A DNA stretch of 64,000 nt from Pelecanus crispus (Eukaryota; Chordata; Aves; Pelecaniformes; Pelecanidae). The first letter of the stretch is position 1; each line of letters opens with the position of its first letter. The stretch covers positions 45,794,221 to 45,858,220 of the forward strand of contig NC_134643.1 in the NCBI RefSeq assembly GCF_030463565.1. The letters are read 5' to 3'. The translations under genes were made by a program, and so were the position numbers. This document shows, in pieces, positions 1 to 64,000 of this stretch. Under the pieces are notes generated by a model. It did not search any database and was not told the origin of the DNA. It saw only the letters and a program-made list of their open reading frames with translations.

Positions 1-2881
1 CATATGTGCCAGCTATAAAATCAATAATTCTGCACAGGAAGTATTTATTAATATATGAGATTTTTTTCCTAGAAAATGATTTAATTATGGAATTCATCGT
101 TTCAGTGTGAACATTAATGAAAATGAAGTATAATTATAAAAATTATTTTAATAGTTTCACTTTTTTAGTAGCAAATACAGTACAAAAAGTGTATTGATTC
201 AGTATTTTCGGTATTTTATCAGGCAAAAAGGAAGAAAGGATTTGCCAGAAAATGACCATCAGGACAACCATAAGAAAAAATGACTGTATAAGTCAAAGCC
301 CGGTAAGCATAAAAGACCTGTGTCTGATGCTGGGCCTATGGCATACCAAATGAAGTATTAAGTGGGTTATAGCTATCAACAAGCAACAAAAAATGCTGCT
401 ATCTTCTCAAAAGCAGACCTTTGACCCTAGCAATGTTATCGTACTTGTAAATGGAATAAAAGTAGCTGTTCCTATGGCTGAAAGACTGAGCCCTCCTACT
501 TGGAAAAACATCTGGCTTCAAATGAAAAGTACACAGCATAATTGCTTGTAACTAAGACAGACATTGAACTCTTCACCATGAAATAACATCCCACTCTAAA
601 AGAGGAGTAGAAATGCTTCCACTTAGGATGTGATGGAAACACTGCTGCATTCCTCTGTGAAGACCTTTACTCTCTGGGTGTCTTCTCCTCCACATAGCAC
701 GTGTCTTCATATCATAATTCATGATCACATTTATTTATGGGTCTGCTTAAGACATCTTATTTCTCAGCTTTGGTGTAGCCCCATCTACAAACCCCAGGAC
801 ATGTCCGAGCAGCAAATGTCCTTCTCATATAGCACTTACAGGAGAAGCAATTGACACAGTATCTCAAGACTTCCAAAAGACCTCTGGTAAGATTCTGTTG
901 AAGAACCTAAATAGTCATAAGGGAAGAGGCAAAATATCATCACAGATTGAAAGCTGAGCAGGTTAATTTCCATCCTGATAGAAGGTCAACAGTGACATGC
1001 CCAAAGTTTAATAGTAGAAGGAAGAGCATGTGGTATATTTACTTAGTTTTAGAAGAAGGGTTGGTAATGAGGGAGTACAAATATGGAGGTGAAATTACTG
1101 TGGAGATGAAGTTACTTGCCATAGTTAAGAGGAGCGAAGACTGTGGAGAGCTTCACAGTTACTTCAACAACCTTGGTTAAGGGACAGCAATATGACAAAA
1201 TAAAGACATGGTATTGACTAAATAAATAATAATAAATATTAAAAAGAAATATTTAGTCAAGCCTCATAGGTTTTTAAGCTAGCTGAAAAGGACCTTGCCC
1301 TTGCATCCTGTTCTGTGAAAACCTCTGTTAAATGCTCTGCTGCAGACAGAAAGGATAACTAAGAGTTATGACATTTCAGGAATAGGACAGGAAGTGGAAA
1401 CAAAATCATTCTGGTGTCTTTTATGAGCCAATGGTGCATGCTACTGAGGGTGCTCTGTGCAGTTATGGTCCCTCTATGTTGCTGCAGAACTAGAGACGGT
1501 TCAGAAAGGAGCAACGAGAATACTGGCCAGGTCATTCCACGAATGGCACAACAAATGAAGCCTTCCTCTTTATGACTTTCTGTTATAGATTCTTTATCCT
1601 TCCTTCCCCCTCTATCCACCTTCCAAAAAGACCTACCTACATCCCACCTCCAGCGGTATTACAACCCCCTTTCCCCAGTATCTTCTTGTTTCCCATTTCC
1701 TTGATGGCTGCCCACCCTTCCCACAGTCCAGATTCCCTTACTCCACACCCAGAAGTACCTCTGGATTTTCATGTCCTCAAAATCTCTGTTCATGTCCTTA
1801 GCTCCACTTACTTTCTTCTCTAGTTTCCCCAATGCAAAACTCCTGGCACTGTATTTCAATCGCGTGATTTTGGCCCATCACAAGGCAGGATCTGCTATGG
1901 CTGGTTTGGAACTACATACCTATTCTTTGGCCAGATAAATGCTGTCAAACTTTGGATAGGGCTGAGTATGATTACATTCAATTAATTAACAACTGAGATT
2001 ATTAGTGCTTAGGACAAGGTATCTTTTTTCCCCTATCAAATTTCAGGAAAGCTGTAAGAGTAATGTTTTGGTCTAGTTTGTTTGGATATGGCCCATTTGT
2101 TCACAGGCTCTTTGGAAGGGGATGGATCAAAGCATCTGTCATATGCCTCACTTGGATAAGAAATCAGATTTAAAACTATCACAAAAAGAACTAGAATTTC
2201 CCAGCATATCAACTCTGCTTAAGTTTTAATTAAAAATTACCATTTCTTTTCTGTCAGAGTATCAGCTAAGAAGACTCTTCACATACTGTAATAATGAGAG
2301 AAAGCTTTGCTCTGCTGAAGTCTAGAGCACAAATAATTGTATAGCCAGTCTCTGCCCGTGCTGGTTTGTTACTGCATCTATGTTTTGAATGTATTTGTTA
2401 CAGTGATAACTGAGCTAATATTGGTGTGCCCTTAGTCAAAAGCAGTATGAATAAAAAAGGGAAAAGTTTTTGCACTTATATGTTTTTCCTCTTGAATCTT
2501 CAAGGAGGATAGACTTTGCTTCATTTTGCTTAGAAGAATTTAACTTTTCAGCAGTGAACATGAAAAGAACATGAATTTATCTATGCTGTTTTGAAGTTAT
2601 ACATTTGTAAACCAGGGATTCGATTTTGGTATCCACAGCACAACATTTTGCTCAAGGTTAAGACACAATACATGATTAAACAACCAAAAAAAAGGTTAAG
2701 TAAAAAAAAATATTAAAAATGTGTCTACACTTAGAATGAATGAATTTTAGAAGATAAAATAATTTTTAAGACCAGAGCACTTTTCAAATGTAAAAATAGG
2801 TTTTAATCACAAAGAAGTTTGAAATATAATATCTTTATAACAAAATCTGAGATGTCTAACCATTTCTTCTTTTACTCATAG
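1..2881 (+). other. OTOGL: Last intron of OTOGL (partial)
   Basis: This is AT-rich non-coding DNA that ends in a good acceptor, a pyrimidine stretch followed by tactcatag at 2873-2881. I see no further OTOGL exon with flanking splice sites in it, and its open frames are short with no recognisable product. The only structure I can name is a probable old LINE scrap near 1435-1535. Confidence 0.7.
1435..1535 (+). repeat. Old CR1/L3-type LINE fragment
   Basis: The order of words here, gtgctctgtgcagttatggtc followed some 30 bases later by gttcagaaaggagcaac and gagaatactggccagg, follows the late reverse-transcriptase region of CR1/L3 LINEs, which encodes the YCVQFW and VQRRAT motifs. It is short and degraded, with no open frame. 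The assignment is by eye from family memory only. Confidence 0.5.
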
Positions 2882-3082
2882 ATAAAAGTGGCTTCTTGTG
2901 ATGGAAAATGCCCATCTGCAACAATTTTCAATGTCAATATTGATAGCCATTTAAGATTCTGTAAATGTTGTCGAGAAAATGGAACACGTAATCTGACTGT
3001 GCCACTACGCTGCTCAGGAAATGGTACTGAAATTATGTATGTCATTCAAGAGCCTATAGACTGCTCATGCCAATGGAACTGA
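2882..3082 (+). CDS. OTOGL: Otogelin-like, terminal exon (C-terminal cystine knot)
   Basis: OTOGL is a secreted mucin-like glycoprotein of the acellular gels of the inner ear. The exon encodes 66 residues and a TGA stop at 3080-3082. Visible are the cystine-knot (CTCK) signatures: CDGKCPSA near the start, the paired cysteines of FCKCC in the middle, then RCSGNGTE, and the final CSCQWN just before the stop. The ending with two closely spaced cysteines and WN is what I recall for vertebrate OTOGL. Two or three N-x-S/T sites are present. The acceptor is at 2880-2881. The exon starts 66 codons from the stop and appears to open in frame with ATA, although the upstream phase cannot be checked here. 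PTPRQ follows on the same strand, which agrees with known OTOGL-PTPRQ linkage. Confidence 0.93.
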   Translation: MKVASCDGKCPSATIFNVNIDSHLRFCKCCRENGTRNLTVPLRCSGNGTEIMYVIQEPIDCSCQWN

Positions 3083-3184
3083 ACATTACTGCAGATACAA
3101 TTTAATCTGACGAATCAAAATGAGTTTCATTCCACCAGACTCTATTTTTTGACCTTGGATGGCCACAGTACTCTGCAGGGAAAA

Positions 3185-3194
3185 AATAAATAAA
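3185..3194 (+). terminator. Overlapping polyadenylation signals for OTOGL
   Basis: Two overlapping AATAAA hexamers (3185-3190 and 3189-3194) lie about 105 bases after the OTOGL stop. Further AATAAA copies at 4057-4066 and 4857-4862 could give longer 3' UTRs. Which one is used cannot be told from sequence alone. Confidence 0.5.
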
Positions 3195-6100
3195 ATGTCT
3201 TCACTTATGCTTTATAATGTAACTTTTCACAAATTTAGTAAAGATGACGACGTTCGTTGTTCTTCAGATTTTCTTTTTAAATATTGGCGTGTATAGAAAG
3301 AAAAATATAAATCCTTTTGAACAAGGTGTAATCTAGCCACCATTTATTTCTCCTCAGTGGCCTTCCAATGAGCTGCTGAAAGATGGTTAATGTCCGTGTT
3401 TCCAGTGTTTTAAAATTTTGCATTGTGAGCACCTTTCAAAGTTCAGAATTTCTCAGTGGTTCTCTTCCTTTTACGTAGAAACTTCCATTTAAGAACCATC
3501 ACTGGTCCCATGTTTAAATGGGAATTAAGTATACTAGGGTTTTGAGAATGACTGAATTAATTTATTAAAAAAAAAATAATGGGTTCAAATGAAACATTTT
3601 TTATCTTGTTGAAAGGTCTGCCTTTTCTCCGTTAAGCTGTTGTCAATGACTGGACTCTGCTTATGCTGTGAGTCACTGAGAAACACCACAACTGTGGTCT
3701 GTAAGCACCTGTAGTAAATCTCCGGAGCACAAAGCAGAATCATAATCATGTCTTTAAACCTTTGACATTTATTTAATTTTTATATATATTATAAATATGA
3801 AGCATGACCAGGCAAAGGCTGAAGAGTTCAAGCTTTTGTGCATTTATTAAAAATATCTGAAAGCTGTTTCTGATTTGAAGGATTCTATTTTATATGCATT
3901 TTTCAGTTCTCACAAATAAGAAACTAGCTGTAGAATAAGATTCTATGTATATATATATTTATTAAAAAAACAGGATACTGCACATTTTAACTACTCATAA
4001 TGGGTTTCTTCCTTTGTTTTCCAGTTTGAAGATTTGTGTTCAGTATATTTTTATAAAATAAATAAACATGGTTTGGGGGTTTGGGTTTTTTGGCATTTTT
4101 TGTTGTTGTTGTTGGTTTGTTTGGTTTTTTTTAAATACTGAGATTGGGACTATTGACTGAATTTAGAATTCATCATTTTTGAGTCCAGGAAAGAAAAATC
4201 CAGGTAAAATATATGTTTTGAAGGGCTTAGGTGAGCTATTCATGTTCAATCAGGCTGTGAATGTCCATGATTCAGCACCTCAAGCTGAGTATGTTCTCTC
4301 TTTTATTAAACATACTACATAATCTTATCTTAAAAACTAAGGATACAATTTTAGGGTTGTTTTTAGACAATTACTTTGCTTTATAAACTCACTGAATGAA
4401 GCTGGTTTAAATGATGACAGTGGGAGTTTTGCCATTGACCTCAATGTGGCCAGCATTCTCCTTATCACGTAAATTTAAAAAATCTTGTCTAAAAGTCTGA
4501 AAAGTTTTTGACAGACAGTTTTTATTTCATGCTGTCATCATTTAATTACAAAAAGGTTGCATTATCACAGTGGTTTATACAATGAAAAATAAGCAATATA
4601 AAATTTAAAAGCCTTAAAATCCAAGGCTATTTTGCTACTTTGTGTGACAAATCTTTAAACATTTGCTGTATTCAGTTTGATGGCTTATAAAGAAAAATAG
4701 CATATACAGTGAAATCTGTCTTTACTAACAACACTGTAATCTACTCCTCCATCTCCTTAAAAATAGTAACTTGGTTTAAAAATTAAAGAACAATCCGTTG
4801 TATTATCAGTAAAATATGTAACCATTATAAAGAAATAGTGATCACTTAATGATCAAAATAAAGTGCTGTTCTGAAAAAGCATATGCTTTGTTTGCACGTT
4901 TTTATTATTTGTATGGCCGATGTTTCAAGTTGTTATACACTAGGGCCTAGAAACAAAATATTCTCTGATATTGCTGTTGGGATTTGTGTACAGAAACTTT
5001 TCATGCAGGCCAGAAATGGAAATTAAATCATGGTCATAGCCGTAAAGATTGTGTACTCATACAGCAAATTAAAAGGACAACTTTTAAAAGAAAAATACAT
5101 CCTTAGGGTCTTTTGATTTATTAACACAGAGATAGGAATCCTGCGCATCAAGAGAGTTTGGCCCAAAACTTCTTCATGAATTTAGCATTTGATAAATTAC
5201 TTAAGGAAGCTCCTACAAGATAGCATTTTTCCATAATGACCGAACACTTGATGTGTTTTGGTTGAACAGCTGTGCTTTTTATAAGCAATGTGCTTTTGTA
5301 AGATTTAGAACCGTGTTTGTAATTAAAGAGAAATTAATAAACATTGTTTTGCAGAATGCTAATAAATCAGTGTTGATGCAATTAATTTACCTGTGCCACT
5401 ACAGATGAATGATAATGCAAAATCTTAGACAAACTTGGAAATTAAAACCAGTTATGGTTAAAATTAACTCCATGATAACCTGTAATAGGAAAAATGGTAT
5501 TAAAAGATCTTTTTCCCACTTACACAATTTGGTTTTTTAAGTGCAACAATCAATAGGAACTGTGTCAGGATCCTCCCCTGAAGCCTACAGCAAAACCTTA
5601 CGTCTTCAGCAGAGCTGGATATGGTCTGATTGCCTTCCACTTTACAATTAAACTTCAAATTCAGACTGTTTTGGCCTGGTCAGAAAGCAAACATCTGTTA
5701 AAACTTGTAAATCATTTCTGGACAGCCATCCCACCCCCGTTACCTCCATGAAGGTGATGTTGGCATAATGTGGTATGTTTTATATAATGTGAACCAGCCT
5801 GCGCAGGCCTTGCGATGCATAGAAGGTTTGAATGAGCCTGCAGTGTGGCAGGACTGCTCTGCTCCAAGTATTTCTTCAGTCTGTACCTTAAATACAAATG
5901 TAGATGCAGTCCGTGGCTCTGTCTCTGTTTCCTCACCTCTCTTCAACTCTGCATTTCCACCTCAACCCCCAGCCTCGAATTGCATGTAACCCTGTGTGCG
6001 CAGGTGTCTTGTGAGCTGGTTTGGAAAGCTGATCCAACTCAAACCTAGCAGAGTTAAATACCAAAATTAATTAGTTTGTTTATTATTGACTAAAAGAGCT

Positions 6101-7401
6101 TTAATACCCACAGAGTTCCCTCCCTTCTATCCCCTCTGAAACGAAGACTCGAATAATTTCTACTCCCCTAAAAGGAAGGCTGGGAATGCATGCCTCTCTC
6201 AAACTCCCACGCTGCCACCGGAAAATGCGAGGAACGGGGGAGAAGCTGCGCGCGTGACCGAGTGCACCCCCTATGCCGCAGTCCCGCCGTGCCCCGTCAT
6301 TCCCCCCATTCGTAGCTGGTTGTACCTGTCCTTCGTTCCTGCATTTCCGCTGCTCCATTCTCCTAGTTGTGCTTGCAAAAGAAATTCGACAACATAAAGG
6401 CTTACCCATAAAACTATGCAGGTTTTTTTAGGTATTAACGTGAATATATCTCTATACTTAGAATCAGATTTTAACTGACTGTAACCTCTACAAAATAGTA
6501 AGGCTTTGGCCATATTATTTATAATATTTGACTTTTATAATTCCACTGCCTTATTACCAGGTCACTTGTTAAGACCAATTCTTTCCCCAATATGCAATTA
6601 GAATTTGAAGCACAGCTTTTAATACTGGGTTTCAACCACTTACTGTGTGTTTTCATTAACAGAATCCAAGACCTAGAGTAGAGCTATACAGGCAGCTAGT
6701 ATTCTCATTTTTAGCTAGACAAATCTGTATACTAAAAATAGAAAGTAAAACTTAATACATTTGCATGATTTATTACTTTTCCACATTGCAGGCAGACATC
6801 TTCCCAAATACATGCAGTTGTCTATTGGTGAAAAAGCTATCTGCACTGAGGTCCTGAGAGCAGTATCAGGCCTGAAGTATGGTGTTTGAACACAGTTACA
6901 AGCCACATAACACACCAAAAGGTGGAGGCGTTTACAAGAACGCACTCCAGAGTGACAAACAGCCACCGTGCTGTTCACAGTGCTTAAGCAGTCACAGAAT
7001 CCTGCTTCAGATGTGGCTCCTTTCCCTTTTCTTCTGCACTGTTTTTCCTGACACGAATTCAATTTTTTTTCTCTTCACCTTCTTCACTGCTGATAAGCTC
7101 AGCTTACAGAGCCTGGATAATTTTTTTATTATTATTATGCATTGGTTCTGTATAGCTCCTTCCATCTCTTTTTCTTCCATCTTTCTTTTTATAAGAATTT
7201 ACAAGGACAAATCCAATTTCCAATTACTACAGAGGTTCACCTTTGTGTAAAATCTTACTGCCAAATAAATGTGTAGGTACCAATGAGAAATTCTGTGGCA
7301 GTGGGAAACATTGACGTGAACTAATTTTTTCAAGTTCCGTCCCATCAAATAATTTTCCAGTGGTTACCTTGATGTTACGCTGCTGGTGTAATCATGTACA
7401 G

Positions 7402-7453
7402 CATCATAGACTCATTTAGGTTCGAAAAGACCTTTAAGATCATCAAGTCCAAA
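7402..7453 (-). repeat. CR1 3'-end scrap
   Basis: On the minus strand this reads as the typical CR1 terminus: target-like words for gatgatctTAAAGGTCTTTT and a degenerate ATTCTATG tail. Only about 50 bases survive. Confidence 0.7.
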
Positions 7454-8242
7454 AGGTGTACATCCTGTGGAAAAATGCCACAGATCTGTATTTTAGTACA
7501 GGGGACAGAACATAAATGAGTTGTAACACAGAACCACGGCAATAGAGTGATTGTAGAGGGGCAGCATGAAGGCCAGAACACCAGCAGAAAGTTTTTATAG
7601 TTACAGTGGGATATTGGTACTGTATTATCTATATTTGGTTGGATTTCATGCTCCAAACCACCCTGGGGAATATATTTTTACAAAACAGTCATGAGGTGAA
7701 GGTAAATAATCTTTTGAGGGATAGACTTCAGCACTTAGCATTAATGCAAAAGAAAAAAAGGCTTTTAGTGAGGAAAGGTTAGGATGTAGAGGGTCTATAT
7801 GTAACATTGTGTACTAAATTTTCTGTTTCACTAACCATTCTTTAAACACCAAATGGAATGTGCAAGCTGCCCACAGAACACAGAAACTTGAAAAATTGTG
7901 TATCCATTATCATTAACAAGTCACCATATTTTAGGGGAGAAGGGCAGATTCAGAGCTGAAGAACAATGAACTCTAGCAACCGCAAATATGACTCATTGAC
8001 CAGCGCTTGGCAGCCACATACTGACCGCTTCAGAACTGCCATTTTGGCCTATTTTGAAAACAATTCCACATATAGACCAATGAGGTGGTCATATGCCTAT
8101 AGAAATCAGTGGTAAAAGAGTCCCTAAGATCAGAGATTTGAGAATCTCACTCAAAGGAGATATTCAGAAAAAAATGTCTTAGACATGTAGTTTCTGTTTT
8201 CACATGTAGTTTTTGTATGAAGAATAGGTGGAACTTACAGAG

Positions 8243-8297
8243 CTGCTTGGATGATCTCAAAGGTCTTTTCCAACCTAAATGATTCTATGATTCTATG
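8243..8297 (+). repeat. CR1 3'-end scrap
   Basis: The sequence tggatgatctcaaaggtc, then ttttccaacctaaatgatt, and two ATTCTATG-type units form the extreme 3' end of an avian CR1 on the + strand. Confidence 0.85.
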
Positions 8298-8980
8298 TTG
8301 CATTCTGAAGAAAACCAATAGTTAATGATGTTAAAACCTAATCACTAGAAATGCTGAATAAAAGGAAAGTGATTATGGTTTGGGGAGTGTTCTTTTGATT
8401 AAGGTGGAATGTGCCATGCACACTTAATTTAATGAGGTTAAAAAAGAGAGGGCTCCTGCTGTTATCTTGAAAATTGCCCCATTAATAAAGCCTCCCTTTG
8501 AGCTCAGTGATGACAAAGCGCTGGGCGGGGGGGGTGGGGGGAAGAGTATGTCTGCTTTGTAAAACAGCTGAATAGGCATCAGCTAACTTGTGGCATTTAG
8601 AGCCAAAATAGCATTCAGGTGATACACCCATGTATGCTCTGTATGGGAGTGTGTTTCTTAAATAGAGGGAGACTGACTCAGTGTTTTGAGATCAGGGGTT
8701 TCATTGCTGCAGCTTTTGATTTACGACATCTGTCTTTGAGCCGGGGTAACATAAAAGCTCTGAAATGGTATTTTTCTGGTGAGATTAAGCCTGCCTTGTT
8801 TACTACACATTCTAAATAAAGCTCTAATTTAAAACTGTATGCCTTATTTCACGATTCAAAGTTCAACTGCATACAGGTTTTTGGAAAAATAAGGAACAAC
8901 CCATTGAAGAACAAGGTACTATCTTAAGACAGAAATAATATATTATGTGATGATAGCGCCTAAGAAAATACATGGTAAAT

Positions 8981-9207
8981 CATAGAATCATAGAATCGTT
9001 TAGGTTGGAAAAGACCTTTAAGATCATCCAGTCCAACCATTAACCTACACTACCAAGTCCACACTAAACCAATCAAGGGTAGACTAGACTAAACCATGTC
9101 CCCAAGTGCCACATCTACCCGTTTTTTGAACACTTCGAGGGATGGTGACTCCACCACCTCTCTGGGCAGCCTGTTCCAATGCTTGACCACCCTTTCCGTA
9201 TAGAAAT
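8981..9207 (-). repeat. CR1 3' fragment, antisense
   Basis: The tail units (catagaatcatagaatc) are followed by the complement of the CR1 3' UTR and the last codons of ORF2 (complement of the [12 protein letters not shown] region). It breaks off near 9207. It is very similar to the copies at 13603, 29824 and 49327, so it belongs to the same young-looking family. Confidence 0.92.
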
Positions 9208-9964
9208 AATATGAGTGTTGCTCATTTTTATGGTACATATATGCAGTGGCACTAATTTTTATTTATTCTACAATTACGTTGTCTGGAAATAACTGATAAA
9301 CAATTTTTATCAGCTTATTAAACTGATTTAATTTCAAAGAGCACAGCAGAGAACTGATTTTCTATTTAAAAGGTTAATTTGGGGAACGTTAGGCCACTGG
9401 GAAGTACATTGAGATAAGCTTACCTGTGAATTCACTGCTTCAAATCTGGCCAAAGGCAGATGTCACCCAAAGTTTTTGTCTGAGCCGAGTTCTTGTTCGG
9501 TAGCCTTTGGGAAATCAATCAGTGGTCCTGCTGTTACGTATTCTTGTCTATTCTTTCTTTATAGATGCTCGCACTGGCCACTTTGTGTGGGACCTCTGTA
9601 CAGAGGCCAACAGCTTGGTAAGGAGAAGGAGAAATTCTGCCCCGGAGAGGTAAATGAGGATCTTTCCAGTGACTCCGGCAGCAGGAAACTGGTTTCACAC
9701 TGGGGAGCAGCTGTATGGGTTCTGAGACCAACTTTATTTCTGAGGCCTGCTTTATTCCTAAGGGGTCTGATTTGACCCTTTTCATGTAAAATCTTGAACG
9801 CAAAGATGCCTGTTAGGAGTCTAGCTAGTTAAAATGATACAGCACAGTACTTCATGCTAGTTGCTTTGGTTGTGTGTGTCACTAATACTTCCCGCAGATG
9901 TACTCTGAAACTCTGTAGTGCCGAACTGGAAAGCATTTTCTCAAAGCAAATTAAAGCCAGTAGT

Positions 9965-10003
9965 CATCATAGAATCATAGAATGCTTTGGGTTGGAAGGG
10001 ACC
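9965..10003 (-). repeat. CR1 3'-end scrap, different subfamily
   Basis: The tail catagaatcatagaatgct is followed by ttgggttggaagggacc. The ggttggaagggacc wording differs from the ggttggaaaagacc of the other copies, pointing to another CR1 subfamily. Confidence 0.75.
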
Positions 10004-10319
10004 CCGGGAGCAACTTTCGTATTTTGCACACATTTATTTATAAAGCCCCGAAGACATAGCTATTGCACGTAAAAAGAGTTGAGGAACATCTGCTTGTGGT
10101 GAATTTAAGATGAGTCCATATTCCAGTGCAGCTGGGTAACAAAAACACTAAAATTGGGCCCCGGAGCTGGTCAGACGGGGTGGCTGCGTTAGAAAGCACA
10201 ACAGCTCTTCACACAAACACTCAGCTACCGCACCCAGCCCCTGAACACTCCATTTGCCTTCTGGTGTTTCCTTTCATCCCGGTGGTTTTGCAGGAATAGT
10301 TCGATTTTTAATGTTAAGG

Positions 10320-10760
10320 AAGGTTCCGCGGCGCGGCCTCAGGGCGGGCGGCGGGAAGGCACCAGGCCGCGCTGCGCCGCCGCCGCCTCCCTCAGGCCGG
10401 CCCGTCCCGTCCCGCTGCCGGCGGAGACGCTCGCCTCGGGGCCAGCGCGGCGAGCCCCGGGGAGCGAAGCAGCCCCTCTTCGTGGGGCGGGAAATAAGGG
10501 AGAAACTTCTGGTTTGAACCCCCGCGACGGGCATGAGGGGACCCGAGGGGCGCCCGCAGCCCGGCGGAACCCGCTCCTCCAGCCTCCCTCCGCCGCCGGC
10601 AGCAGCGGAAAGGGCAGGAGAGGCTGGAACAAAATGGGGGGGAGGGAGGTTTAAAATGTCTGCGGCCGCCGTGGCGGTGCGGGTCTGCCGCGGCGGGGAG
10701 CGCTCTGGCGGGGGCGGCGGTTCTTCGTCCTTCTGCCCTTAATGCCCGCGTTGTCCTGGT
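10320..10760 (+). promoter_or_regulatory. CpG island, candidate promoter of the long PTPRQ form
   Basis: This is a sharply bounded GC-rich block with many CpG dinucleotides in otherwise AT-rich DNA, the only such large block in the window. It lies about 0.8 kb upstream of the first signal-peptide exon. A strong donor (gtaagt) at 10886 could end a non-coding first exon, which would splice to the acceptor at 11441-11442. The open frames inside it are Pro/Arg-rich by composition and match nothing I know. Direction of transcription is inferred. It could also serve an unannotated minus-strand transcript. Confidence 0.6.
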
Positions 10761-11442
10761 GCTGTGGAGATTTCTCCCGGGAATGGCGTGCTGTAGTTAG
10801 CAGCTAGAAATTTCAGAAGTCCTTTAGTAGGTTGTGTGCGAGTTAGGAATTTCTAGGCTCTGAGAAGTAGGATTTTGTGTTTTCTGTAAGTAATTTTAGA
10901 CTTGCTCACGCAGTTTTCTGGTGCTAGACTGGTGTGCACCTGTCTTTTGATGAGCAAATTTAACAGAAATTACCGTAAACTTACACTTTATGCCTCTTGG
11001 GCACCCTGGCAAGATATATCAGTGGTTCTGCAGGTGTGCTTAGTACTTCCACCGAAACCTGCTTTAAGGCTTATTTCGAACACTGATAAAGGGGCAGCTT
11101 GCTAGAAATGTGTACTGTGGAAAACAGCCAGAGTCTCCTGAAGAAAGTGCAAGGGGTTACACTGATTTCAATGAATTTGCATCTAGTAATCGCTGGTAAA
11201 AGTTTAAGAACCCTGACATTTTTTACACTGAGTGGTTTTTTAATTGACTAGTGAACGACAGGCACATCCCTAGTTCGGTGAAGTTACAAGACAGGCGTTT
11301 GCAGATTTCTCAAAGCTTTATATGAGGCCTGGGAAGAGGCAGGGCCAAGGCAAAGACATAAATCTTGGGTAGACCATTGGCTGCTGCTCTGTCCATGTGA
11401 AGTATAAATACGTGTATTCATTTTCCTTTTCTTCTGTCTTAG

Positions 11443-11571
11443 AATTTTTAACACCATTTTGTTTTGAAGCTGTTGTGATTCAAACACGTAAGAGACACTG
11501 GGACTATAACGCTTCTTTCTCTTATGGATCAAGCAATTCTTCTTCTGCTTTTATTAAAGTATTTGTTTAAG
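11443..11571 (+). CDS. PTPRQ: PTPRQ long form, first coding exon with signal peptide
   Basis: The ATG at 11524 opens 16 codons, [16 protein letters not shown], ending at a consensus donor (gtaaga, 11572) in phase 0. The run of six leucines with charged flanks looks like the core of a secretion signal. A long pyrimidine tract and ttag acceptor at 11441-11442 imply that about 80 bases of 5' UTR share this exon and that a non-coding exon lies upstream, probably in the CpG island. The start context is fair (G at +4, C at -3). The coding part is 11524-11571. The function and its use are inferred; only transcript data can prove it. Confidence 0.72.
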
Positions 11572-14500
11572 GTAAGAAAAATATTCCCTTTTTTGAAGGT
11601 GGATAGATACGCTAATTGAATGTTGAAAATTGCTGTTTCGTGATTTGGAATGCTTTTTTGTCTTTCTAGCAGTCACAGGGAGCTCTCAATTGTTGCTACT
11701 GAACATTCCCAGTCTTACTTCTATATTGTTGGAAGCTCTCTTGAGACCCTTAATCTGCTTTATTGCCTGGTGCTTCTGGTTTAATGTTGTTCCCCAGAAA
11801 AAGTAACAGACCCCAGCATCTTTAAGTCCTAAGCTAGCTCATACTGCTGTGTACATTGTCACCTTTTGAACACGGTGGAGACATGCATTGTGATGATAGA
11901 AATTCAAGATTGTCTGGTACCCAGGGGTACACTCTTGGCTATGCCTTTAGGAAGTGTACTTCTGCAAGAGGTATTTTGCTTTCTGATCCAAACCTGCCAT
12001 TTGTGGATTAGCCCTTTGGGTTTAATTTGACTGTTATTAGAAGAGCCACGTACGTAGGAACCACACATATCTTTCTGCTTACTTTTCTTATATGCTTTCC
12101 AATAGTGTTGTCCATATTTATCTATATTTAAAGTTTGTATGTGCGGTCTTTATTTTACATTTAGCTTAACATGTTTTGCAGCAAAGGTGATTTCAAACCT
12201 CTGTCAGTTACTGTGGAAATACCACTCCCTTCCTTTGGAGAGCTGTGTATTTGGGGTGGTGAAATGTTTCTGTGGTACTCAGCCTCCCAGTATATTCCTT
12301 CAGAGTATCCGGATAGTGTCTGGTTGCACTGGCCAATTTTGAGCTTGAGAACAAGTGTTTTTTGTGGAAGCCATAGTGCATTAGTCTGTGATCTGCCTTA
12401 GGAAAGTTTCCTGGCAGTTGCACAGTACCTGAGACTACCTGACTCTTAAGGATGGTGGTATGGGGTGAAATAAAAACTTCAGGAAGTTCAGTATCACATC
12501 TCCAGCAGTAGCAAAAAGCAGATCCTTGGGGAGGACTGTAAGAACAATGTAATATGAGAATTGCCTATACTATGTTTGTTTCCCACCATTTGCAGCTTAA
12601 GGGCTTCTTGAGACGGGTGTGGTTGCAGTGCATTTTGTGAGCTTCAATGTCATTCTCTTCTATGAACTTGTCCGTCCTCCTCTGAAGCCCATAGAAACTT
12701 TTAGTACTTGTTTTAAGCTTTGTCAGATAAGCTATTTATCTTGTGAAGAACTGCATCTTTTTGTTTGCTTTGAATCTGGAGCATACCGGCTATGTTTCAT
12801 CCTTCACAGTTCTTGAAGAGAAAATGAAAAAATCAATTTGTGCTAGCTTCTTCTGGCTACTTACGATTTTATAGACCTCTGTTGTATTTCCCCTGAAGTG
12901 CCTCTTTTTCAGGATGAGAAGCTTACTTGAGTCATATGTTGAGAAGTAATTGATAGCAGAAGTCAATACATGTTTGTTGTGTAGGTCTCCTAGCTGGTAT
13001 GTAGCTAGCCTGAAGGTAGATTTGAGCCTTAACTCTTTGGTCAATTTAATTTTTTTTTTTTTTTTTTTTAAATTTCTGCAGTCTTTGAGTGAGGGCCTAA
13101 AAAGTACTGGCAAGGTGCTGGAAACAAAAAGGGACATTCTAAATCCCTCTCATCAGATATAAGTATGGTAAAATTTCTGTGTACACTTGCAAAATTAGTT
13201 CTTGTTTTCAGGTCTAGGAGTATGTATTTCTGTACAATAATACAATATTGCTGACAGTAGAAAATCATTCACTTTTTAAATTCAATTGTTGGCACATACA
13301 CATTTTTTAGTATTTTTAAAAGCAGATTTTCCTGCATTTTGGATTGTTTCGACTAGGCAAGCCAGCTATACACCCATCAATTAAAAGCCTGCTACTTTTC
13401 CTGGAAACATCTAATATCCTTAAATGCTTTTGTGTATGCCATCATTTTAGTCTAGTATGTCCATTCAGGGGCTTCCAAGAGGTGGTATGTACTCTCTTAT
13501 AAAGGGTTTATAGAGATTAAAGGCTTTACAAACTTTATAAAGTTTATACTTTATAAAGTGTGATCTAAACTCTGAACATTAAGATCTTGATAGATTTATA
13601 GAATAGAATCATAGAATCATAGAATCATCTAGGTTGGAAAAGACCTTTAAGATCATCCAGTCCAACCATTAACCTACACTACCAAGCCCACTCTAGACTA
13701 ATCAAGGGTAGACCAGACTAAACCATATCCCGAAGTGCCACATCTATACTTGTAGTTTGTCTTAGTTGTCTAAGACAACTTATAGTTGTCTTAGTTTGTC
13801 ATTAGTTAAAGGAAGTTACCTTACACTAAACCAAGAGTATGTTGTGTTAACAGATAGGAAAGAGCTGAGTGTTTTGTATTTGGGGGTGGGTTTTTTTTGT
13901 GTATGTGTGTAGTAGATTGCTTTACAGGACAACGCAATAATATAATAATAAAAATGGTAACTTTTAGTGTACTAGGGTTCCTATTCATGCCTTGATTTTT
14001 GTTTTGGTTTGGTTTTTGAACTACATTTTGAGTTCATTGTTAAATGATGGCATTTGTTTGTCATCCCAATTCGTAAAGAAAATAAAAATGGAACTTAAAA
14101 TGCAGGACTGCAATCTTTTAATAAATGTTACGTGATAGGGATTGGCATCACATGGCCCAATTTCTCTGAATTTTAGAAGTGTGATTCAGGTTTATATCTT
14201 GTTAGATAGAAGCAACCCGTAAGTTTCTGGTTTCAAATGAAATTCAAACATAGAAAGAACCTGCTTCTCTAAACAGCTAAGCCAAAGTCCCTCAAAGGCA
14301 GGTACAGTTATTAAAAAGGTAGTGTCAAAAATACAGAAGACTTGTGTCTAGAATGAGTTGACCTCTGTGAGAAGTTGAAACGCTGAACAAAGTTTGTACT
14401 GCTGTGTCTAAATTGGATTGGTAGGGAGGTGTTTAGTAAATTATTTCTTTACCTCTTGAACACTTCTGGTTCTTGTTCTGAGAAATTTGGAAGTTGTGAA

Positions 14501-17500
14501 AACGATGCTACTAAAGTCTTTACCACGTAATTTGAGAATAGGACTGAGACCTCCAACTCCTGACTGACTGCTAACTGTGATTGCATAATGTACATTACAG
14601 GTGAAATCTCTGACCTGGTTTCTAAAATGATGGCAGATTTCCCTTTTCCTAGTAGGGCATGTTTGGGTCCGCTGACATGGTTTGGCCACCTCTGGAGAGA
14701 GAATGAAAAATAGAATCTGTACCTGCAGAACTTGGAAAAGGTTATGAAGCCTCTGTGTGTTACACATTAGGGCTGGTAATACTGGTCTGTATAAAAACTG
14801 TTGCTAGCTGACAAGTTCGAAGTAGTTAAAATCGACAGAATTTAATTAGTTAGTTAGAGGTATATTTTCTGCATTTTCTACTAAGTTGCATTCATATGCC
14901 TTTCTGTTACAGGTTTCAGAGAGTCTAGACTGTGAGCCAGTGAAAAAGCCTACTGGAGTGGTTTTGATGGAGTGGACTGAATTGCCTGAAGGAGAGGATC
15001 CAGACTATTATATTGTAACATACCAGCGCGTAGATGCTTTCAGTCAAAAAGTAAATTTCGTCAATCTAAGTGATAAGTAGTTCCAAATGTATTTAAGCTG
15101 TAGATACCAGTAGTTAATAGCATTGTGTATGTGTTTGTTTTAAAAAAATAATATGAAATAGCAAATAAAGAGAAAATTTGGAAAAATTGTACTGAATTCT
15201 GTAATTCCTGTCATTTATATGCACTCTTACAGAGTCCTACTGAAGCCAGTGGGTCTTTTAAGTCCCTTGGGTATCCTGGTTGAATAAGGATAGGTAGGCT
15301 TATGTTCCAAGTTAAGAATATGCAAGTTCTTCAAGGTACTGTGGTTTGAAGGAGGAGTCTAACTTCTCCAGGAGAGGCAGAGACACTACCCCCAGATCTC
15401 TGTGGGAGAGCATTGTTCTTATTTTGAGCATGGGATGTTCTGGAACGTAAAGAAAATAGGGGGATTTTAATATGAAGGTGTTTGTTAATAGTTTGATTTC
15501 TACAAAATGTAATGGGTATTTTGCAGTTTAACTGCAGCCTTAAGTTTGACGTGCTGCAATACAAACTACGTTTTTAAAAGCTTCATAGATAATTTATGAA
15601 TTGTGTTTTTATTACTTTCACTATATCCAGAAATTCTTTTAACTTGCAGAATGTAAGAAACGTTTCTAAAGTTGAACAGAAACCTGTCAGTACTACAATT
15701 CTGCTTGAGGAAAATAAGAAGTATGATATTACAATAGAATCTCTAAAAAATGGCCGAATCATAAGTGTAAAATCATTTAAGACACGTAAGTAGTGTAGCA
15801 CAAAAATATTTTAGTATCATTATAGTTAGTCTAATACTGAAGATTAAAGAAGTAAGGGTTGAAATCCTGAGCTTACTCATGTATTTAGAAACTTTGCATC
15901 AACGTATGTTTTAAACCATGAAGAGTAGAAGGAATAATTTTTATATAACTCATTTGGTTAGTGTAACAATTCTGCGGTAAGGGACTGATGTAAAAGTTTG
16001 AGAGATTTTCAAATATTACGGGCTTTGCTGTACTGCAGTAATTCTAGGAGAAGAGATTTATAAAAGTGGACCTTTGAGAAAGTTACTTAAAGCCTGGCAG
16101 TTTCATATCAACGTAGGATTGTGATTGATTGTCTTACAAAATATATTGGTTAAATATTAAATATTTTTGTTTCTACTTTATGACAATCCCTCTTTAAAAA
16201 GGGTTAATGAGTCGCTTGAAGATCTTAGTATTGTGACTAAATGGGGCGGATTTTTAGTATAAGAATTTATGAGTCTAGCCACTGAACTTAAAAAAACCAC
16301 TGTTTATAGCTGTAAATCTGTTCAGGACCACAAGTCCCACATATAACTAGAATGAAAGGGCTTTTTAATCTTAATTTTGTTAATTGCTTTTAAACAGTTT
16401 ATAGTATTACCTTTGTACACATTACAAGCTCATACTAGCTTTGGAATACAGTCTAGGATCTGAATACAAACATCACTGGGGAAAATACATAGTAAGTTGG
16501 AAACACTGCAGCAGCCATTGACTCTGCCTAAAGTGAAGATGTTTAGCAAGCTCCAGGAAATAATTCATGGTTTTGCTAATAATGTGTTACTGTACTTGAC
16601 ATCTATTACTTAACTGATATTCTAGAAAATCAGTTTACTGGTTCTAGTTTATTCCTTAAACTGTGCTCTTAACTTTTACTTCTGGTTGCTTCAGACAGAA
16701 GTTTATATACCATGACAATAAAAAAAGTGCATGACTTCCTTAATTGCTCAGCAAGACATTTTCTGTTTTCACACTTTCTTTCCCTACTGTATGTATCCCT
16801 CATCACTTCTTAAAAAAAAAAAAAGCAATAAACCTGTGAACTAATTATTCTGTTGTGGTAAAGGCAGGTTTTGGTTTTTTTTTTTTTTTGTATACTAGGT
16901 GCAATTTCAGAAAATGACATCAAAACATTTGTGACAGCTACTACAGTGTCTTTTAATTGGAGTACAATCAGTAAAGAATTTTCAGTTTCAGTTTCACTGA
17001 ATGATACTTCTCAGATTATAAAAAAACCCCGTGGATTCTTTGTATGGAGTAATTTGACACCTGCCACCTTATATACATTTAAGTTTATATTTGAACAATT
17101 ACATCTGGAATTTATAAATGTGTCTCAGTTACTAGATGTTCAAGCTGAAACAGGTATGTATTAGAGTTTGTTGTAGTCACAGTGAATGCAAAGAAGCACT
17201 GCATATTTTCTAGAACAGTTAAGAGTAAATTGTAAAAAGCCTGTATTCCATTTTACAGTTTTTTAATAGATGTGGATTGTTTCATTTCTAGAAAGCTGAA
17301 AGAAATTGAGTGTTAATGACATCAAAAGTTTATTTCTAATTAATATTTCATAGTATTTTTAGGAGCAAGAATTCAAATTTGTATGTGCAAATATTTTAAG
17401 CTAACTACATTTTTTGCAGTCTAAAGTATCAAATAAACATTGAGGTTTGGCATTGTAATTATTTGAGTGTATGGATTGAATCTGCTATATAGTTTCAATG

Positions 17501-20500
17501 AAAAGGCAGGGAAAATCCTGAATTTGGTAAGGATTTGGGATACTTTTTGCCAGCATTCAAAGTGATGGGTTTGTACTACCGAGTGGCTAACCTAGCTACG
17601 CTGTTTTGTTACAAGTGTTTTGAAGGAGGCAGGATTCTGAGGATGTTATGGCTTGACTGTGTAACTTCATTCCTTTAAATGTGCTACTCTGATAATGCAA
17701 CTTAAAATCTTTAAAATTAGGAACACAAAAGAAGGGATGATAGAGGCTCAAATTCAACTAAATAATTATTTTTCTAAACTCAGGAAACTATTCCAAACAA
17801 ATGATCTGGTAACTCCAATTTTAAAATTTAAAAAATGAACCGTCAGGAACTAAGCTTAAAGAACACCTGAAAATTAATGGATCTCTTTTTGCTTCAGTGG
17901 GTTGTGTTTGGTACTCTTTAATTCAGTCAATCAGATTTTTTTAAGACACTCAGGATTTTGAAGGGAGGTCGATTCATAATTACTGAATTTTTGGGGGCTT
18001 GCAATCATGAATTAATCAAATGCTGTCATCATCTTCACAATGTCTGTGTAATCATAAAAAATCTAAAACTGTACTACTGCCATAAATAGTACCGAATATC
18101 TTTAAAATCCTGTCCTTGTTCACCTCTAGGCACCTGTTCCCAAGGGTGGGTGGCATTCCAAAGCAGTTGCTATCAAATGGGTAAAGAGAGCAAGCCGTGG
18201 AAGGTGGCACAACAAATCTGCGACATGTCTTCACGAGGGGCACATCTTCTTGACATAGGGAGTGAAGAAGAACGTGGTTTTATTTTGTCTTATCTCCAGA
18301 CAATTAATCAAATAATCATGTTATGGACAGGTCTTAATGACCTAAAGGTTAGTCTATTTTATCTTCTTTGTTATTACACATGTGGAAGCAGGAGAATTTT
18401 GAATACAGAGCCCAATTCTTTGGAATAAAAACTGCTATGCAGTAAATAGGTTAGTTTTTTCTGTAGTTGTTAGTAGTTATAAGAGGAATCATTATTTCTT
18501 CTTATTAGAAATACTGAAAATATTTAGCAGGCCATAGCTGGGAAAAAAAAGACATAGTTTATACAAAACCTGTTTAATTTTTTTTGTGTGTGAGTACTTT
18601 ACAGGAATATTGTTGTGCCTGTAGGTGGTGCTGCATTACCAGATTTTAAATCTTATTCTCTAGGCATGTTACTTACTATGGATATCGAAGTCTGGGGTTG
18701 GCTTTCTCAGTTTTGATGCGGGTCTGAAATGTTGAATGTTGAGCTTAGCAAGGTCTGTCCAGTATGGATGGATGCTGGATAGGCCAGTGGAAGAAGGGAT
18801 TGCAGCAAGGTATTTCTTGTCAGAAGTTTCCTGTTCCTCATATTTGGTATATGAGGGTTCTTAATGCCAGCTCTGCTGTTATTAAATGACTCACTGTGGT
18901 GTGCTGTGTGATTTGGGAAGAGCTACAGAGGTAAATAAAAGTATTGGGAAAGCTCTCAGAAAGATGGAGGCACTCTGCCAGAAATGTGGGATCCAGTGTT
19001 CCTGTGATTAGGCTTAGTGAAAACTTCTTTTGTGGTAAGTATCAGAAGGTTGGGAGGAAGCCACTGTTTTTTTGTTTGGAAAATGTATGCTCTGAAATTT
19101 AATTTTAGTACTGTTTTGGTCAGATTAATTTTAAAAGAAATGCTGTGAAAATGAGTAAAAAGAAAGTAAACTTTAAGGATAAGAGGTAAGTGATAAACAT
19201 GTCATAGACAGAAAATTTCTTTTTTGCAGACTCTGTTAAATAGCATAATGGGGCTAACATAAACAGTCAGAGTGGAATAACACGGAAACTGAGGAAACAC
19301 AGACCTGTCTAGGTTTGTGGTTAGAGAAGCACTCTAACCTTCCTGGTTAATAAAGCACCAGTAATATATGGATTTTACATGTTTTATGCATGAGATTTTA
19401 GAATCCTGTAATTTTTACACCATAGTAATATTAATCTTAACCAACTTGGTATTTTAGAAATAAGGTATTATTTGTAAGAGGTTGCCAGAAATAGATGTCC
19501 CATGAAAGCATAATATTTTTGCAGATTGGAAAGAGTGCTAGAAAGATATTGGTGGTTGGGTTTTTTTTTTCTTTCTTTTTAAACTCTGATTACACAGAAA
19601 AGGGTTAATTACCGGTTTGGAATTTGACTGTTAGTCAACTGTTTAATCATTACATGCATTTTTATGTTTGTGGGAGTCTAGTCAGTTAAATGAACTAGAT
19701 GAGTATGTTGTTTTAAGAGTAGCAAGGGATAACAAAAAAAATGCTTGTTTTTCAAGCACTTCTTTCCTAAATATTTCTGTTTAATTAGGATGTTCAGGTA
19801 CTGTCTGAACATGTTACAGTCCTTTTAAGTGTCATTGTTGTCATTTGCTCTCTTATGAAAACTCCAAATGGTACTTACACCAAATTGTACTTACTCCAGG
19901 CGTTCAGAGATTATGGGACGTATGCTAGGAATTGCAGGACTTGTTTAAAATCTGAGATTAAAAAAACCAGATTCAGTTATTTTTGCTTTCTCTTTCATAT
20001 TTGAACCACTAGGGAGTTAAATTTCTGATTTCAAGTTTTTTTTCTCCCAGTACCCATGGGACTTGAAATATTCTATGAAATTAAATGCAAGTTGAGACTA
20101 GAACCTACTCAGAAGACTTCAGCAGCCTTAGGAAAACTGCCAAGCACTGTGACACTGATAAAAATTAGTGATACTGTGAGCAGGGTTAGTTCTATAGCAT
20201 TTGTATTCTCACAGTTTCTCCTTCTTTAACCCTATTTTGACCTGTATCTGCATGCAAACCCTTCCTGATGAGGGTGAGTGTTCTTGTGAAAGACCGCAGG
20301 GACCCTGGAGACGTAGGTCAGTGTGCTGGGTAAGAATGAATGGAGCACTTTGCTGATACCCTCATGTCTGTCCTGATACTCTTTGCAGTTCTTTAGAGTT
20401 AGGAAGTGGGAAAGGTGGCCAAAGACTGTTTGCTGAGGCTTCTCTTACAAGCCCTGTTACAGAGGTTTGTATTGTAGCAGTATCTTGTGGCTTCCTGTGC

Positions 20501-23500
20501 TTGTAGTTAACTCCGGTGCCCAGGAATATATTTAAGAAAAAGATATGCATTGATCTACACAGTATTTTTGAAATGGCAGGCTAGATGCACAAGTCCTCCT
20601 GGAAGTCAAGTTGGATTATTTCATACCATTGAAAATCTTCTTCGCTTTCTTGGGAAAATGAAAGAGATCACAGTATTTTATTTGATTTTTTCCAATTCAG
20701 TGGGTGAATTGAAAAAAATGGGCTTAGTCGCAACAAACATGATTTTTGGTTGTTTTCTCAGAGAAAAGGAAAAAATCTTTTTTCTCCTCCCCCTCCCCTC
20801 TTTTGAATATCTTTAAAAAATGGAAAAGCAATGGAAGTCTTAAAATCATGGTGGTACCTCAACTTTTCTCCCTTACAGTACTTAAAAGCATTTACTGAGA
20901 TTGTAGGACCACAGATTTGCTATGCCTGAAAGCACTTAAGCTAGTGTACCTCCTGAGAGTGCTCCAATGCCATGCATGAATGTGTTGGGTTTTTTAATCC
21001 CCTGTAGATGTTAGTATGTGTTAGTGCAGTCAGACTAAAACCTGCCTCCCACTAGAGGGGTCTGTATTGCAATGCTGTGAGCATGTTCTACAAGCATCTT
21101 TCCTTCAAAATATCATGTTGCCCCAGCCTAGTATTTCTAGGGTTCTGCTGGAGAAACTGAAAGTACCTCAAAGGTTACAAACTTTAAGTTGGGTGTGAGT
21201 GAGTGTCCTAACCACTGAGCTACTTGCCAATGGGAGAAGGGGCAAAAGACAGCACTTCCTCATCTGATTCATCTGAATCTAGCCCTGGATTTTTTTTCAG
21301 CTAAACTATTTTTGCTTTCAGACTGAATTTATGAACATTTTTGACTGAATGAATTTTTTTTTTGAGTGAATAACATTTTTAGAAAAATTATCCATCCATG
21401 ATTATGAGATTATTTGATTAATAGTGATTTTTAAATGTTTGTTTGTAATGATCAAACACTCTACATTAGCCTTATGTGGCTTTTATTATATTATATTAGT
21501 ACCTTGTAATCTGTTGTAATAGAAGGGATAGAATTTTGCACTGAAATATGTACTTCATTCAGAATGTTTCTATATAATTAATTTGTATAAATGAAGTGTG
21601 TAAATTTTTGATGTTTAGATGATATCCTTGCAATGATGAAAGCCTTAATAGTTCATCAATATAATGTAAAAATACATGGAGTTTTTATTTCTTTTTTTTT
21701 TTTTTTTTTTTTTTTCAATGTAGGAAGAAGGTCAGCTGTTGTGGACAGATGGATCTCCTTATCTTCTAAAGGCTGGTGTCTCAACTTTGTCAATGATACC
21801 AGAAAATGAAACTGACTGCTATGCCCTTCAGAGAGATCCCACTGGTCCAGACTATTTCTTCACAGGATTTTTCTGCTATATACAGCTACCATATATTTGT
21901 GAATATGAATGTAACTATATTTCTTCCAATCTTTTGCATTTATTTTTAAAAGCCTTCCCCCCAGTTATGTTTATCTTTGAAGATACAAATATAAAAAAAA
22001 AAGGTTTTCATGTTTTTCAATTATTTTTTTCTTTTTTGGTGTTCTTTTTCAGTACCTCTGGTACCGGAAAACTTCACGTTTAGTGTGCGTGATGTCAAGA
22101 CAACTGAAGCTGTATTTATGTGGAGTGATATGGACATATGGCTTAAGTCAGGCTTTGCACTTATAATTAAATACTATTTTAATCAGTGGAAGCCATACAT
22201 TCTGAGCTTGCCTGTGAATACAACTGAAACAAAAATTGTGCAGTTGTCTCCTGGCCTTTGCTATAGTTTTTTATTAGCAGCAAGGAACCCAGAAGGGGCA
22301 CAGACTACCTTAAGTCCAATTCTGAAAGTAGAAACAAGTAAGTTACAAAAATAAATAGCAGTAATAACCAGATAATCATACACTCTTTATATTTTTCCTT
22401 TAATTATGCTATTCCTTTTGTTGATTTTTTTTTTGTCTGAAAATATAAATAACTCTGAACATGAATTCTGAATCCAGGATTGACCAGTTGGTATAGTGGA
22501 TTCCAGTGTCTTCATTTTGGTTGTGTGCAAAAATGCTTTATTGGGATTGATGTGGGAAAATTCAGGAGTTTTCAGTGGCCACAAGCAGAAGGCCAGCTAC
22601 AAATTCTGCTTCTGTGAAGTGTATTTTAAAAGCTTGTTCTTACCTTAATTTTACTCACAGAATTCCTGCTGATGTCCAAAGGGAAAGCTGGATGTCAGAG
22701 TAGCAGTAAGGTATTGTTTGGCCATGCTGATGAAAAGCAGAAGCATACATTCCAATCTGAAGTAAAAGATTTTGTTGGAGTAAACAGAGATATCCTTATA
22801 TACCTGCGGTAAAGATTAAGACAGGCTTCATGGTTTAAAAATACATTGCGTTTTGACCCACTGCATGATGCAGTATGGCCTAAGAAAAATTCACGAACCA
22901 ATTAACTTGTGTCCTAGTAAAATCTAGCTGAATGAAGCCAAATGAAACCTGCCAGTTGGTAGAGATGAAAAGTACCTTTGAATCTTAAGGTGATCAAATG
23001 GATGTGTCCTCAAGGAAAAATTACTTCATGGACACAATTTCAGGTGCAGATTTTCTTCTGGTTCCTCTTTCTGTGGTACTGGGAAAATACCCAGATTTGC
23101 AAAAGTTAAAGAAAACCTACTGCCCTAACATTTTTACCAATTCTGGCAAGGCAGTCCAAATATGAGACAGAGGTCCATTTTCCTAAAGTCAGAACAAAAT
23201 ACTGATTTTTCTGTAGGGGAAAGAACTGTTCCTTTCCTCCAGCAAGTACATTTTGTACAGTTCACTTCTTCCCCTGGGCTGCTTTAGTGCACTTGAAAGT
23301 CTTCCTGTCTCCTGTGCCTACCAGCTTCTCTGTTCCCTAATCTGATGGTTTGTTTTCTGTATATAAGACCTTGTAATGCAAGTTACCTCTATAATGGAGG
23401 AAAGATATTCTTGCTTTCTCCTATGAGAAGCAAATATGTGTTTTACCTCAGAAATCAGCTTTTCAGCTGCAACATTGCTGCCTACAGAAACATAATTGTC

Positions 23501-26500
23501 CAGGCAAGGAAAAATAGGATGATTTACTAATTATTAGACTGGTGGCTGGATTTTTGGAAGAGTTGTGGGAGACATAATGAAGAACTGTTTTAAAATGATT
23601 GATAAAAATAGTGTTCATTGAACACTTACACTTCCTGAAATTCAGTAGATTTTGCCATTTAATTCATTAGGACCAGGTTTTAACCAACATGGGTAATACA
23701 TACCATTTGTCTTAGATGATGTTTCTGATCTGACCGAAGTACAAGAGGGAGGACCTAAATGAGGAGACTGAGTTCTACATAAAGAGCTGGGTGATTCGGG
23801 AAACCTCAGATAGTGAGAACATTCGCCTGCATATCAATATTAGATATACAGTCAAGGTTGCTTTGTTTGATTTGCTCTGATACTATTTAGCATTTATGTA
23901 AGTAAATGTGTTCTGTTAGCTTTTCAGGCTGTATTTGAAAAAAAACAAAAAAAAAAAAGTTAGTTATTGGTAAAAGATACCAGAAGCTATTATCCTATTT
24001 CTATTCCTAATCTTATTCAATAGGACCGTTGCACTCCCAGAAGTTAGAGGCTACATATGTTTCATCTGCAGAAATACATGTAAAGTGGAAGCCTCCACAG
24101 CATTCTTCCAGTGCTTCTTTTCATTACTACCTCGTCAACATTTTGGATACTGAAACCAATGTTTGGGAACAGTTACCAGTTGAAAAAAGCAAGACTTCAC
24201 TAGTAATAGGAAATGTAAAAGCTTATCATCAGTATCAGGTATATTTACAGAATGTAGCAGAAAAAGGAACTCTAAGCTGCCATGAAAAGCCTATATTAAT
24301 CACAACAGGTGATGTATCCATTTTCTGGAGGTTTTATTTCACTAGACAGAGTTTAAATTGAAAATACAAGGCACAAAAGTATTTTTAAGGCCACGTACAG
24401 ATTGCGGTTTGTTGGAATGTATTGGGGGAAAGTCAGGGGAATTCTTTTCTATATTCTCTGTTTACTGATTCTAACCTTCAGAACCTTCCAAAAGAGTGAA
24501 TGTACCTGTCCCCTTATTTATTTATTCGCTTGCTTACTTACTTACAGCACATTAATATGTGCTAAAGAAGTGACATCCTATTTGATAAATATTTGTGGTT
24601 TGTATATTTAATTTTAGCAAAGTAGAAACATTACCATGATGTCTCAAATTATGTAGGTGAAGACAGATTCATGTTTTTTCTAGTCATACTGTGACTCAGA
24701 TCATGTCATCTTTGTTACTCTGTATCTATCCGATGGAACGGAATATACTTGTAAAATAAGTCCCTATTTGTTATGAGAAAACAGAAAGCAGAATCTGCCT
24801 GTAACAGGTAGTTGTCTGCAAACTATTTTAAGAAATAATTACATGAATTAGTAGTTCTAGAATAATGACATTTTTTAGAAGCAAAAATAAACCAAAAGGC
24901 ATAATTGGGAAGTGATTGTAAATTGATAATAAGTTTGATCTGTGGTTTTGTACTGACATCTTTTTCTTTGATCAAGCTGTCAGTCCACCTACAGCTGTTT
25001 ATATTCACCCAGAGGATGTACAAGAAGAGAGTGTAATCCTTCACTGGAAGCTGCCACAAGAGTGTCAGGAATCCTACATTCAAGTGAAACCTAATGCAGA
25101 CATAGGTGAAACTAAGAAGTTTTTATTAAACAATACAGAAGAATTTAAGGTTGATGTCCTAATTCCTGGAATGGCTTATGAAATAGCAGTGGCAAGTGTG
25201 AAGAATGGAAATATGAGTGAACTGAAGACCATTCAATGCACTTTAAGTAAGACATCTTTTAACAGTGGAAACTACGGACTACACACACATCAGTCTCTTT
25301 ATTGTTACTATCATCTAACAGATTTGGTAGATCAAGTCGATTTGCTTAATAGCCAAGGATCAAAACTAGAATATGAAATGTATTGATCCAGTCCTAACTG
25401 TTAACTGCAAAGTAGATGCTGTTAACTTTCAAAGAGGGTGCAGCCTTGGGAAACGTGCTGGTAGTACTGATAATTGTGATGAGGACCATAGCTGGGAATC
25501 ATGTGCCCACTGACAGAAGAAATTGGGCACATCATTGATTTGCTTTGAAATAGGAAAATATTAGAATGGTTGGAACAGATTATTTTTGGAGATGCATTAG
25601 TTGTTCTGTGACCTGTGATAGAGAAATTGCCCTACTATTCATGAGAGGGTGCTGGGAAACGACTTCTGAGTTAGAAGTAGTAGTAGCTCAAACGTAAAAG
25701 CTTTACATTGTTTATCAAAAGGTCTTTCCTGTTACTCTTAGTTTACCAAGATGTTGAAGTGCTTTTGGCACAGTATAAATTTTTTGCATATGTGAAAGGA
25801 ATGGGCAGGATTCATGTATACATGTGGTATGTAAAGGCTGCAGCTGTCAGGTTATAGATACATGAACTGCTGCGTTGTCATTTTTTTCTAAATGATTACA
25901 CTATTTTGGAGGGTAGCAGGCTTAGTCTTTTTCAGAATTTTTTTATAGGATTAGATTTAATACCTCATTCAAGACACAGATGACAGAAAATTCTAGATGG
26001 GATTTTTCACAGCTGTCAGAGCCAGCTGTAGGGGAAGAAAACTAAACACGTCAATATTGCATCCATCAAATGTATCTTATTCTCCATGCTCATCTTCCAG
26101 TCCATATGTACATTTCTGTATATTTTTTCAGCTATCCTGACTTACCTTCTTGGTGTGGTTGTAGTTGAAAAGGTAATTCATTGATACCTTTGGAAGCCTG
26201 ACTTGCTTTGATTTGTAAATCATTTGTCAAATGCTTCAGGCTTCCAATAATAAACACCTAAAAAATCAGGTCGTTTATTGTTTCTGATCAATAACATGTT
26301 TTATTATGGTAGCTGTTTGTTTGCACTGGGCAAGCATATTTCTCAGGGCAGTTGTTTCAGATTTACTGTGTGGTTTTCACTGAATTTATTTTCTGCTGAT
26401 TAACATCTGGCAATTTTTTTTTCTTCTTTTAGAGCCCAAGCCTGTTCAAATTGTAGTTCCTTATGTGCTTTATAGCAGTGCTGTGGTATTATTTGTTCGC

Positions 26501-29500
26501 ATGCCTGATATTGGAGTATTTGATGGCATATATGTTACAAGTAAAGGAGGACCTAATGCGACATTCATTTTAAAAAGTGATGGTAAGGTAACAATTGAAA
26601 ACCTTACTGCCGGAACAGAATACGATTTCTGTATCTCCACAAAAAGTGGAAAAATGTTGAGCTCCTTTTACCATGTATCTGGTGTAAAAACATGTGAGTA
26701 TTTTAAGTTTATTCCTATAAAATTGCACCGTATTAAATTTTGATTTGTAAACTCTTTTAACTTTTATTTCAGTGCAGTAGAAAAGACGGGCTATTTAAAA
26801 ATCACCTTGATATATCTGTGTAAGCAATTAATAATTGTACTAACACTAGCTGTTTTTTAAACAAGACTATAATGATCCCTTATAATTTCTAAACTTTCTA
26901 AATTGTGGTTTTTATATCAAGTCTGTAAAATGTCTAGCAAGTATTTCAGGAATTTAGGCTGTATTAAGTAGTTGTCCTTGTGGGAAACAAGACACATTTT
27001 CACCATTTATTTTAGCCAAGATGATGAGTATCAATGGAGTTACTTCTGTGTCTTGAGATTAGTAAGTTTATTCCTCCCAGTGCATCTCTAAGCAAATAGT
27101 AAAAGCATTGAGATTCCCATTTTTCAAGATAATAACATTCAATAACAAAGACATTAAAAAAGTATTATGGGACGGGGGCTCCTTCTAGCAAGGCCTTTAA
27201 AAAAGGGATTTTAATAGGAGTTTAAAACCTCTTTAAAAATACCTGCTGAAATTCTGTTTTGACTTTCCTATTTTTTATTATAATTATACTTGCAGAAGTT
27301 TTTCTTTTCCTGTTTTATCATTTTCCTTTGAAATTCTTTTCTGCGCTGTTTCTTTCAGAGTAGAAATGTTATAAAAGGAAAAATTAAGATAGGATAAAAA
27401 TAAGCAAGGAAGAAAAAAGAGGAGAATGAGGGCAAGACAGAAAAATTCTTCCCCAAATCGTGAAAACCTTGAAAGCTGATTTTTCTTAAAATACAGCTTT
27501 AATAAAAACTTGGGTTTTGATTGATGTTATGAAAACATTTCCTAAAATTTAGCATGAGACTGCCTTAGAAAACCTAGTTTTGGTCTGTCTCTTCTGGGGC
27601 CCCAAAAACTTGGAAGAAAACAAAAAATACTGACCCGTCACATGTATACAGTTTTTCTTAGAAAAAGTGTAAATTTTGGTACACTTTAGCCAAAACCAGC
27701 CATGGTGGGGATGAAACAGATGCAGAGAAGAGTGGAAGCTCCTCTATAATGTGATCTGAATTCTATCATACAAGGCTATACTAATTTAGGGATAAAGTAT
27801 ATTTGTCTTGCCTGGTCTAGCCAGTTTTGCTGAGCTGTTTGACAAAATTTAGGTACATTCTGAGCACTATGGTGGTGGCATTGGAGAGATTAACTTCATT
27901 CTGGAGGACTTTCCCACCTAGGAGTGCCACCTCTGTCCTCAGGGAGAAATGCATGTTCATCCCTGTGTAATTTTAATATAAACAAGCAGGCAATTTTCTT
28001 TAAATAATGCCAATATTATCTCTTTGTTCTTTCTCCATTTTTCTATTTCAGAATGTCTGTGTGTTTGCATGCCTGAGATCAGATTTTGCCCTCTATTTGT
28101 TTGAATCTGTTACTGATTGTCTTCATTTTTATGTCTCCACAGGAGATATAAAAAGCATTGGATTGAACAAGGTCTTGGATTGAACAGTAATGTGTTTTAT
28201 GTCCTTCTGCAGGTCTGGCAGCTCCCCTCAATGTACGAGAAGGTAACATTACAGACACTACAATACAGATTGCTTGGGACCGTGCTGATGGAGATTTTCA
28301 GCAATATGAAGTTACATGTACAAATTGTGCAAGTGCTTTCAGGGTATGTTTTTTAAAAGACCACTTGTGTATAGGCAATGCAGTTATTTTTCAAAGTCTT
28401 CTATTAAGTAGTCAGAGGTTAAATTAAAAGCTGTATCTCCCATTAAAATAGGTGGAAGTAAGATAAGCAAATTTTGCAAACAGTTCTGTGAAAGCTGTGT
28501 TTGGTTTTCTAGGTCCAGAAGGTCAAGCAAGAAACAGCAACATTTTCCAGCCTTACTCCTGGTAAACTGTACAACTTTACAATTCGAACAGAAAAGGAAG
28601 GTTTCAGAGACAGTATTTTTGTGACAAAGGAAATAGAGACAGGTGAGACCACAGTGTTGTCAAATTCAGCATTTGTGTTCCTCCATCTATGTCTTGCTTT
28701 CTTCTTGAATTTTATATTTGTCTCAAATAAAGTAATTCAGCCATCTTCATAATTTTCTCTCTATTCTCTTTCATTGTTATTTTCCTTATTCTTTGACTGC
28801 TTGTATCTTTTAAGAATTTGAATATGGTTGCAGCATACAATGAACTACCAATGTTAACTTCATAATGACTCAAGCAGGTATACAGTCCAGTAACTGATAC
28901 ACACTTCTCAACAGCATAGATCTGTTCTGTTCTAGTTCTTCTAGCTGCTAGTGGCTTCCTTCCATTATACATTTAAAAACCATTCTTTCACTGTTACTTT
29001 TTTCCTTTTTAAATTAAGATCTCTTGAAGTCACATTTTTCTGCTGTGTTTTCTCACTCCAGCAATATATTCATTCTGAAGAATTCTTTCATTTGTGGAAT
29101 AATGTTTCTCCTCTCTGTCTGTATCAGGCTTTCACTCATAACACAATTGTGTTGCTTCTTTTTGATGTCACTGTGAATAAGTCTATTCAGATAGCACCAG
29201 AAAGTAAGTACTCTGGCCAGTAACCTTCACATACTGTCTTGAGATAATAATTTCAGAGTTGTATCAGTTCACTGTTGCTTCTTCTTTCAATAAGCATGAT
29301 GTTCTTATTCCAGTGAAAACTACATTAAAAGAGAGTTCAAAGTCTCTGAGCTGCTCTCTGTCTCCAGTAATGTACAGTGCCATAGATACTGAGATATCCT
29401 GCTCCAATGGAAAATGGTACCTTCATCTTGGGTGTAGGAATTCATGGTGTAGAGAGAAAAGAGTTTTGGTCATTAGCTCTAGATAAAACCTGGACCAGAC

Positions 29501-32500
29501 TAGCAGTGTCACTATTCTTGGCTAGCAGAGTAACTCACCCTAGGGAGACACCCACTATTGCATTGCTTTTTGGTTGTAGAGTTATAGCTAATAATAAACT
29601 ACTTAGTATCTTACAGTTTAGAGGTAGAACAAGAAAGGATCTTACTAGTATAGGAAAAGTATGCCTCAAAAACATGTTTGGATTCTTTCGAGTCATCAAA
29701 CATGTGGTAAGGGAGATGCAATTGATATATGCTTTGTGGATTTCCAAAAACCTGTTGGTGAGATTCTCTTACCGTGGCTCTTAAAAAAGCAGCCAGTGTT
29801 TTAAACTGACCTAACAACAGGGAATAGAATCATAGAATCGTTTAGGTTGGAAAAGACCTTTAAGATCATCCAGTCCAACCATTAACCTACACTACCAAGT
29901 CCACACTAAACCAATCAAGGGTAGACTAGACTAAACCATGTCCCCAAGTGCCACATCTACCTGTTTTTTGAACACTTCCAGGGATGGGGACTCCACCACT
30001 TCCCTGGGCAGCCTGTTCCAATGCTTGGCTACCCTTTCCGTGAAGAAATTTTTCCTAATATCCAACCTAAACCTCCCCTGGCGCAGCTTGAGCCTATTTC
30101 CTCTTGTCCTATTGCTAACCACATGGGAGAAGAGACCAACACCCACCTCACTACAACCTCCTCTCAGGTAGTTGTAGAGAGCGATAAGGTCTCCCCTCAG
30201 CTTCCTCTTCTCTAGGCTAAACAATCCCAGTTCCCTCAGCCGCTCCTCATAAGGCCTGTGCTCCAGACCCTTCACCAGCCTTGTTGCCCTTCTCTGAACA
30301 CGCTCCAGCACCTCAATGTCTTTCTTGTATTGAGGGGCCCAAAACTGGACACAGTATTCCAGGTGCGGCCTCACCAGCGCCGAGTACAGGGGGACAATCA
30401 CCTCCCTGCTCCTGCTGGCCACACTATTCCTGCCACAAGCCAGGATGCTGTTGGCCGCCTTGGCCACCTGGGCACACTGCTGGCTCATGTTCAGCCGGCT
30501 GTCAACCAGCACCCCCAGCTCCTTTTCCACCAGGCAGCTTTCCAGCCACTCTTCCCCAAAAGATAAAAGTAGTTTTCACAGTGGAGGCAGGTTGTCAGAT
30601 GGCTTCTGGGACCTGTTCTGTCCAAAACATTCATAAATGATCTGGAAAAGTGAGGAAACACAGAGGTGACAGAGTTTGCTGATGCAAAGTTACTCAGGAT
30701 AGTACAGATGAGAACGAGTAAAGAGTAACTGTGGAAAAGACCATATATGCCTCAGTGGCTGGATGTTAAAGTGTCAGATGCAATTCAGTTTAAATAAGCG
30801 TGATACACAAGGCAAAAGTAACCCAAATTTCACACATATGGTCAGCTCTGAGCTGACTGTAACATTCTCTAGAGTGATATCTTGAGAATATGATGGGTAG
30901 TTCCATGAAAAAGTCAGCATATAGCTCAGCAGCAAAGTAAAAAGCGGCTGGGATGTTAGAAGAGATTATAGGACAAAACAGAAAATGTCGCTGTATTGTC
31001 TGTAGAAATCCAGGTACTCTTGCCTCTTGAAGACAGCATGCAGTTCCGATCCTGTTAGGTTGTGGGATAAAAAGTGAGTGGGCCAGCTCTGGGTGAGAGA
31101 GCATCTGTGTATCTCTAAGGGCGAGAGCACCAGGGACTTGGGAAGTCCTGGCCAGCTCTGTGTGTGCCAGCAACTGGGGAGACTGGGATCGAGGGGTGTC
31201 TACTGGGCAGACTCAGCCCAACTGCTGGGGAGATCCACCTTGTACCTATGTATATAAGTATTGTTACTAGTGGACCTCCATTCTCAGCTGGAGAGGGGAG
31301 CAGGATGAGGCCGTTGGTGCTGTCCGTGTTCCTGTGAGGGCTCTGAGTATCTGTCTGTGATCTGTGTGTGTATGTGGTGCATATGCGTGCTCTGTGTGCG
31401 TGTGCCTGCTGGGCATACGGCTTCAGCCTTGCTGCTGGTTGGACCTGGCATCATGGCCTCTCAGGCTGTTGGATCTGGCATGTTATATTTTCCTCTAACA
31501 GGTCCCTAATGTGAAAAAGTAAAATATAGTACATGCGATCGAAAAGGTTCACCGGAGGGCAGCAAGTGTGATCAAAGATACGTAATGTTTTGCATTTAAG
31601 GAACTACTGAGCTAAAACTGATACAGGAACAATGATGTAATGTAAAATAATTTGTGAGAGGATAAGTCACGGAGAGGTAATTATGGAGCAAGTAAGAAAT
31701 GATAATTCATTGACATGTCCTTTACAAGAACTAAGGACTTGAAACTAGAAGAGAGCAAGTAGAAAACAAGCAAAAGGAAATGGTTGTTTATTAAATTTAT
31801 AGACAAGTTACAGAACTTCTGGCCACATAATATTTTGTGTGATGATTATGGTCATAGGTTAAAGTGGAGACTGAAGACATTCGTAAAAGAGGAATTTGCT
31901 GAGGTTTACTGAATTCACAGAAATCACCTTTGGCTCAGGAAATCCTTGGGCTGCAAACTGCAGTCTGGGAGATTACTGAAGGGGATTATCACTCTATGCA
32001 AGTCTTGCTTTTCTGTAGACATATGCTTTTGGCCACTGTTGAATACAAGATACTGTGTTAGTGGGAACTTTGGTCTCAGCTGAGTATCTTACCTCTTATA
32101 CAACATTTCTTTTCTTGAGGAATTGTCTGGTTTTGAGGAACTCCACATTAGTGATGTCAGATCTGCACTAAGTAGCATTACAGAGCAGCAAGCAGTTTGG
32201 CTCTGAATCTCCTGGATAACAGAAGTCCCTATAGACATTACCACAGCAGTATTAGTCTGTGTGTCCTTGAGATAAGCAAGGACATGGACATAATTTTTCT
32301 GGAGTTTTAGTTGCATTCTGATGACATGAATCCTGTCATAAAGTAATGTATTTAAAATGTATTTTTAAAGTAATGCATTTTTTTTTATTGTCACACAGTA
32401 CCAAGCGCAGTTAAATATCTGAACTATAGCAGAGACTCTGAATCAATAACTGTTACCTGGCCATCAGCCCAAAATATGTTTGATGGATATGTTATTTCAA

Positions 32501-35500
32501 TAAACAGTAAGGTGTTCAACGAGGAGAAAATGTTACCTTCTGGTGTAAGGTATGAAGATTACGTTTGAAAAATAACTGATGTGAACTCAAAATAGATGTT
32601 TCACTGTATATTTAAAATAAGTAGCCTGCAGTGTTACTTGTATGTGGCATATATTTGATGTTTTAGTTGATACACATTACTGTACCCTCGTGAAAAAAGA
32701 TCATTTTAAGAATTGCATTTTTTAACAAATTACAAATCTCATATGATGCATTTGTGCAAAGAAGAGCAAACAAAATACTACGCTGGAGTGAGCACCAGTA
32801 GAATCTGTGTGTCATTCTGGATGTTTAATTTAATCTTTTAAGTCTTGAACTTGCTGTGAACCATAGTGTGATGCATCCTATGTAAGGTTTCATCATACTA
32901 AAATAGCTTTTGACCGACAGCATATACACACGTGTAAATAATATCCATAGTACTATAAAGAATTAACATATGAAGATACATGCATTTTTAAAATCCTAAA
33001 GAACATCATCTCTTTTGTTAATCTTTTGTAGAATGTACAAATTTGAGAGTCTTCTGCCAGGCACTGATTTCTTAATCAGTATTGTGACAACCAATGGATT
33101 AAAAAAAAGTCACCCCACCATCCTCAAGATTAGCACCTGTAGGTTCACGGTTTGTTAATAACTTTTCATGATTTCAGATAATTAGGGTTGTTACATTTTA
33201 AGGCACTGTATAAGAAAAGCTATTCCTTATTAAATCAATGCATCTTAACAATGACTGAATTAATGTATCTATGTCTTTCTTTTGAATCTAAAACATCCTT
33301 GAAAGCAAATAAAAGCTTTCAAAACACAAACAGGTTTCCTCTGTAGTTAATGGGATTCTGCCAGTAACTGAATCAGCAGTAATACTAGGATGATAAAACT
33401 TTTCCATAAAAACCTACAGACATTGATTTTATTTCTGATTCTATTGCTAGTATGTAGAGGTGAATTTAATTTATTTTATATTCTTCTTAAGTACAAAATG
33501 AGATCTGTTTCTATAATGAATTATAAAATAATGAATTACAGCAATCTTCTGTAGATGTTAATTTCCTTTAAAGTAATATAGATTATTTTGATATTAAATT
33601 TTGCATCCACTCCTGTCTTTACCTCAGATCCAGATCCACCATCAGATTTACAGGTGTTTGGGCAAGAAGAAAATACAGTCTATTTTTCTTGGAAACTACC
33701 AAGAGGAGGATTTGATATGTTTCAGGTGAGATATGTGAAGAAATCAATGCAATCCTTTTTTTTTTTTTTTTTTAAGATTTCAATGAAATTATCATCCTGT
33801 ATGTACTGCAGACCCAACCATAAATATTTGTCTTTATAACCCACATAAGCATGGGAGGGAAATACTGCTATGGGAGATCAGCTAAATACATATTTCATAT
33901 TATGTAACAGTTTTTTAAAAGATTATAAAATTATGCTTTTAAAAGCTTTCAAAAACTGTTTTTTTCAGCTAGTGTGCAATAAAAAAGATTACAGGTCAAG
34001 GGTTGAATGCAACTGCAATGTAATCTTTTTTTCTTAGCTTCCCAAATTTGTAATACAAATTAATTTCATTGAGCTGCAGAATAAAAAATTCATTCTATAT
34101 AGGAGGATCTAAATGGTTTGTTTTTTTTTTTAGAAAGTTCCAGAATAAGACTTTTTTTTTTAAATGTAGCAACTTACAAGACAAAACTGCAAACATTTGA
34201 TACCTTCTGTACCCTCCCAGCCTTGGGCACTAAGGAGTTTAGGGATTTCCTGAGTGATAGGTTAAAATGGGATATACATGAGAAAAACAGTGAATGTTTT
34301 TTCTGAATTTGTTTGATCCTTTATATTTCACAATTTTGTTATGCCCTGTTTGAAAGAGTACACTTTTTTTAATTTTAAACCTGGTATTTTTTAGGTTCTT
34401 GTGGTACTAGAAATAGCTAGTACTTCCCTATTCACCATACCCATACCTTTCATGATTTTATAAGCTTTAATTTCCCAGTTGTCTCTTGTGCAACATTCTT
34501 ATGTCGCAGCTGTTCTCCATCTTTTATTATTTTTTTCTTTAATCTTTCTAAGCCTTTGATATTATTCTTGAGTTTGGGTGTTCACCTAGGATGTGAGTGC
34601 ATAATGGAGTTATCAAAAGGTTAATAGTGTTTTCTGTTTTGCTTCCTATTCCTTTCCTAGGCAATAACATGCTGTCCACCTTTCTGACTACTGTCAAACT
34701 TTTTTAAAAACCTCTTCTGTGGACATTTCAATTTGAGACAGCTCAGTTTGACTCAAAATTCATAGTTCATTGATAATGATTCTGATGAGAACATCCTTGA
34801 CCATTGAAACAAATAATTCGGTTACTATTTCTCATAGGGACCTGTCTATACTGAGTGCTCCCTTTCTGCTTTGGTCAGCTAGTGGCCTCCCCAACACCTA
34901 GATAAGCTTATTGTGTGTTTAAATTATCGTTTTCATTAGTCATTACAGCATTTTCAATTTGCGCTTTAGTCTCTCTTGGCCTGCTGACCTGTGTTTCTGC
35001 TCGGCCCTACTTCCCTGTGCTTAGAATCACAGAATGGTTCAGGTTGGAAGGCACCTTAAAGATCATCTAGTTCCAACCCCCCTGCCATGGGCAGGGACAC
35101 CTTCCACTAGACCAGGTTGCTCAAAGCCCCATTCAACCTGCTCTTGAACACTTCCAGGGTTTGGACATCCACAGCTTCTCTGGGGAACTTGTTCCAATGC
35201 CTCACCACCCTCATAGTGAAGAATGTCTTCCTTATATCTAATCTAAATCTACTCTCTTTCAGTTTAAAGCCATTACCCCTTGTCCTATCACTACATGCAC
35301 TCGTAAAAAGTCCCTCTCCAGCTTTCTTGTAGGCCCCCTTCAGGTACTGGAAGGCTGCAATAACGTCTCTCCACAACCTTCTCTTCTCCAGGCTGGACAA
35401 CCCCAATTCTCTCAGCCTGTCTTCAGAGTAGAGGTACAGCCCTCTGATCATCTTCATGGCCCTCCTCTGGACTTGCTCCAGCAGGTCCATGTCCTTCTTA

Positions 35501-38500
35501 TATTGGGGGACCCAGAGCTGAACGCAGTACTCCAGGTGGGATCTCATGAGAGTGGAGTAGAGGGGGAGAATCACCTCCCTCAACCTGCTGGCCACGCTGC
35601 TTTTGATGCAGCCCAGGATACGGTTGGCTTTCTGGGCTGCAAGCGCGCATTGCTGGGTCATGTTGAGCTTCTCATCAATCAACACCCCCAAGTCCTTCTC
35701 CTCAGAGTTGCTCCCAATCCATCCTCTGCCCAGCCTGCAATTGGCCTTGTTGAACTTCGTGAGGTTTGCATGGGCCCACCTCTCAAGCCTGTCAAGGTCC
35801 CTCTGGATGGCATCCATTCCCTCCAGTGTGTTGACCACCCCACACAGCTTGGTGTCATTGGCAAACTTGCTGAGGGTGCACTCAATCCCACTGTCCATGT
35901 TGCCGACAAAGATCTTAAACAGCACTGGTCCCAATACCAACCCCTGAGGAATGCCACTTGTCACTGCTCTCCACTTGGATATCGAGCCGTTGACCACAAC
36001 TCTTCTGAGTGCAACCATCCAGCCAATTCCTTATCCACCAAGTGGTCCATCTGTCAAATCCACGTCTCTCCAATTTAGAGACAAGGATGTTGTGCGGGAC
36101 AGTGTCAAATGCTTTGCACAGGTAGATGATGTCAGTTGCTCTTCCCTTATCCACCAACGCTGTAAGCCCATTGTGGAAGGCCACCAAATTTGTCAGGCAT
36201 GATTTGCCCTTAGTGAAGCCATGTTGGCTGTCACCAATCACCTCCTTATTTTCCATGTGCCTTAGCATAGTTTCCAGGAGGATCTGCTCCATGATCTTGC
36301 CAGGCACAGAGGTGAGACTGACTGGCCTATAGTTCCCCGGGTCTTCCTTTTTTCCATCTTTAAAAATGGAGGTTATGTTTCCCCTTTTCCAATTAGTGGG
36401 AACTTCACTGGACTGCCACGACTTCTCAAATATGATGGTAGTGGCTTAGCAACTTCATCCGCCAGATCCCTCAGGACCCACAGATGCATCTCATCAGGTC
36501 CCAAGGAGTTGTGCACCTTCAGGTTCCTTAGATGATTTTGAACCTGATCTTCTCTTGCAGTGGGTGGTTCTTCGTTCTCCCAGTCCCTGCCTTTGCCTTC
36601 TGCAACTTGGGCAGCGTGGCTTGAGTACTTGCTGGTAAAGACTGAGGCACAAAAGTAATTGAGTACTTCAGCCTTCTCAGGTATCCCAGGTAACCAGGTC
36701 TCCCATTTCCTTCTGGAGAGGGCCCACATTTTCCCTAGTCTTCCTTTTATCACCGACGTACCTATAGAAGCTTTTCTTGTTGCTCTTGACACCCCTGGCT
36801 AGATTTAATTCTATCTTAAGTTAGCTTGCATGAATTAGACAAGTTTATAGTTTTTATTTTTCTCGTGTTGACTTCGATTATATCCTTACCTAAAACTTGA
36901 AATCTGGGTATCTTAGTATAGTTTCTTGACATTTCTTTTCTCTTCATTAGTGTAAAGCTGCATTGAACTGAATGAGTAAGAGTAGCCAGTTAACCTACCA
37001 CAGCACAATTTGCTGATGTAGCTTGGAGTATTTTTACAAATTTTATAATTAAATTCAGTTTTCTTGTTCATGTTTTGAACCAGTTCAGATATACTTCTTT
37101 ATGTGGTCAGGTTATTTTTACCATCCTGTGGAAAGTAATTGTCATCTGTAATATTGATCTTTATGGCATGGTACTATTGTTTGGCATCTCATAGAGCAAG
37201 CAGCCACATTAGACAGTGCTTTGTCCGAATAAATGAGCTTATCTTTAAATCTTTAATGAGAAAGGCTTCAGTAGACGGGTTGCTTAGTAAGGTGCACCTG
37301 CATAAAAGGGATCATTTTACCAATCATTTAAAATTAATTATCCCAGCTCATCAACTTTCTATGCAATATATTGTAGTTTGTAGAGCGAAGAGTGCACAAA
37401 AGGTATTTTCCTAACTTGTTTATACTAGATGTGAATCTTTAATCTATAGCTTTGCTTCTAGCATTTTGCAGTGTTGTAATTCTAATAAGGTGATGGCAGT
37501 CTCCAAGATTTAGTGTGTATTAACAGGTGCTCTGCTGGTAAAATATACAGAGGGGAATTGGATTGTTCCTCCCCAAACGAATAGCAGCTGAATCAAAGTG
37601 CTTTCAGGTCACTGCCATCTGTAGAGTATTCCTCTTATCTTAGAGGAAATAACGGGTGGCAGGACAGGACACACTGATGTAGGCAGTTGCAAACCTTCTT
37701 GATCTCTCAGTACTAAATGCCACGCCTGAGAAACCCACATGTGCGTGCTGGAGATGCTTGTCTAAAGCCCTCCTCTGCAGGGCAGACACATGGCGCATCT
37801 TGCCTTTCACTGGTGCAGATATGAAACAGTCTGCAGTAACAGTTTTCTATGTCCACAGAAAGGAGTAGCACAGGAATTTGTTTTCTCACCTTAGAGTTGT
37901 CTGGGAGGTCAGAAGGAATCCTCACAGCCTCTAGGAGTTAAGTGCCCAAATTTCAGTTACTTGGTATCTCCAGCACTTTTATTCTCTGCACTGGCTCTAA
38001 ACAAGTGAGTTTGCAAGGTATACCAGTGAGCAGAGCTGAGTGGCTGATTCCTTGGGACTTTTTTCAGAATCTCAACTCTGAACAGTGCATGGGTATTTTT
38101 TTCATTGGTTGGTTTGGTTTGTTTGATTTTGTTTGGGTTGTGGGTTTTTGGGTTTTTTTTTGCCGTAAAGGTACAGAGATTTTGGAAGTGTCTCCATTTT
38201 AGGATAAAAAAAATTTTATCTCATCCTATTGATTAATCCTTAGGCTGCTCTTCTACCCCTTGGCTATTCTCATTCTTTCTATCTTGTAGTTAATTGTACA
38301 GCTCATCAGTACAGCTGTGTGACTGAGCAGTCAGAGTACACATTAGTATCCTTCCTCCAAGAGCAAAAACATGTCACCTGTAAGCCATGACTTACCTTCG
38401 CTTCCTCTATCTACTTTTAAAGATTAAAGTCACTGCTTTCACCACTGGGCTATTAAATCTTAGAGTAAGTAGTGGATCAACCTTGTGGAACCATATAAAG

Positions 38501-41500
38501 CTTAAGCCATATTCTTGGGGGTTTTTTGTCTTTAAAATGTGGAAAATACTGTAAATACTTTTATATAAACAGGTAGTTGGAATCTATGAACATTACTTTT
38601 ATGAAGTGAAATAGTCCGATGTAAGAAATTATTTTTCTTCCATAGCTTTCATATCGTCTGATGAATAATGACAAAATGCTTACCAGAACAGTTTACGACA
38701 GCAGAGCTGTAGTGAAAAATCTGGTCCCTGGGGCAGAATACTTTTTTCAATTAAGGACCGTTAAAGGCTTGGATTCCTCTGTGGCTGTGGAGAAAAAAGT
38801 CATCACAAGTAAGGAAATACCTTATAATTTGCTTTTTTTTTTTCTTTTTGAAAAACGGTAAATGTTCAGAGACATTTAAATCATTGTATGTAAGTGACTC
38901 AAAAAGGTCTCACAGTTCAAAATGAAAATTTAACTTGAGGGAGCAAGTTTCACTTCCTCTTGTGATAGTTGTTTAAACAGAAGCCTTCTGTGTAACTCGC
39001 TGTGTTGAAGTTGAGGAGTCTAGACATAGTGACAGATACCCATTTGAAAAAAGAGGCGGACTCACAAAGTTCTTCCGGCTCTAGCAGAGTAAGATCTTGC
39101 CAGAATAGGATCCTATACTTTTAAGAATTACCTTGCATTTTGTTTACAATTGTTTCTGTATCTCTTAAATTCTTGCAAACCCATGGTCTAAGATCGGAGG
39201 ATTGCTGCTGTACAAGGCCACAGAATGCTTAAAAGAGTAAGAGGAATTCTTCAGACAGTTTGACAAGGTCCAGAAAATTAAGCTGTATCCTGCACTCATT
39301 TTCTGTCTCTGAGCAAACATGGATTTTCCAATGCTCCTGTGATACAGCATAAAAAGAGGAGAGCTGTGGCAGAGATTTGAAGGAATAGATTTATATTGGA
39401 TTCTGGACTGCCAAAGTAGATAAAGAGCAGCTAAGTGTAATCAGAAAATAAATCAACTCCCAGATTTATACACATGCATGTCATAGACCTCCTCCCTTCT
39501 TTGATGGATTTTCTGTGGTTTGCTTGGACTATAACTCCTTAACTCAGTTAGTAGTCAAGGAGGCTCTGCACTTAATTATTCAGAGATGAGCGAATCTCTG
39601 AAAAAAAACAGACCTAGTCCTGCAGATTCTTGTTAATGAAAATCACAGCAGAATAATCATCATCATGGTCCTGAAGGTGCTTTTTATCCTCAAGCAAATA
39701 TTTAAGAGTACTGTGGATGAGTCCAGTATATGGCTAGATTATGGTGAGATTACTCTGTCATTTTAATGGCAAACCTTTAGGATTTTTTTCATGCTGAATA
39801 ATCCAGCCTGCAATGGGATTATGCTGATTAGTATTTTTCAGAAAGCTTCAAGCAACATAAATAAATAATCTGGAAGATTCATTTCTTAGGAGGAATGGAA
39901 ACATTTTTCTTTTCTAACAGCAGCTGTGCTGCACAGATTAATGGAGGTGCTACTTGTAAATAATTCTCTTTGACTTTAGGAATCTTAATATAACCAAAAC
40001 GAATATTTAAAAAGGAAAAAAGGGATAATCACTGAGACTATGCAATTTACTGTATCCCTATGTGAACAGATGACATTTTCTAAAATTATATGGCCTATGA
40101 TGTGTTTTAGAAAACTTCTAACTGAAGAAAATCTCTACTTCTGTTTACCAAGTGTTCCATTCTCATTCTGTTTCACCAGTGAGCAATGTTACAGAAGATC
40201 TGATAAGTCTGGAATTTTCTTCCATAAATTACATAGCACACACAGGAGGTACATCCCCAGATTTTACCCTGTTCAGCATAATGGCACTGTTTACTATATA
40301 TCTATACAAACATACTTCCAAAATTTGTATGAATATTTCATGATGCTGTGAACCCTCAAATAATTGAAATAAAAAACATTTATTTTTAAAAGATGGTACT
40401 TTTCTTATATTTTAAGGACTATACATTAATTTTTTTGTTATTAATGTGAATAATTTTTACTGTAGAACCAGCTGGGATATGCGGTCTGGCATTAAAAATG
40501 GTAAATACTTCCTCTGCAACTTTAATGTGGAATCCAACCAAGACTAACTTCACTTCTTATAAAGCATCTTTATCAAACAGTACATTTATAAATAAGTTCA
40601 GGATTCCAGGAGCACTGACTGACTTCAGTGTTACCGACCTGACTGCTGGGGGCATTTATAATTTCACACTGCAAAGACTAAGAGGAAATATTGAAGGAGC
40701 TTCTGCTTTCATTGAAATTGTAACAGGTCTGTATGGTTTCTTGCTTTCTCTCCTTGCTGGTGAATGGTAGCTGTCAATAACAGTGCACGTTTAGCTTTGT
40801 ACATCTCATGTTGTGGAATTTCAAGAGATCTTCATGTAATAGTTTGCTATGGTTGTGGACATACATTACTTATACCCTCTTCAACCTGCATCTAGTGGTA
40901 CACTACCAGAAACATAACTTCTTTAGCCGTGCTGCATTTCTTTCTACCATTTTTAGTATTTTCGTTATTTTTCAGGTCTTACCCTGCAAAGAGTTATGCA
41001 CGAGTTGAGTTTTACCTTACCTGATTTCAGCAGGTTTTTTGCAGTGAATGAAGTTAAACAAGTTTACAAATGTTTGTAGAGTTAAGGCTTTAGATTGTAA
41101 ACTACTCCATTCAAGGACTGTTTCTTATTAGATTTGTGAGAAAAACTTAGTGGGGCAAAATTTCAGTCTTGACACATGTGTCTGCAGTTTACTGTAATGT
41201 AATAATGTCAAATACAGATGAAATTTAAAGAGCAGAAAGATGCACCAGAACTATCTCAACCAATTTCTTTTACTACTTTCTTATACTCCTTTTTGTAGGG
41301 GTTTTTGTGGCAATGGCATGGTGGTATGAGAGAGACCTGAAAAGTGTTGGAAGTTGTCATTGATTGACTACTTTGACCAAATGTCATGACATTTGTATGT
41401 CTGCTTTTGGGATCAGTGCTTGACAAACTGTTGGTGCTTCTGACTCAGTCAGGGGAACTGAAGCAAGAGGTCAAAGAGAGCCTTTAAAATAAAGTGACAT

Positions 41501-44500
41501 AGTGGTGGAAATCCTTACATTTGTTTTGAGGCAATGTCTTGAGGGTAAAATTAATAAGAAAAAATCTTGTATGTCTTTTAAACTAGGACCACAATGCTAT
41601 AATACTTTAATTGTAATTAATATTTTTTCTAATGCAGGAAGTTTTAAGTCAGTTTGGTTGACCTAATTGTACTTCCTTTTACTTAAATGTATTGAGATTA
41701 CATTGCGACGTTGAGCCTGCTGGTTTGTAATGGTTAATTTTTGGAAAAATTGACATGTTGTATTTTGCACTCCATGTTCACTGATGTATCTACTCAGCCT
41801 CAAATAATTTTCAGTCCCCTCACTCAGAATATATATTGCAGACATTAAGCAGTATTTTTGTAGGTGAAATTGTGAAATTTACAGCAAATTGCTCTGACTA
41901 TGCTTTACACAAATATTCTGGCTATATACTTTATACAGATATGCTGACCGCTGCTGGTTAGAAGTGTGTGTGCATGGGCATGAAACAGGGAGGAAGACTG
42001 TAGAAGAGCAGGTGCAGTGAGGCTCGAGTGAACCACACTCACATATGCATTCCCTGATTATGTGGTTAAATCTGCAGAAGGGTAGAACTGAGGCTTTTTT
42101 ACAGCGTCGCTAGGAAGGGTAATTCTCAGTCATGGGATAATAGTAGGAAGAGTATTAGCTTCATGGGACTAAATTTAATGCTCTCTTCTACTGCTGAGTC
42201 AGAAGGAATTCAACTGAGGTAGAGATGACTTTGTGATAACTATACACTCAGAGATTAATCATGGGTCTGTATAAAAAGAGCTCTATAAGCATAAAATCCA
42301 GCTTTAAAGGAAGTTGAGATCCATGGAAATAAAAGTACTGATGATAGCAGTAGGACTTAAAATTTATAAAAGTATATTAAAAGAAAGAAATTATGCTCTC
42401 AGTTATACTTGCACACCTCCACATGTATTATTAATTATTTTTTTGGTTCTGTTAGTATTAAAATAAAGCAACAAGTTAAAAATCATATATATGTATAAGA
42501 CAAATACAGACTGAATATAAAATCTAGAGGTAATATTTGGATATATTAGTATTTCAGATAGATTATTTGATGGTAAAACTGGAGTAATCTGTTTGAAACG
42601 ATTCTGTAACTTTGGATAGTCAGTGTAAAGAGTTAATGAAAGATATATAACCTAAGCAGATTTACAGTAAATAAGAAAGGAGTGGAGCTCTTTCAGGATG
42701 GAAGTGATATGATATTCAGACTGCACAGTATGATATTAGTGTATAAACAGTACTAGAATATTTAGTCTGAATTCTGAAGAACCATGCTGGTAAGGCAGAC
42801 AGAGGACTGAGTGCAAGGGTAGTGGCCAATCTGAAATGTGACGAATAGCATCGCTGACTGGGCTTGCACTGGGAGATAAGCATAGGGACAGCTGTTAGTT
42901 GTGCGTACTTTCCAAAGTAGAAAGGAGACAGATGCACATGGCTATGCATTGCACAGGTGGATAAATTACACAATAATATAGGTAGATAATATTTTAATGA
43001 CCTATTGAAGAAGCTAAAATCTAGTTCATTGTTAGGCTTACAGTGGATGATACAGATTTAAAGGTGCATTTAAAGGCAGAAGAAAGTGAGATGGTGTGAC
43101 AAGAGTAGGTGGAAACTTAGCTTTAATAAAAGGAGTAAAACATCCAAATTTGGGGGAACTAACTCGCTAGACTTCATGGAATTACTGGGATTCCAAATGC
43201 ATAGAAAGTATAAAAGAGTTAACGACCCTCTGGCTAGCAACTGAGCAAGCACCAGCTATATCTTGAATTTCAACAGTAGCATTAGTTATGACAGTAGTAG
43301 CGCTAACTTTAAGGTTGAGGACAGCAGAAACACCAGGACTGTGCAGAGATTCTTTGTTAACTGAACACTGCGCAGATACTTGAGCTTGCTCTCTGCAAAT
43401 GGGGATGTCTGCACAGCGTAGTTGGGAGGTTGTCAGCCAAGTCTCAGAGGTAGTATAGCAACTGTAGTATAATATACTGCTGTATCCAGGCTAATTAGCA
43501 ATTATCCTTCATGTAGCAAGTAAACTGTTCTTGGATGCTTTCATATTCAGTTGTAACTACTAATAAATTTGTAAAGGGGGTTATTTAAGTTAATGTCTTT
43601 TATTCCACAATTCTCTTTCAGAACCTGCAAAGCCAGAAGGACTTAAATTCTTCAATGTTTCATCATACTCTTTTTCACTGTATTGGAGACTACCGTATGG
43701 ACATGTAGACAGATTTCATGTGGATCTTATTCCTGATCATGGCTCTATTGTTATCCTAGATCTTGGAGTTAGGGAGTATCAAGTATGTGCTTTTATTATA
43801 GGACTTGCATGGCCAGCTTTTCCTTATGCACTGTGCTGATGAGGAATTCAAGCTTGCCTCCTTAGTGATTTGATGCAAATATGAAAATGAAAGTTTTAAT
43901 GAAAAATTGGTGACAGCAAATTTCAGCATCCAGAGTTTGTTACCTAGCAACAAGTAGTGAATTTACTTTTTTTTTTTCTTTTAAGTCTGCTAGAAGGATA
44001 CAGCCAGTCATCCAAGGGTTCATGAATAGTTTAACAAAGGAAGGGCAGAGCTATTGAGTAATACAGACTCATTAATTGTGTACTTGCCAGGAAGATCTGT
44101 GCTTAAATCATTAATGCAGGCAACATTTCACTGCTAAGCCATCAAACAGAAATAGGAGCACTTTTTGATTCTGCTGTCTGGAAAATATAATAATATTAAC
44201 AGACATAATGGTTGTCCTGGTTGTTTTGCTTTTGCTTTTCATTGGAACTGCAGAGATACAGGTATTTTATATAAATGCTTGCTAAAAAGTTGTTAATTAT
44301 GTTTATTTCAAAAGATGGGCTAGCTTAAGGGTCAAAAACTTCTAAGTTTTTCAGGCTGCTTTTGTGTTTATTCTTTCAAAAAGGCATTTTATAATGCTTC
44401 GTATTTACTTTGATAATGATGATGATACAGAAAAACCTCTATAGATACACTGATAGGTGATTCTGTGATAAAATTAATAGTTAATTCTGTTGTTCTTTAA

Positions 44501-47500
44501 TATTGAATGTTATACAAATCTTATGGAGGGTAGTTAAATAAGATGGCAAAATACTGTACTGTAGCTAACGTAAACTACTATTTTCACTGTTGTAAATACT
44601 GTTGTATTTCTAAAAGCTTATTAACGGATCACTTTCAGTAATGTAACGGTTAAACTTTGGGTTTTGGGGTTTTTTTCATTTTCATGATTCTTGGTAAAGG
44701 ACTTAAATAAATCTATGTCCTATTTCAGGCTGGTTTTTCTAATGCTATTCCTGGAACAACATACAATGTTACAGTTTCTGCAGTTTCTTCTTCACTCTAC
44801 AGTTCACCTGCGAGTAGAACAGTGACAACAAATGTGACAAGTGAGTTAATAGTGACCGATGAGATTTTGTTGATTTTTTTTTTTTTTAGCTATGCTTTTT
44901 TGTATTTATTATACACACAGTAGTATCTGAGAAATTATAATCAGTTTTGAACAGGCGTTAGAATTTTTAATCTTCTTTAACCATAAAAAACCGCACTGAA
45001 TCTGAGGTGTTCTATGAGAGCATGAGAGTTTCTCTATCAGATATTTTTAAAGGATGTGAGCTGTAGTTGTATTCATCCATTAGCTTGGCTATTTTCTAAA
45101 AAAAAAAAAAAGCATAAAGGAGAAAAATTTATAAGCTTTTGAAAAATTTGCTGTTGTGTCACATAGTAATATCCATACCTCAATTTTTACATATAGGGGT
45201 AGACTTCGGAGATATTTCAGAAAAATGTAGCCATATCAGACGTGTTTTGTAAGAGAGTGCAGTTTTGTTTTGAATGATTTTAGGGAAAGGAACTGAAATT
45301 AAGCATGCTAGAATATCTCAAATATTAAATTGGCATTAAACTCTGTTTTGTCCATGAAGATCTTGAGCGTTACATTTTTTACATCCTTATACAAGAATGT
45401 TCCTGGTGTTCCAAAATTCATTTAATTATTTTTGTAACAGGACTCTAGCAAGTAAAAAAGGTTTTTTGTTCAACAGTACATTAATTTACAGTAGTTTTAC
45501 TGTTTAATGCTGGCAGATGATTTATTTTCTTTATAGAAGCTGTGAAGGTGTCTCCATTACCTGGAAACTTAATTAAAAACTGTTTTGTATGTCTTTGTGT
45601 ATATAAAAAACCAATTACTTCCCCCACTCCCCCCTCCCCCCCCAGATCCTGGGCCCCCTGTGTTCCTTGCAGGTGAGAGAGTGGGCTCTGCTGGGATCCT
45701 GCTGTCATGGAATACTCCACTGCATCCAAATGGGAGAATTCTCTCCTATATTGTTAAATATAAAGAGGTCTGCCCATGGATGCAAACAGCTTATACGCAG
45801 GTCACAACAAAGCCAGATAGTTTGGAAGTTCTTCTTACCAGTCTTAACCCTGGAACAACTTACGAAATTACGGTAAAAGATTTACGAATGCCTTTCAGTA
45901 TTTTGAATTCTGATTTATTGTAAATTGTGTGAGTTTATGGTAGGTCCATATAGTGTTTTCTGAAGGACCTTGCTAATTACTGTTGCCATATAACAAAACC
46001 TATTAGCCAGGTATTTGTTCACAGTAGTGGGTTTTAAATCTACTTTAAATAATTTCCAACCAAAATTGTACTAAAACATAGCTGCTTCTATTGATATCCT
46101 TATTGACATATGGCATTATATGGTAAAATGTAAAAAGCAAAGGGTGGAATTTTCAAAAACATCTAAATCCTTCTTCATCTTCACTGAGATTTAATCTTTC
46201 AAATCACTGGTGCACTTTGGATATTACACGTATATTTCTAAATCATCTCAGCCAGATCCAGAAAAGCATGTAGGTACATACTACTTTCTTTGATTTTAAA
46301 CTTAATTAGTTTAAGAAGGAGCTTTCTTGCTTGAGTATCTGTTTAGATGTAGCCTGTAAGCACCTTAGTCTGGTTTCCCTAAGCCTGCGAGTTTTACCTA
46401 GTGTTATCTCCTGAAATAAAAAATATCATACTGTTCATTTCCCTTTCCATAGATTTTATTGCCTAGATATTCACAGTGCATATCTACTGCCAAAATCAGT
46501 ACATGTATTTTCATGACTTCTATACGTGGAATTTGTTTACATTGAGATTAGGCACTCCTGATCCATCTCTGAACTCTCAACAATAAATGACTTCAGGTGG
46601 ACAGAAATGAACTGCTATCCTCTTGGCAATATTTGCGAAGCAGTTCTTTGCCTGACTTCCTCTTTTGTAAGAACCTTGGAGAGGTGCTTCTTTTCAGTAT
46701 CAAGAATGAAATGAAATTGTGTGTTTGATTTGCTTCATTCCATATCATGTAAGTTCATACAGCACAAAGCTATAAAAAAAAATTGAAGTTGACCAGACTA
46801 AGAATAGGGCTGTACAGTGATTCTTTGTAAAGGTGGGTCTGTGTATGTGTGTAAGAAAGTAAAAATGTAATTATGCCTGCCATTGTGGGAAAGTTGCTCA
46901 CTGTGAATCTAGTTGTGATGACCATGCTGATAAAAGCCTGTATATCCACAGCTGGAGAAATGTTTATCCTTTGATCTCCTGCCTCCAGTCATCTGTTTTA
47001 AAAAAAAAAACCAAAAAAACCCCCAAAAAAAACAACACCACAAAAAAAGTTCAGCTACTATTTGAGAAAAGTATTATCACTTAGACTCTGAGCAGATTAA
47101 TCTGCTCAGACAAATGAAGTTATTAATAGAATTCAATTTGCAATTCTGAGTACCTCAATAGCACTTCTGTGGGGTTCACTATTAAAGGTTTTGCAAATTC
47201 CATTCTTTGCTCCGTATATGAATCTTCCCTGGGAAAACTGTGGGACGTTTTAAATAATTTGTTTTACTTAGCAATAATTTGCCCGTTGTTGATATATGTA
47301 TGGGAGGCAATGCTTCCCATTGCTGGTGCCTGAAACGTTAATCTTAGAGCAGAATTTGACTCAGAGAAGTGACTTGTGACCCAACAACCTCTGTCTAGCA
47401 GGGACCACACGCCTTTTCTCATGAGTGAATAAAAGTCTGTTGGCAAGCTAAGGGTTGTTACGTTACCTACTGCTTTGGTGGGCGCCCTGACCGCCTGACC

Positions 47501-50500
47501 TGTGAGCAACCTCATGGGTTCAATAACGACTCAGGTGGAAACACTTTTTCTACCACACAGATGTGGCCCAAAAGAAACATTACATGTTTTCCTTCTCTTG
47601 AGAAATTTCTTGTAGTTCTTTGGTTAATTTTTGGAGTCTGTTATGTCATTTAAAAGTAGCTCTTGATTTTGCATAGGTGAAAATTCTTTATTGTTTTAGG
47701 GTACCTGGCTTGGTCCTGTTGTGAAATTCTTGCTGGTAAATACTGTGACAGTACAGTTCCACAAAGCTGGGGTTTCCAGTCTGTTTGTAACAGCTCAGTC
47801 TTAATTTCTTCACATCTGAAAAGAAAACTTTTAAAGTGATAATTTATTAAATGTTGGAGAGCTATGGATAATTGTGAACATCTGATCATTGATAAATTTG
47901 TAAAAATATGCACTCAAGATTTTTTTCTAATCTTAAATAATTAGTGGCAACATATTTTAAAGCATAAAAATTAATACTCCTTCCAAATGTGAACTACAGG
48001 TACTTGAACTTCGGATAGTGCTTTGTTACCTGCACAGTAAACTTGTCCTTTTTAAATGTTTCCAGGCTTTTTTCTATAATGGCTCTTTGTGTCAGTGATC
48101 TCTAGAAGCTAACACAACATTGTGTAAGCATTTATTGTGATTTCTGTTCAAAGCTAATGGGTGTGTGTAGCTGACACCTTTACCATGCAAATTTTTGCAT
48201 ATTTATGTGATAGTAACTTTGAGTTCTCTTGAGACGACACATATGAAATGGGAGTTTCCGTGTCTGCCTTAATGCTAGCTTTCTTTTCTGGACCCTTTTT
48301 ACAATACCTACTTTGAGATGAGATAACAAAAAATCAGTGCTCAGATGAGGATATACCTTTAGATTTACATGATGTCATTTTAATGCTTCAGAATTTTCTG
48401 ATTGCCTGCCAACCCCTTGAAGATCTCCATGTAATTTCCTCAGCTATCGCAATTACTGTAGAATTCATCAATGCTTACAGAAGTTTCAAGTAGTTCTCTG
48501 TGTGACACAGAAGTAGGTGGGGTTGGCTGGAGTCACGAGGTGTGTGTGCATGGGGAGGGGGTGTTTATATGGCTTGGGAAGGAGCCTGCCAGTGATACAG
48601 ATTCTCCCTCACCGAGCAGAGCATGCACTGCACTGGGAAGCGGTTATAGGCATATGTGTCCCTTTACATCCTACATTGTCTTCCATGTTACCTCATATTC
48701 CTTTGCTGTAGTTTGTCTGCTGTGGCTTAGTGCTTTTGTTTAAATAGCTTTACAGTCTTTTGAAGGATGCACAGTTTAGTCCTGAGAAGTGATTAGACCA
48801 GTTTTACTTTCTGACCTCCTGGCTCCTTCCACTCTCTTTGCCCTTTGTTATCCCCTGCATGTTGTCTGTGACTGCTACTATGATCCACTCATAGTTTTGC
48901 ACATCTGCCCCTTCTCACCCTGCTTTCCCCATGATCTGCACTGTGTAGCTCCCTCAGCACCACTGCCATACCTTCGTTACCTGAGACTGATGGGAGGGAA
49001 TGACTCTGCCAACTTTAACCTTGCTGGAGAGCTTTTTGCTTTGCTGCTTCTTTCACACACATCTCACCTTTACTGTTGGAATTTTGCTCATGTTTTACCT
49101 TTTGTTGTCTCTGTCACCTCTTTTCAAAAATAAGGAGTCGGACTTCATTCCTCTTTCTTTTTAAGTATTGCATGCCATGGCCCATCGCTGAGTTGAATTG
49201 TCAATAAGTCCTATATTGCAGAGTAATTAACATTGTTGTTGTGTTTATCTCCATAAATTCTACCAAAGTCTCAATGTACTGTCTATCCATGGGAAGACTC
49301 TGCTATGATGTCTTCGGTGTGAGCAGGTGGATGATCTGCTCAGCCTGGTGGCAGAGCTGAAGGAGGAGGTGGAAAGGCTGAGGAGCATCAGGGAGTGCGA
49401 GCAGGAGATAGACTGGTGGAGCCGCACCCTGCCGTCCCTGGGGCCAGGGCAGCAGGCGGAGGCCCCACAAGGAGCGGAGGATCCCCTACCCTCTTGCCGG
49501 CAAGCAGAAGGAGGGGATCCAGGAGACGGGGGGGAATGGAAACAGGTCCCTGCCCGGGGAGGCAGGCGAATCCCCTCCCGGCCTCCCTCACCTCCCCAGC
49601 TGCCCCTACACAACAGACACGGGGCTCTGGAGGTTGAGGGCCAGGCAAGCGGGGAGGGAGGTGAAGGGGAAGGTCCAGCCAGGGGGTTGCCGAGGGTCAG
49701 TCAGTCACCCCCACGGATTACGACTGCCCCTGTTAAGAAAAAAAGGAGGGTGATTGTGGTGGGGGATTCCCTCCTGCGGGGAACTGAGGGCCCGATCTGC
49801 CGCCCGGACCCATCCCACAGGGAAGTCTGCTGCCTCCCTGGGGCCCGGGTTAGGGACATTACGAGGAAACTGCCTGACCTCGTGAGGCCCTCCGATTATT
49901 ACCCACTGCTGGTTATACAGGTGGGCAGTGACGAGATTGCAGAGAGAAGTCCTAGGCCAATGAAGAGGGACTTCAGGGCACTGGGGCGATTGCTCACAGG
50001 ATCGGGAGCACAGGTTGTGTTTTCCTCTATCCCGTCAGTGGCAGCAAGGAACACTGAAAGGAATGGGAAAACTCACCTGATTAACAGGTGGCTCAGAGGC
50101 TGGTGCCATCGCTGGAATTTTGGGTTCTTCGATCACAGGGAGGTCTACACGGCACCGGGCCTGCTGGCGGCTGATGGAGATCGGCTGTCTCCAAGGGGGA
50201 AAAGGATTCTCGCCCAAGAGTTGGCGGGACTCATTGAGAGGGCTTTAAACTAGGTTTGAAGGGGGAAGGGGATATAAACAGGCCCGCTAGTAAGGAGCCC
50301 AGGGGCGGCATGGCAACATTGGGGGCAAAATCGACAGCCCAGCTTAAGTGCATGTACAGCAATGCACGTAGCATGGGCAACAAACAGGAGGAGCTGGAGG
50401 CCCTTGTGCAGCAGGATGGCTATGACATAGTCGCCATCACGGAAACGTGGTGGGACGACTCTCATGACTGGAGTGCTGCACTGGAGGGCTATAAGCTCTT

Positions 50501-53500
50501 CAGAAGGGATAGGCAGGGTAGGAAAGGCGGTGGGGTGGCTCTGTATGTTAGGGAGTGTTTCGACTGCATAGAGCTTGACAGTGGTGATGACAAGGTGGAA
50601 TGCTTATGGGTAAGGATGAGGGGGAAGGCTGGAAAGGCGGATGTCCTGTTGGGAGTCTGCTATAGACCACCCAACCAGGAGGTAGAGGTAGATGAGGCAT
50701 TCTATAAGCGGCTGGCAGAAGTGTCGCAATCGCTAGCCCTTGTTCTCATGGGGGACTTCAACTTGCCAGACATCTGCTGGAAATACCACACAGCAGAGAG
50801 GCAGCAGTCTTGGAAGTTCCTAGAGCATGTGGGGGATAACTTTCTAATGCAGCTGGTAAGCGAGCCTACCAGGGGAGGTGCCCCGCTTGACCTGCTGTTT
50901 ACCAACAGAGAAGGGCTTGTGGGAAATGTCGAGGTCGGAGGCCGTCTCGGGCTTAGCGACCACGACATGATAAAGTTCTCAATTTTGGGTGATGCTAAGC
51001 GGAGGGGCACCAAAACTATTACCATGGACTTCCGGAGGGCAGACTTTGCCCTCTTCAGGACCCTGGTTGGGAAAGTCCCTTGGGAGGCGGTCCTGAAGGG
51101 CAAAGGGGTCCAGGAAGGCTGGGCCCTCTTCAAGAAGGAAGTCTTAAGGGCGCAGGAGCGGGCTGTCCCCGTGTGTCGTAAGACCAACCGGAGGGGAAAT
51201 CGACCGGCCTGGCTGAATAGGGAGCTTTTGCGGGGACTCAGGGAAAAAAGGAGAGTCTACCGCCTTTGGCAGAAGGGGCGGGCAGCTCAGGAGGAGTACA
51301 GGGATCTTGTTAGGTCCTGCAGGGAGGAAATTAGAAAGGCAAAAGCCCAGCTAGAACTCAATCTGGCCAGTGCTGTAAAAGACAATAAAAAATGCTTTTA
51401 TAAGTACATCAGCAATAAAAGGAGAGCCAAGGAGGATCTCCATTCTTTGCTGGATGTGGGGGGGAACATTGTCACCGAGGACAAGGAAAAGGCTGAAGTA
51501 CTTAACGCCTTCTTTGCCTCTGTGTTCAACAGCCAGACCGGTCATCCCCAGGGTACTCAGGCCCTTGAGCAAGAGGATAGGGATAGGGACCAGAATGGAG
51601 CCCTCATAGTCCAGGAGGAAGCAGTTAATGACCTGCTATGCCACCTGGACGCTCACAAGTCTATGGGGCCGGATGGGATCCACCCAAGAGTACTGAGGGA
51701 GCTGGCAGAGGAGCTTGCCAAGCCACTTTCCATCATCTATCAACAGTCCTGGTTAACAGGGGAGGTCCCTGATGACTGGAGGCTTGCCAATGTGACGCCC
51801 ATCTACAAGAAGGGCCGGAAGGAGGACCCGGGGAACTACAGGCCTGTCAGCCTGACCTCGGTGCCGGGGAAGATTATGGAGAGGTTCATCTTGAGCGAAC
51901 TCCACAGGCAAGTACAGGTCAACCAGGGGATCAGGCCCAGCCAGCATGGGTTCACAAAAGGCAGGTCCTGCTTGACCAACCTGATCTCCTTCTATGACCT
52001 GGTGACCCGCCTGGTAGATGATGGAAAGGCTGTGGATGTCATCTACCTCGACTTTAGCAAAGCTTTTGACACCGTCTCGCATAATATCCTCCTCGGGAAG
52101 CTGGCAGCTCACGGCTTGGACAGGCATACTCTTCGCTGGGTAAAGAACTGGTTGGGTGGCCGAGCCCAGAGAGTAGTGATAAATGGTGTTAAGTCCAGTT
52201 GGCGGCCGGTCACGAGCGGTGTTCCCCAGGGCTCTGTTTTAGGGCCAGTCTTGTTCAATATCTTTATCAATGATCTGGATGAGGGGATCGAGTGCACCCT
52301 CAGTAAGTTTGCAGACGACACCAAATTGGGTGGGAGTGTCGATCTGCTCGAGGGTAGGATGGCCCTGCAGAGGGACCTGGACAGACTGGATCGATGGGCC
52401 GTGGCCAACTGTATGAGGTTCAACAAGGCCAAGTGCCGGGTCCTGCACTTTGGTCACAACAACCCCATGCAACGCTACAGGCTTGGGGAGGAGTGGCTGG
52501 AAAGCTGCCTGGCCGAAAAGGACCTGGGGGTGTTAGTAGATAGCCGGCTGAACATGAGCCAGCAGTGTGCCCAGGTGGCCAAGAAGGCCAACAGCATCCT
52601 GGCTTGTATCAGGAATGCTGTGGCCAGCAGGAGCAGGGAGGTGATTGTCCCCCTGTACTCGGTGCTGGTGAGGCCGCACCTGGAATACTGTGTCCAGTTT
52701 TGGGCCCCTCACTACAAGAAAGACATTGAGGTGCTGGAGCGTGTTCAGAGGCGGGCAACAAGGCTGGTGAAGGGTCTGGAGAACAAGTCTTATGAGGAGC
52801 GGCTGAGGGAACTGGGGTTGTTTAGCCTGGAAAAGAGGAGGCTGAGGGGAGACCTTATCGCTCTCTACAACTACCTGAAAGGAGGTTGTAGTGAGGTGGG
52901 TGTTGGTCTCTTCTCCCAAGTAGCTAGCGATAGGACAAGAGGAAATGGGCTTAAGCTGCGCCAGGGGAGGTTTAGACTGGAAATTAGGAAAAATTTCTTT
53001 ACGGAAAGGGTGGTCAGGCATTGGAACAGGCTGCCCAGAGAGGTGGTGGAGTCACCATCCCTGGAGGCGTTTAAAAAACGGGTAGATGTGGCACTTCGGG
53101 ATATGGTTTAGTCTGGTCCACCCTTGATTAGTCTAGAGTGGGCTTGGTAGTGTAGGTTAATGGTTGGACTGGATGATCTTAAAGGTCTTTTCCAACCTAG
53201 ATGATTCTATGATTCTATGATTCTATGATTATGAGCAGCGAGGCACATCCACCATAAAGTGCACCCACAGTTCCCTGACCTGTTGTCTTTCTGCCAAAAG
53301 ACATGCTTTCCTTGGGTTTCTGCTCTGAGGGAGGTTGACCTGCTCTTGCTATCCTTCCAGGAGTTCAAGAAATAAAAGAGAACCTATTTCCTTTTTAATC
53401 TTTTAAGTTACAGAACAAGTAAAATAGGGATGGGGAAGCTGTTTTAAGTGAATTGTGGTAAGGAAAAGGAGTGTTACTGATGTTAATCTTACAGTTGACT

Positions 53501-56500
53501 TCAGCATAAAATAGGGACTCAGCACTTTTGAAGTGTGGATAATCACACATGGTTTTCTCAGTTTCTTACACTGTTTCATAGTTTCACCATTTTATTTTTT
53601 CACATTTAAATGTTGAGTATAAATTAAACAGTACAGCTATAAAAGGCATGTTCATTTGTATATTTATAGTTTAAAAGCTATAAGGTGAATCTCTGTGTAT
53701 CCTTAAGATTTTCACAGTCCCTGAAACTATATATCCTGTAGATTATCTAATGTGTGGCTGCTTTTTTTTTCTGTAGGTTGCTGCTGAGAACAGTGCTGGT
53801 GTTGGAGTATTTAGTGATCCTTTTCTTTTTCAGACTGCAGAAAGTGGTAATTTTAATAAAGCTGCTAATTATTTCAGTTAAAGTTACTCTAATTTGTTCA
53901 AATAAAGTATCCATGGCACATTTTATACTTGAACAAATTCTGATGTATTTAAAACAAAATCCTAATTCTTTTCTTATTCTCTCACTCAGTGGAAAAGGTG
54001 CATTTTGTCCTAGTTGCTGGTAACAGCATTTAGGGTGTGCACATATGGGGCTTTCTTATATGCAAAGTCTGTTTCTTTTGGGGTTTTCCTATGCCAGTTT
54101 CTAGGTAGGCTGCTTCCAGAAAGCAAGGTCACAGGAGAGCAGAGCTACCTATCAAGTGGACCCATCTGCTGTTGCCTGCAGCAGTACTAGGAGACAGACT
54201 TTGTTGTGGGATCAGCTCTGGTATTGCCTACTTATGTCAAGCCATATTTGTTTAGTGCTGGAGTCAAGTGCCTTCTCTACAAAGCCCAGCACAGAATGTA
54301 TTTTACTAAGTTTTTACTTCTTAATTCTGAAGAAAAAGAAAAGTTATAATACATTGCTGAAATGAAAATTTGACTTGATGGTTTTGAAGATTAAAAAATT
54401 ATAGTCTGAATTTGCATAATCTTTATTAATTTAGTGTTTGTAGTCTTGCTCACACTCCAGCAGCAGTTGAGCCTTGGTTGAAGAGCTGGCACCAGGCTAG
54501 CTATGCTGGGGTGAGCAAGTCTTAGTGGAATACAGAATTTGTGCTGCCGTGGCGGTGACCATCCCTCTGTGTTTAGGACTCCTGATTGGTTTCTGTAACT
54601 GTGCAAACCACAGAGTGCCACATCTCAGTTAATAGCAGGAAATCATCACTCTGCACCAGATTTCTTGGGTAATGCAATGAGTTGATGAAACAAAATATGA
54701 GAAGGCACCCGCCCGAGGGGGATTCCAGCGGCGGGAGGGGGAGCTGGAGCCCTTTGCTGCCTTGCCTGTCTGGTTTCCCTCTCAGCCAGCACAGAATCCC
54801 ACCAGATTTTACTTCCAGTTAACCCAAACCTTCCAGTTTTCACAGTTCTAAAGGATGGGTGGCGCACTGGGAAGCTTGGCAGGTTTTCTCACAAGAGATA
54901 ACTACCTCTCCCTGTGTACCTTCATCTCCTCAGACTCTCCTTGTAAGGCAGACTAAATATACAGGAAATGGCCTCAAGTTGCGTCAGTGGAGGTTTAGAT
55001 TGGATACTAGGAGAAATTTCTTTACTGAAAGAGTGGTCAAGCATTGGAACAGGCTGCCCAGAGAGGTGGTGGAGTCACCATCCCTGGAGGTGTTCAAAAA
55101 ACGTGTGGACATGGTTTAGTGGGCATGGTGGTGTTGGGTTGATGGTTGGACTGATGATCTTAGAGATCCTTTCCAACCTTAATGATTCTATTCTAGTTTT
55201 ACTTTCATTAAAAAATAATCCAGCCACCAAGCCAGGAAACATGAAATTAATTATTACTCTACCTTTAACTGGTTTAGTGGTGAACTTGGTAGTGTTAGGC
55301 TAATTGTTGGACTTGATGATCTTAAAGGTCTTTTCCAACTTAAACGATTCTATGATTCTATAAGGGGTAGTAAACTTGCCATGTGGTGCTGTGCAAAATG
55401 ATTGGTTTTAACTATTCTTTGTATGTTATTGTTGGTAGAAAACCTTATTTCTGTGAGCTTTATTTTCTCATGTTTGACTGAGGCATCAGCATTTCTCCAT
55501 ATGAGCACATTTTAATTTTTGATGAATTTCTGCTCACATTTTATTAAAGCTAAAATCCCATATTATAAATGCAGTTGGAAGGTTTCTTCAAATTCTGGGT
55601 GAGTGTTCTGTGTCACTGGTACTACATTTATACTTTTATCTTCTCGGCTTTTTTTTTAACTCTTGCTTTGATGGTTAAAGAAACCGCAAGATCCTGATCA
55701 ATATGAAGAGGTACAGTTTAATGTAGGAAAGTTAGGCAGAAGACATAATTATTTAAATATAAAGGCTGTAGGCTGGGATGAGGCAGAAGGGGGTGAAAGA
55801 TCTGCAAAAGATTCAGCAAGGCCGAAGCAAGAGCTGAATATGAGGCTTGGAGGATCTGTCACAATTCAGCTGTGGAAGATCTGTAATTGTGAACACTTGT
55901 ATATGTGTATATTTTTACAGCAGCATAACCCTTTCCTCCTTAGTAGTAAGGCTAGCTATCACAGGAACTTCTACTGCCCGTGCCATGCAGACAGGACTAA
56001 AGAGAACTACACTGCTCTAATTCTCAGGAAAGTTCATACAGATTGTAAAATCTCTCCCATTCCTTTGTGCTGTGATTAATACAGATGCTTTGATAAAAGG
56101 ACCTGGAAACTGTCACTGATACAAAGAACACTATTTCTGTAGTAATAGTGAATGTTCAAATTAAATTGAGCTATTTAAAGCTACCAAAAATCTATATCCA
56201 GCTGAAAAGATGACACGGGTGAAGTGACATAAAATACCCAGTGCTGTCATATGCTCTTAAACAAACAGAAGTGGGCAAAAATTGCTAGTTCTGTCACAGC
56301 AGATGAGTTGATTCTAGGAAGAATATTTTTAAGTTGACCAAACCAATTACTATATGATTATTATGAGACTGAAATAATTATATTTCTCACTTAAACTGGA
56401 TTGGAAAAGAGCTGGTTGCATATCAGCTACTTTATATGTGTTTGTGAATGGTTGTTATTTATTTGCTTCAGGGTTTGGAAGTAGAAATGGCATTACGAAA

Positions 56501-59500
56501 AAAAAAGGATTTTTTTTTTTCCAGTGCTGAGAAGACAAGTATGTCTCACTGCTTTTATTTGTTTTGTTTTCAAGCTCCAGGTAAAGTAGTGAATCTCACA
56601 GTTGAAGCCTTAAATTACTCAGCTGTAAATCTGATCTGGTTTCTACCTCGGCAACCAAATGGAAAAATAACTAGTTTCAAGATAAGTGTGAAACATGCAA
56701 GAAGTGGAATTGTAGTGAAAGATGTCTTGGTTAAAGTAGAGGACCTTCTGTCTGGGAGGTTACCAGAATGTAATGTAAGTGCTGTAAACCTTTTAAATTA
56801 GAAATAGACTTAAGCCACAGAATATAGCTTTACATTTGAATTTTGAGACATAAAAAATTTGGAGGCTTGCTTTTCAGAACAATCCCAAATACTTTACAAA
56901 CTTGGGCCCAAGGCAGGATATAATGGTTAAAGAAAAACCTCTCTGTCCAAAATAGTTTAAATGGAATACTTTTCCTTGAAAAGCTTAGTTTGATCAAAGT
57001 AAAAATATTAAGAAAGGGTCTATTTGGCGTCCTTTTAACAGAAAATGATGAAAGAGATAATTTTGAATTGAATTTTTTTCAGCTTTCATTTTTTTAATTT
57101 CTGTTTTTTACAGCATTCAGTTAGAAAAGGCAATAATTTTTATTTTTTGGTCAGTGCAGACGTAATGTTAATATCTTATTTTTTATATATAGTATGATGA
57201 TGCTTGTTATATTTTAAATGTATGCTTTATTCTGTGCATCACATTTCAACATTATTTAGATACTTTTCATATCAGAATAAAAAGACCTACTGTTAGCAGA
57301 GTGACTTTTAAAAAAAAGCCTGTAGTCTGACTTGTTCTTAAAATAAGCATTCATTGAAAAGTTTCTGAATTTTGACTATTCATTGGATTCAGACCTGTAA
57401 CCAATGTATACCTTTCAGAATTTCTTGAAGAAAGTTCTCTTTTCCAGTGTTTATTCTCTTTTTCCTCTTTATTCTGAGAAGTCTTAGTACTTTAATGAAA
57501 AGTGCCATTTTAAATAATAAAAACTTTGGTTTCAGATTTTATTTGGAAGATCATTTTAGGCACTGTGAAGGTTCCCAGCATCCGGCTGACTTAATTTGGT
57601 ACTGAGAAGAGAGACTGCCACCTACTGAATCATAAACATTGGTTATTGTAATATCTAGCAGTTTTTCAGAGGTGTCTCCTGACAATATGGATTAGGAAAC
57701 CCCTGTCTGGTCTTATCCATTATACATGGATATGTCTGTGCTATATATGTACATGTACATACATACATACATAAAACATACATGTGATATAGAAGGACCT
57801 CACTAGGGGACTTTTTTTTTTTTAAGAGAGAGACCGAACGCTGAAAATGGAATCTAGGAATAATTAAATGAATCCTAAAGAGTTGCTTCTGTACAGTCAG
57901 ATTTGAGAACTTTGGGGATAAGGCAGGAAACTATAATACTGCCACTAACAGGATGTACTAGCAATGTCAGCTAATGATAACCTAAATTTGGAGATTGAAG
58001 TATAAAAAGGAGAACCAATTTTGGATAATTTTGTTTCAAAGGTAGTCTGCCTTTTTTGATCTACATGTATTTACAATTATAGCTTATAGATGCAGCTTAC
58101 CATATGTTGTATTTTGTCTTTATAGGATAACAGTGAATCATTTTTGTGGAGTACTACCACTCCCTCAACTACTTTTGGCAAATCCACAATTCCTTCACGG
58201 ACTACAGTTACACCAAGTACAGAGGCATCGAGTCAAATGAGCTCTGTTTGGAATGAACCAATTAGTTTTGTTATAACTAACCTCAGGCCATATACCACCT
58301 ATCTTTTTGAAGTTTCTGCAGTTACCACTGAAGCAGGTTACATTGACAGTGCAATTGTCCGGACGCCAGAATCAGGTATATACTACTTTCAAATGGGAAT
58401 AAAGTTCTCAGATTAATACGGAAACTTCAAAATATCAGTTCGAAGTTATGTTGCAAGGTACTTCAGTCCAAACCTGTCTTTATCTGTATCACACTCTTGT
58501 ATTTACATGATTACTTAATTTTACCTGATAGAATCAACTGAAAGTGTATGTAACTATTAACATATCTAATAATGTACAGTGAGTGGGAGTTCAGTTATTA
58601 CTAAAAGTCAAAGATACCAAAGTATGCTCAGGACAGATGAAATTTTATGGAAAACTGAGGATAATTTAAGAACTGCAATTAATGGCACAATGGTAGGAGA
58701 ATTAAAAATACAGATGAAGAGAAAAAGTGTCAGGCATGGTATTCAAAAACTATGTGTATTGTATACATAGCAATGCACTTAAAGCTGCTTTGCCTTTGTG
58801 GAAAAATAAGCAGTATAAAGGAAACTCCTGTCCCATGGTTCCTCAATCTGGACCTATTGCACGAAGTTTTTCAGTCCTGAAGAAATCTTTAAACACTAGG
58901 AAAGCTGATTTTTGATTACCTGCAATGCACTGAGAAGTTAGAATTGGAAACGAAGGTTGTCCAGGAGCAGTTTTATAAAGGCGTAGGTAGTCGGCAAAAT
59001 TATCGATAGAGCCATACCAAAAAGGTGTTCTAGAGGAATATTATTCTGGCTTTCTGTTTGCTAGTACATCATCCTTTTGTCTGACACAGTTTGATGTTAC
59101 TGGGTTCCCCTTCCATGCATCCAGAATTCATACCTCTGTTCAGATGAAAAGAAATGTAATTCCCTCCTAGCACTGTTCATTTGAATTGCTTTGCTAGAAT
59201 TAAAATACCCTTAGTTTGCTGTTATGTCTAGGGTCAATGAAGGTTTGGATAGTTTCTGTTCTAACGATCTCAGGGCTAATTTCCAGTTTATTTTTCACCC
59301 TGTTAACATCCTAGGATAGGTGCACTGGTAATAAGAAAGCCCTGGAAAGTGATGAAAAGCTTCTGCAATGGGGTTTAGTTCTGCCAAATACATAGAAAGG
59401 TGTCAGCTGTTTGAAAGAGATCTTCAATCCTTGCTTACCGGGTGCCTGTAACAGCCAGGGTTCATCTGTTAAAGCATGGTCTGGAAAAAGGGAGGTTGTC

Positions 59501-62500
59501 TTACTGGTCAGCGTGGGTGGATGTGTGCTGTGCCCGGAGCCACCGGCGCACCCGCAGTCAGCCCTTGTGACCCAAGCTTCAGTAAGTCCTTCCTCTTAGC
59601 AGCACGCTGGAATGCCCAAGCTTCTGGATCCACCTCTGTTAGATCGTCACCTTTATGAGCATTCAGGTGCTTGTTAAAGTGTTCCCCGGCGAGGTCTGTG
59701 TGCCAAGGAACTTGTTCGGAGGCTGGCCGTAGAGTTGGTTAGTGGTTTGTTAGGAAGGCGTTATGAGTTAATAGGTGTTTTGCCTCATTGTTTTTATTTT
59801 CTTACCTTTTGTTTGCTTCAATAGGAAAGATGTTTTTACATGCTGAAGTTTGTATTTATCTATATAGCCTATAGAGCAAAATCATGATTTAGGAGTGTTA
59901 CTTTGCAATTACTGTAACAGGTCCCCCCTCCAGTATCAAGCACTACCATCTAGTCTCTCTGTAGTTACTGAAATCCCTTTTCCAAATGTCTTGGTTCTTA
60001 CAAGAATCTCTTTAGTGTCACACTAGCCATCCCCTTCAAGTTACCAGTTTCTTGTATGGCCAAAACCTCACATTTCAGTCCTCCGCTGGGGTGTCTGAGA
60101 TGAGGCTTGAGGGAGAGGAATTGATAGATGGTAGTTTGTGATAGCAGGTGGGAGGATGGAGAGCGCATTTATTTCAAATACCATTTTCCTGCTCACACAG
60201 GAGCATGACACAGCGTTATTGTCATGCTCATTTCGCCACACAGAGGAAGGTGATATATGTCTCTACTGTATATCTCATTGGTGTTCCATGTTGAAAACTA
60301 TTTCTGCCCCTTCAACCAGAATTTTCTGAGCCATGCTGAAGCTCTCTTGTGTTCTTGATAAAGATAATATTTTTCTTGCTTTGATTTTTGAAAAAGAGGC
60401 TACTTCTTTAATGCATTTTAAAATGCTTCATTATAAATATTTTTTGAAAACCCAGTATGCAAATATTTCCTTTGCTGGGATGGCTGTCAAGGGGAGCCAA
60501 AGAGAAAAAGATTTAAACCTTGAAAAAAAAGTGAACTTTTAACATGATACTTCAGAATTATGTGCAATTGTAGTTGATGCAATTTGCATAACTAAGGATG
60601 ATTAAGCAGTCACTACTGACCAATCTATAGCATATCTTTTAGGAATGACAGGATTTTTCATTTCTTTCATTTGTACATTAGTTTTTACAAAAGACGATAG
60701 TACTTTTTAAGAGTAGTATGTTAGTTAACTTGCATATTTGTTTACAGGATCAGTCTGTATCTCCATAGTGGCTTAAATCTCACACATGACATATTAAGAC
60801 CTGATTTTCGTAGAAATTGTATCAAGCAGTTTCCGTAAGTTTACTTGGGTATGCAGCACTTCTGAAAATGAGGTTTGTTTTTACTCTACATGAATGTAAA
60901 AAATTCCACCTCTTTTAGTCATCTTTGGATTCAGATTTTCATCTCAATAGTAATCTCTCAATAACTTATCAATACAGTAAGTATACTTTAGAAAGGACAG
61001 GGATTAGATTCCATAATCACTTGAGTGTGGGATTCATTTAATTTATGTGAATAGTTTCATGAAAATAGAAAGTTACTCAAGTATGCAATGTTTTTTGCAA
61101 GCTTAATTGTTTCCAGGTTTATCTCTTTGGATCGTAATGTATATCATTACTGCTGTCAGAAATCTTCAATATGAAGTATCATCTATATGAAAAAAGAACC
61201 TGTTCAAGGAAGAACAACGTACCCGATGTGGGCTCTGTTTTGCTGAGTATCAATTGTATTTGAGCATCTTCTGTGTGTAATCTATATCATGATGAAGTCC
61301 ATGCTAAACTTGGTAGAATCCCTGCCACCTTTGTCTTTTAAGGATTGTTTGCGTAGTGCAAGCTCTCTTGATACCTTTTGGAAGCATTACCTTAAAAAAG
61401 TGAAATAAAAATAAGTCATTTTAATGAGAAGTAGTTTTAATGTAGCTTCCCTTCAGAATATTTATGTTTAAAAGAAATTGTATGATGTGTGGTTCTTAGA
61501 AATGCTTATATAAATTATTTCATGTTCAAAGACTTTTTCCAATATTGTTTAAGTTCCAGAAGATCCACCACAAAATTTTGCCAAGAGCAATATTACAGCA
61601 AAGTCTTTCTCTGTGATGTGGGACCCACCAACCATAGTAACAGGAAAGTTTAGTTACAGAGTTGAGCTTTATGGACCATCTGGTAAGTCTGAATTGATGT
61701 TTTTATTTATTTTTCTTTTTTTGTGATTATTTCCTTGCACTTGCAGTCTTAGTGTGCCTGCCAATCAAGAATGAATATTTGAAAGCAGTGCTATGTATCC
61801 TTTTTACTATTAGAACTCTTAATAGATTTTTAGATTACTTTTAAGGGAAAAGTCTGTCCATCATGAGGAAAACCATTGTCGTGGTTTAGCAACTATGTAA
61901 TGAAATTCACATTAGAGATTCTTAAGAGTGACGGAAACCAACTTTCCTCACTCTTTTTAGAGAGATGACATGCTAAGCTCGCAGCTGAGTTAGGGTGCTT
62001 ATATATCCAAATTGTTCTGTATCTTACCTTTATTCTTTTTTCTTTCTGTTAAAGATTTCTGGATGATTTTCATTCCTGTGTAGTATGCAATCAACTGTAT
62101 GAGTCTGTTTTGACATTTTTGTAATTTTTTTAACTCAGACATGGATATATAAAGAAATTATATAACTGCCTGTAGTTAAGTAGTTAATGAGCTGCATAGT
62201 AATGTTTTTATGGGACTGCACAGGAAAAGCAATAGAAATTAATTTATAAACAAAAAATCCCCACCTCTTAAACCCTTTATTTTCTTGAGATGGTTTGGGG
62301 GGATTTTTTCAGGCATTCAGTATTATTTCCAATCAGGTTCATGCCAAACTAGCCTTTTCACCAATAAATTTGGCTTTTCATTGTTCATCATCCTGGAAAG
62401 TAGCTATATTTTAATATAAGCAAATAATGGACTGTTTTTATTTTTGAGCTAGAATCTCTTAATTTTTCATTCCAGGTCATGTTCTGGATAACAGCACAAA

Positions 62501-62622
62501 AGATCTTAAGTTTGTATTTAGTAACCTGGTGCCGTTTACAACATATGACGTGTACGTCAGTGCCGAGACAAGTGCTGGGGTGGGGCCAAAGACTAACCTT
62601 ACAGTTTTCACTCCTGCAGATG
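11524..62622 (+). CDS. PTPRQ: Receptor-type phosphatase PTPRQ, N-terminal extracellular part (gene-level, spliced, incomplete at 3')
   Basis: PTPRQ is a membrane protein of sensory hair-cell bundles and kidney cells, with a long FN3 ectodomain, one membrane segment and an intracellular phosphatase domain that mainly acts on phosphatidylinositol phosphates. Only the N-terminal ectodomain is here. Splicing 25 exons by hand gives 1473 codons plus one base without a stop. The predicted order is signal peptide (1-16), FN3-1 (17-107), FN3-2 (108-192), C-type lectin domain (193-327), FN3-3 to FN3-10 (328-1041), FN3-11 (1042-1132), FN3-12 (1133-1231), FN3-13 with a Ser/Thr linker (1232-1381) and FN3-14 (1382-1473). 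From FN3-11's second half onward it matches mammalian PTPRQ closely. Everything before that is absent from the mammalian protein as I know it. All domain borders are phase-1 introns. Orthology of the 3' part is near certain; the joining of the upstream exons is inference from frame and splice sites. Confidence 0.85.
12600..12940 (-). repeat. Ancient CR1/L3-type LINE remnant
   Basis: Read on the + strand it has the known complement order: words like tgaacttgtccgtcctcc, gaacccat-type sequence, ttgtgaagaactgcatcttt, then ttatagacctctgttgtat and ttcccctgaagtgcctcttt. This matches by eye the 3' part of ORF2 in old amniote CR1/L3 LINEs, for instance the region behind the [12 protein letters not shown] motif. 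It is heavily decayed. Confidence 0.55.
13603..13747 (-). repeat. CR1 3'-end fragment, antisense
   Basis: Three tail units (atagaatc repeats) are followed by the complement of the CR1 3' UTR up to the words for cacatctat. It is nearly identical over its length to the copy at 8981. Confidence 0.92.
14913..15050 (+). CDS. PTPRQ: PTPRQ long form exon 2: FN3-1, first half
   Basis: The acceptor tttctgttacag ends at 14912 and the donor gtaaat begins at 15051; both ends are phase 0. The 46 codons start [12 protein letters not shown]. They contain the B-strand tryptophan in LMEW and the C-strand pattern DYYIVTYQ typical of FN3 folds. It joins the signal-peptide exon directly in frame. Confidence 0.8.
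15650..15785 (+). CDS. PTPRQ: PTPRQ long form exon 3: FN3-1, second half
   Basis: Acceptor aacttgcag, donor gtaagt; it enters in phase 0 and leaves in phase 1. It encodes [10 protein letters not shown] through SVKSFKT. The [14 protein letters not shown] stretch is the F-strand Tyr motif of FN3 followed by the G strand. Two nested N-glycosylation-like sites are visible near the start. Confidence 0.82.
16899..17153 (+). CDS. PTPRQ: PTPRQ long form exon 4: FN3-2
   Basis: A complete FN3 domain in one exon, phase 1 at both ends. The acceptor follows a long T-run and reads tatactag; the donor is gtatgt. The B-strand motif VSFNW and the F-strand motif [11 protein letters not shown] are present. The joined codon at the start is CGT (Arg). 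Several N-x-S/T sites are present. Confidence 0.84.
17154..18129 (+). other. PTPRQ intron between FN3-2 and the lectin domain
   Basis: AT-rich intron sequence. I see no exon, repeat family or regulatory signal in it. Confidence 0.6.
18130..18347 (+). CDS. PTPRQ: PTPRQ long form exon 5: C-type lectin domain, first half
   Basis: It enters in phase 1 (acceptor cacctctag) and leaves in phase 0 (donor gttagt). The protein begins [14 protein letters not shown], the standard beginning of a long-form C-type lectin-like domain. It continues with [10 protein letters not shown], then [15 protein letters not shown] (the usual helix-2 pattern after L-x-x-I) and ends in LWTGLNDLK, the WIGL-type core motif. 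Three of the six expected cysteines are here. The fold call is strong; the ligand is unknown. Confidence 0.9.
18348..21723 (+). other. Intron inside the C-type lectin domain
   Basis: A 3.4-kb phase-0 intron. It holds a possible CTCF-like site at 18618-18631, a possible decayed tRNA-like or LINE scrap near 21200-21240 (cctaaccactgagctac), and a T-run of about 26 bases just before the acceptor. I find no additional exon; the two lectin halves fit each other without one. Confidence 0.6.
18618..18631 (+). promoter_or_regulatory. Possible CTCF-type motif
   Basis: CCTGTAGGTGGTGC fits the core CTCF consensus CCASYAGRKGGCRS at 12 of 14 positions by my count. Degenerate matches at this level arise by chance, so this is only a candidate. 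Confidence 0.3.
21724..21910 (+). CDS. PTPRQ: PTPRQ long form exon 6: C-type lectin domain, second half
   Basis: It enters in phase 0 right after a very long T-run and leaves in phase 1 (donor gtaact). It encodes [13 protein letters not shown], then [18 protein letters not shown] and the closing PYICEYE, giving the last three of six cysteines. The usual calcium and sugar motifs are missing: there is no EPN or QPD triplet before the first of these cysteines, and the WND motif is replaced by FTG. Canonical calcium-dependent sugar binding is therefore unlikely; protein binding is a reasonable guess. Confidence 0.9.
22053..22337 (+). CDS. PTPRQ: PTPRQ long form exon 7: FN3-3
   Basis: A single-exon FN3 domain, phase 1-1, only 142 bases after the lectin exon. 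The acceptor is gttctttttcag and the donor gtaagt. It shows [11 protein letters not shown], the B-strand AVFMW, the F-strand [11 protein letters not shown] and the G-strand end LKVETS. Glycosylation sites NFT and NTT are visible. Confidence 0.87.
22338..24023 (+). other. PTPRQ intron between FN3-3 and FN3-4
   Basis: Non-coding sequence with an A-run near 23938-23959. I see no recognisable element or exon. Confidence 0.6.
24024..24308 (+). CDS. PTPRQ: PTPRQ long form exon 8: FN3-4
   Basis: Single-exon FN3 domain, phase 1-1, acceptor cttattcaatag, donor gtgatg (weaker). Motifs seen: [16 protein letters not shown] and [11 protein letters not shown], then the exit strand ILITT. It has the same length as exon 7 (285 bases). 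Confidence 0.87.
24977..25246 (+). CDS. PTPRQ: PTPRQ long form exon 9: FN3-5
   Basis: Single-exon FN3 domain, phase 1-1, acceptor gatcaag, donor gtaaga. Motifs: SPPTAVYI at the start, VILHWKLP, then [17 protein letters not shown], which is a textbook FN3 F-G segment. Two extra cysteines (PQECQES and IQCTL) could form a disulfide within the domain. Confidence 0.88.
25247..26432 (+). other. PTPRQ intron between FN3-5 and FN3-6
   Basis: Non-coding DNA without any element I recognise; it ends in a strong pyrimidine tract and acceptor. Confidence 0.6.
26433..26693 (+). CDS. PTPRQ: PTPRQ long form exon 10: FN3-6
   Basis: Single-exon FN3-like domain, phase 1-1, acceptor ttcttcttttag, donor gtgagt. 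The F strand [13 protein letters not shown] is typical. The B strand reads AVVLFVRMP and lacks the usual tryptophan, so this is the most divergent FN3 repeat in the set. Confidence 0.82.
26694..28212 (+). other. PTPRQ intron between FN3-6 and FN3-7
   Basis: AT-rich intron with purine-rich stretches around 27360-27440. No exon or mobile element recognised. Confidence 0.6.
28213..28343 (+). CDS. PTPRQ: PTPRQ long form exon 11: FN3-7, first half
   Basis: Phase 1 in (acceptor ccttctgcag), phase 0 out (donor gtatgt). It encodes [11 protein letters not shown], the B strand [10 protein letters not shown] and the C strand [11 protein letters not shown]. The split at the C-C' position by a phase-0 intron recurs in FN3-9, -11, -12 and -13. 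Confidence 0.87.
28513..28642 (+). CDS. PTPRQ: PTPRQ long form exon 12: FN3-7, second half
   Basis: Phase 0 in (acceptor ggttttctag), phase 1 out (donor gtgaga). It encodes the E-F-G strands with [20 protein letters not shown], the classic FN3 Tyr-corner motif, and ends KEIET. The intron between the two halves is only 169 bases. Confidence 0.88.
29824..30560 (-). mobile_element. CR1 3' part (end of ORF2 and 3' UTR), antisense, inserted in the older LINE
   Basis: On the minus strand an open frame of 199 codons (29931-30530) gives the ORF2 C-terminal region with the motifs [40 protein letters not shown] and [20 protein letters not shown]. It is followed by the usual 3' UTR and ATTCTATG-type tail ending at 29824. 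It is truncated at its 5' end near 30560. It is close in sequence to the long copy at 49327-53231, hence the same family and fairly young. Confidence 0.93.
31053..31500 (+). mobile_element. Solo LTR of an endogenous retrovirus-like element
   Basis: This 448-bp block begins TGTTAG and ends CTAACA, perfect 6-bp inverted termini with the TG...CA signature. It is flanked by GATCC (31048-31052) and GGTCC (31501-31505), a 5-bp target duplication with one mismatch. A TATA-like tatataag is at 31251-31258. The flanks rejoin smoothly into the older LINE. No internal retroviral sequence remains, as expected for LTR-LTR recombination. The strand is set from the TATA-like box and is uncertain. Confidence 0.75.
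32399..32549 (+). CDS. PTPRQ: PTPRQ long form exon 13: FN3-8, first half
   Basis: Phase 1 in (acceptor tgtcacacag), phase 2 out. It encodes [11 protein letters not shown], the B strand ITVTWPSA and [11 protein letters not shown] better-looking donor (gtaagg) lies five bases upstream at 32545, but using it would bring a stop soon after in exon 14. The gtatga donor at 32550 keeps the frame. Confidence 0.82.
33032..33138 (+). CDS. PTPRQ: PTPRQ long form exon 14: FN3-8, second half
   Basis: Phase 2 in (acceptor atcttttgtag), phase 1 out (donor gtaggt). It encodes [22 protein letters not shown] and ends LKIST. The FN3 Tyr-corner tyrosine is replaced by Phe (GTDFLISI). This is the only FN3 in the series whose internal intron is phase 2. 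Confidence 0.82.
33628..33725 (+). CDS. PTPRQ: PTPRQ long form exon 15: FN3-9, first half
   Basis: Phase 1 in (acceptor gtctttacctcag), phase 0 out (donor gtgaga). It encodes [25 protein letters not shown] and FDMFQ. The proline-rich start and Trp motif are typical of FN3. Confidence 0.86.
34370..34740 (-). repeat. Ancient CR1/L3-type LINE remnant
   Basis: Words such as ttataagctttaatttccc, tctttctaagcctttgata, gttttctgttttgcttcct and attcctttcctaggcaata with aacatgctgtcca run in the order of the complement of old CR1/L3 ORF2 3' sequence. They are strongly diverged with no open frame. Identification is by eye. Confidence 0.5.
35023..36815 (-). mobile_element. Degraded CR1, antisense, 3' half of ORF2
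   Basis: Three shifted minus-strand frames cover the reverse transcriptase. At 36373-36792 is the linker and early RT region with [20 protein letters not shown]. At 35915-36307 the frame carries [27 protein letters not shown] and [15 protein letters not shown], where the usual D of YLDF is changed. At 35107-36018 it carries [27 protein letters not shown] (the FADD catalytic motif is FAND) and the long C-terminal tail. Frameshifts and both damaged catalytic motifs make it dead. The 3' wording (ggttcaggttggaaggcacc) marks a different, older subfamily than the copies at 29824 and 49327. Confidence 0.93.
38646..38808 (+). CDS. PTPRQ: PTPRQ long form exon 16: FN3-9, second half
   Basis: Phase 0 in (acceptor ttcttccatag), phase 1 out (donor gtaagg). 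It encodes [12 protein letters not shown], then [20 protein letters not shown] and ends KKVIT. Good FN3 F-G segment. Confidence 0.85.
38809..40465 (+). other. PTPRQ intron between FN3-9 and FN3-10
   Basis: Mostly plain intron. A possible cryptic or relict exon sits at 40180-40248 (see that entry). No mobile element recognised. Confidence 0.55.
40180..40248 (+). pseudogene. Possible optional or relict FN3 exon piece
   Basis: A pyrimidine-rich stretch and cag at 40177-40179 is followed by an open reading [14 protein letters not shown] and on to HTG. A possible donor (gtacat) at 40249 would make it a symmetric 69-base phase 1-1 cassette that could be included without breaking the frame. The beginning resembles an FN3 A-B segment, but the expected Trp and the second half are lacking; the frame stays open to a stop near 40349. 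It may be chance. Confidence 0.22.
40466..40726 (+). CDS. PTPRQ: PTPRQ long form exon 17: FN3-10
   Basis: Single-exon FN3 domain, phase 1-1, acceptor ttttactgtag, donor gtctgt (weak). It encodes [12 protein letters not shown], the B strand [28 protein letters not shown] and ends IEIVT. It has several N-glycosylation sites (NTS, NFT, NST). Confidence 0.85.
40727..43621 (+). other. PTPRQ intron between FN3-10 and FN3-11
   Basis: A 2.9-kb AT-rich intron. I recognise no exon, repeat family or RNA gene in it. Confidence 0.6.
43622..43782 (+). CDS. PTPRQ: PTPRQ long form exon 18: FN3-11, first half
   Basis: Phase 1 in (acceptor ttctctttcag), phase 0 out (donor gtatgt). It encodes [15 protein letters not shown], the B strand [11 protein letters not shown] and the C strand [11 protein letters not shown]. 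This is the front half of the FN3 domain whose back half is where the mammalian protein begins after its signal peptide. Confidence 0.87.
43783..44728 (+). promoter_or_regulatory. Intron containing the alternative PTPRQ first exon and, by inference, its promoter
   Basis: The intron separates the two halves of FN3-11 and contains the alternative signal-peptide exon at 44208-44261. If that exon is a true first exon, its promoter must lie in 43783-44207. A T-run at about 43970-43978 and AT-rich tracts (aaaatataataatatt near 44182) are seen, but no convincing core promoter element and no CpG enrichment. Confidence 0.4.
44208..44261 (+). CDS. PTPRQ: PTPRQ short form, alternative first coding exon with signal peptide
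   Basis: The ATG has a strong context (A at -3, G at +4) and opens 18 codons, [18 protein letters not shown], ending at a donor gtattt in phase 0. The next exon (44729) starts in phase 0, so the join is in frame. From memory, the human protein begins with a signal peptide of the same 18-residue length that also contains LLLFIGT followed by an E-x-Q ending. This exon is therefore very probably the orthologue of mammalian exon 1. The long form would skip it, since it has no role between 43782 and 44729. Confidence 0.88.
44729..44840 (+). CDS. PTPRQ: PTPRQ exon: FN3-11, second half (first exon shared by both forms)
   Basis: Phase 0 in (acceptor tcctatttcag), phase 1 out (donor gtgagt). It encodes [20 protein letters not shown] and ends RTVTTNVT, which matches the second exon of mammalian PTPRQ, including the TTNVT end. 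It carries the Tyr-corner motif of FN3. Confidence 0.93.
45646..45872 (+). CDS. PTPRQ: PTPRQ exon: FN3-12, first part
   Basis: Phase 1 in, following a run of cytosines ending in cccag; phase 0 out (donor gtaaaa). It encodes [20 protein letters not shown], then [23 protein letters not shown] and [10 protein letters not shown]. This is almost identical to the first complete FN3 domain of human PTPRQ as I recall it, and fixes the gene identity. Confidence 0.96.
49327..50253 (+). CDS. CR1 ORF1, 5'-truncated: coiled coil and SGNH-type esterase-like domain
   Basis: The frame stays open for 308 codons to TAG at 50251. The N-terminal part ([17 protein letters not shown]) is a leucine-heptad coiled coil, as used by CR1 ORF1 proteins for multimer formation and RNA binding. 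Residues from about 140 have an SGNH-hydrolase layout: GDSLLRGTE with the serine, [17 protein letters not shown] where G-x-N-D is expected, and [13 protein letters not shown] where D-x-x-H is expected. The catalytic histidine position thus looks like arginine. There is no ATG near the start (GTG begins the frame), consistent with 5' truncation of the element. Confidence 0.85.
50310..53111 (+). CDS. CR1 ORF2: endonuclease and reverse transcriptase, intact
   Basis: It nicks target DNA and copies the CR1 RNA. The first ATG at 50310 gives 933 codons; the frame itself is open from 50256, three bases after the ORF1 stop. The AP-endonuclease domain comes first: [17 protein letters not shown] with the catalytic Glu, GDFNLPD and GLSDHDM with the Asp-His pair. 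The reverse transcriptase follows: [66 protein letters not shown] and [10 protein letters not shown], so all three catalytic aspartates are present. The C-terminal tail ([29 protein letters not shown]) is complete. No stop or frameshift is seen, so the copy is recent. Without a 5' UTR it is unlikely to make its own transcript, except as part of PTPRQ pre-mRNA. Confidence 0.95.
53777..53846 (+). CDS. PTPRQ: PTPRQ exon: FN3-12, last part
   Basis: Phase 0 in (acceptor ttttctgtag), phase 1 out (donor gtaatt). It encodes [20 protein letters not shown] and AES, the G strand of the FN3 domain. It matches human PTPRQ almost residue for residue. Confidence 0.95.
54950..55192 (+). repeat. CR1 3' fragment, sense
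   Basis: It carries the last ORF2 codons ([20 protein letters not shown], then [14 protein letters not shown]), the 3' UTR word tggttggactgatgatctta and one ATTCTAT unit. It is shortened between the ORF end and the tail compared with the long copy. Confidence 0.92.
55271..55361 (+). repeat. CR1 3'-end fragment, sense
   Basis: About 90 bases: aacttggtagtgttaggcta, attgttggacttgatgatct, taaaggtcttttccaac and two tail units. It is a separate insertion from the one 80 bases upstream, which has its own tail. Confidence 0.88.
56575..56774 (+). CDS. PTPRQ: PTPRQ exon: FN3-13, first half
   Basis: Phase 1 in (acceptor gttttcaag), phase 0 out (donor gtaagt). It encodes [40 protein letters not shown] and ends SGRLPECN. 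It matches human PTPRQ closely, including the [11 protein letters not shown] stretch. Confidence 0.96.
56775..58125 (+). other. PTPRQ intron within FN3-13
   Basis: AT-rich intron with a short (TACA)n-type microsatellite at about 57747-57785 and a T-run near 57813-57824. No exon or mobile element recognised. Confidence 0.6.
57747..57785 (+). repeat. Short TACA microsatellite
   Basis: Alternating tgtacatgtacatacatacatacata units; short and imperfect, so length variation between individuals is likely. Confidence 0.7.
58126..58375 (+). CDS. PTPRQ: PTPRQ exon: FN3-13, second half with Ser/Thr-rich loop
   Basis: Phase 0 in (acceptor gtctttatag), phase 1 out (donor gtatat). It begins [14 protein letters not shown], continues with about 35 residues rich in Ser, Thr and Pro (a probable O-glycosylated loop), then [20 protein letters not shown] and ends VRTPES. 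The human orthologue has the same unusual loop at this place. Confidence 0.95.
58376..61553 (+). other. PTPRQ intron between FN3-13 and FN3-14
   Basis: A 3.2-kb intron. A GC-richer patch at about 59440-59720 stands out from the AT-rich background but has no recognisable coding or repeat identity. Otherwise I see nothing. Confidence 0.55.
61554..61682 (+). CDS. PTPRQ: PTPRQ exon: FN3-14, first half
   Basis: Phase 1 in (acceptor attgtttaag), phase 1 out (donor gtaagt). It encodes [40 protein letters not shown] and GPS. It matches human PTPRQ very well. The internal intron is phase 1 here, unlike the phase-0 split of the neighbouring domains. Confidence 0.96.
62476..62622 (+). CDS. PTPRQ: PTPRQ exon: FN3-14, second half
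   Basis: Phase 1 in (acceptor cattccag), phase 1 out (donor gtaagt). It encodes [40 protein letters not shown] and ends FTPAD. It matches human PTPRQ. It is the last exon visible; the next FN3 exon lies beyond the window. Confidence 0.96.
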
Positions 62623-64000
62623 GTAAGTAAGCATAAAGAAGTGAAGTAAATGGGCTGTAGATGACAACTGGTTTCAGTTTTCCCTTCAAAGCCTTTTAGG
62701 TACTTTGCGAAGGAAAGAATGGGTGTGTTACAAGACTCTTAAAAGAGAGGGATAACAAGCTAATGAAATATATTAGCTGAAAATTTATTATGTCGTTTTA
62801 TTTCTCCATTTTTTTTTTCGAGTTCATATACTGTCACTAAATTTTCTTGCTATCAGAAACCTTCAGAGATTTGTGAAAGAAACGTAGTTTCTGCCTGAAT
62901 GAACGTAGTTATTTTTAGACACGGTAATTAAGTTGCAGGTCCCCCACTTACCCGTTAGATGGCAGCAAGTGGAAGAGAAAGAACAGCGCAGGATTCCGCT
63001 TCCCTCCCCCGCCCCACCTGGTTTGTTCAGCCCCGAATGTTTCGTATTAAACACCTTGGTTGACTTAATTTTCAGCAAATCCAAGGCCTCATGCCAGTTT
63101 CTAATGGAGACACCTTTACCAGGGACCTTAGCTTTGAGGCAGACCCAGTATCGACATCTTGTCCTGGGGCAATCAAGTGGTTAGTTCTGCCCCTGAGCCA
63201 TCTCCTCTGTCGTTTGGGAGTTTTGGCTCCCAATATTCTGCTCACCAGGTGAGGGTCCTTCGCTCTATAGAAATGCAGTTTTATCTTACATGTGTGTGAG
63301 TTTGTGCAGGATTATTGGTCTGCAGCTGAGGATGCAACCAGAAAAATTTGAGAATCAGCGTGTAATAGGCAGGTAGTTTCCAGATGCTTATTTTTGTGTT
63401 GTGTTTATGCCACACAGCACAAGTTTAGAACACCTCTCAATCAGTGATCGCTGCAATGCTTGCTGTCAGTGTAACAGCAGGAGGAACACCCATCCTTATT
63501 TATCATATTCTTTCCTGAAGTATCCAAAGTATCTGCTTTTGTCAGCTCTCAGAGACAATTTACAGAGATGGCCTGCCTCAGCACAGCCATGCTCATCTTC
63601 TGTATAAACTCACCGTCAGAAGCCAAAGGGTTTTTTTGTATTGGTTTTTTTTTAGAGTGACCTAGAATGTCTTATTTTTACGCCAACTCTACAAACCTTC
63701 ATTATGCAAGTAATTTCAAGTTTGTCTTTTTCTGTTGTATATTAGGAAAAATCATTTCTCATATAAAATCATTATCATTCTGTTCTATTCTATTGATTAT
63801 ATTCATTATATTCTATTGGATATAAATGTTTCTGATCTCTGGCCATTCTATGTAAAGTACAGCATTGTTATTACTGTGTAGTTAACCGAGTAATTGAACC
63901 AAAACCTGTTATAAAAGTGAAATGAACAAGGGGGTTTTTTTCAGATTTTACTTCATTCTTACATGGTTTTAATGAATTTAGAATTAAGCTTTCATTTTCA
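62623..64000 (+). other. PTPRQ intron after FN3-14 (continues past the window)
   Basis: No PTPRQ-like exon is seen. It includes a good CTCF-type motif (62951-62965), a GC-richer block at 62940-63200 and AT-rich ttctattctattg-type low complexity near 63780-63825. Confidence 0.6.
62951..62965 (+). promoter_or_regulatory. Candidate CTCF binding site
   Basis: CCCGTTAGATGGCAGC includes CCGTTAGATGGCAGC, which fits the CTCF core CCASYAGRKGGCRS at about 12 of 14 positions, with the central AGATGGCAG intact. It sits at the edge of a GC-richer block in an intron. Function is inferred from motif only. Confidence 0.45.

Follow-up and report, generated by a model that had tools for sequence, protein, structure and literature searches.

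The window analysed here, a 64-kb stretch of the Pelecanus crispus genome to which all coordinates refer, holds on its + strand the 5' part of the gene for the R3 receptor phosphatase PTPRQ, which continues beyond the window to about +157.7 kb. Two exons able to open its coding sequence lie ~33 kb apart, one (E1) at 11524 and a short-form start at 44208, the latter within the intron between E18 and E19, so that its entry point falls in the middle of a fibronectin type III (FN3) domain (Table 1).

Table 1. PTPRQ exons and an upstream CpG-rich element in the 64-kb window
Feature	Position	Strand	Basis or remark
CpG-island-like stretch	10101..10880		0.64 kb 5' of the E1 ATG; candidate promoter of the long form
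E1, long-form start, signal-like, 16 codons, phase-0 end	11524..11571	+	predicted long PTPRQ N-termini match
E2, FN3-like domain, first half	14913..15050	+	homology; donor weak (-0.8 bits)
E3, FN3-like domain, second half	15650..15785	+	homology; E2+E3 fn3 only E 0.015
E4, divergent FN3-like domain	16899..17153	+	homology; Pfam fn3 only E 0.1
E5, C-type-lectin-like domain, N-terminal half	18130..18347	+	Lectin_C E 1.9e-10
E6, C-type-lectin-like domain, C-terminal half	21724..21910	+	homology; donor weak (-0.6)
E7, FN3-like domain	22053..22337	+	fn3 E 0.008, below cut-off
E8, FN3 domain	24024..24308	+	profile, homology
E9, FN3 domain	24977..25246	+	profile, homology
E10, FN3 domain, 87 aa	26433..26693	+	profile, homology
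E11, FN3 first half	28213..28343	+	profile, homology
E12, FN3 second half	28513..28642	+	profile, homology
E13, FN3 first half, phase-2 end	32399..32549	+	profile, homology
E14, FN3 second half	33032..33138	+	profile, homology
E15, FN3 first half	33628..33725	+	profile, homology
E16, FN3 second half	38646..38808	+	profile, homology
E17, FN3 domain, 87 aa	40466..40726	+	profile, homology; acceptor weak (-1.5)
E18, N-terminal half of FN3 domain that E19 completes	43622..43782	+	profile, homology
Short-form start, signal-like, 18 codons, phase-0 end	44208..44261	+	inside E18-E19 intron; homology
E19, first shared exon, FN3 C-terminal half	44729..44840	+	profile, homology
E20, shared FN3 exon	45646..45872	+	homology
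PTPRQ exon, shared	53777..53846	+	homology
PTPRQ exon, shared	56562..56774	+	homology; 5' edge approximate
PTPRQ exon, shared	58126..58375	+	homology
PTPRQ exon, shared	61553..61682	+	homology; 5' edge approximate
PTPRQ exon, shared	62476..62622	+	homology

The two start exons and the upstream island

E1 encodes 16 residues and is followed directly by GTAAGA, the 44208 exon encodes 18 and is followed by GTATTT, and the sequences ..TTACAG and ..TTTCAG precede 14913 and 44729, respectively. As the initial annotation had claimed, both ATG exons are open and close in phase 0 at GT donors, and the joins of E1 to 14913 and of the 44208 exon to 44729, read directly off the sequence, are in frame and both in phase 0. 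Its figure of 1095 extra residues stands as the number of codons ahead of 44729 (18 upstream exons with consistent phases, 3285 nt, exactly 1095 codons), but the long and short forms differ by a net 1077 residues, since 18 residues of the short form come from its own start exon.

A chance origin of these signal-like ATGs was rejected on a scan of 214 kb together with the homology of both exons elsewhere. The scan accepted ATGs opening 12-30 codons that include a hydrophobic core of eight residues (mean KD >=3.0) and end at a phase-0 GT of >=0.8 bits; on the + strand only two distinct ATGs fit, and these are the two starts, while two also fit on the - strand. Since the thresholds were chosen after the sites were known, the chance estimate is a rough guide only, and at the level of sequence it is homology, both exons being matched in other species, that decides the reality of the two starts.

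The stretch upstream of E1 has a GC content of 0.62 and a CpG observed/expected ratio of 0.89, against 0.26 for the whole window, and its position suggests that it belongs to E1. In a hamster protein (P0148), PF00094, presumably the VWD domain, stands ahead of PTPRQ sequence; we take the upstream neighbour to be OTOGL and read P0148 as a fused OTOGL-PTPRQ model. The exons of this neighbour map to the + strand from -20331 to 317 of the window, and the island was rejected as its 5' end. It is possible that the island serves an unannotated non-coding transcript.

Gene identity and the lectin-like domain

E1-E20 (1208 residues) align without gaps to a predicted penguin PTPRQ at 94.0% identity, and the penguin protein maps in order on the + strand from 14901 to 157694, reaching residue 3375 of 3386 (rows above 70% identity kept; E1 too short to show; residues ~1602-1708 and ~2233-2323 without a kept row). 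An FN3 array, a transmembrane segment (a hydrophobic exon at 130413, assigned without a predictor) and a single phosphatase domain are thus found in one collinear gene, and the reading frame at 151626-151967 contains FTSWPEHGVPE, carrying the WPE that the PTPRQ phosphatase loop has in place of WPD (PMC5336234). The FN3 introns of PTPRQ are given in the same source as following the mixed patterns 1:1, 1:0:1, 1:1:1 and 1:2:1. The upstream exons likewise mix 1:1 (E4, E7-E10, E17), 1:0:1 (E11/12, E15/16, E18/19) and 1:2:1 (E13/14); E2/3 has the pattern 0:0:1, and 1:1:1 was not found among them.

The initial annotation had missed a lectin-like domain in the upstream part, as well as the probably ancestral status of the long form and the truncation of an FN3 domain to its C-terminal part at the short start. 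The Lectin_C profile matches with 41.9 bits against a cut-off of 22.6, and the top-scoring solved chains are a yolk sac IgY receptor, a PLA2 receptor and lymphocyte antigen 75, multi-domain chains whose scores were summed over several domains. Calcium-dependent sugar binding in C-type lectins involves the motifs EPN or QPD, plus WND. Across 23 aligned rows checked by eye, none of these was seen at the aligned places, which read PEN, PKN, PHN, PAN, PSN, etc., and FTG, FTR, FTE, etc.; an N-x-S/T sequon beside a conserved C is retained in 23/23 rows. The extracellular region of PTPRQ has been stated to consist of FN3 domains only (PMC10815196), and the Lectin_C match sets the long form apart from that description, which applies to mammalian forms and beside which the collinear orthology stands. 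In a literature search mostly confined to papers outside subscription, neither bird nor mammalian PTPRQ was seen to be described as carrying a C-type lectin domain.

Distribution of the two forms

Homologs used here were, as far as could be seen, predicted proteins, and the comparison sets of 21 and 16 proteins were hand-picked and nonrandom. Long PTPRQ with the lectin-like domain is predicted in birds, turtles, squamates, some mammals, frogs, and bony and cartilaginous fish, and E1 matches predicted long N-termini from birds, turtles, squamates, mammals and frog. These long predictions (~3000-3400 aa) have in common the E1 start, the lectin-like domain, the FN3 order and the E18-E19 join, but each model carries one start or the other, unlike the two starts of the pelican locus. 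Matches to E10 are missing from one Sarcophilus and one pig model, and matches to E17 from some annotated models. The long-form search admitted candidates 0.55-1.75 times a length of 1959 aa, each cluster showing one name, and among the 120 of 124 matches listed no primate, rodent, rabbit or tree-shrew names were seen. The prediction of the lectin-bearing part across these vertebrates leads us to regard the long form as probably ancestral, and the familiar mammalian PTPRQ may be only part of that ancestral receptor.

The short mammalian first exon to which the initial annotation had likened the 44208 exon proves orthologous to it, with 49 of 249 retrieved proteins (a set that includes a few non-PTPRQ) beginning with it; 51 were first counted with a start <=40 aa from E19, and P0128 and P0132, without a signal, were dropped. 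By name, the 49 retained comprise 44 placental mammal, three bird and two squamate entries, the bird count being a lower bound (120 of 149 matches listed; database clustered at 90% identity), and other bird models of similar length among these matches begin in or upstream of E18. The two short-form searches (50/50 and 120 of 149 listed) excluded proteins above ~2196 and ~2970 aa and could not return full-length long forms. When 18-residue starts from other species were searched against the 214 kb, five of six had 44208-44261 as their best match (E 5.4e-5 to 8e-3), whereas the sixth, from woodpecker (P0165), missed that exon. In two species, Muntiacus reevesi (P0079, P0125) and Sus scrofa (P0090, P0192), the annotation includes both starts. 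Among the primate and rodent entries, which came from searches that excluded full-length long forms, 24/30 have the short start and 0/30 the lectin domain, and use of both starts therefore need not be universal.

Alternatively spliced 5' exons of human PTPRQ were reportedly described by Schraders et al. in 2010. The human reference form has 2299 aa and 45 exons (PMC4412678); in human and mouse it opens with an 18-codon first exon ending ..IGTSE.Q (ape and mouse entries) that continues into the same half-FN3 exon, and differs from the bird long form in having neither the lectin-like head nor exons 1-18. Human c.55-2 is placed in intron 1, so that exon 1 measures 54 nt, equal to the bird short exon, and c.16_17insT is one of the listed PTPRQ mutations and lies in exon 1 (PMC9310072). 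That source also speaks of 58 exons and of an older numbering 218 residues higher (Arg457, now Arg239), so upstream coding exons have apparently been seen in human; a hearing-loss missense variant is elsewhere given as R281G (PMC10815196), and set against Arg457/Arg239 this suggests that the printed numbering may be inconsistent. The picture was thus known already in pieces (database models, a row in a 2004 Fugu table, reported extra human 5' exons), and the literature search found no paper that combined them. We take PTP-GMC1 to be the rat name of PTPRQ. A table of Fugu CTLD proteins has one row for PTP-GMC1 and another (CFN3) with CTLD and FN3 domains; a CTLD is listed, as in the bird long form, and the table itself mentions no second start (PMC514892). 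A 2021 paper on splicing in the chick cochlea gives PTPRQ a single mention, as one of the genes that increase along the tonotopic axis.

Alternative readings and implications

The reading of two alternative first exons yielding two forms is supported, the testable points being in its favour, and we put at roughly 80% the probability that bird PTPRQ uses two conserved alternative first exons to give a long and a short form. A rather improbable competitor holds that the bird uses the long form only and that the 44208 exon is an untranscribed evolutionary leftover. Its donor is indeed weak, at 0.9 bits (for E1-E20 the 20 donors span -0.8 to 7.5), and short starts occur in three bird models among the matches listed, against many long ones, though that count is properly at least three. 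Against this, the 18-codon length, the start, the hydrophobic core and the end pattern persist in mammals, squamates and birds, a conservation that one would not predict for an exon out of use. A hair-cell antigen of 275 kDa (PMC9900141) is also a better fit to the short form, calculated from sequence at ~256 kDa, than to the long form at ~377 kDa.

That the upstream exons form a separate gene or transcript ending before 44208, with PTPRQ proper beginning there, could draw on the CpG island that the 33-kb span has to itself and on the many mammalian models beginning at the short exon, yet the half-FN3 join and the collinearity argue against it, and it was rejected as the least credible reading of all. 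E18 breaks off within an FN3 domain, and only E19 supplies the rest: the two together give one fn3 match (41.8 bits, model 2-81 of 84), whereas the short-form N-terminus covers only model 51-82 (17.6 bits, below the 25-bit cut-off). The single penguin protein runs through both parts, and E18-like and E19-like exons are directly joined in 170/170 of the retrieved proteins holding both, a scoring in which 9 of 112 lectin-domain proteins went unscored with one exon under the score limit. An E19-like match occurs in 227 proteins, eight of which have neither E18 nor the short start; in one of these, barn swallow model P0119, an E15-like exon is joined to E19. It is also very unlikely that one promoter at the CpG island serves both forms, the short exon being reached by splicing as an internal exon. 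No CpG lies within 43900-44262, hence no island-type promoter, and an acceptor-like AG at 43986 (4.7 bits) equals several model acceptors, but AGs of this kind are frequent (the + strand of the 64 kb has 226 scoring >=3 bits), tissue-restricted genes often have promoters without a CpG island, and the exon stands first in 49/49 proteins that contain it, though a 5' untranslated exon would be invisible in protein models.

Under the two-start model, we infer that this bird transcribes both first exons, each from its own promoter. A distal transcription start, probably at the CpG island (10.1-10.9 kb), would use E1 and yield a receptor of ~3380 residues comprising a signal peptide, FN3-like modules, one C-type-lectin-like domain, more FN3, a transmembrane segment and a single, phosphoinositide-type phosphatase domain. 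The second start, within the E18-E19 intron and without a CpG island, would use the 44208 exon spliced to E19 and give a form of ~2300 residues, the counterpart of the reference protein in human and mouse, without the lectin-like head and with an N-terminus keeping only the C-terminal part of one FN3 domain. The choice of form would set the reach of the ectodomain and its binding face. More tentatively, and at slightly less than even odds in our estimation, ancestral vertebrate PTPRQ would have been lectin-headed and ~3400 residues long; amniotes would have added the intronic start, making a headless hair-bundle form; primates and rodents would have largely lost the head exons, the human and mouse protein being a derived truncation; and birds and reptiles would have kept the ability to alternate between long and short versions of a coat or link protein.

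The main role of the deafness gene PTPRQ, whether in the stereocilia surface coat or as an enzyme, has been described as unclear (PMC9900141). If the lectin-headed form, with ~1080 more residues, is ancestral in vertebrates, the mammalian form that has been studied may lack the ligand-binding end, and birds would be the obvious system in which to ask what the head binds and whether link length is set by the choice of form. The finding also makes the upstream exons of PTPRQ worth checking in mammals that retain them and, if these exons are transcribed, in unsolved human cases.

Exon structure and identity of the proposed two-start gene

The open-frame and splice-site scan placed 18 exons between 11524 and 43782. 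Their phases are mutually compatible without exception, and they sum to exactly 1095 codons ahead of 44729, the number of extra residues that the initial annotation had assigned to a long form of PTPRQ. Both ATG exons that it had described, at 11524 and 44208, were present on direct reading, and exons, phases, and homology support its proposal of two PTPRQ first exons as far as gene structure is concerned. Among 16 proteins compared, the closest were those of wood stork (94.6% identity) and penguin (94.0%), which marks the source as a bird. Residues 13–3375 of the 3386-residue penguin PTPRQ mapped collinearly to + strand positions 14901–157694 (hits of >70% identity), with two stretches of ~100 residues each lacking a kept row. 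The 100 kb downstream of the window carried additional FN3 exons and one hydrophobic exon, as well as phosphatase sequence whose WPE loop is the mark of PTPRQ (PMC5336234). The arrangement of two candidate first exons is a real, conserved feature of the gene.

The same-strand upstream neighbour is presumably OTOGL. Two hamster models join neighbouring proteins to PTPRQ, in one a presumed VWD-domain protein runs into PTPRQ at E19, and in the other PTPRQ runs into a presumed helix-loop-helix protein (P0148, P0158); these fusions are probably annotation read-through of neighbours.

Coordinates of features discussed (window positions; E, exon)
Feature	Position	Strand	Remarks
Upstream neighbour exons	225–317 and 20 kb upstream	+	end just inside window
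CpG island	10101–10880		sole strong island in window; GC 0.62, o/e 0.89
E1, long-form start	11524–11571	+	16 codons
E5 + E6	18130–18347, 21724–21910	+	lectin-like domain
E10	26433–26693	+	
E13 + E14	32399–33138	+	
E17	40466–40726	+	
Short-form start	44208–44261	+	18 codons; E18–E19 intron
E19, E20	44729–44840, 45646–45872	+	shared by both forms
Retrotransposon open frames	49448–52353	+	intron between E20 and exon at 53777
Open frame within these	49450–50085		no Pfam match
Second CpG-rich stretch of window	50921–51220		inside retrotransposon region
Reverse transcriptase	51534–52352		RVT_1, E 6.2e-32

Origin and proposed use of the short start

In 170 of 170 retrieved proteins having both, an E18-like exon was joined directly to an E19-like exon, which disfavours a separate upstream gene. 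The remaining 57 proteins with E19 comprised 49 with the short start and 8 that begin or join otherwise, and both starts are annotated in each of Muntiacus reevesi and Sus scrofa. The 49 (of 249 retrieved) begin with a 17–19-residue signal ending G[TSA].[EK].Q immediately ahead of E19 and, among the matches listed, include 44 placental-mammal entries, three birds (Dryobates, Hirundo, Pogoniulus), and two squamates (Candoia, Rhineura). When foreign signals were compared with 214 kb of the window and flanking DNA, the short-start exon was the top match, over all 18 residues, for five of six; it was not the top match for the Dryobates signal. On these matches, the exon is orthologous across amniotes. 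Against the 84-position fn3 model, E18 + E19 cover positions 2–81 and the short start only 51–82; the short start joins the gene midway through an FN3 domain, which suggests that a longer gene already existed when this start was inserted.

Given the upstream CpG island and the absence of any CpG within 43900–44262, we infer that an island-type promoter would drive the long form and a tissue-restricted promoter the short form. An acceptor-like sequence scoring 4.7 bits at 43986 would permit an alternative, in which the short exon is internal to a transcript.

Content and age of the long form

E1–E20 (1208 residues) aligned without gaps to penguin PTPRQ, and identity was 85.3% in emu, 72.0% in turtle, 57.4% in cattle hybrid, 46.8% in frog, 45.7% in gar, and 41.6% in ray. 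Starts matching the 16-residue long-form start were identified in squamates and turtles, mammals, bony fish, and one frog, and the long form would date to the jawed-vertebrate ancestor. A homolog search with residues 17–700 matched 124 proteins, and no primate or rodent names were seen among the 120 listed. Of the upstream part, a primate model (Saimiri, P0244) keeps only the E18-like exon and a rodent model (Fukomys, P0245) only E11–E12-like exons, joined to E18; these are possibly stages of erosion.

E5 + E6 scored 41.9 bits against Lectin_C (cut-off 22.6), with IgY receptor, PLA2 receptor, and lymphocyte antigen 75 as the top-scoring solved chains. All 23 rows of an alignment spanning birds to cartilaginous fish (one row incomplete) keep an N-x-S/T sequon beside a conserved cysteine, and the letters of calcium-dependent sugar binding were not seen in these rows; the domain would bind protein or glycoprotein rather than bind sugar in the classic way. 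The modules on either side are FN3: eight stretches individually pass E 0.1 in Pfam, and three others are classed as FN3-like (E 0.008–0.1).

Among 21 models chosen for unusual length or clade, seven had one whole module as their sole large gap: 87 residues at E17 in two pigeons, a turtle, and a ray, 87 residues at E10 in Sarcophilus and pig, and 86 residues at E13 + E14 in a gull. An eighth model, a pigeon, lacks E17 alongside other gaps, and in a kakapo model 60 residues of E10 are missing. Because whole modules are absent from annotated models, phase-matched FN3 modules may be skipped singly, as cassettes.

Published PTPRQ and hearing

The extracellular part of R3 phosphatases is described as solely FN3 domains in PMC10815196, which agrees with the human PTPRQ form. 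Parts of the two-start picture were seen earlier, since a 2004 survey table has a row for a Fugu CTLD protein named PTP-GMC1 (PMC514892) and the human exon count is given as 58 in some papers (including PMC9310072) and 45 in another (PMC4412678). No paper combining both starts was found in a literature search largely outside subscription journals.

The PTPRQ hair-cell antigen has been reported at 275 kDa (PMC9900141), and the D10 antibody detects PTPRQ in chick hair bundles (PMC5005036). Masses from sequence are ~377 kDa for the long form and ~256 kDa for the short, and these reports fit the presence of the short form in hair bundles, gel masses being rough for glycoproteins this large. The human variant c.16_17insT was reportedly found in a deaf family. 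It is listed under exon 1, which has 54 nt, in a mutation table, and homozygous c.55-2A>G, at the acceptor after exon 1, accompanies severe to profound hearing loss (PMC9310072). An exon 1 of this length places c.16_17insT within the short start, suggesting a role for the short form in human hearing.
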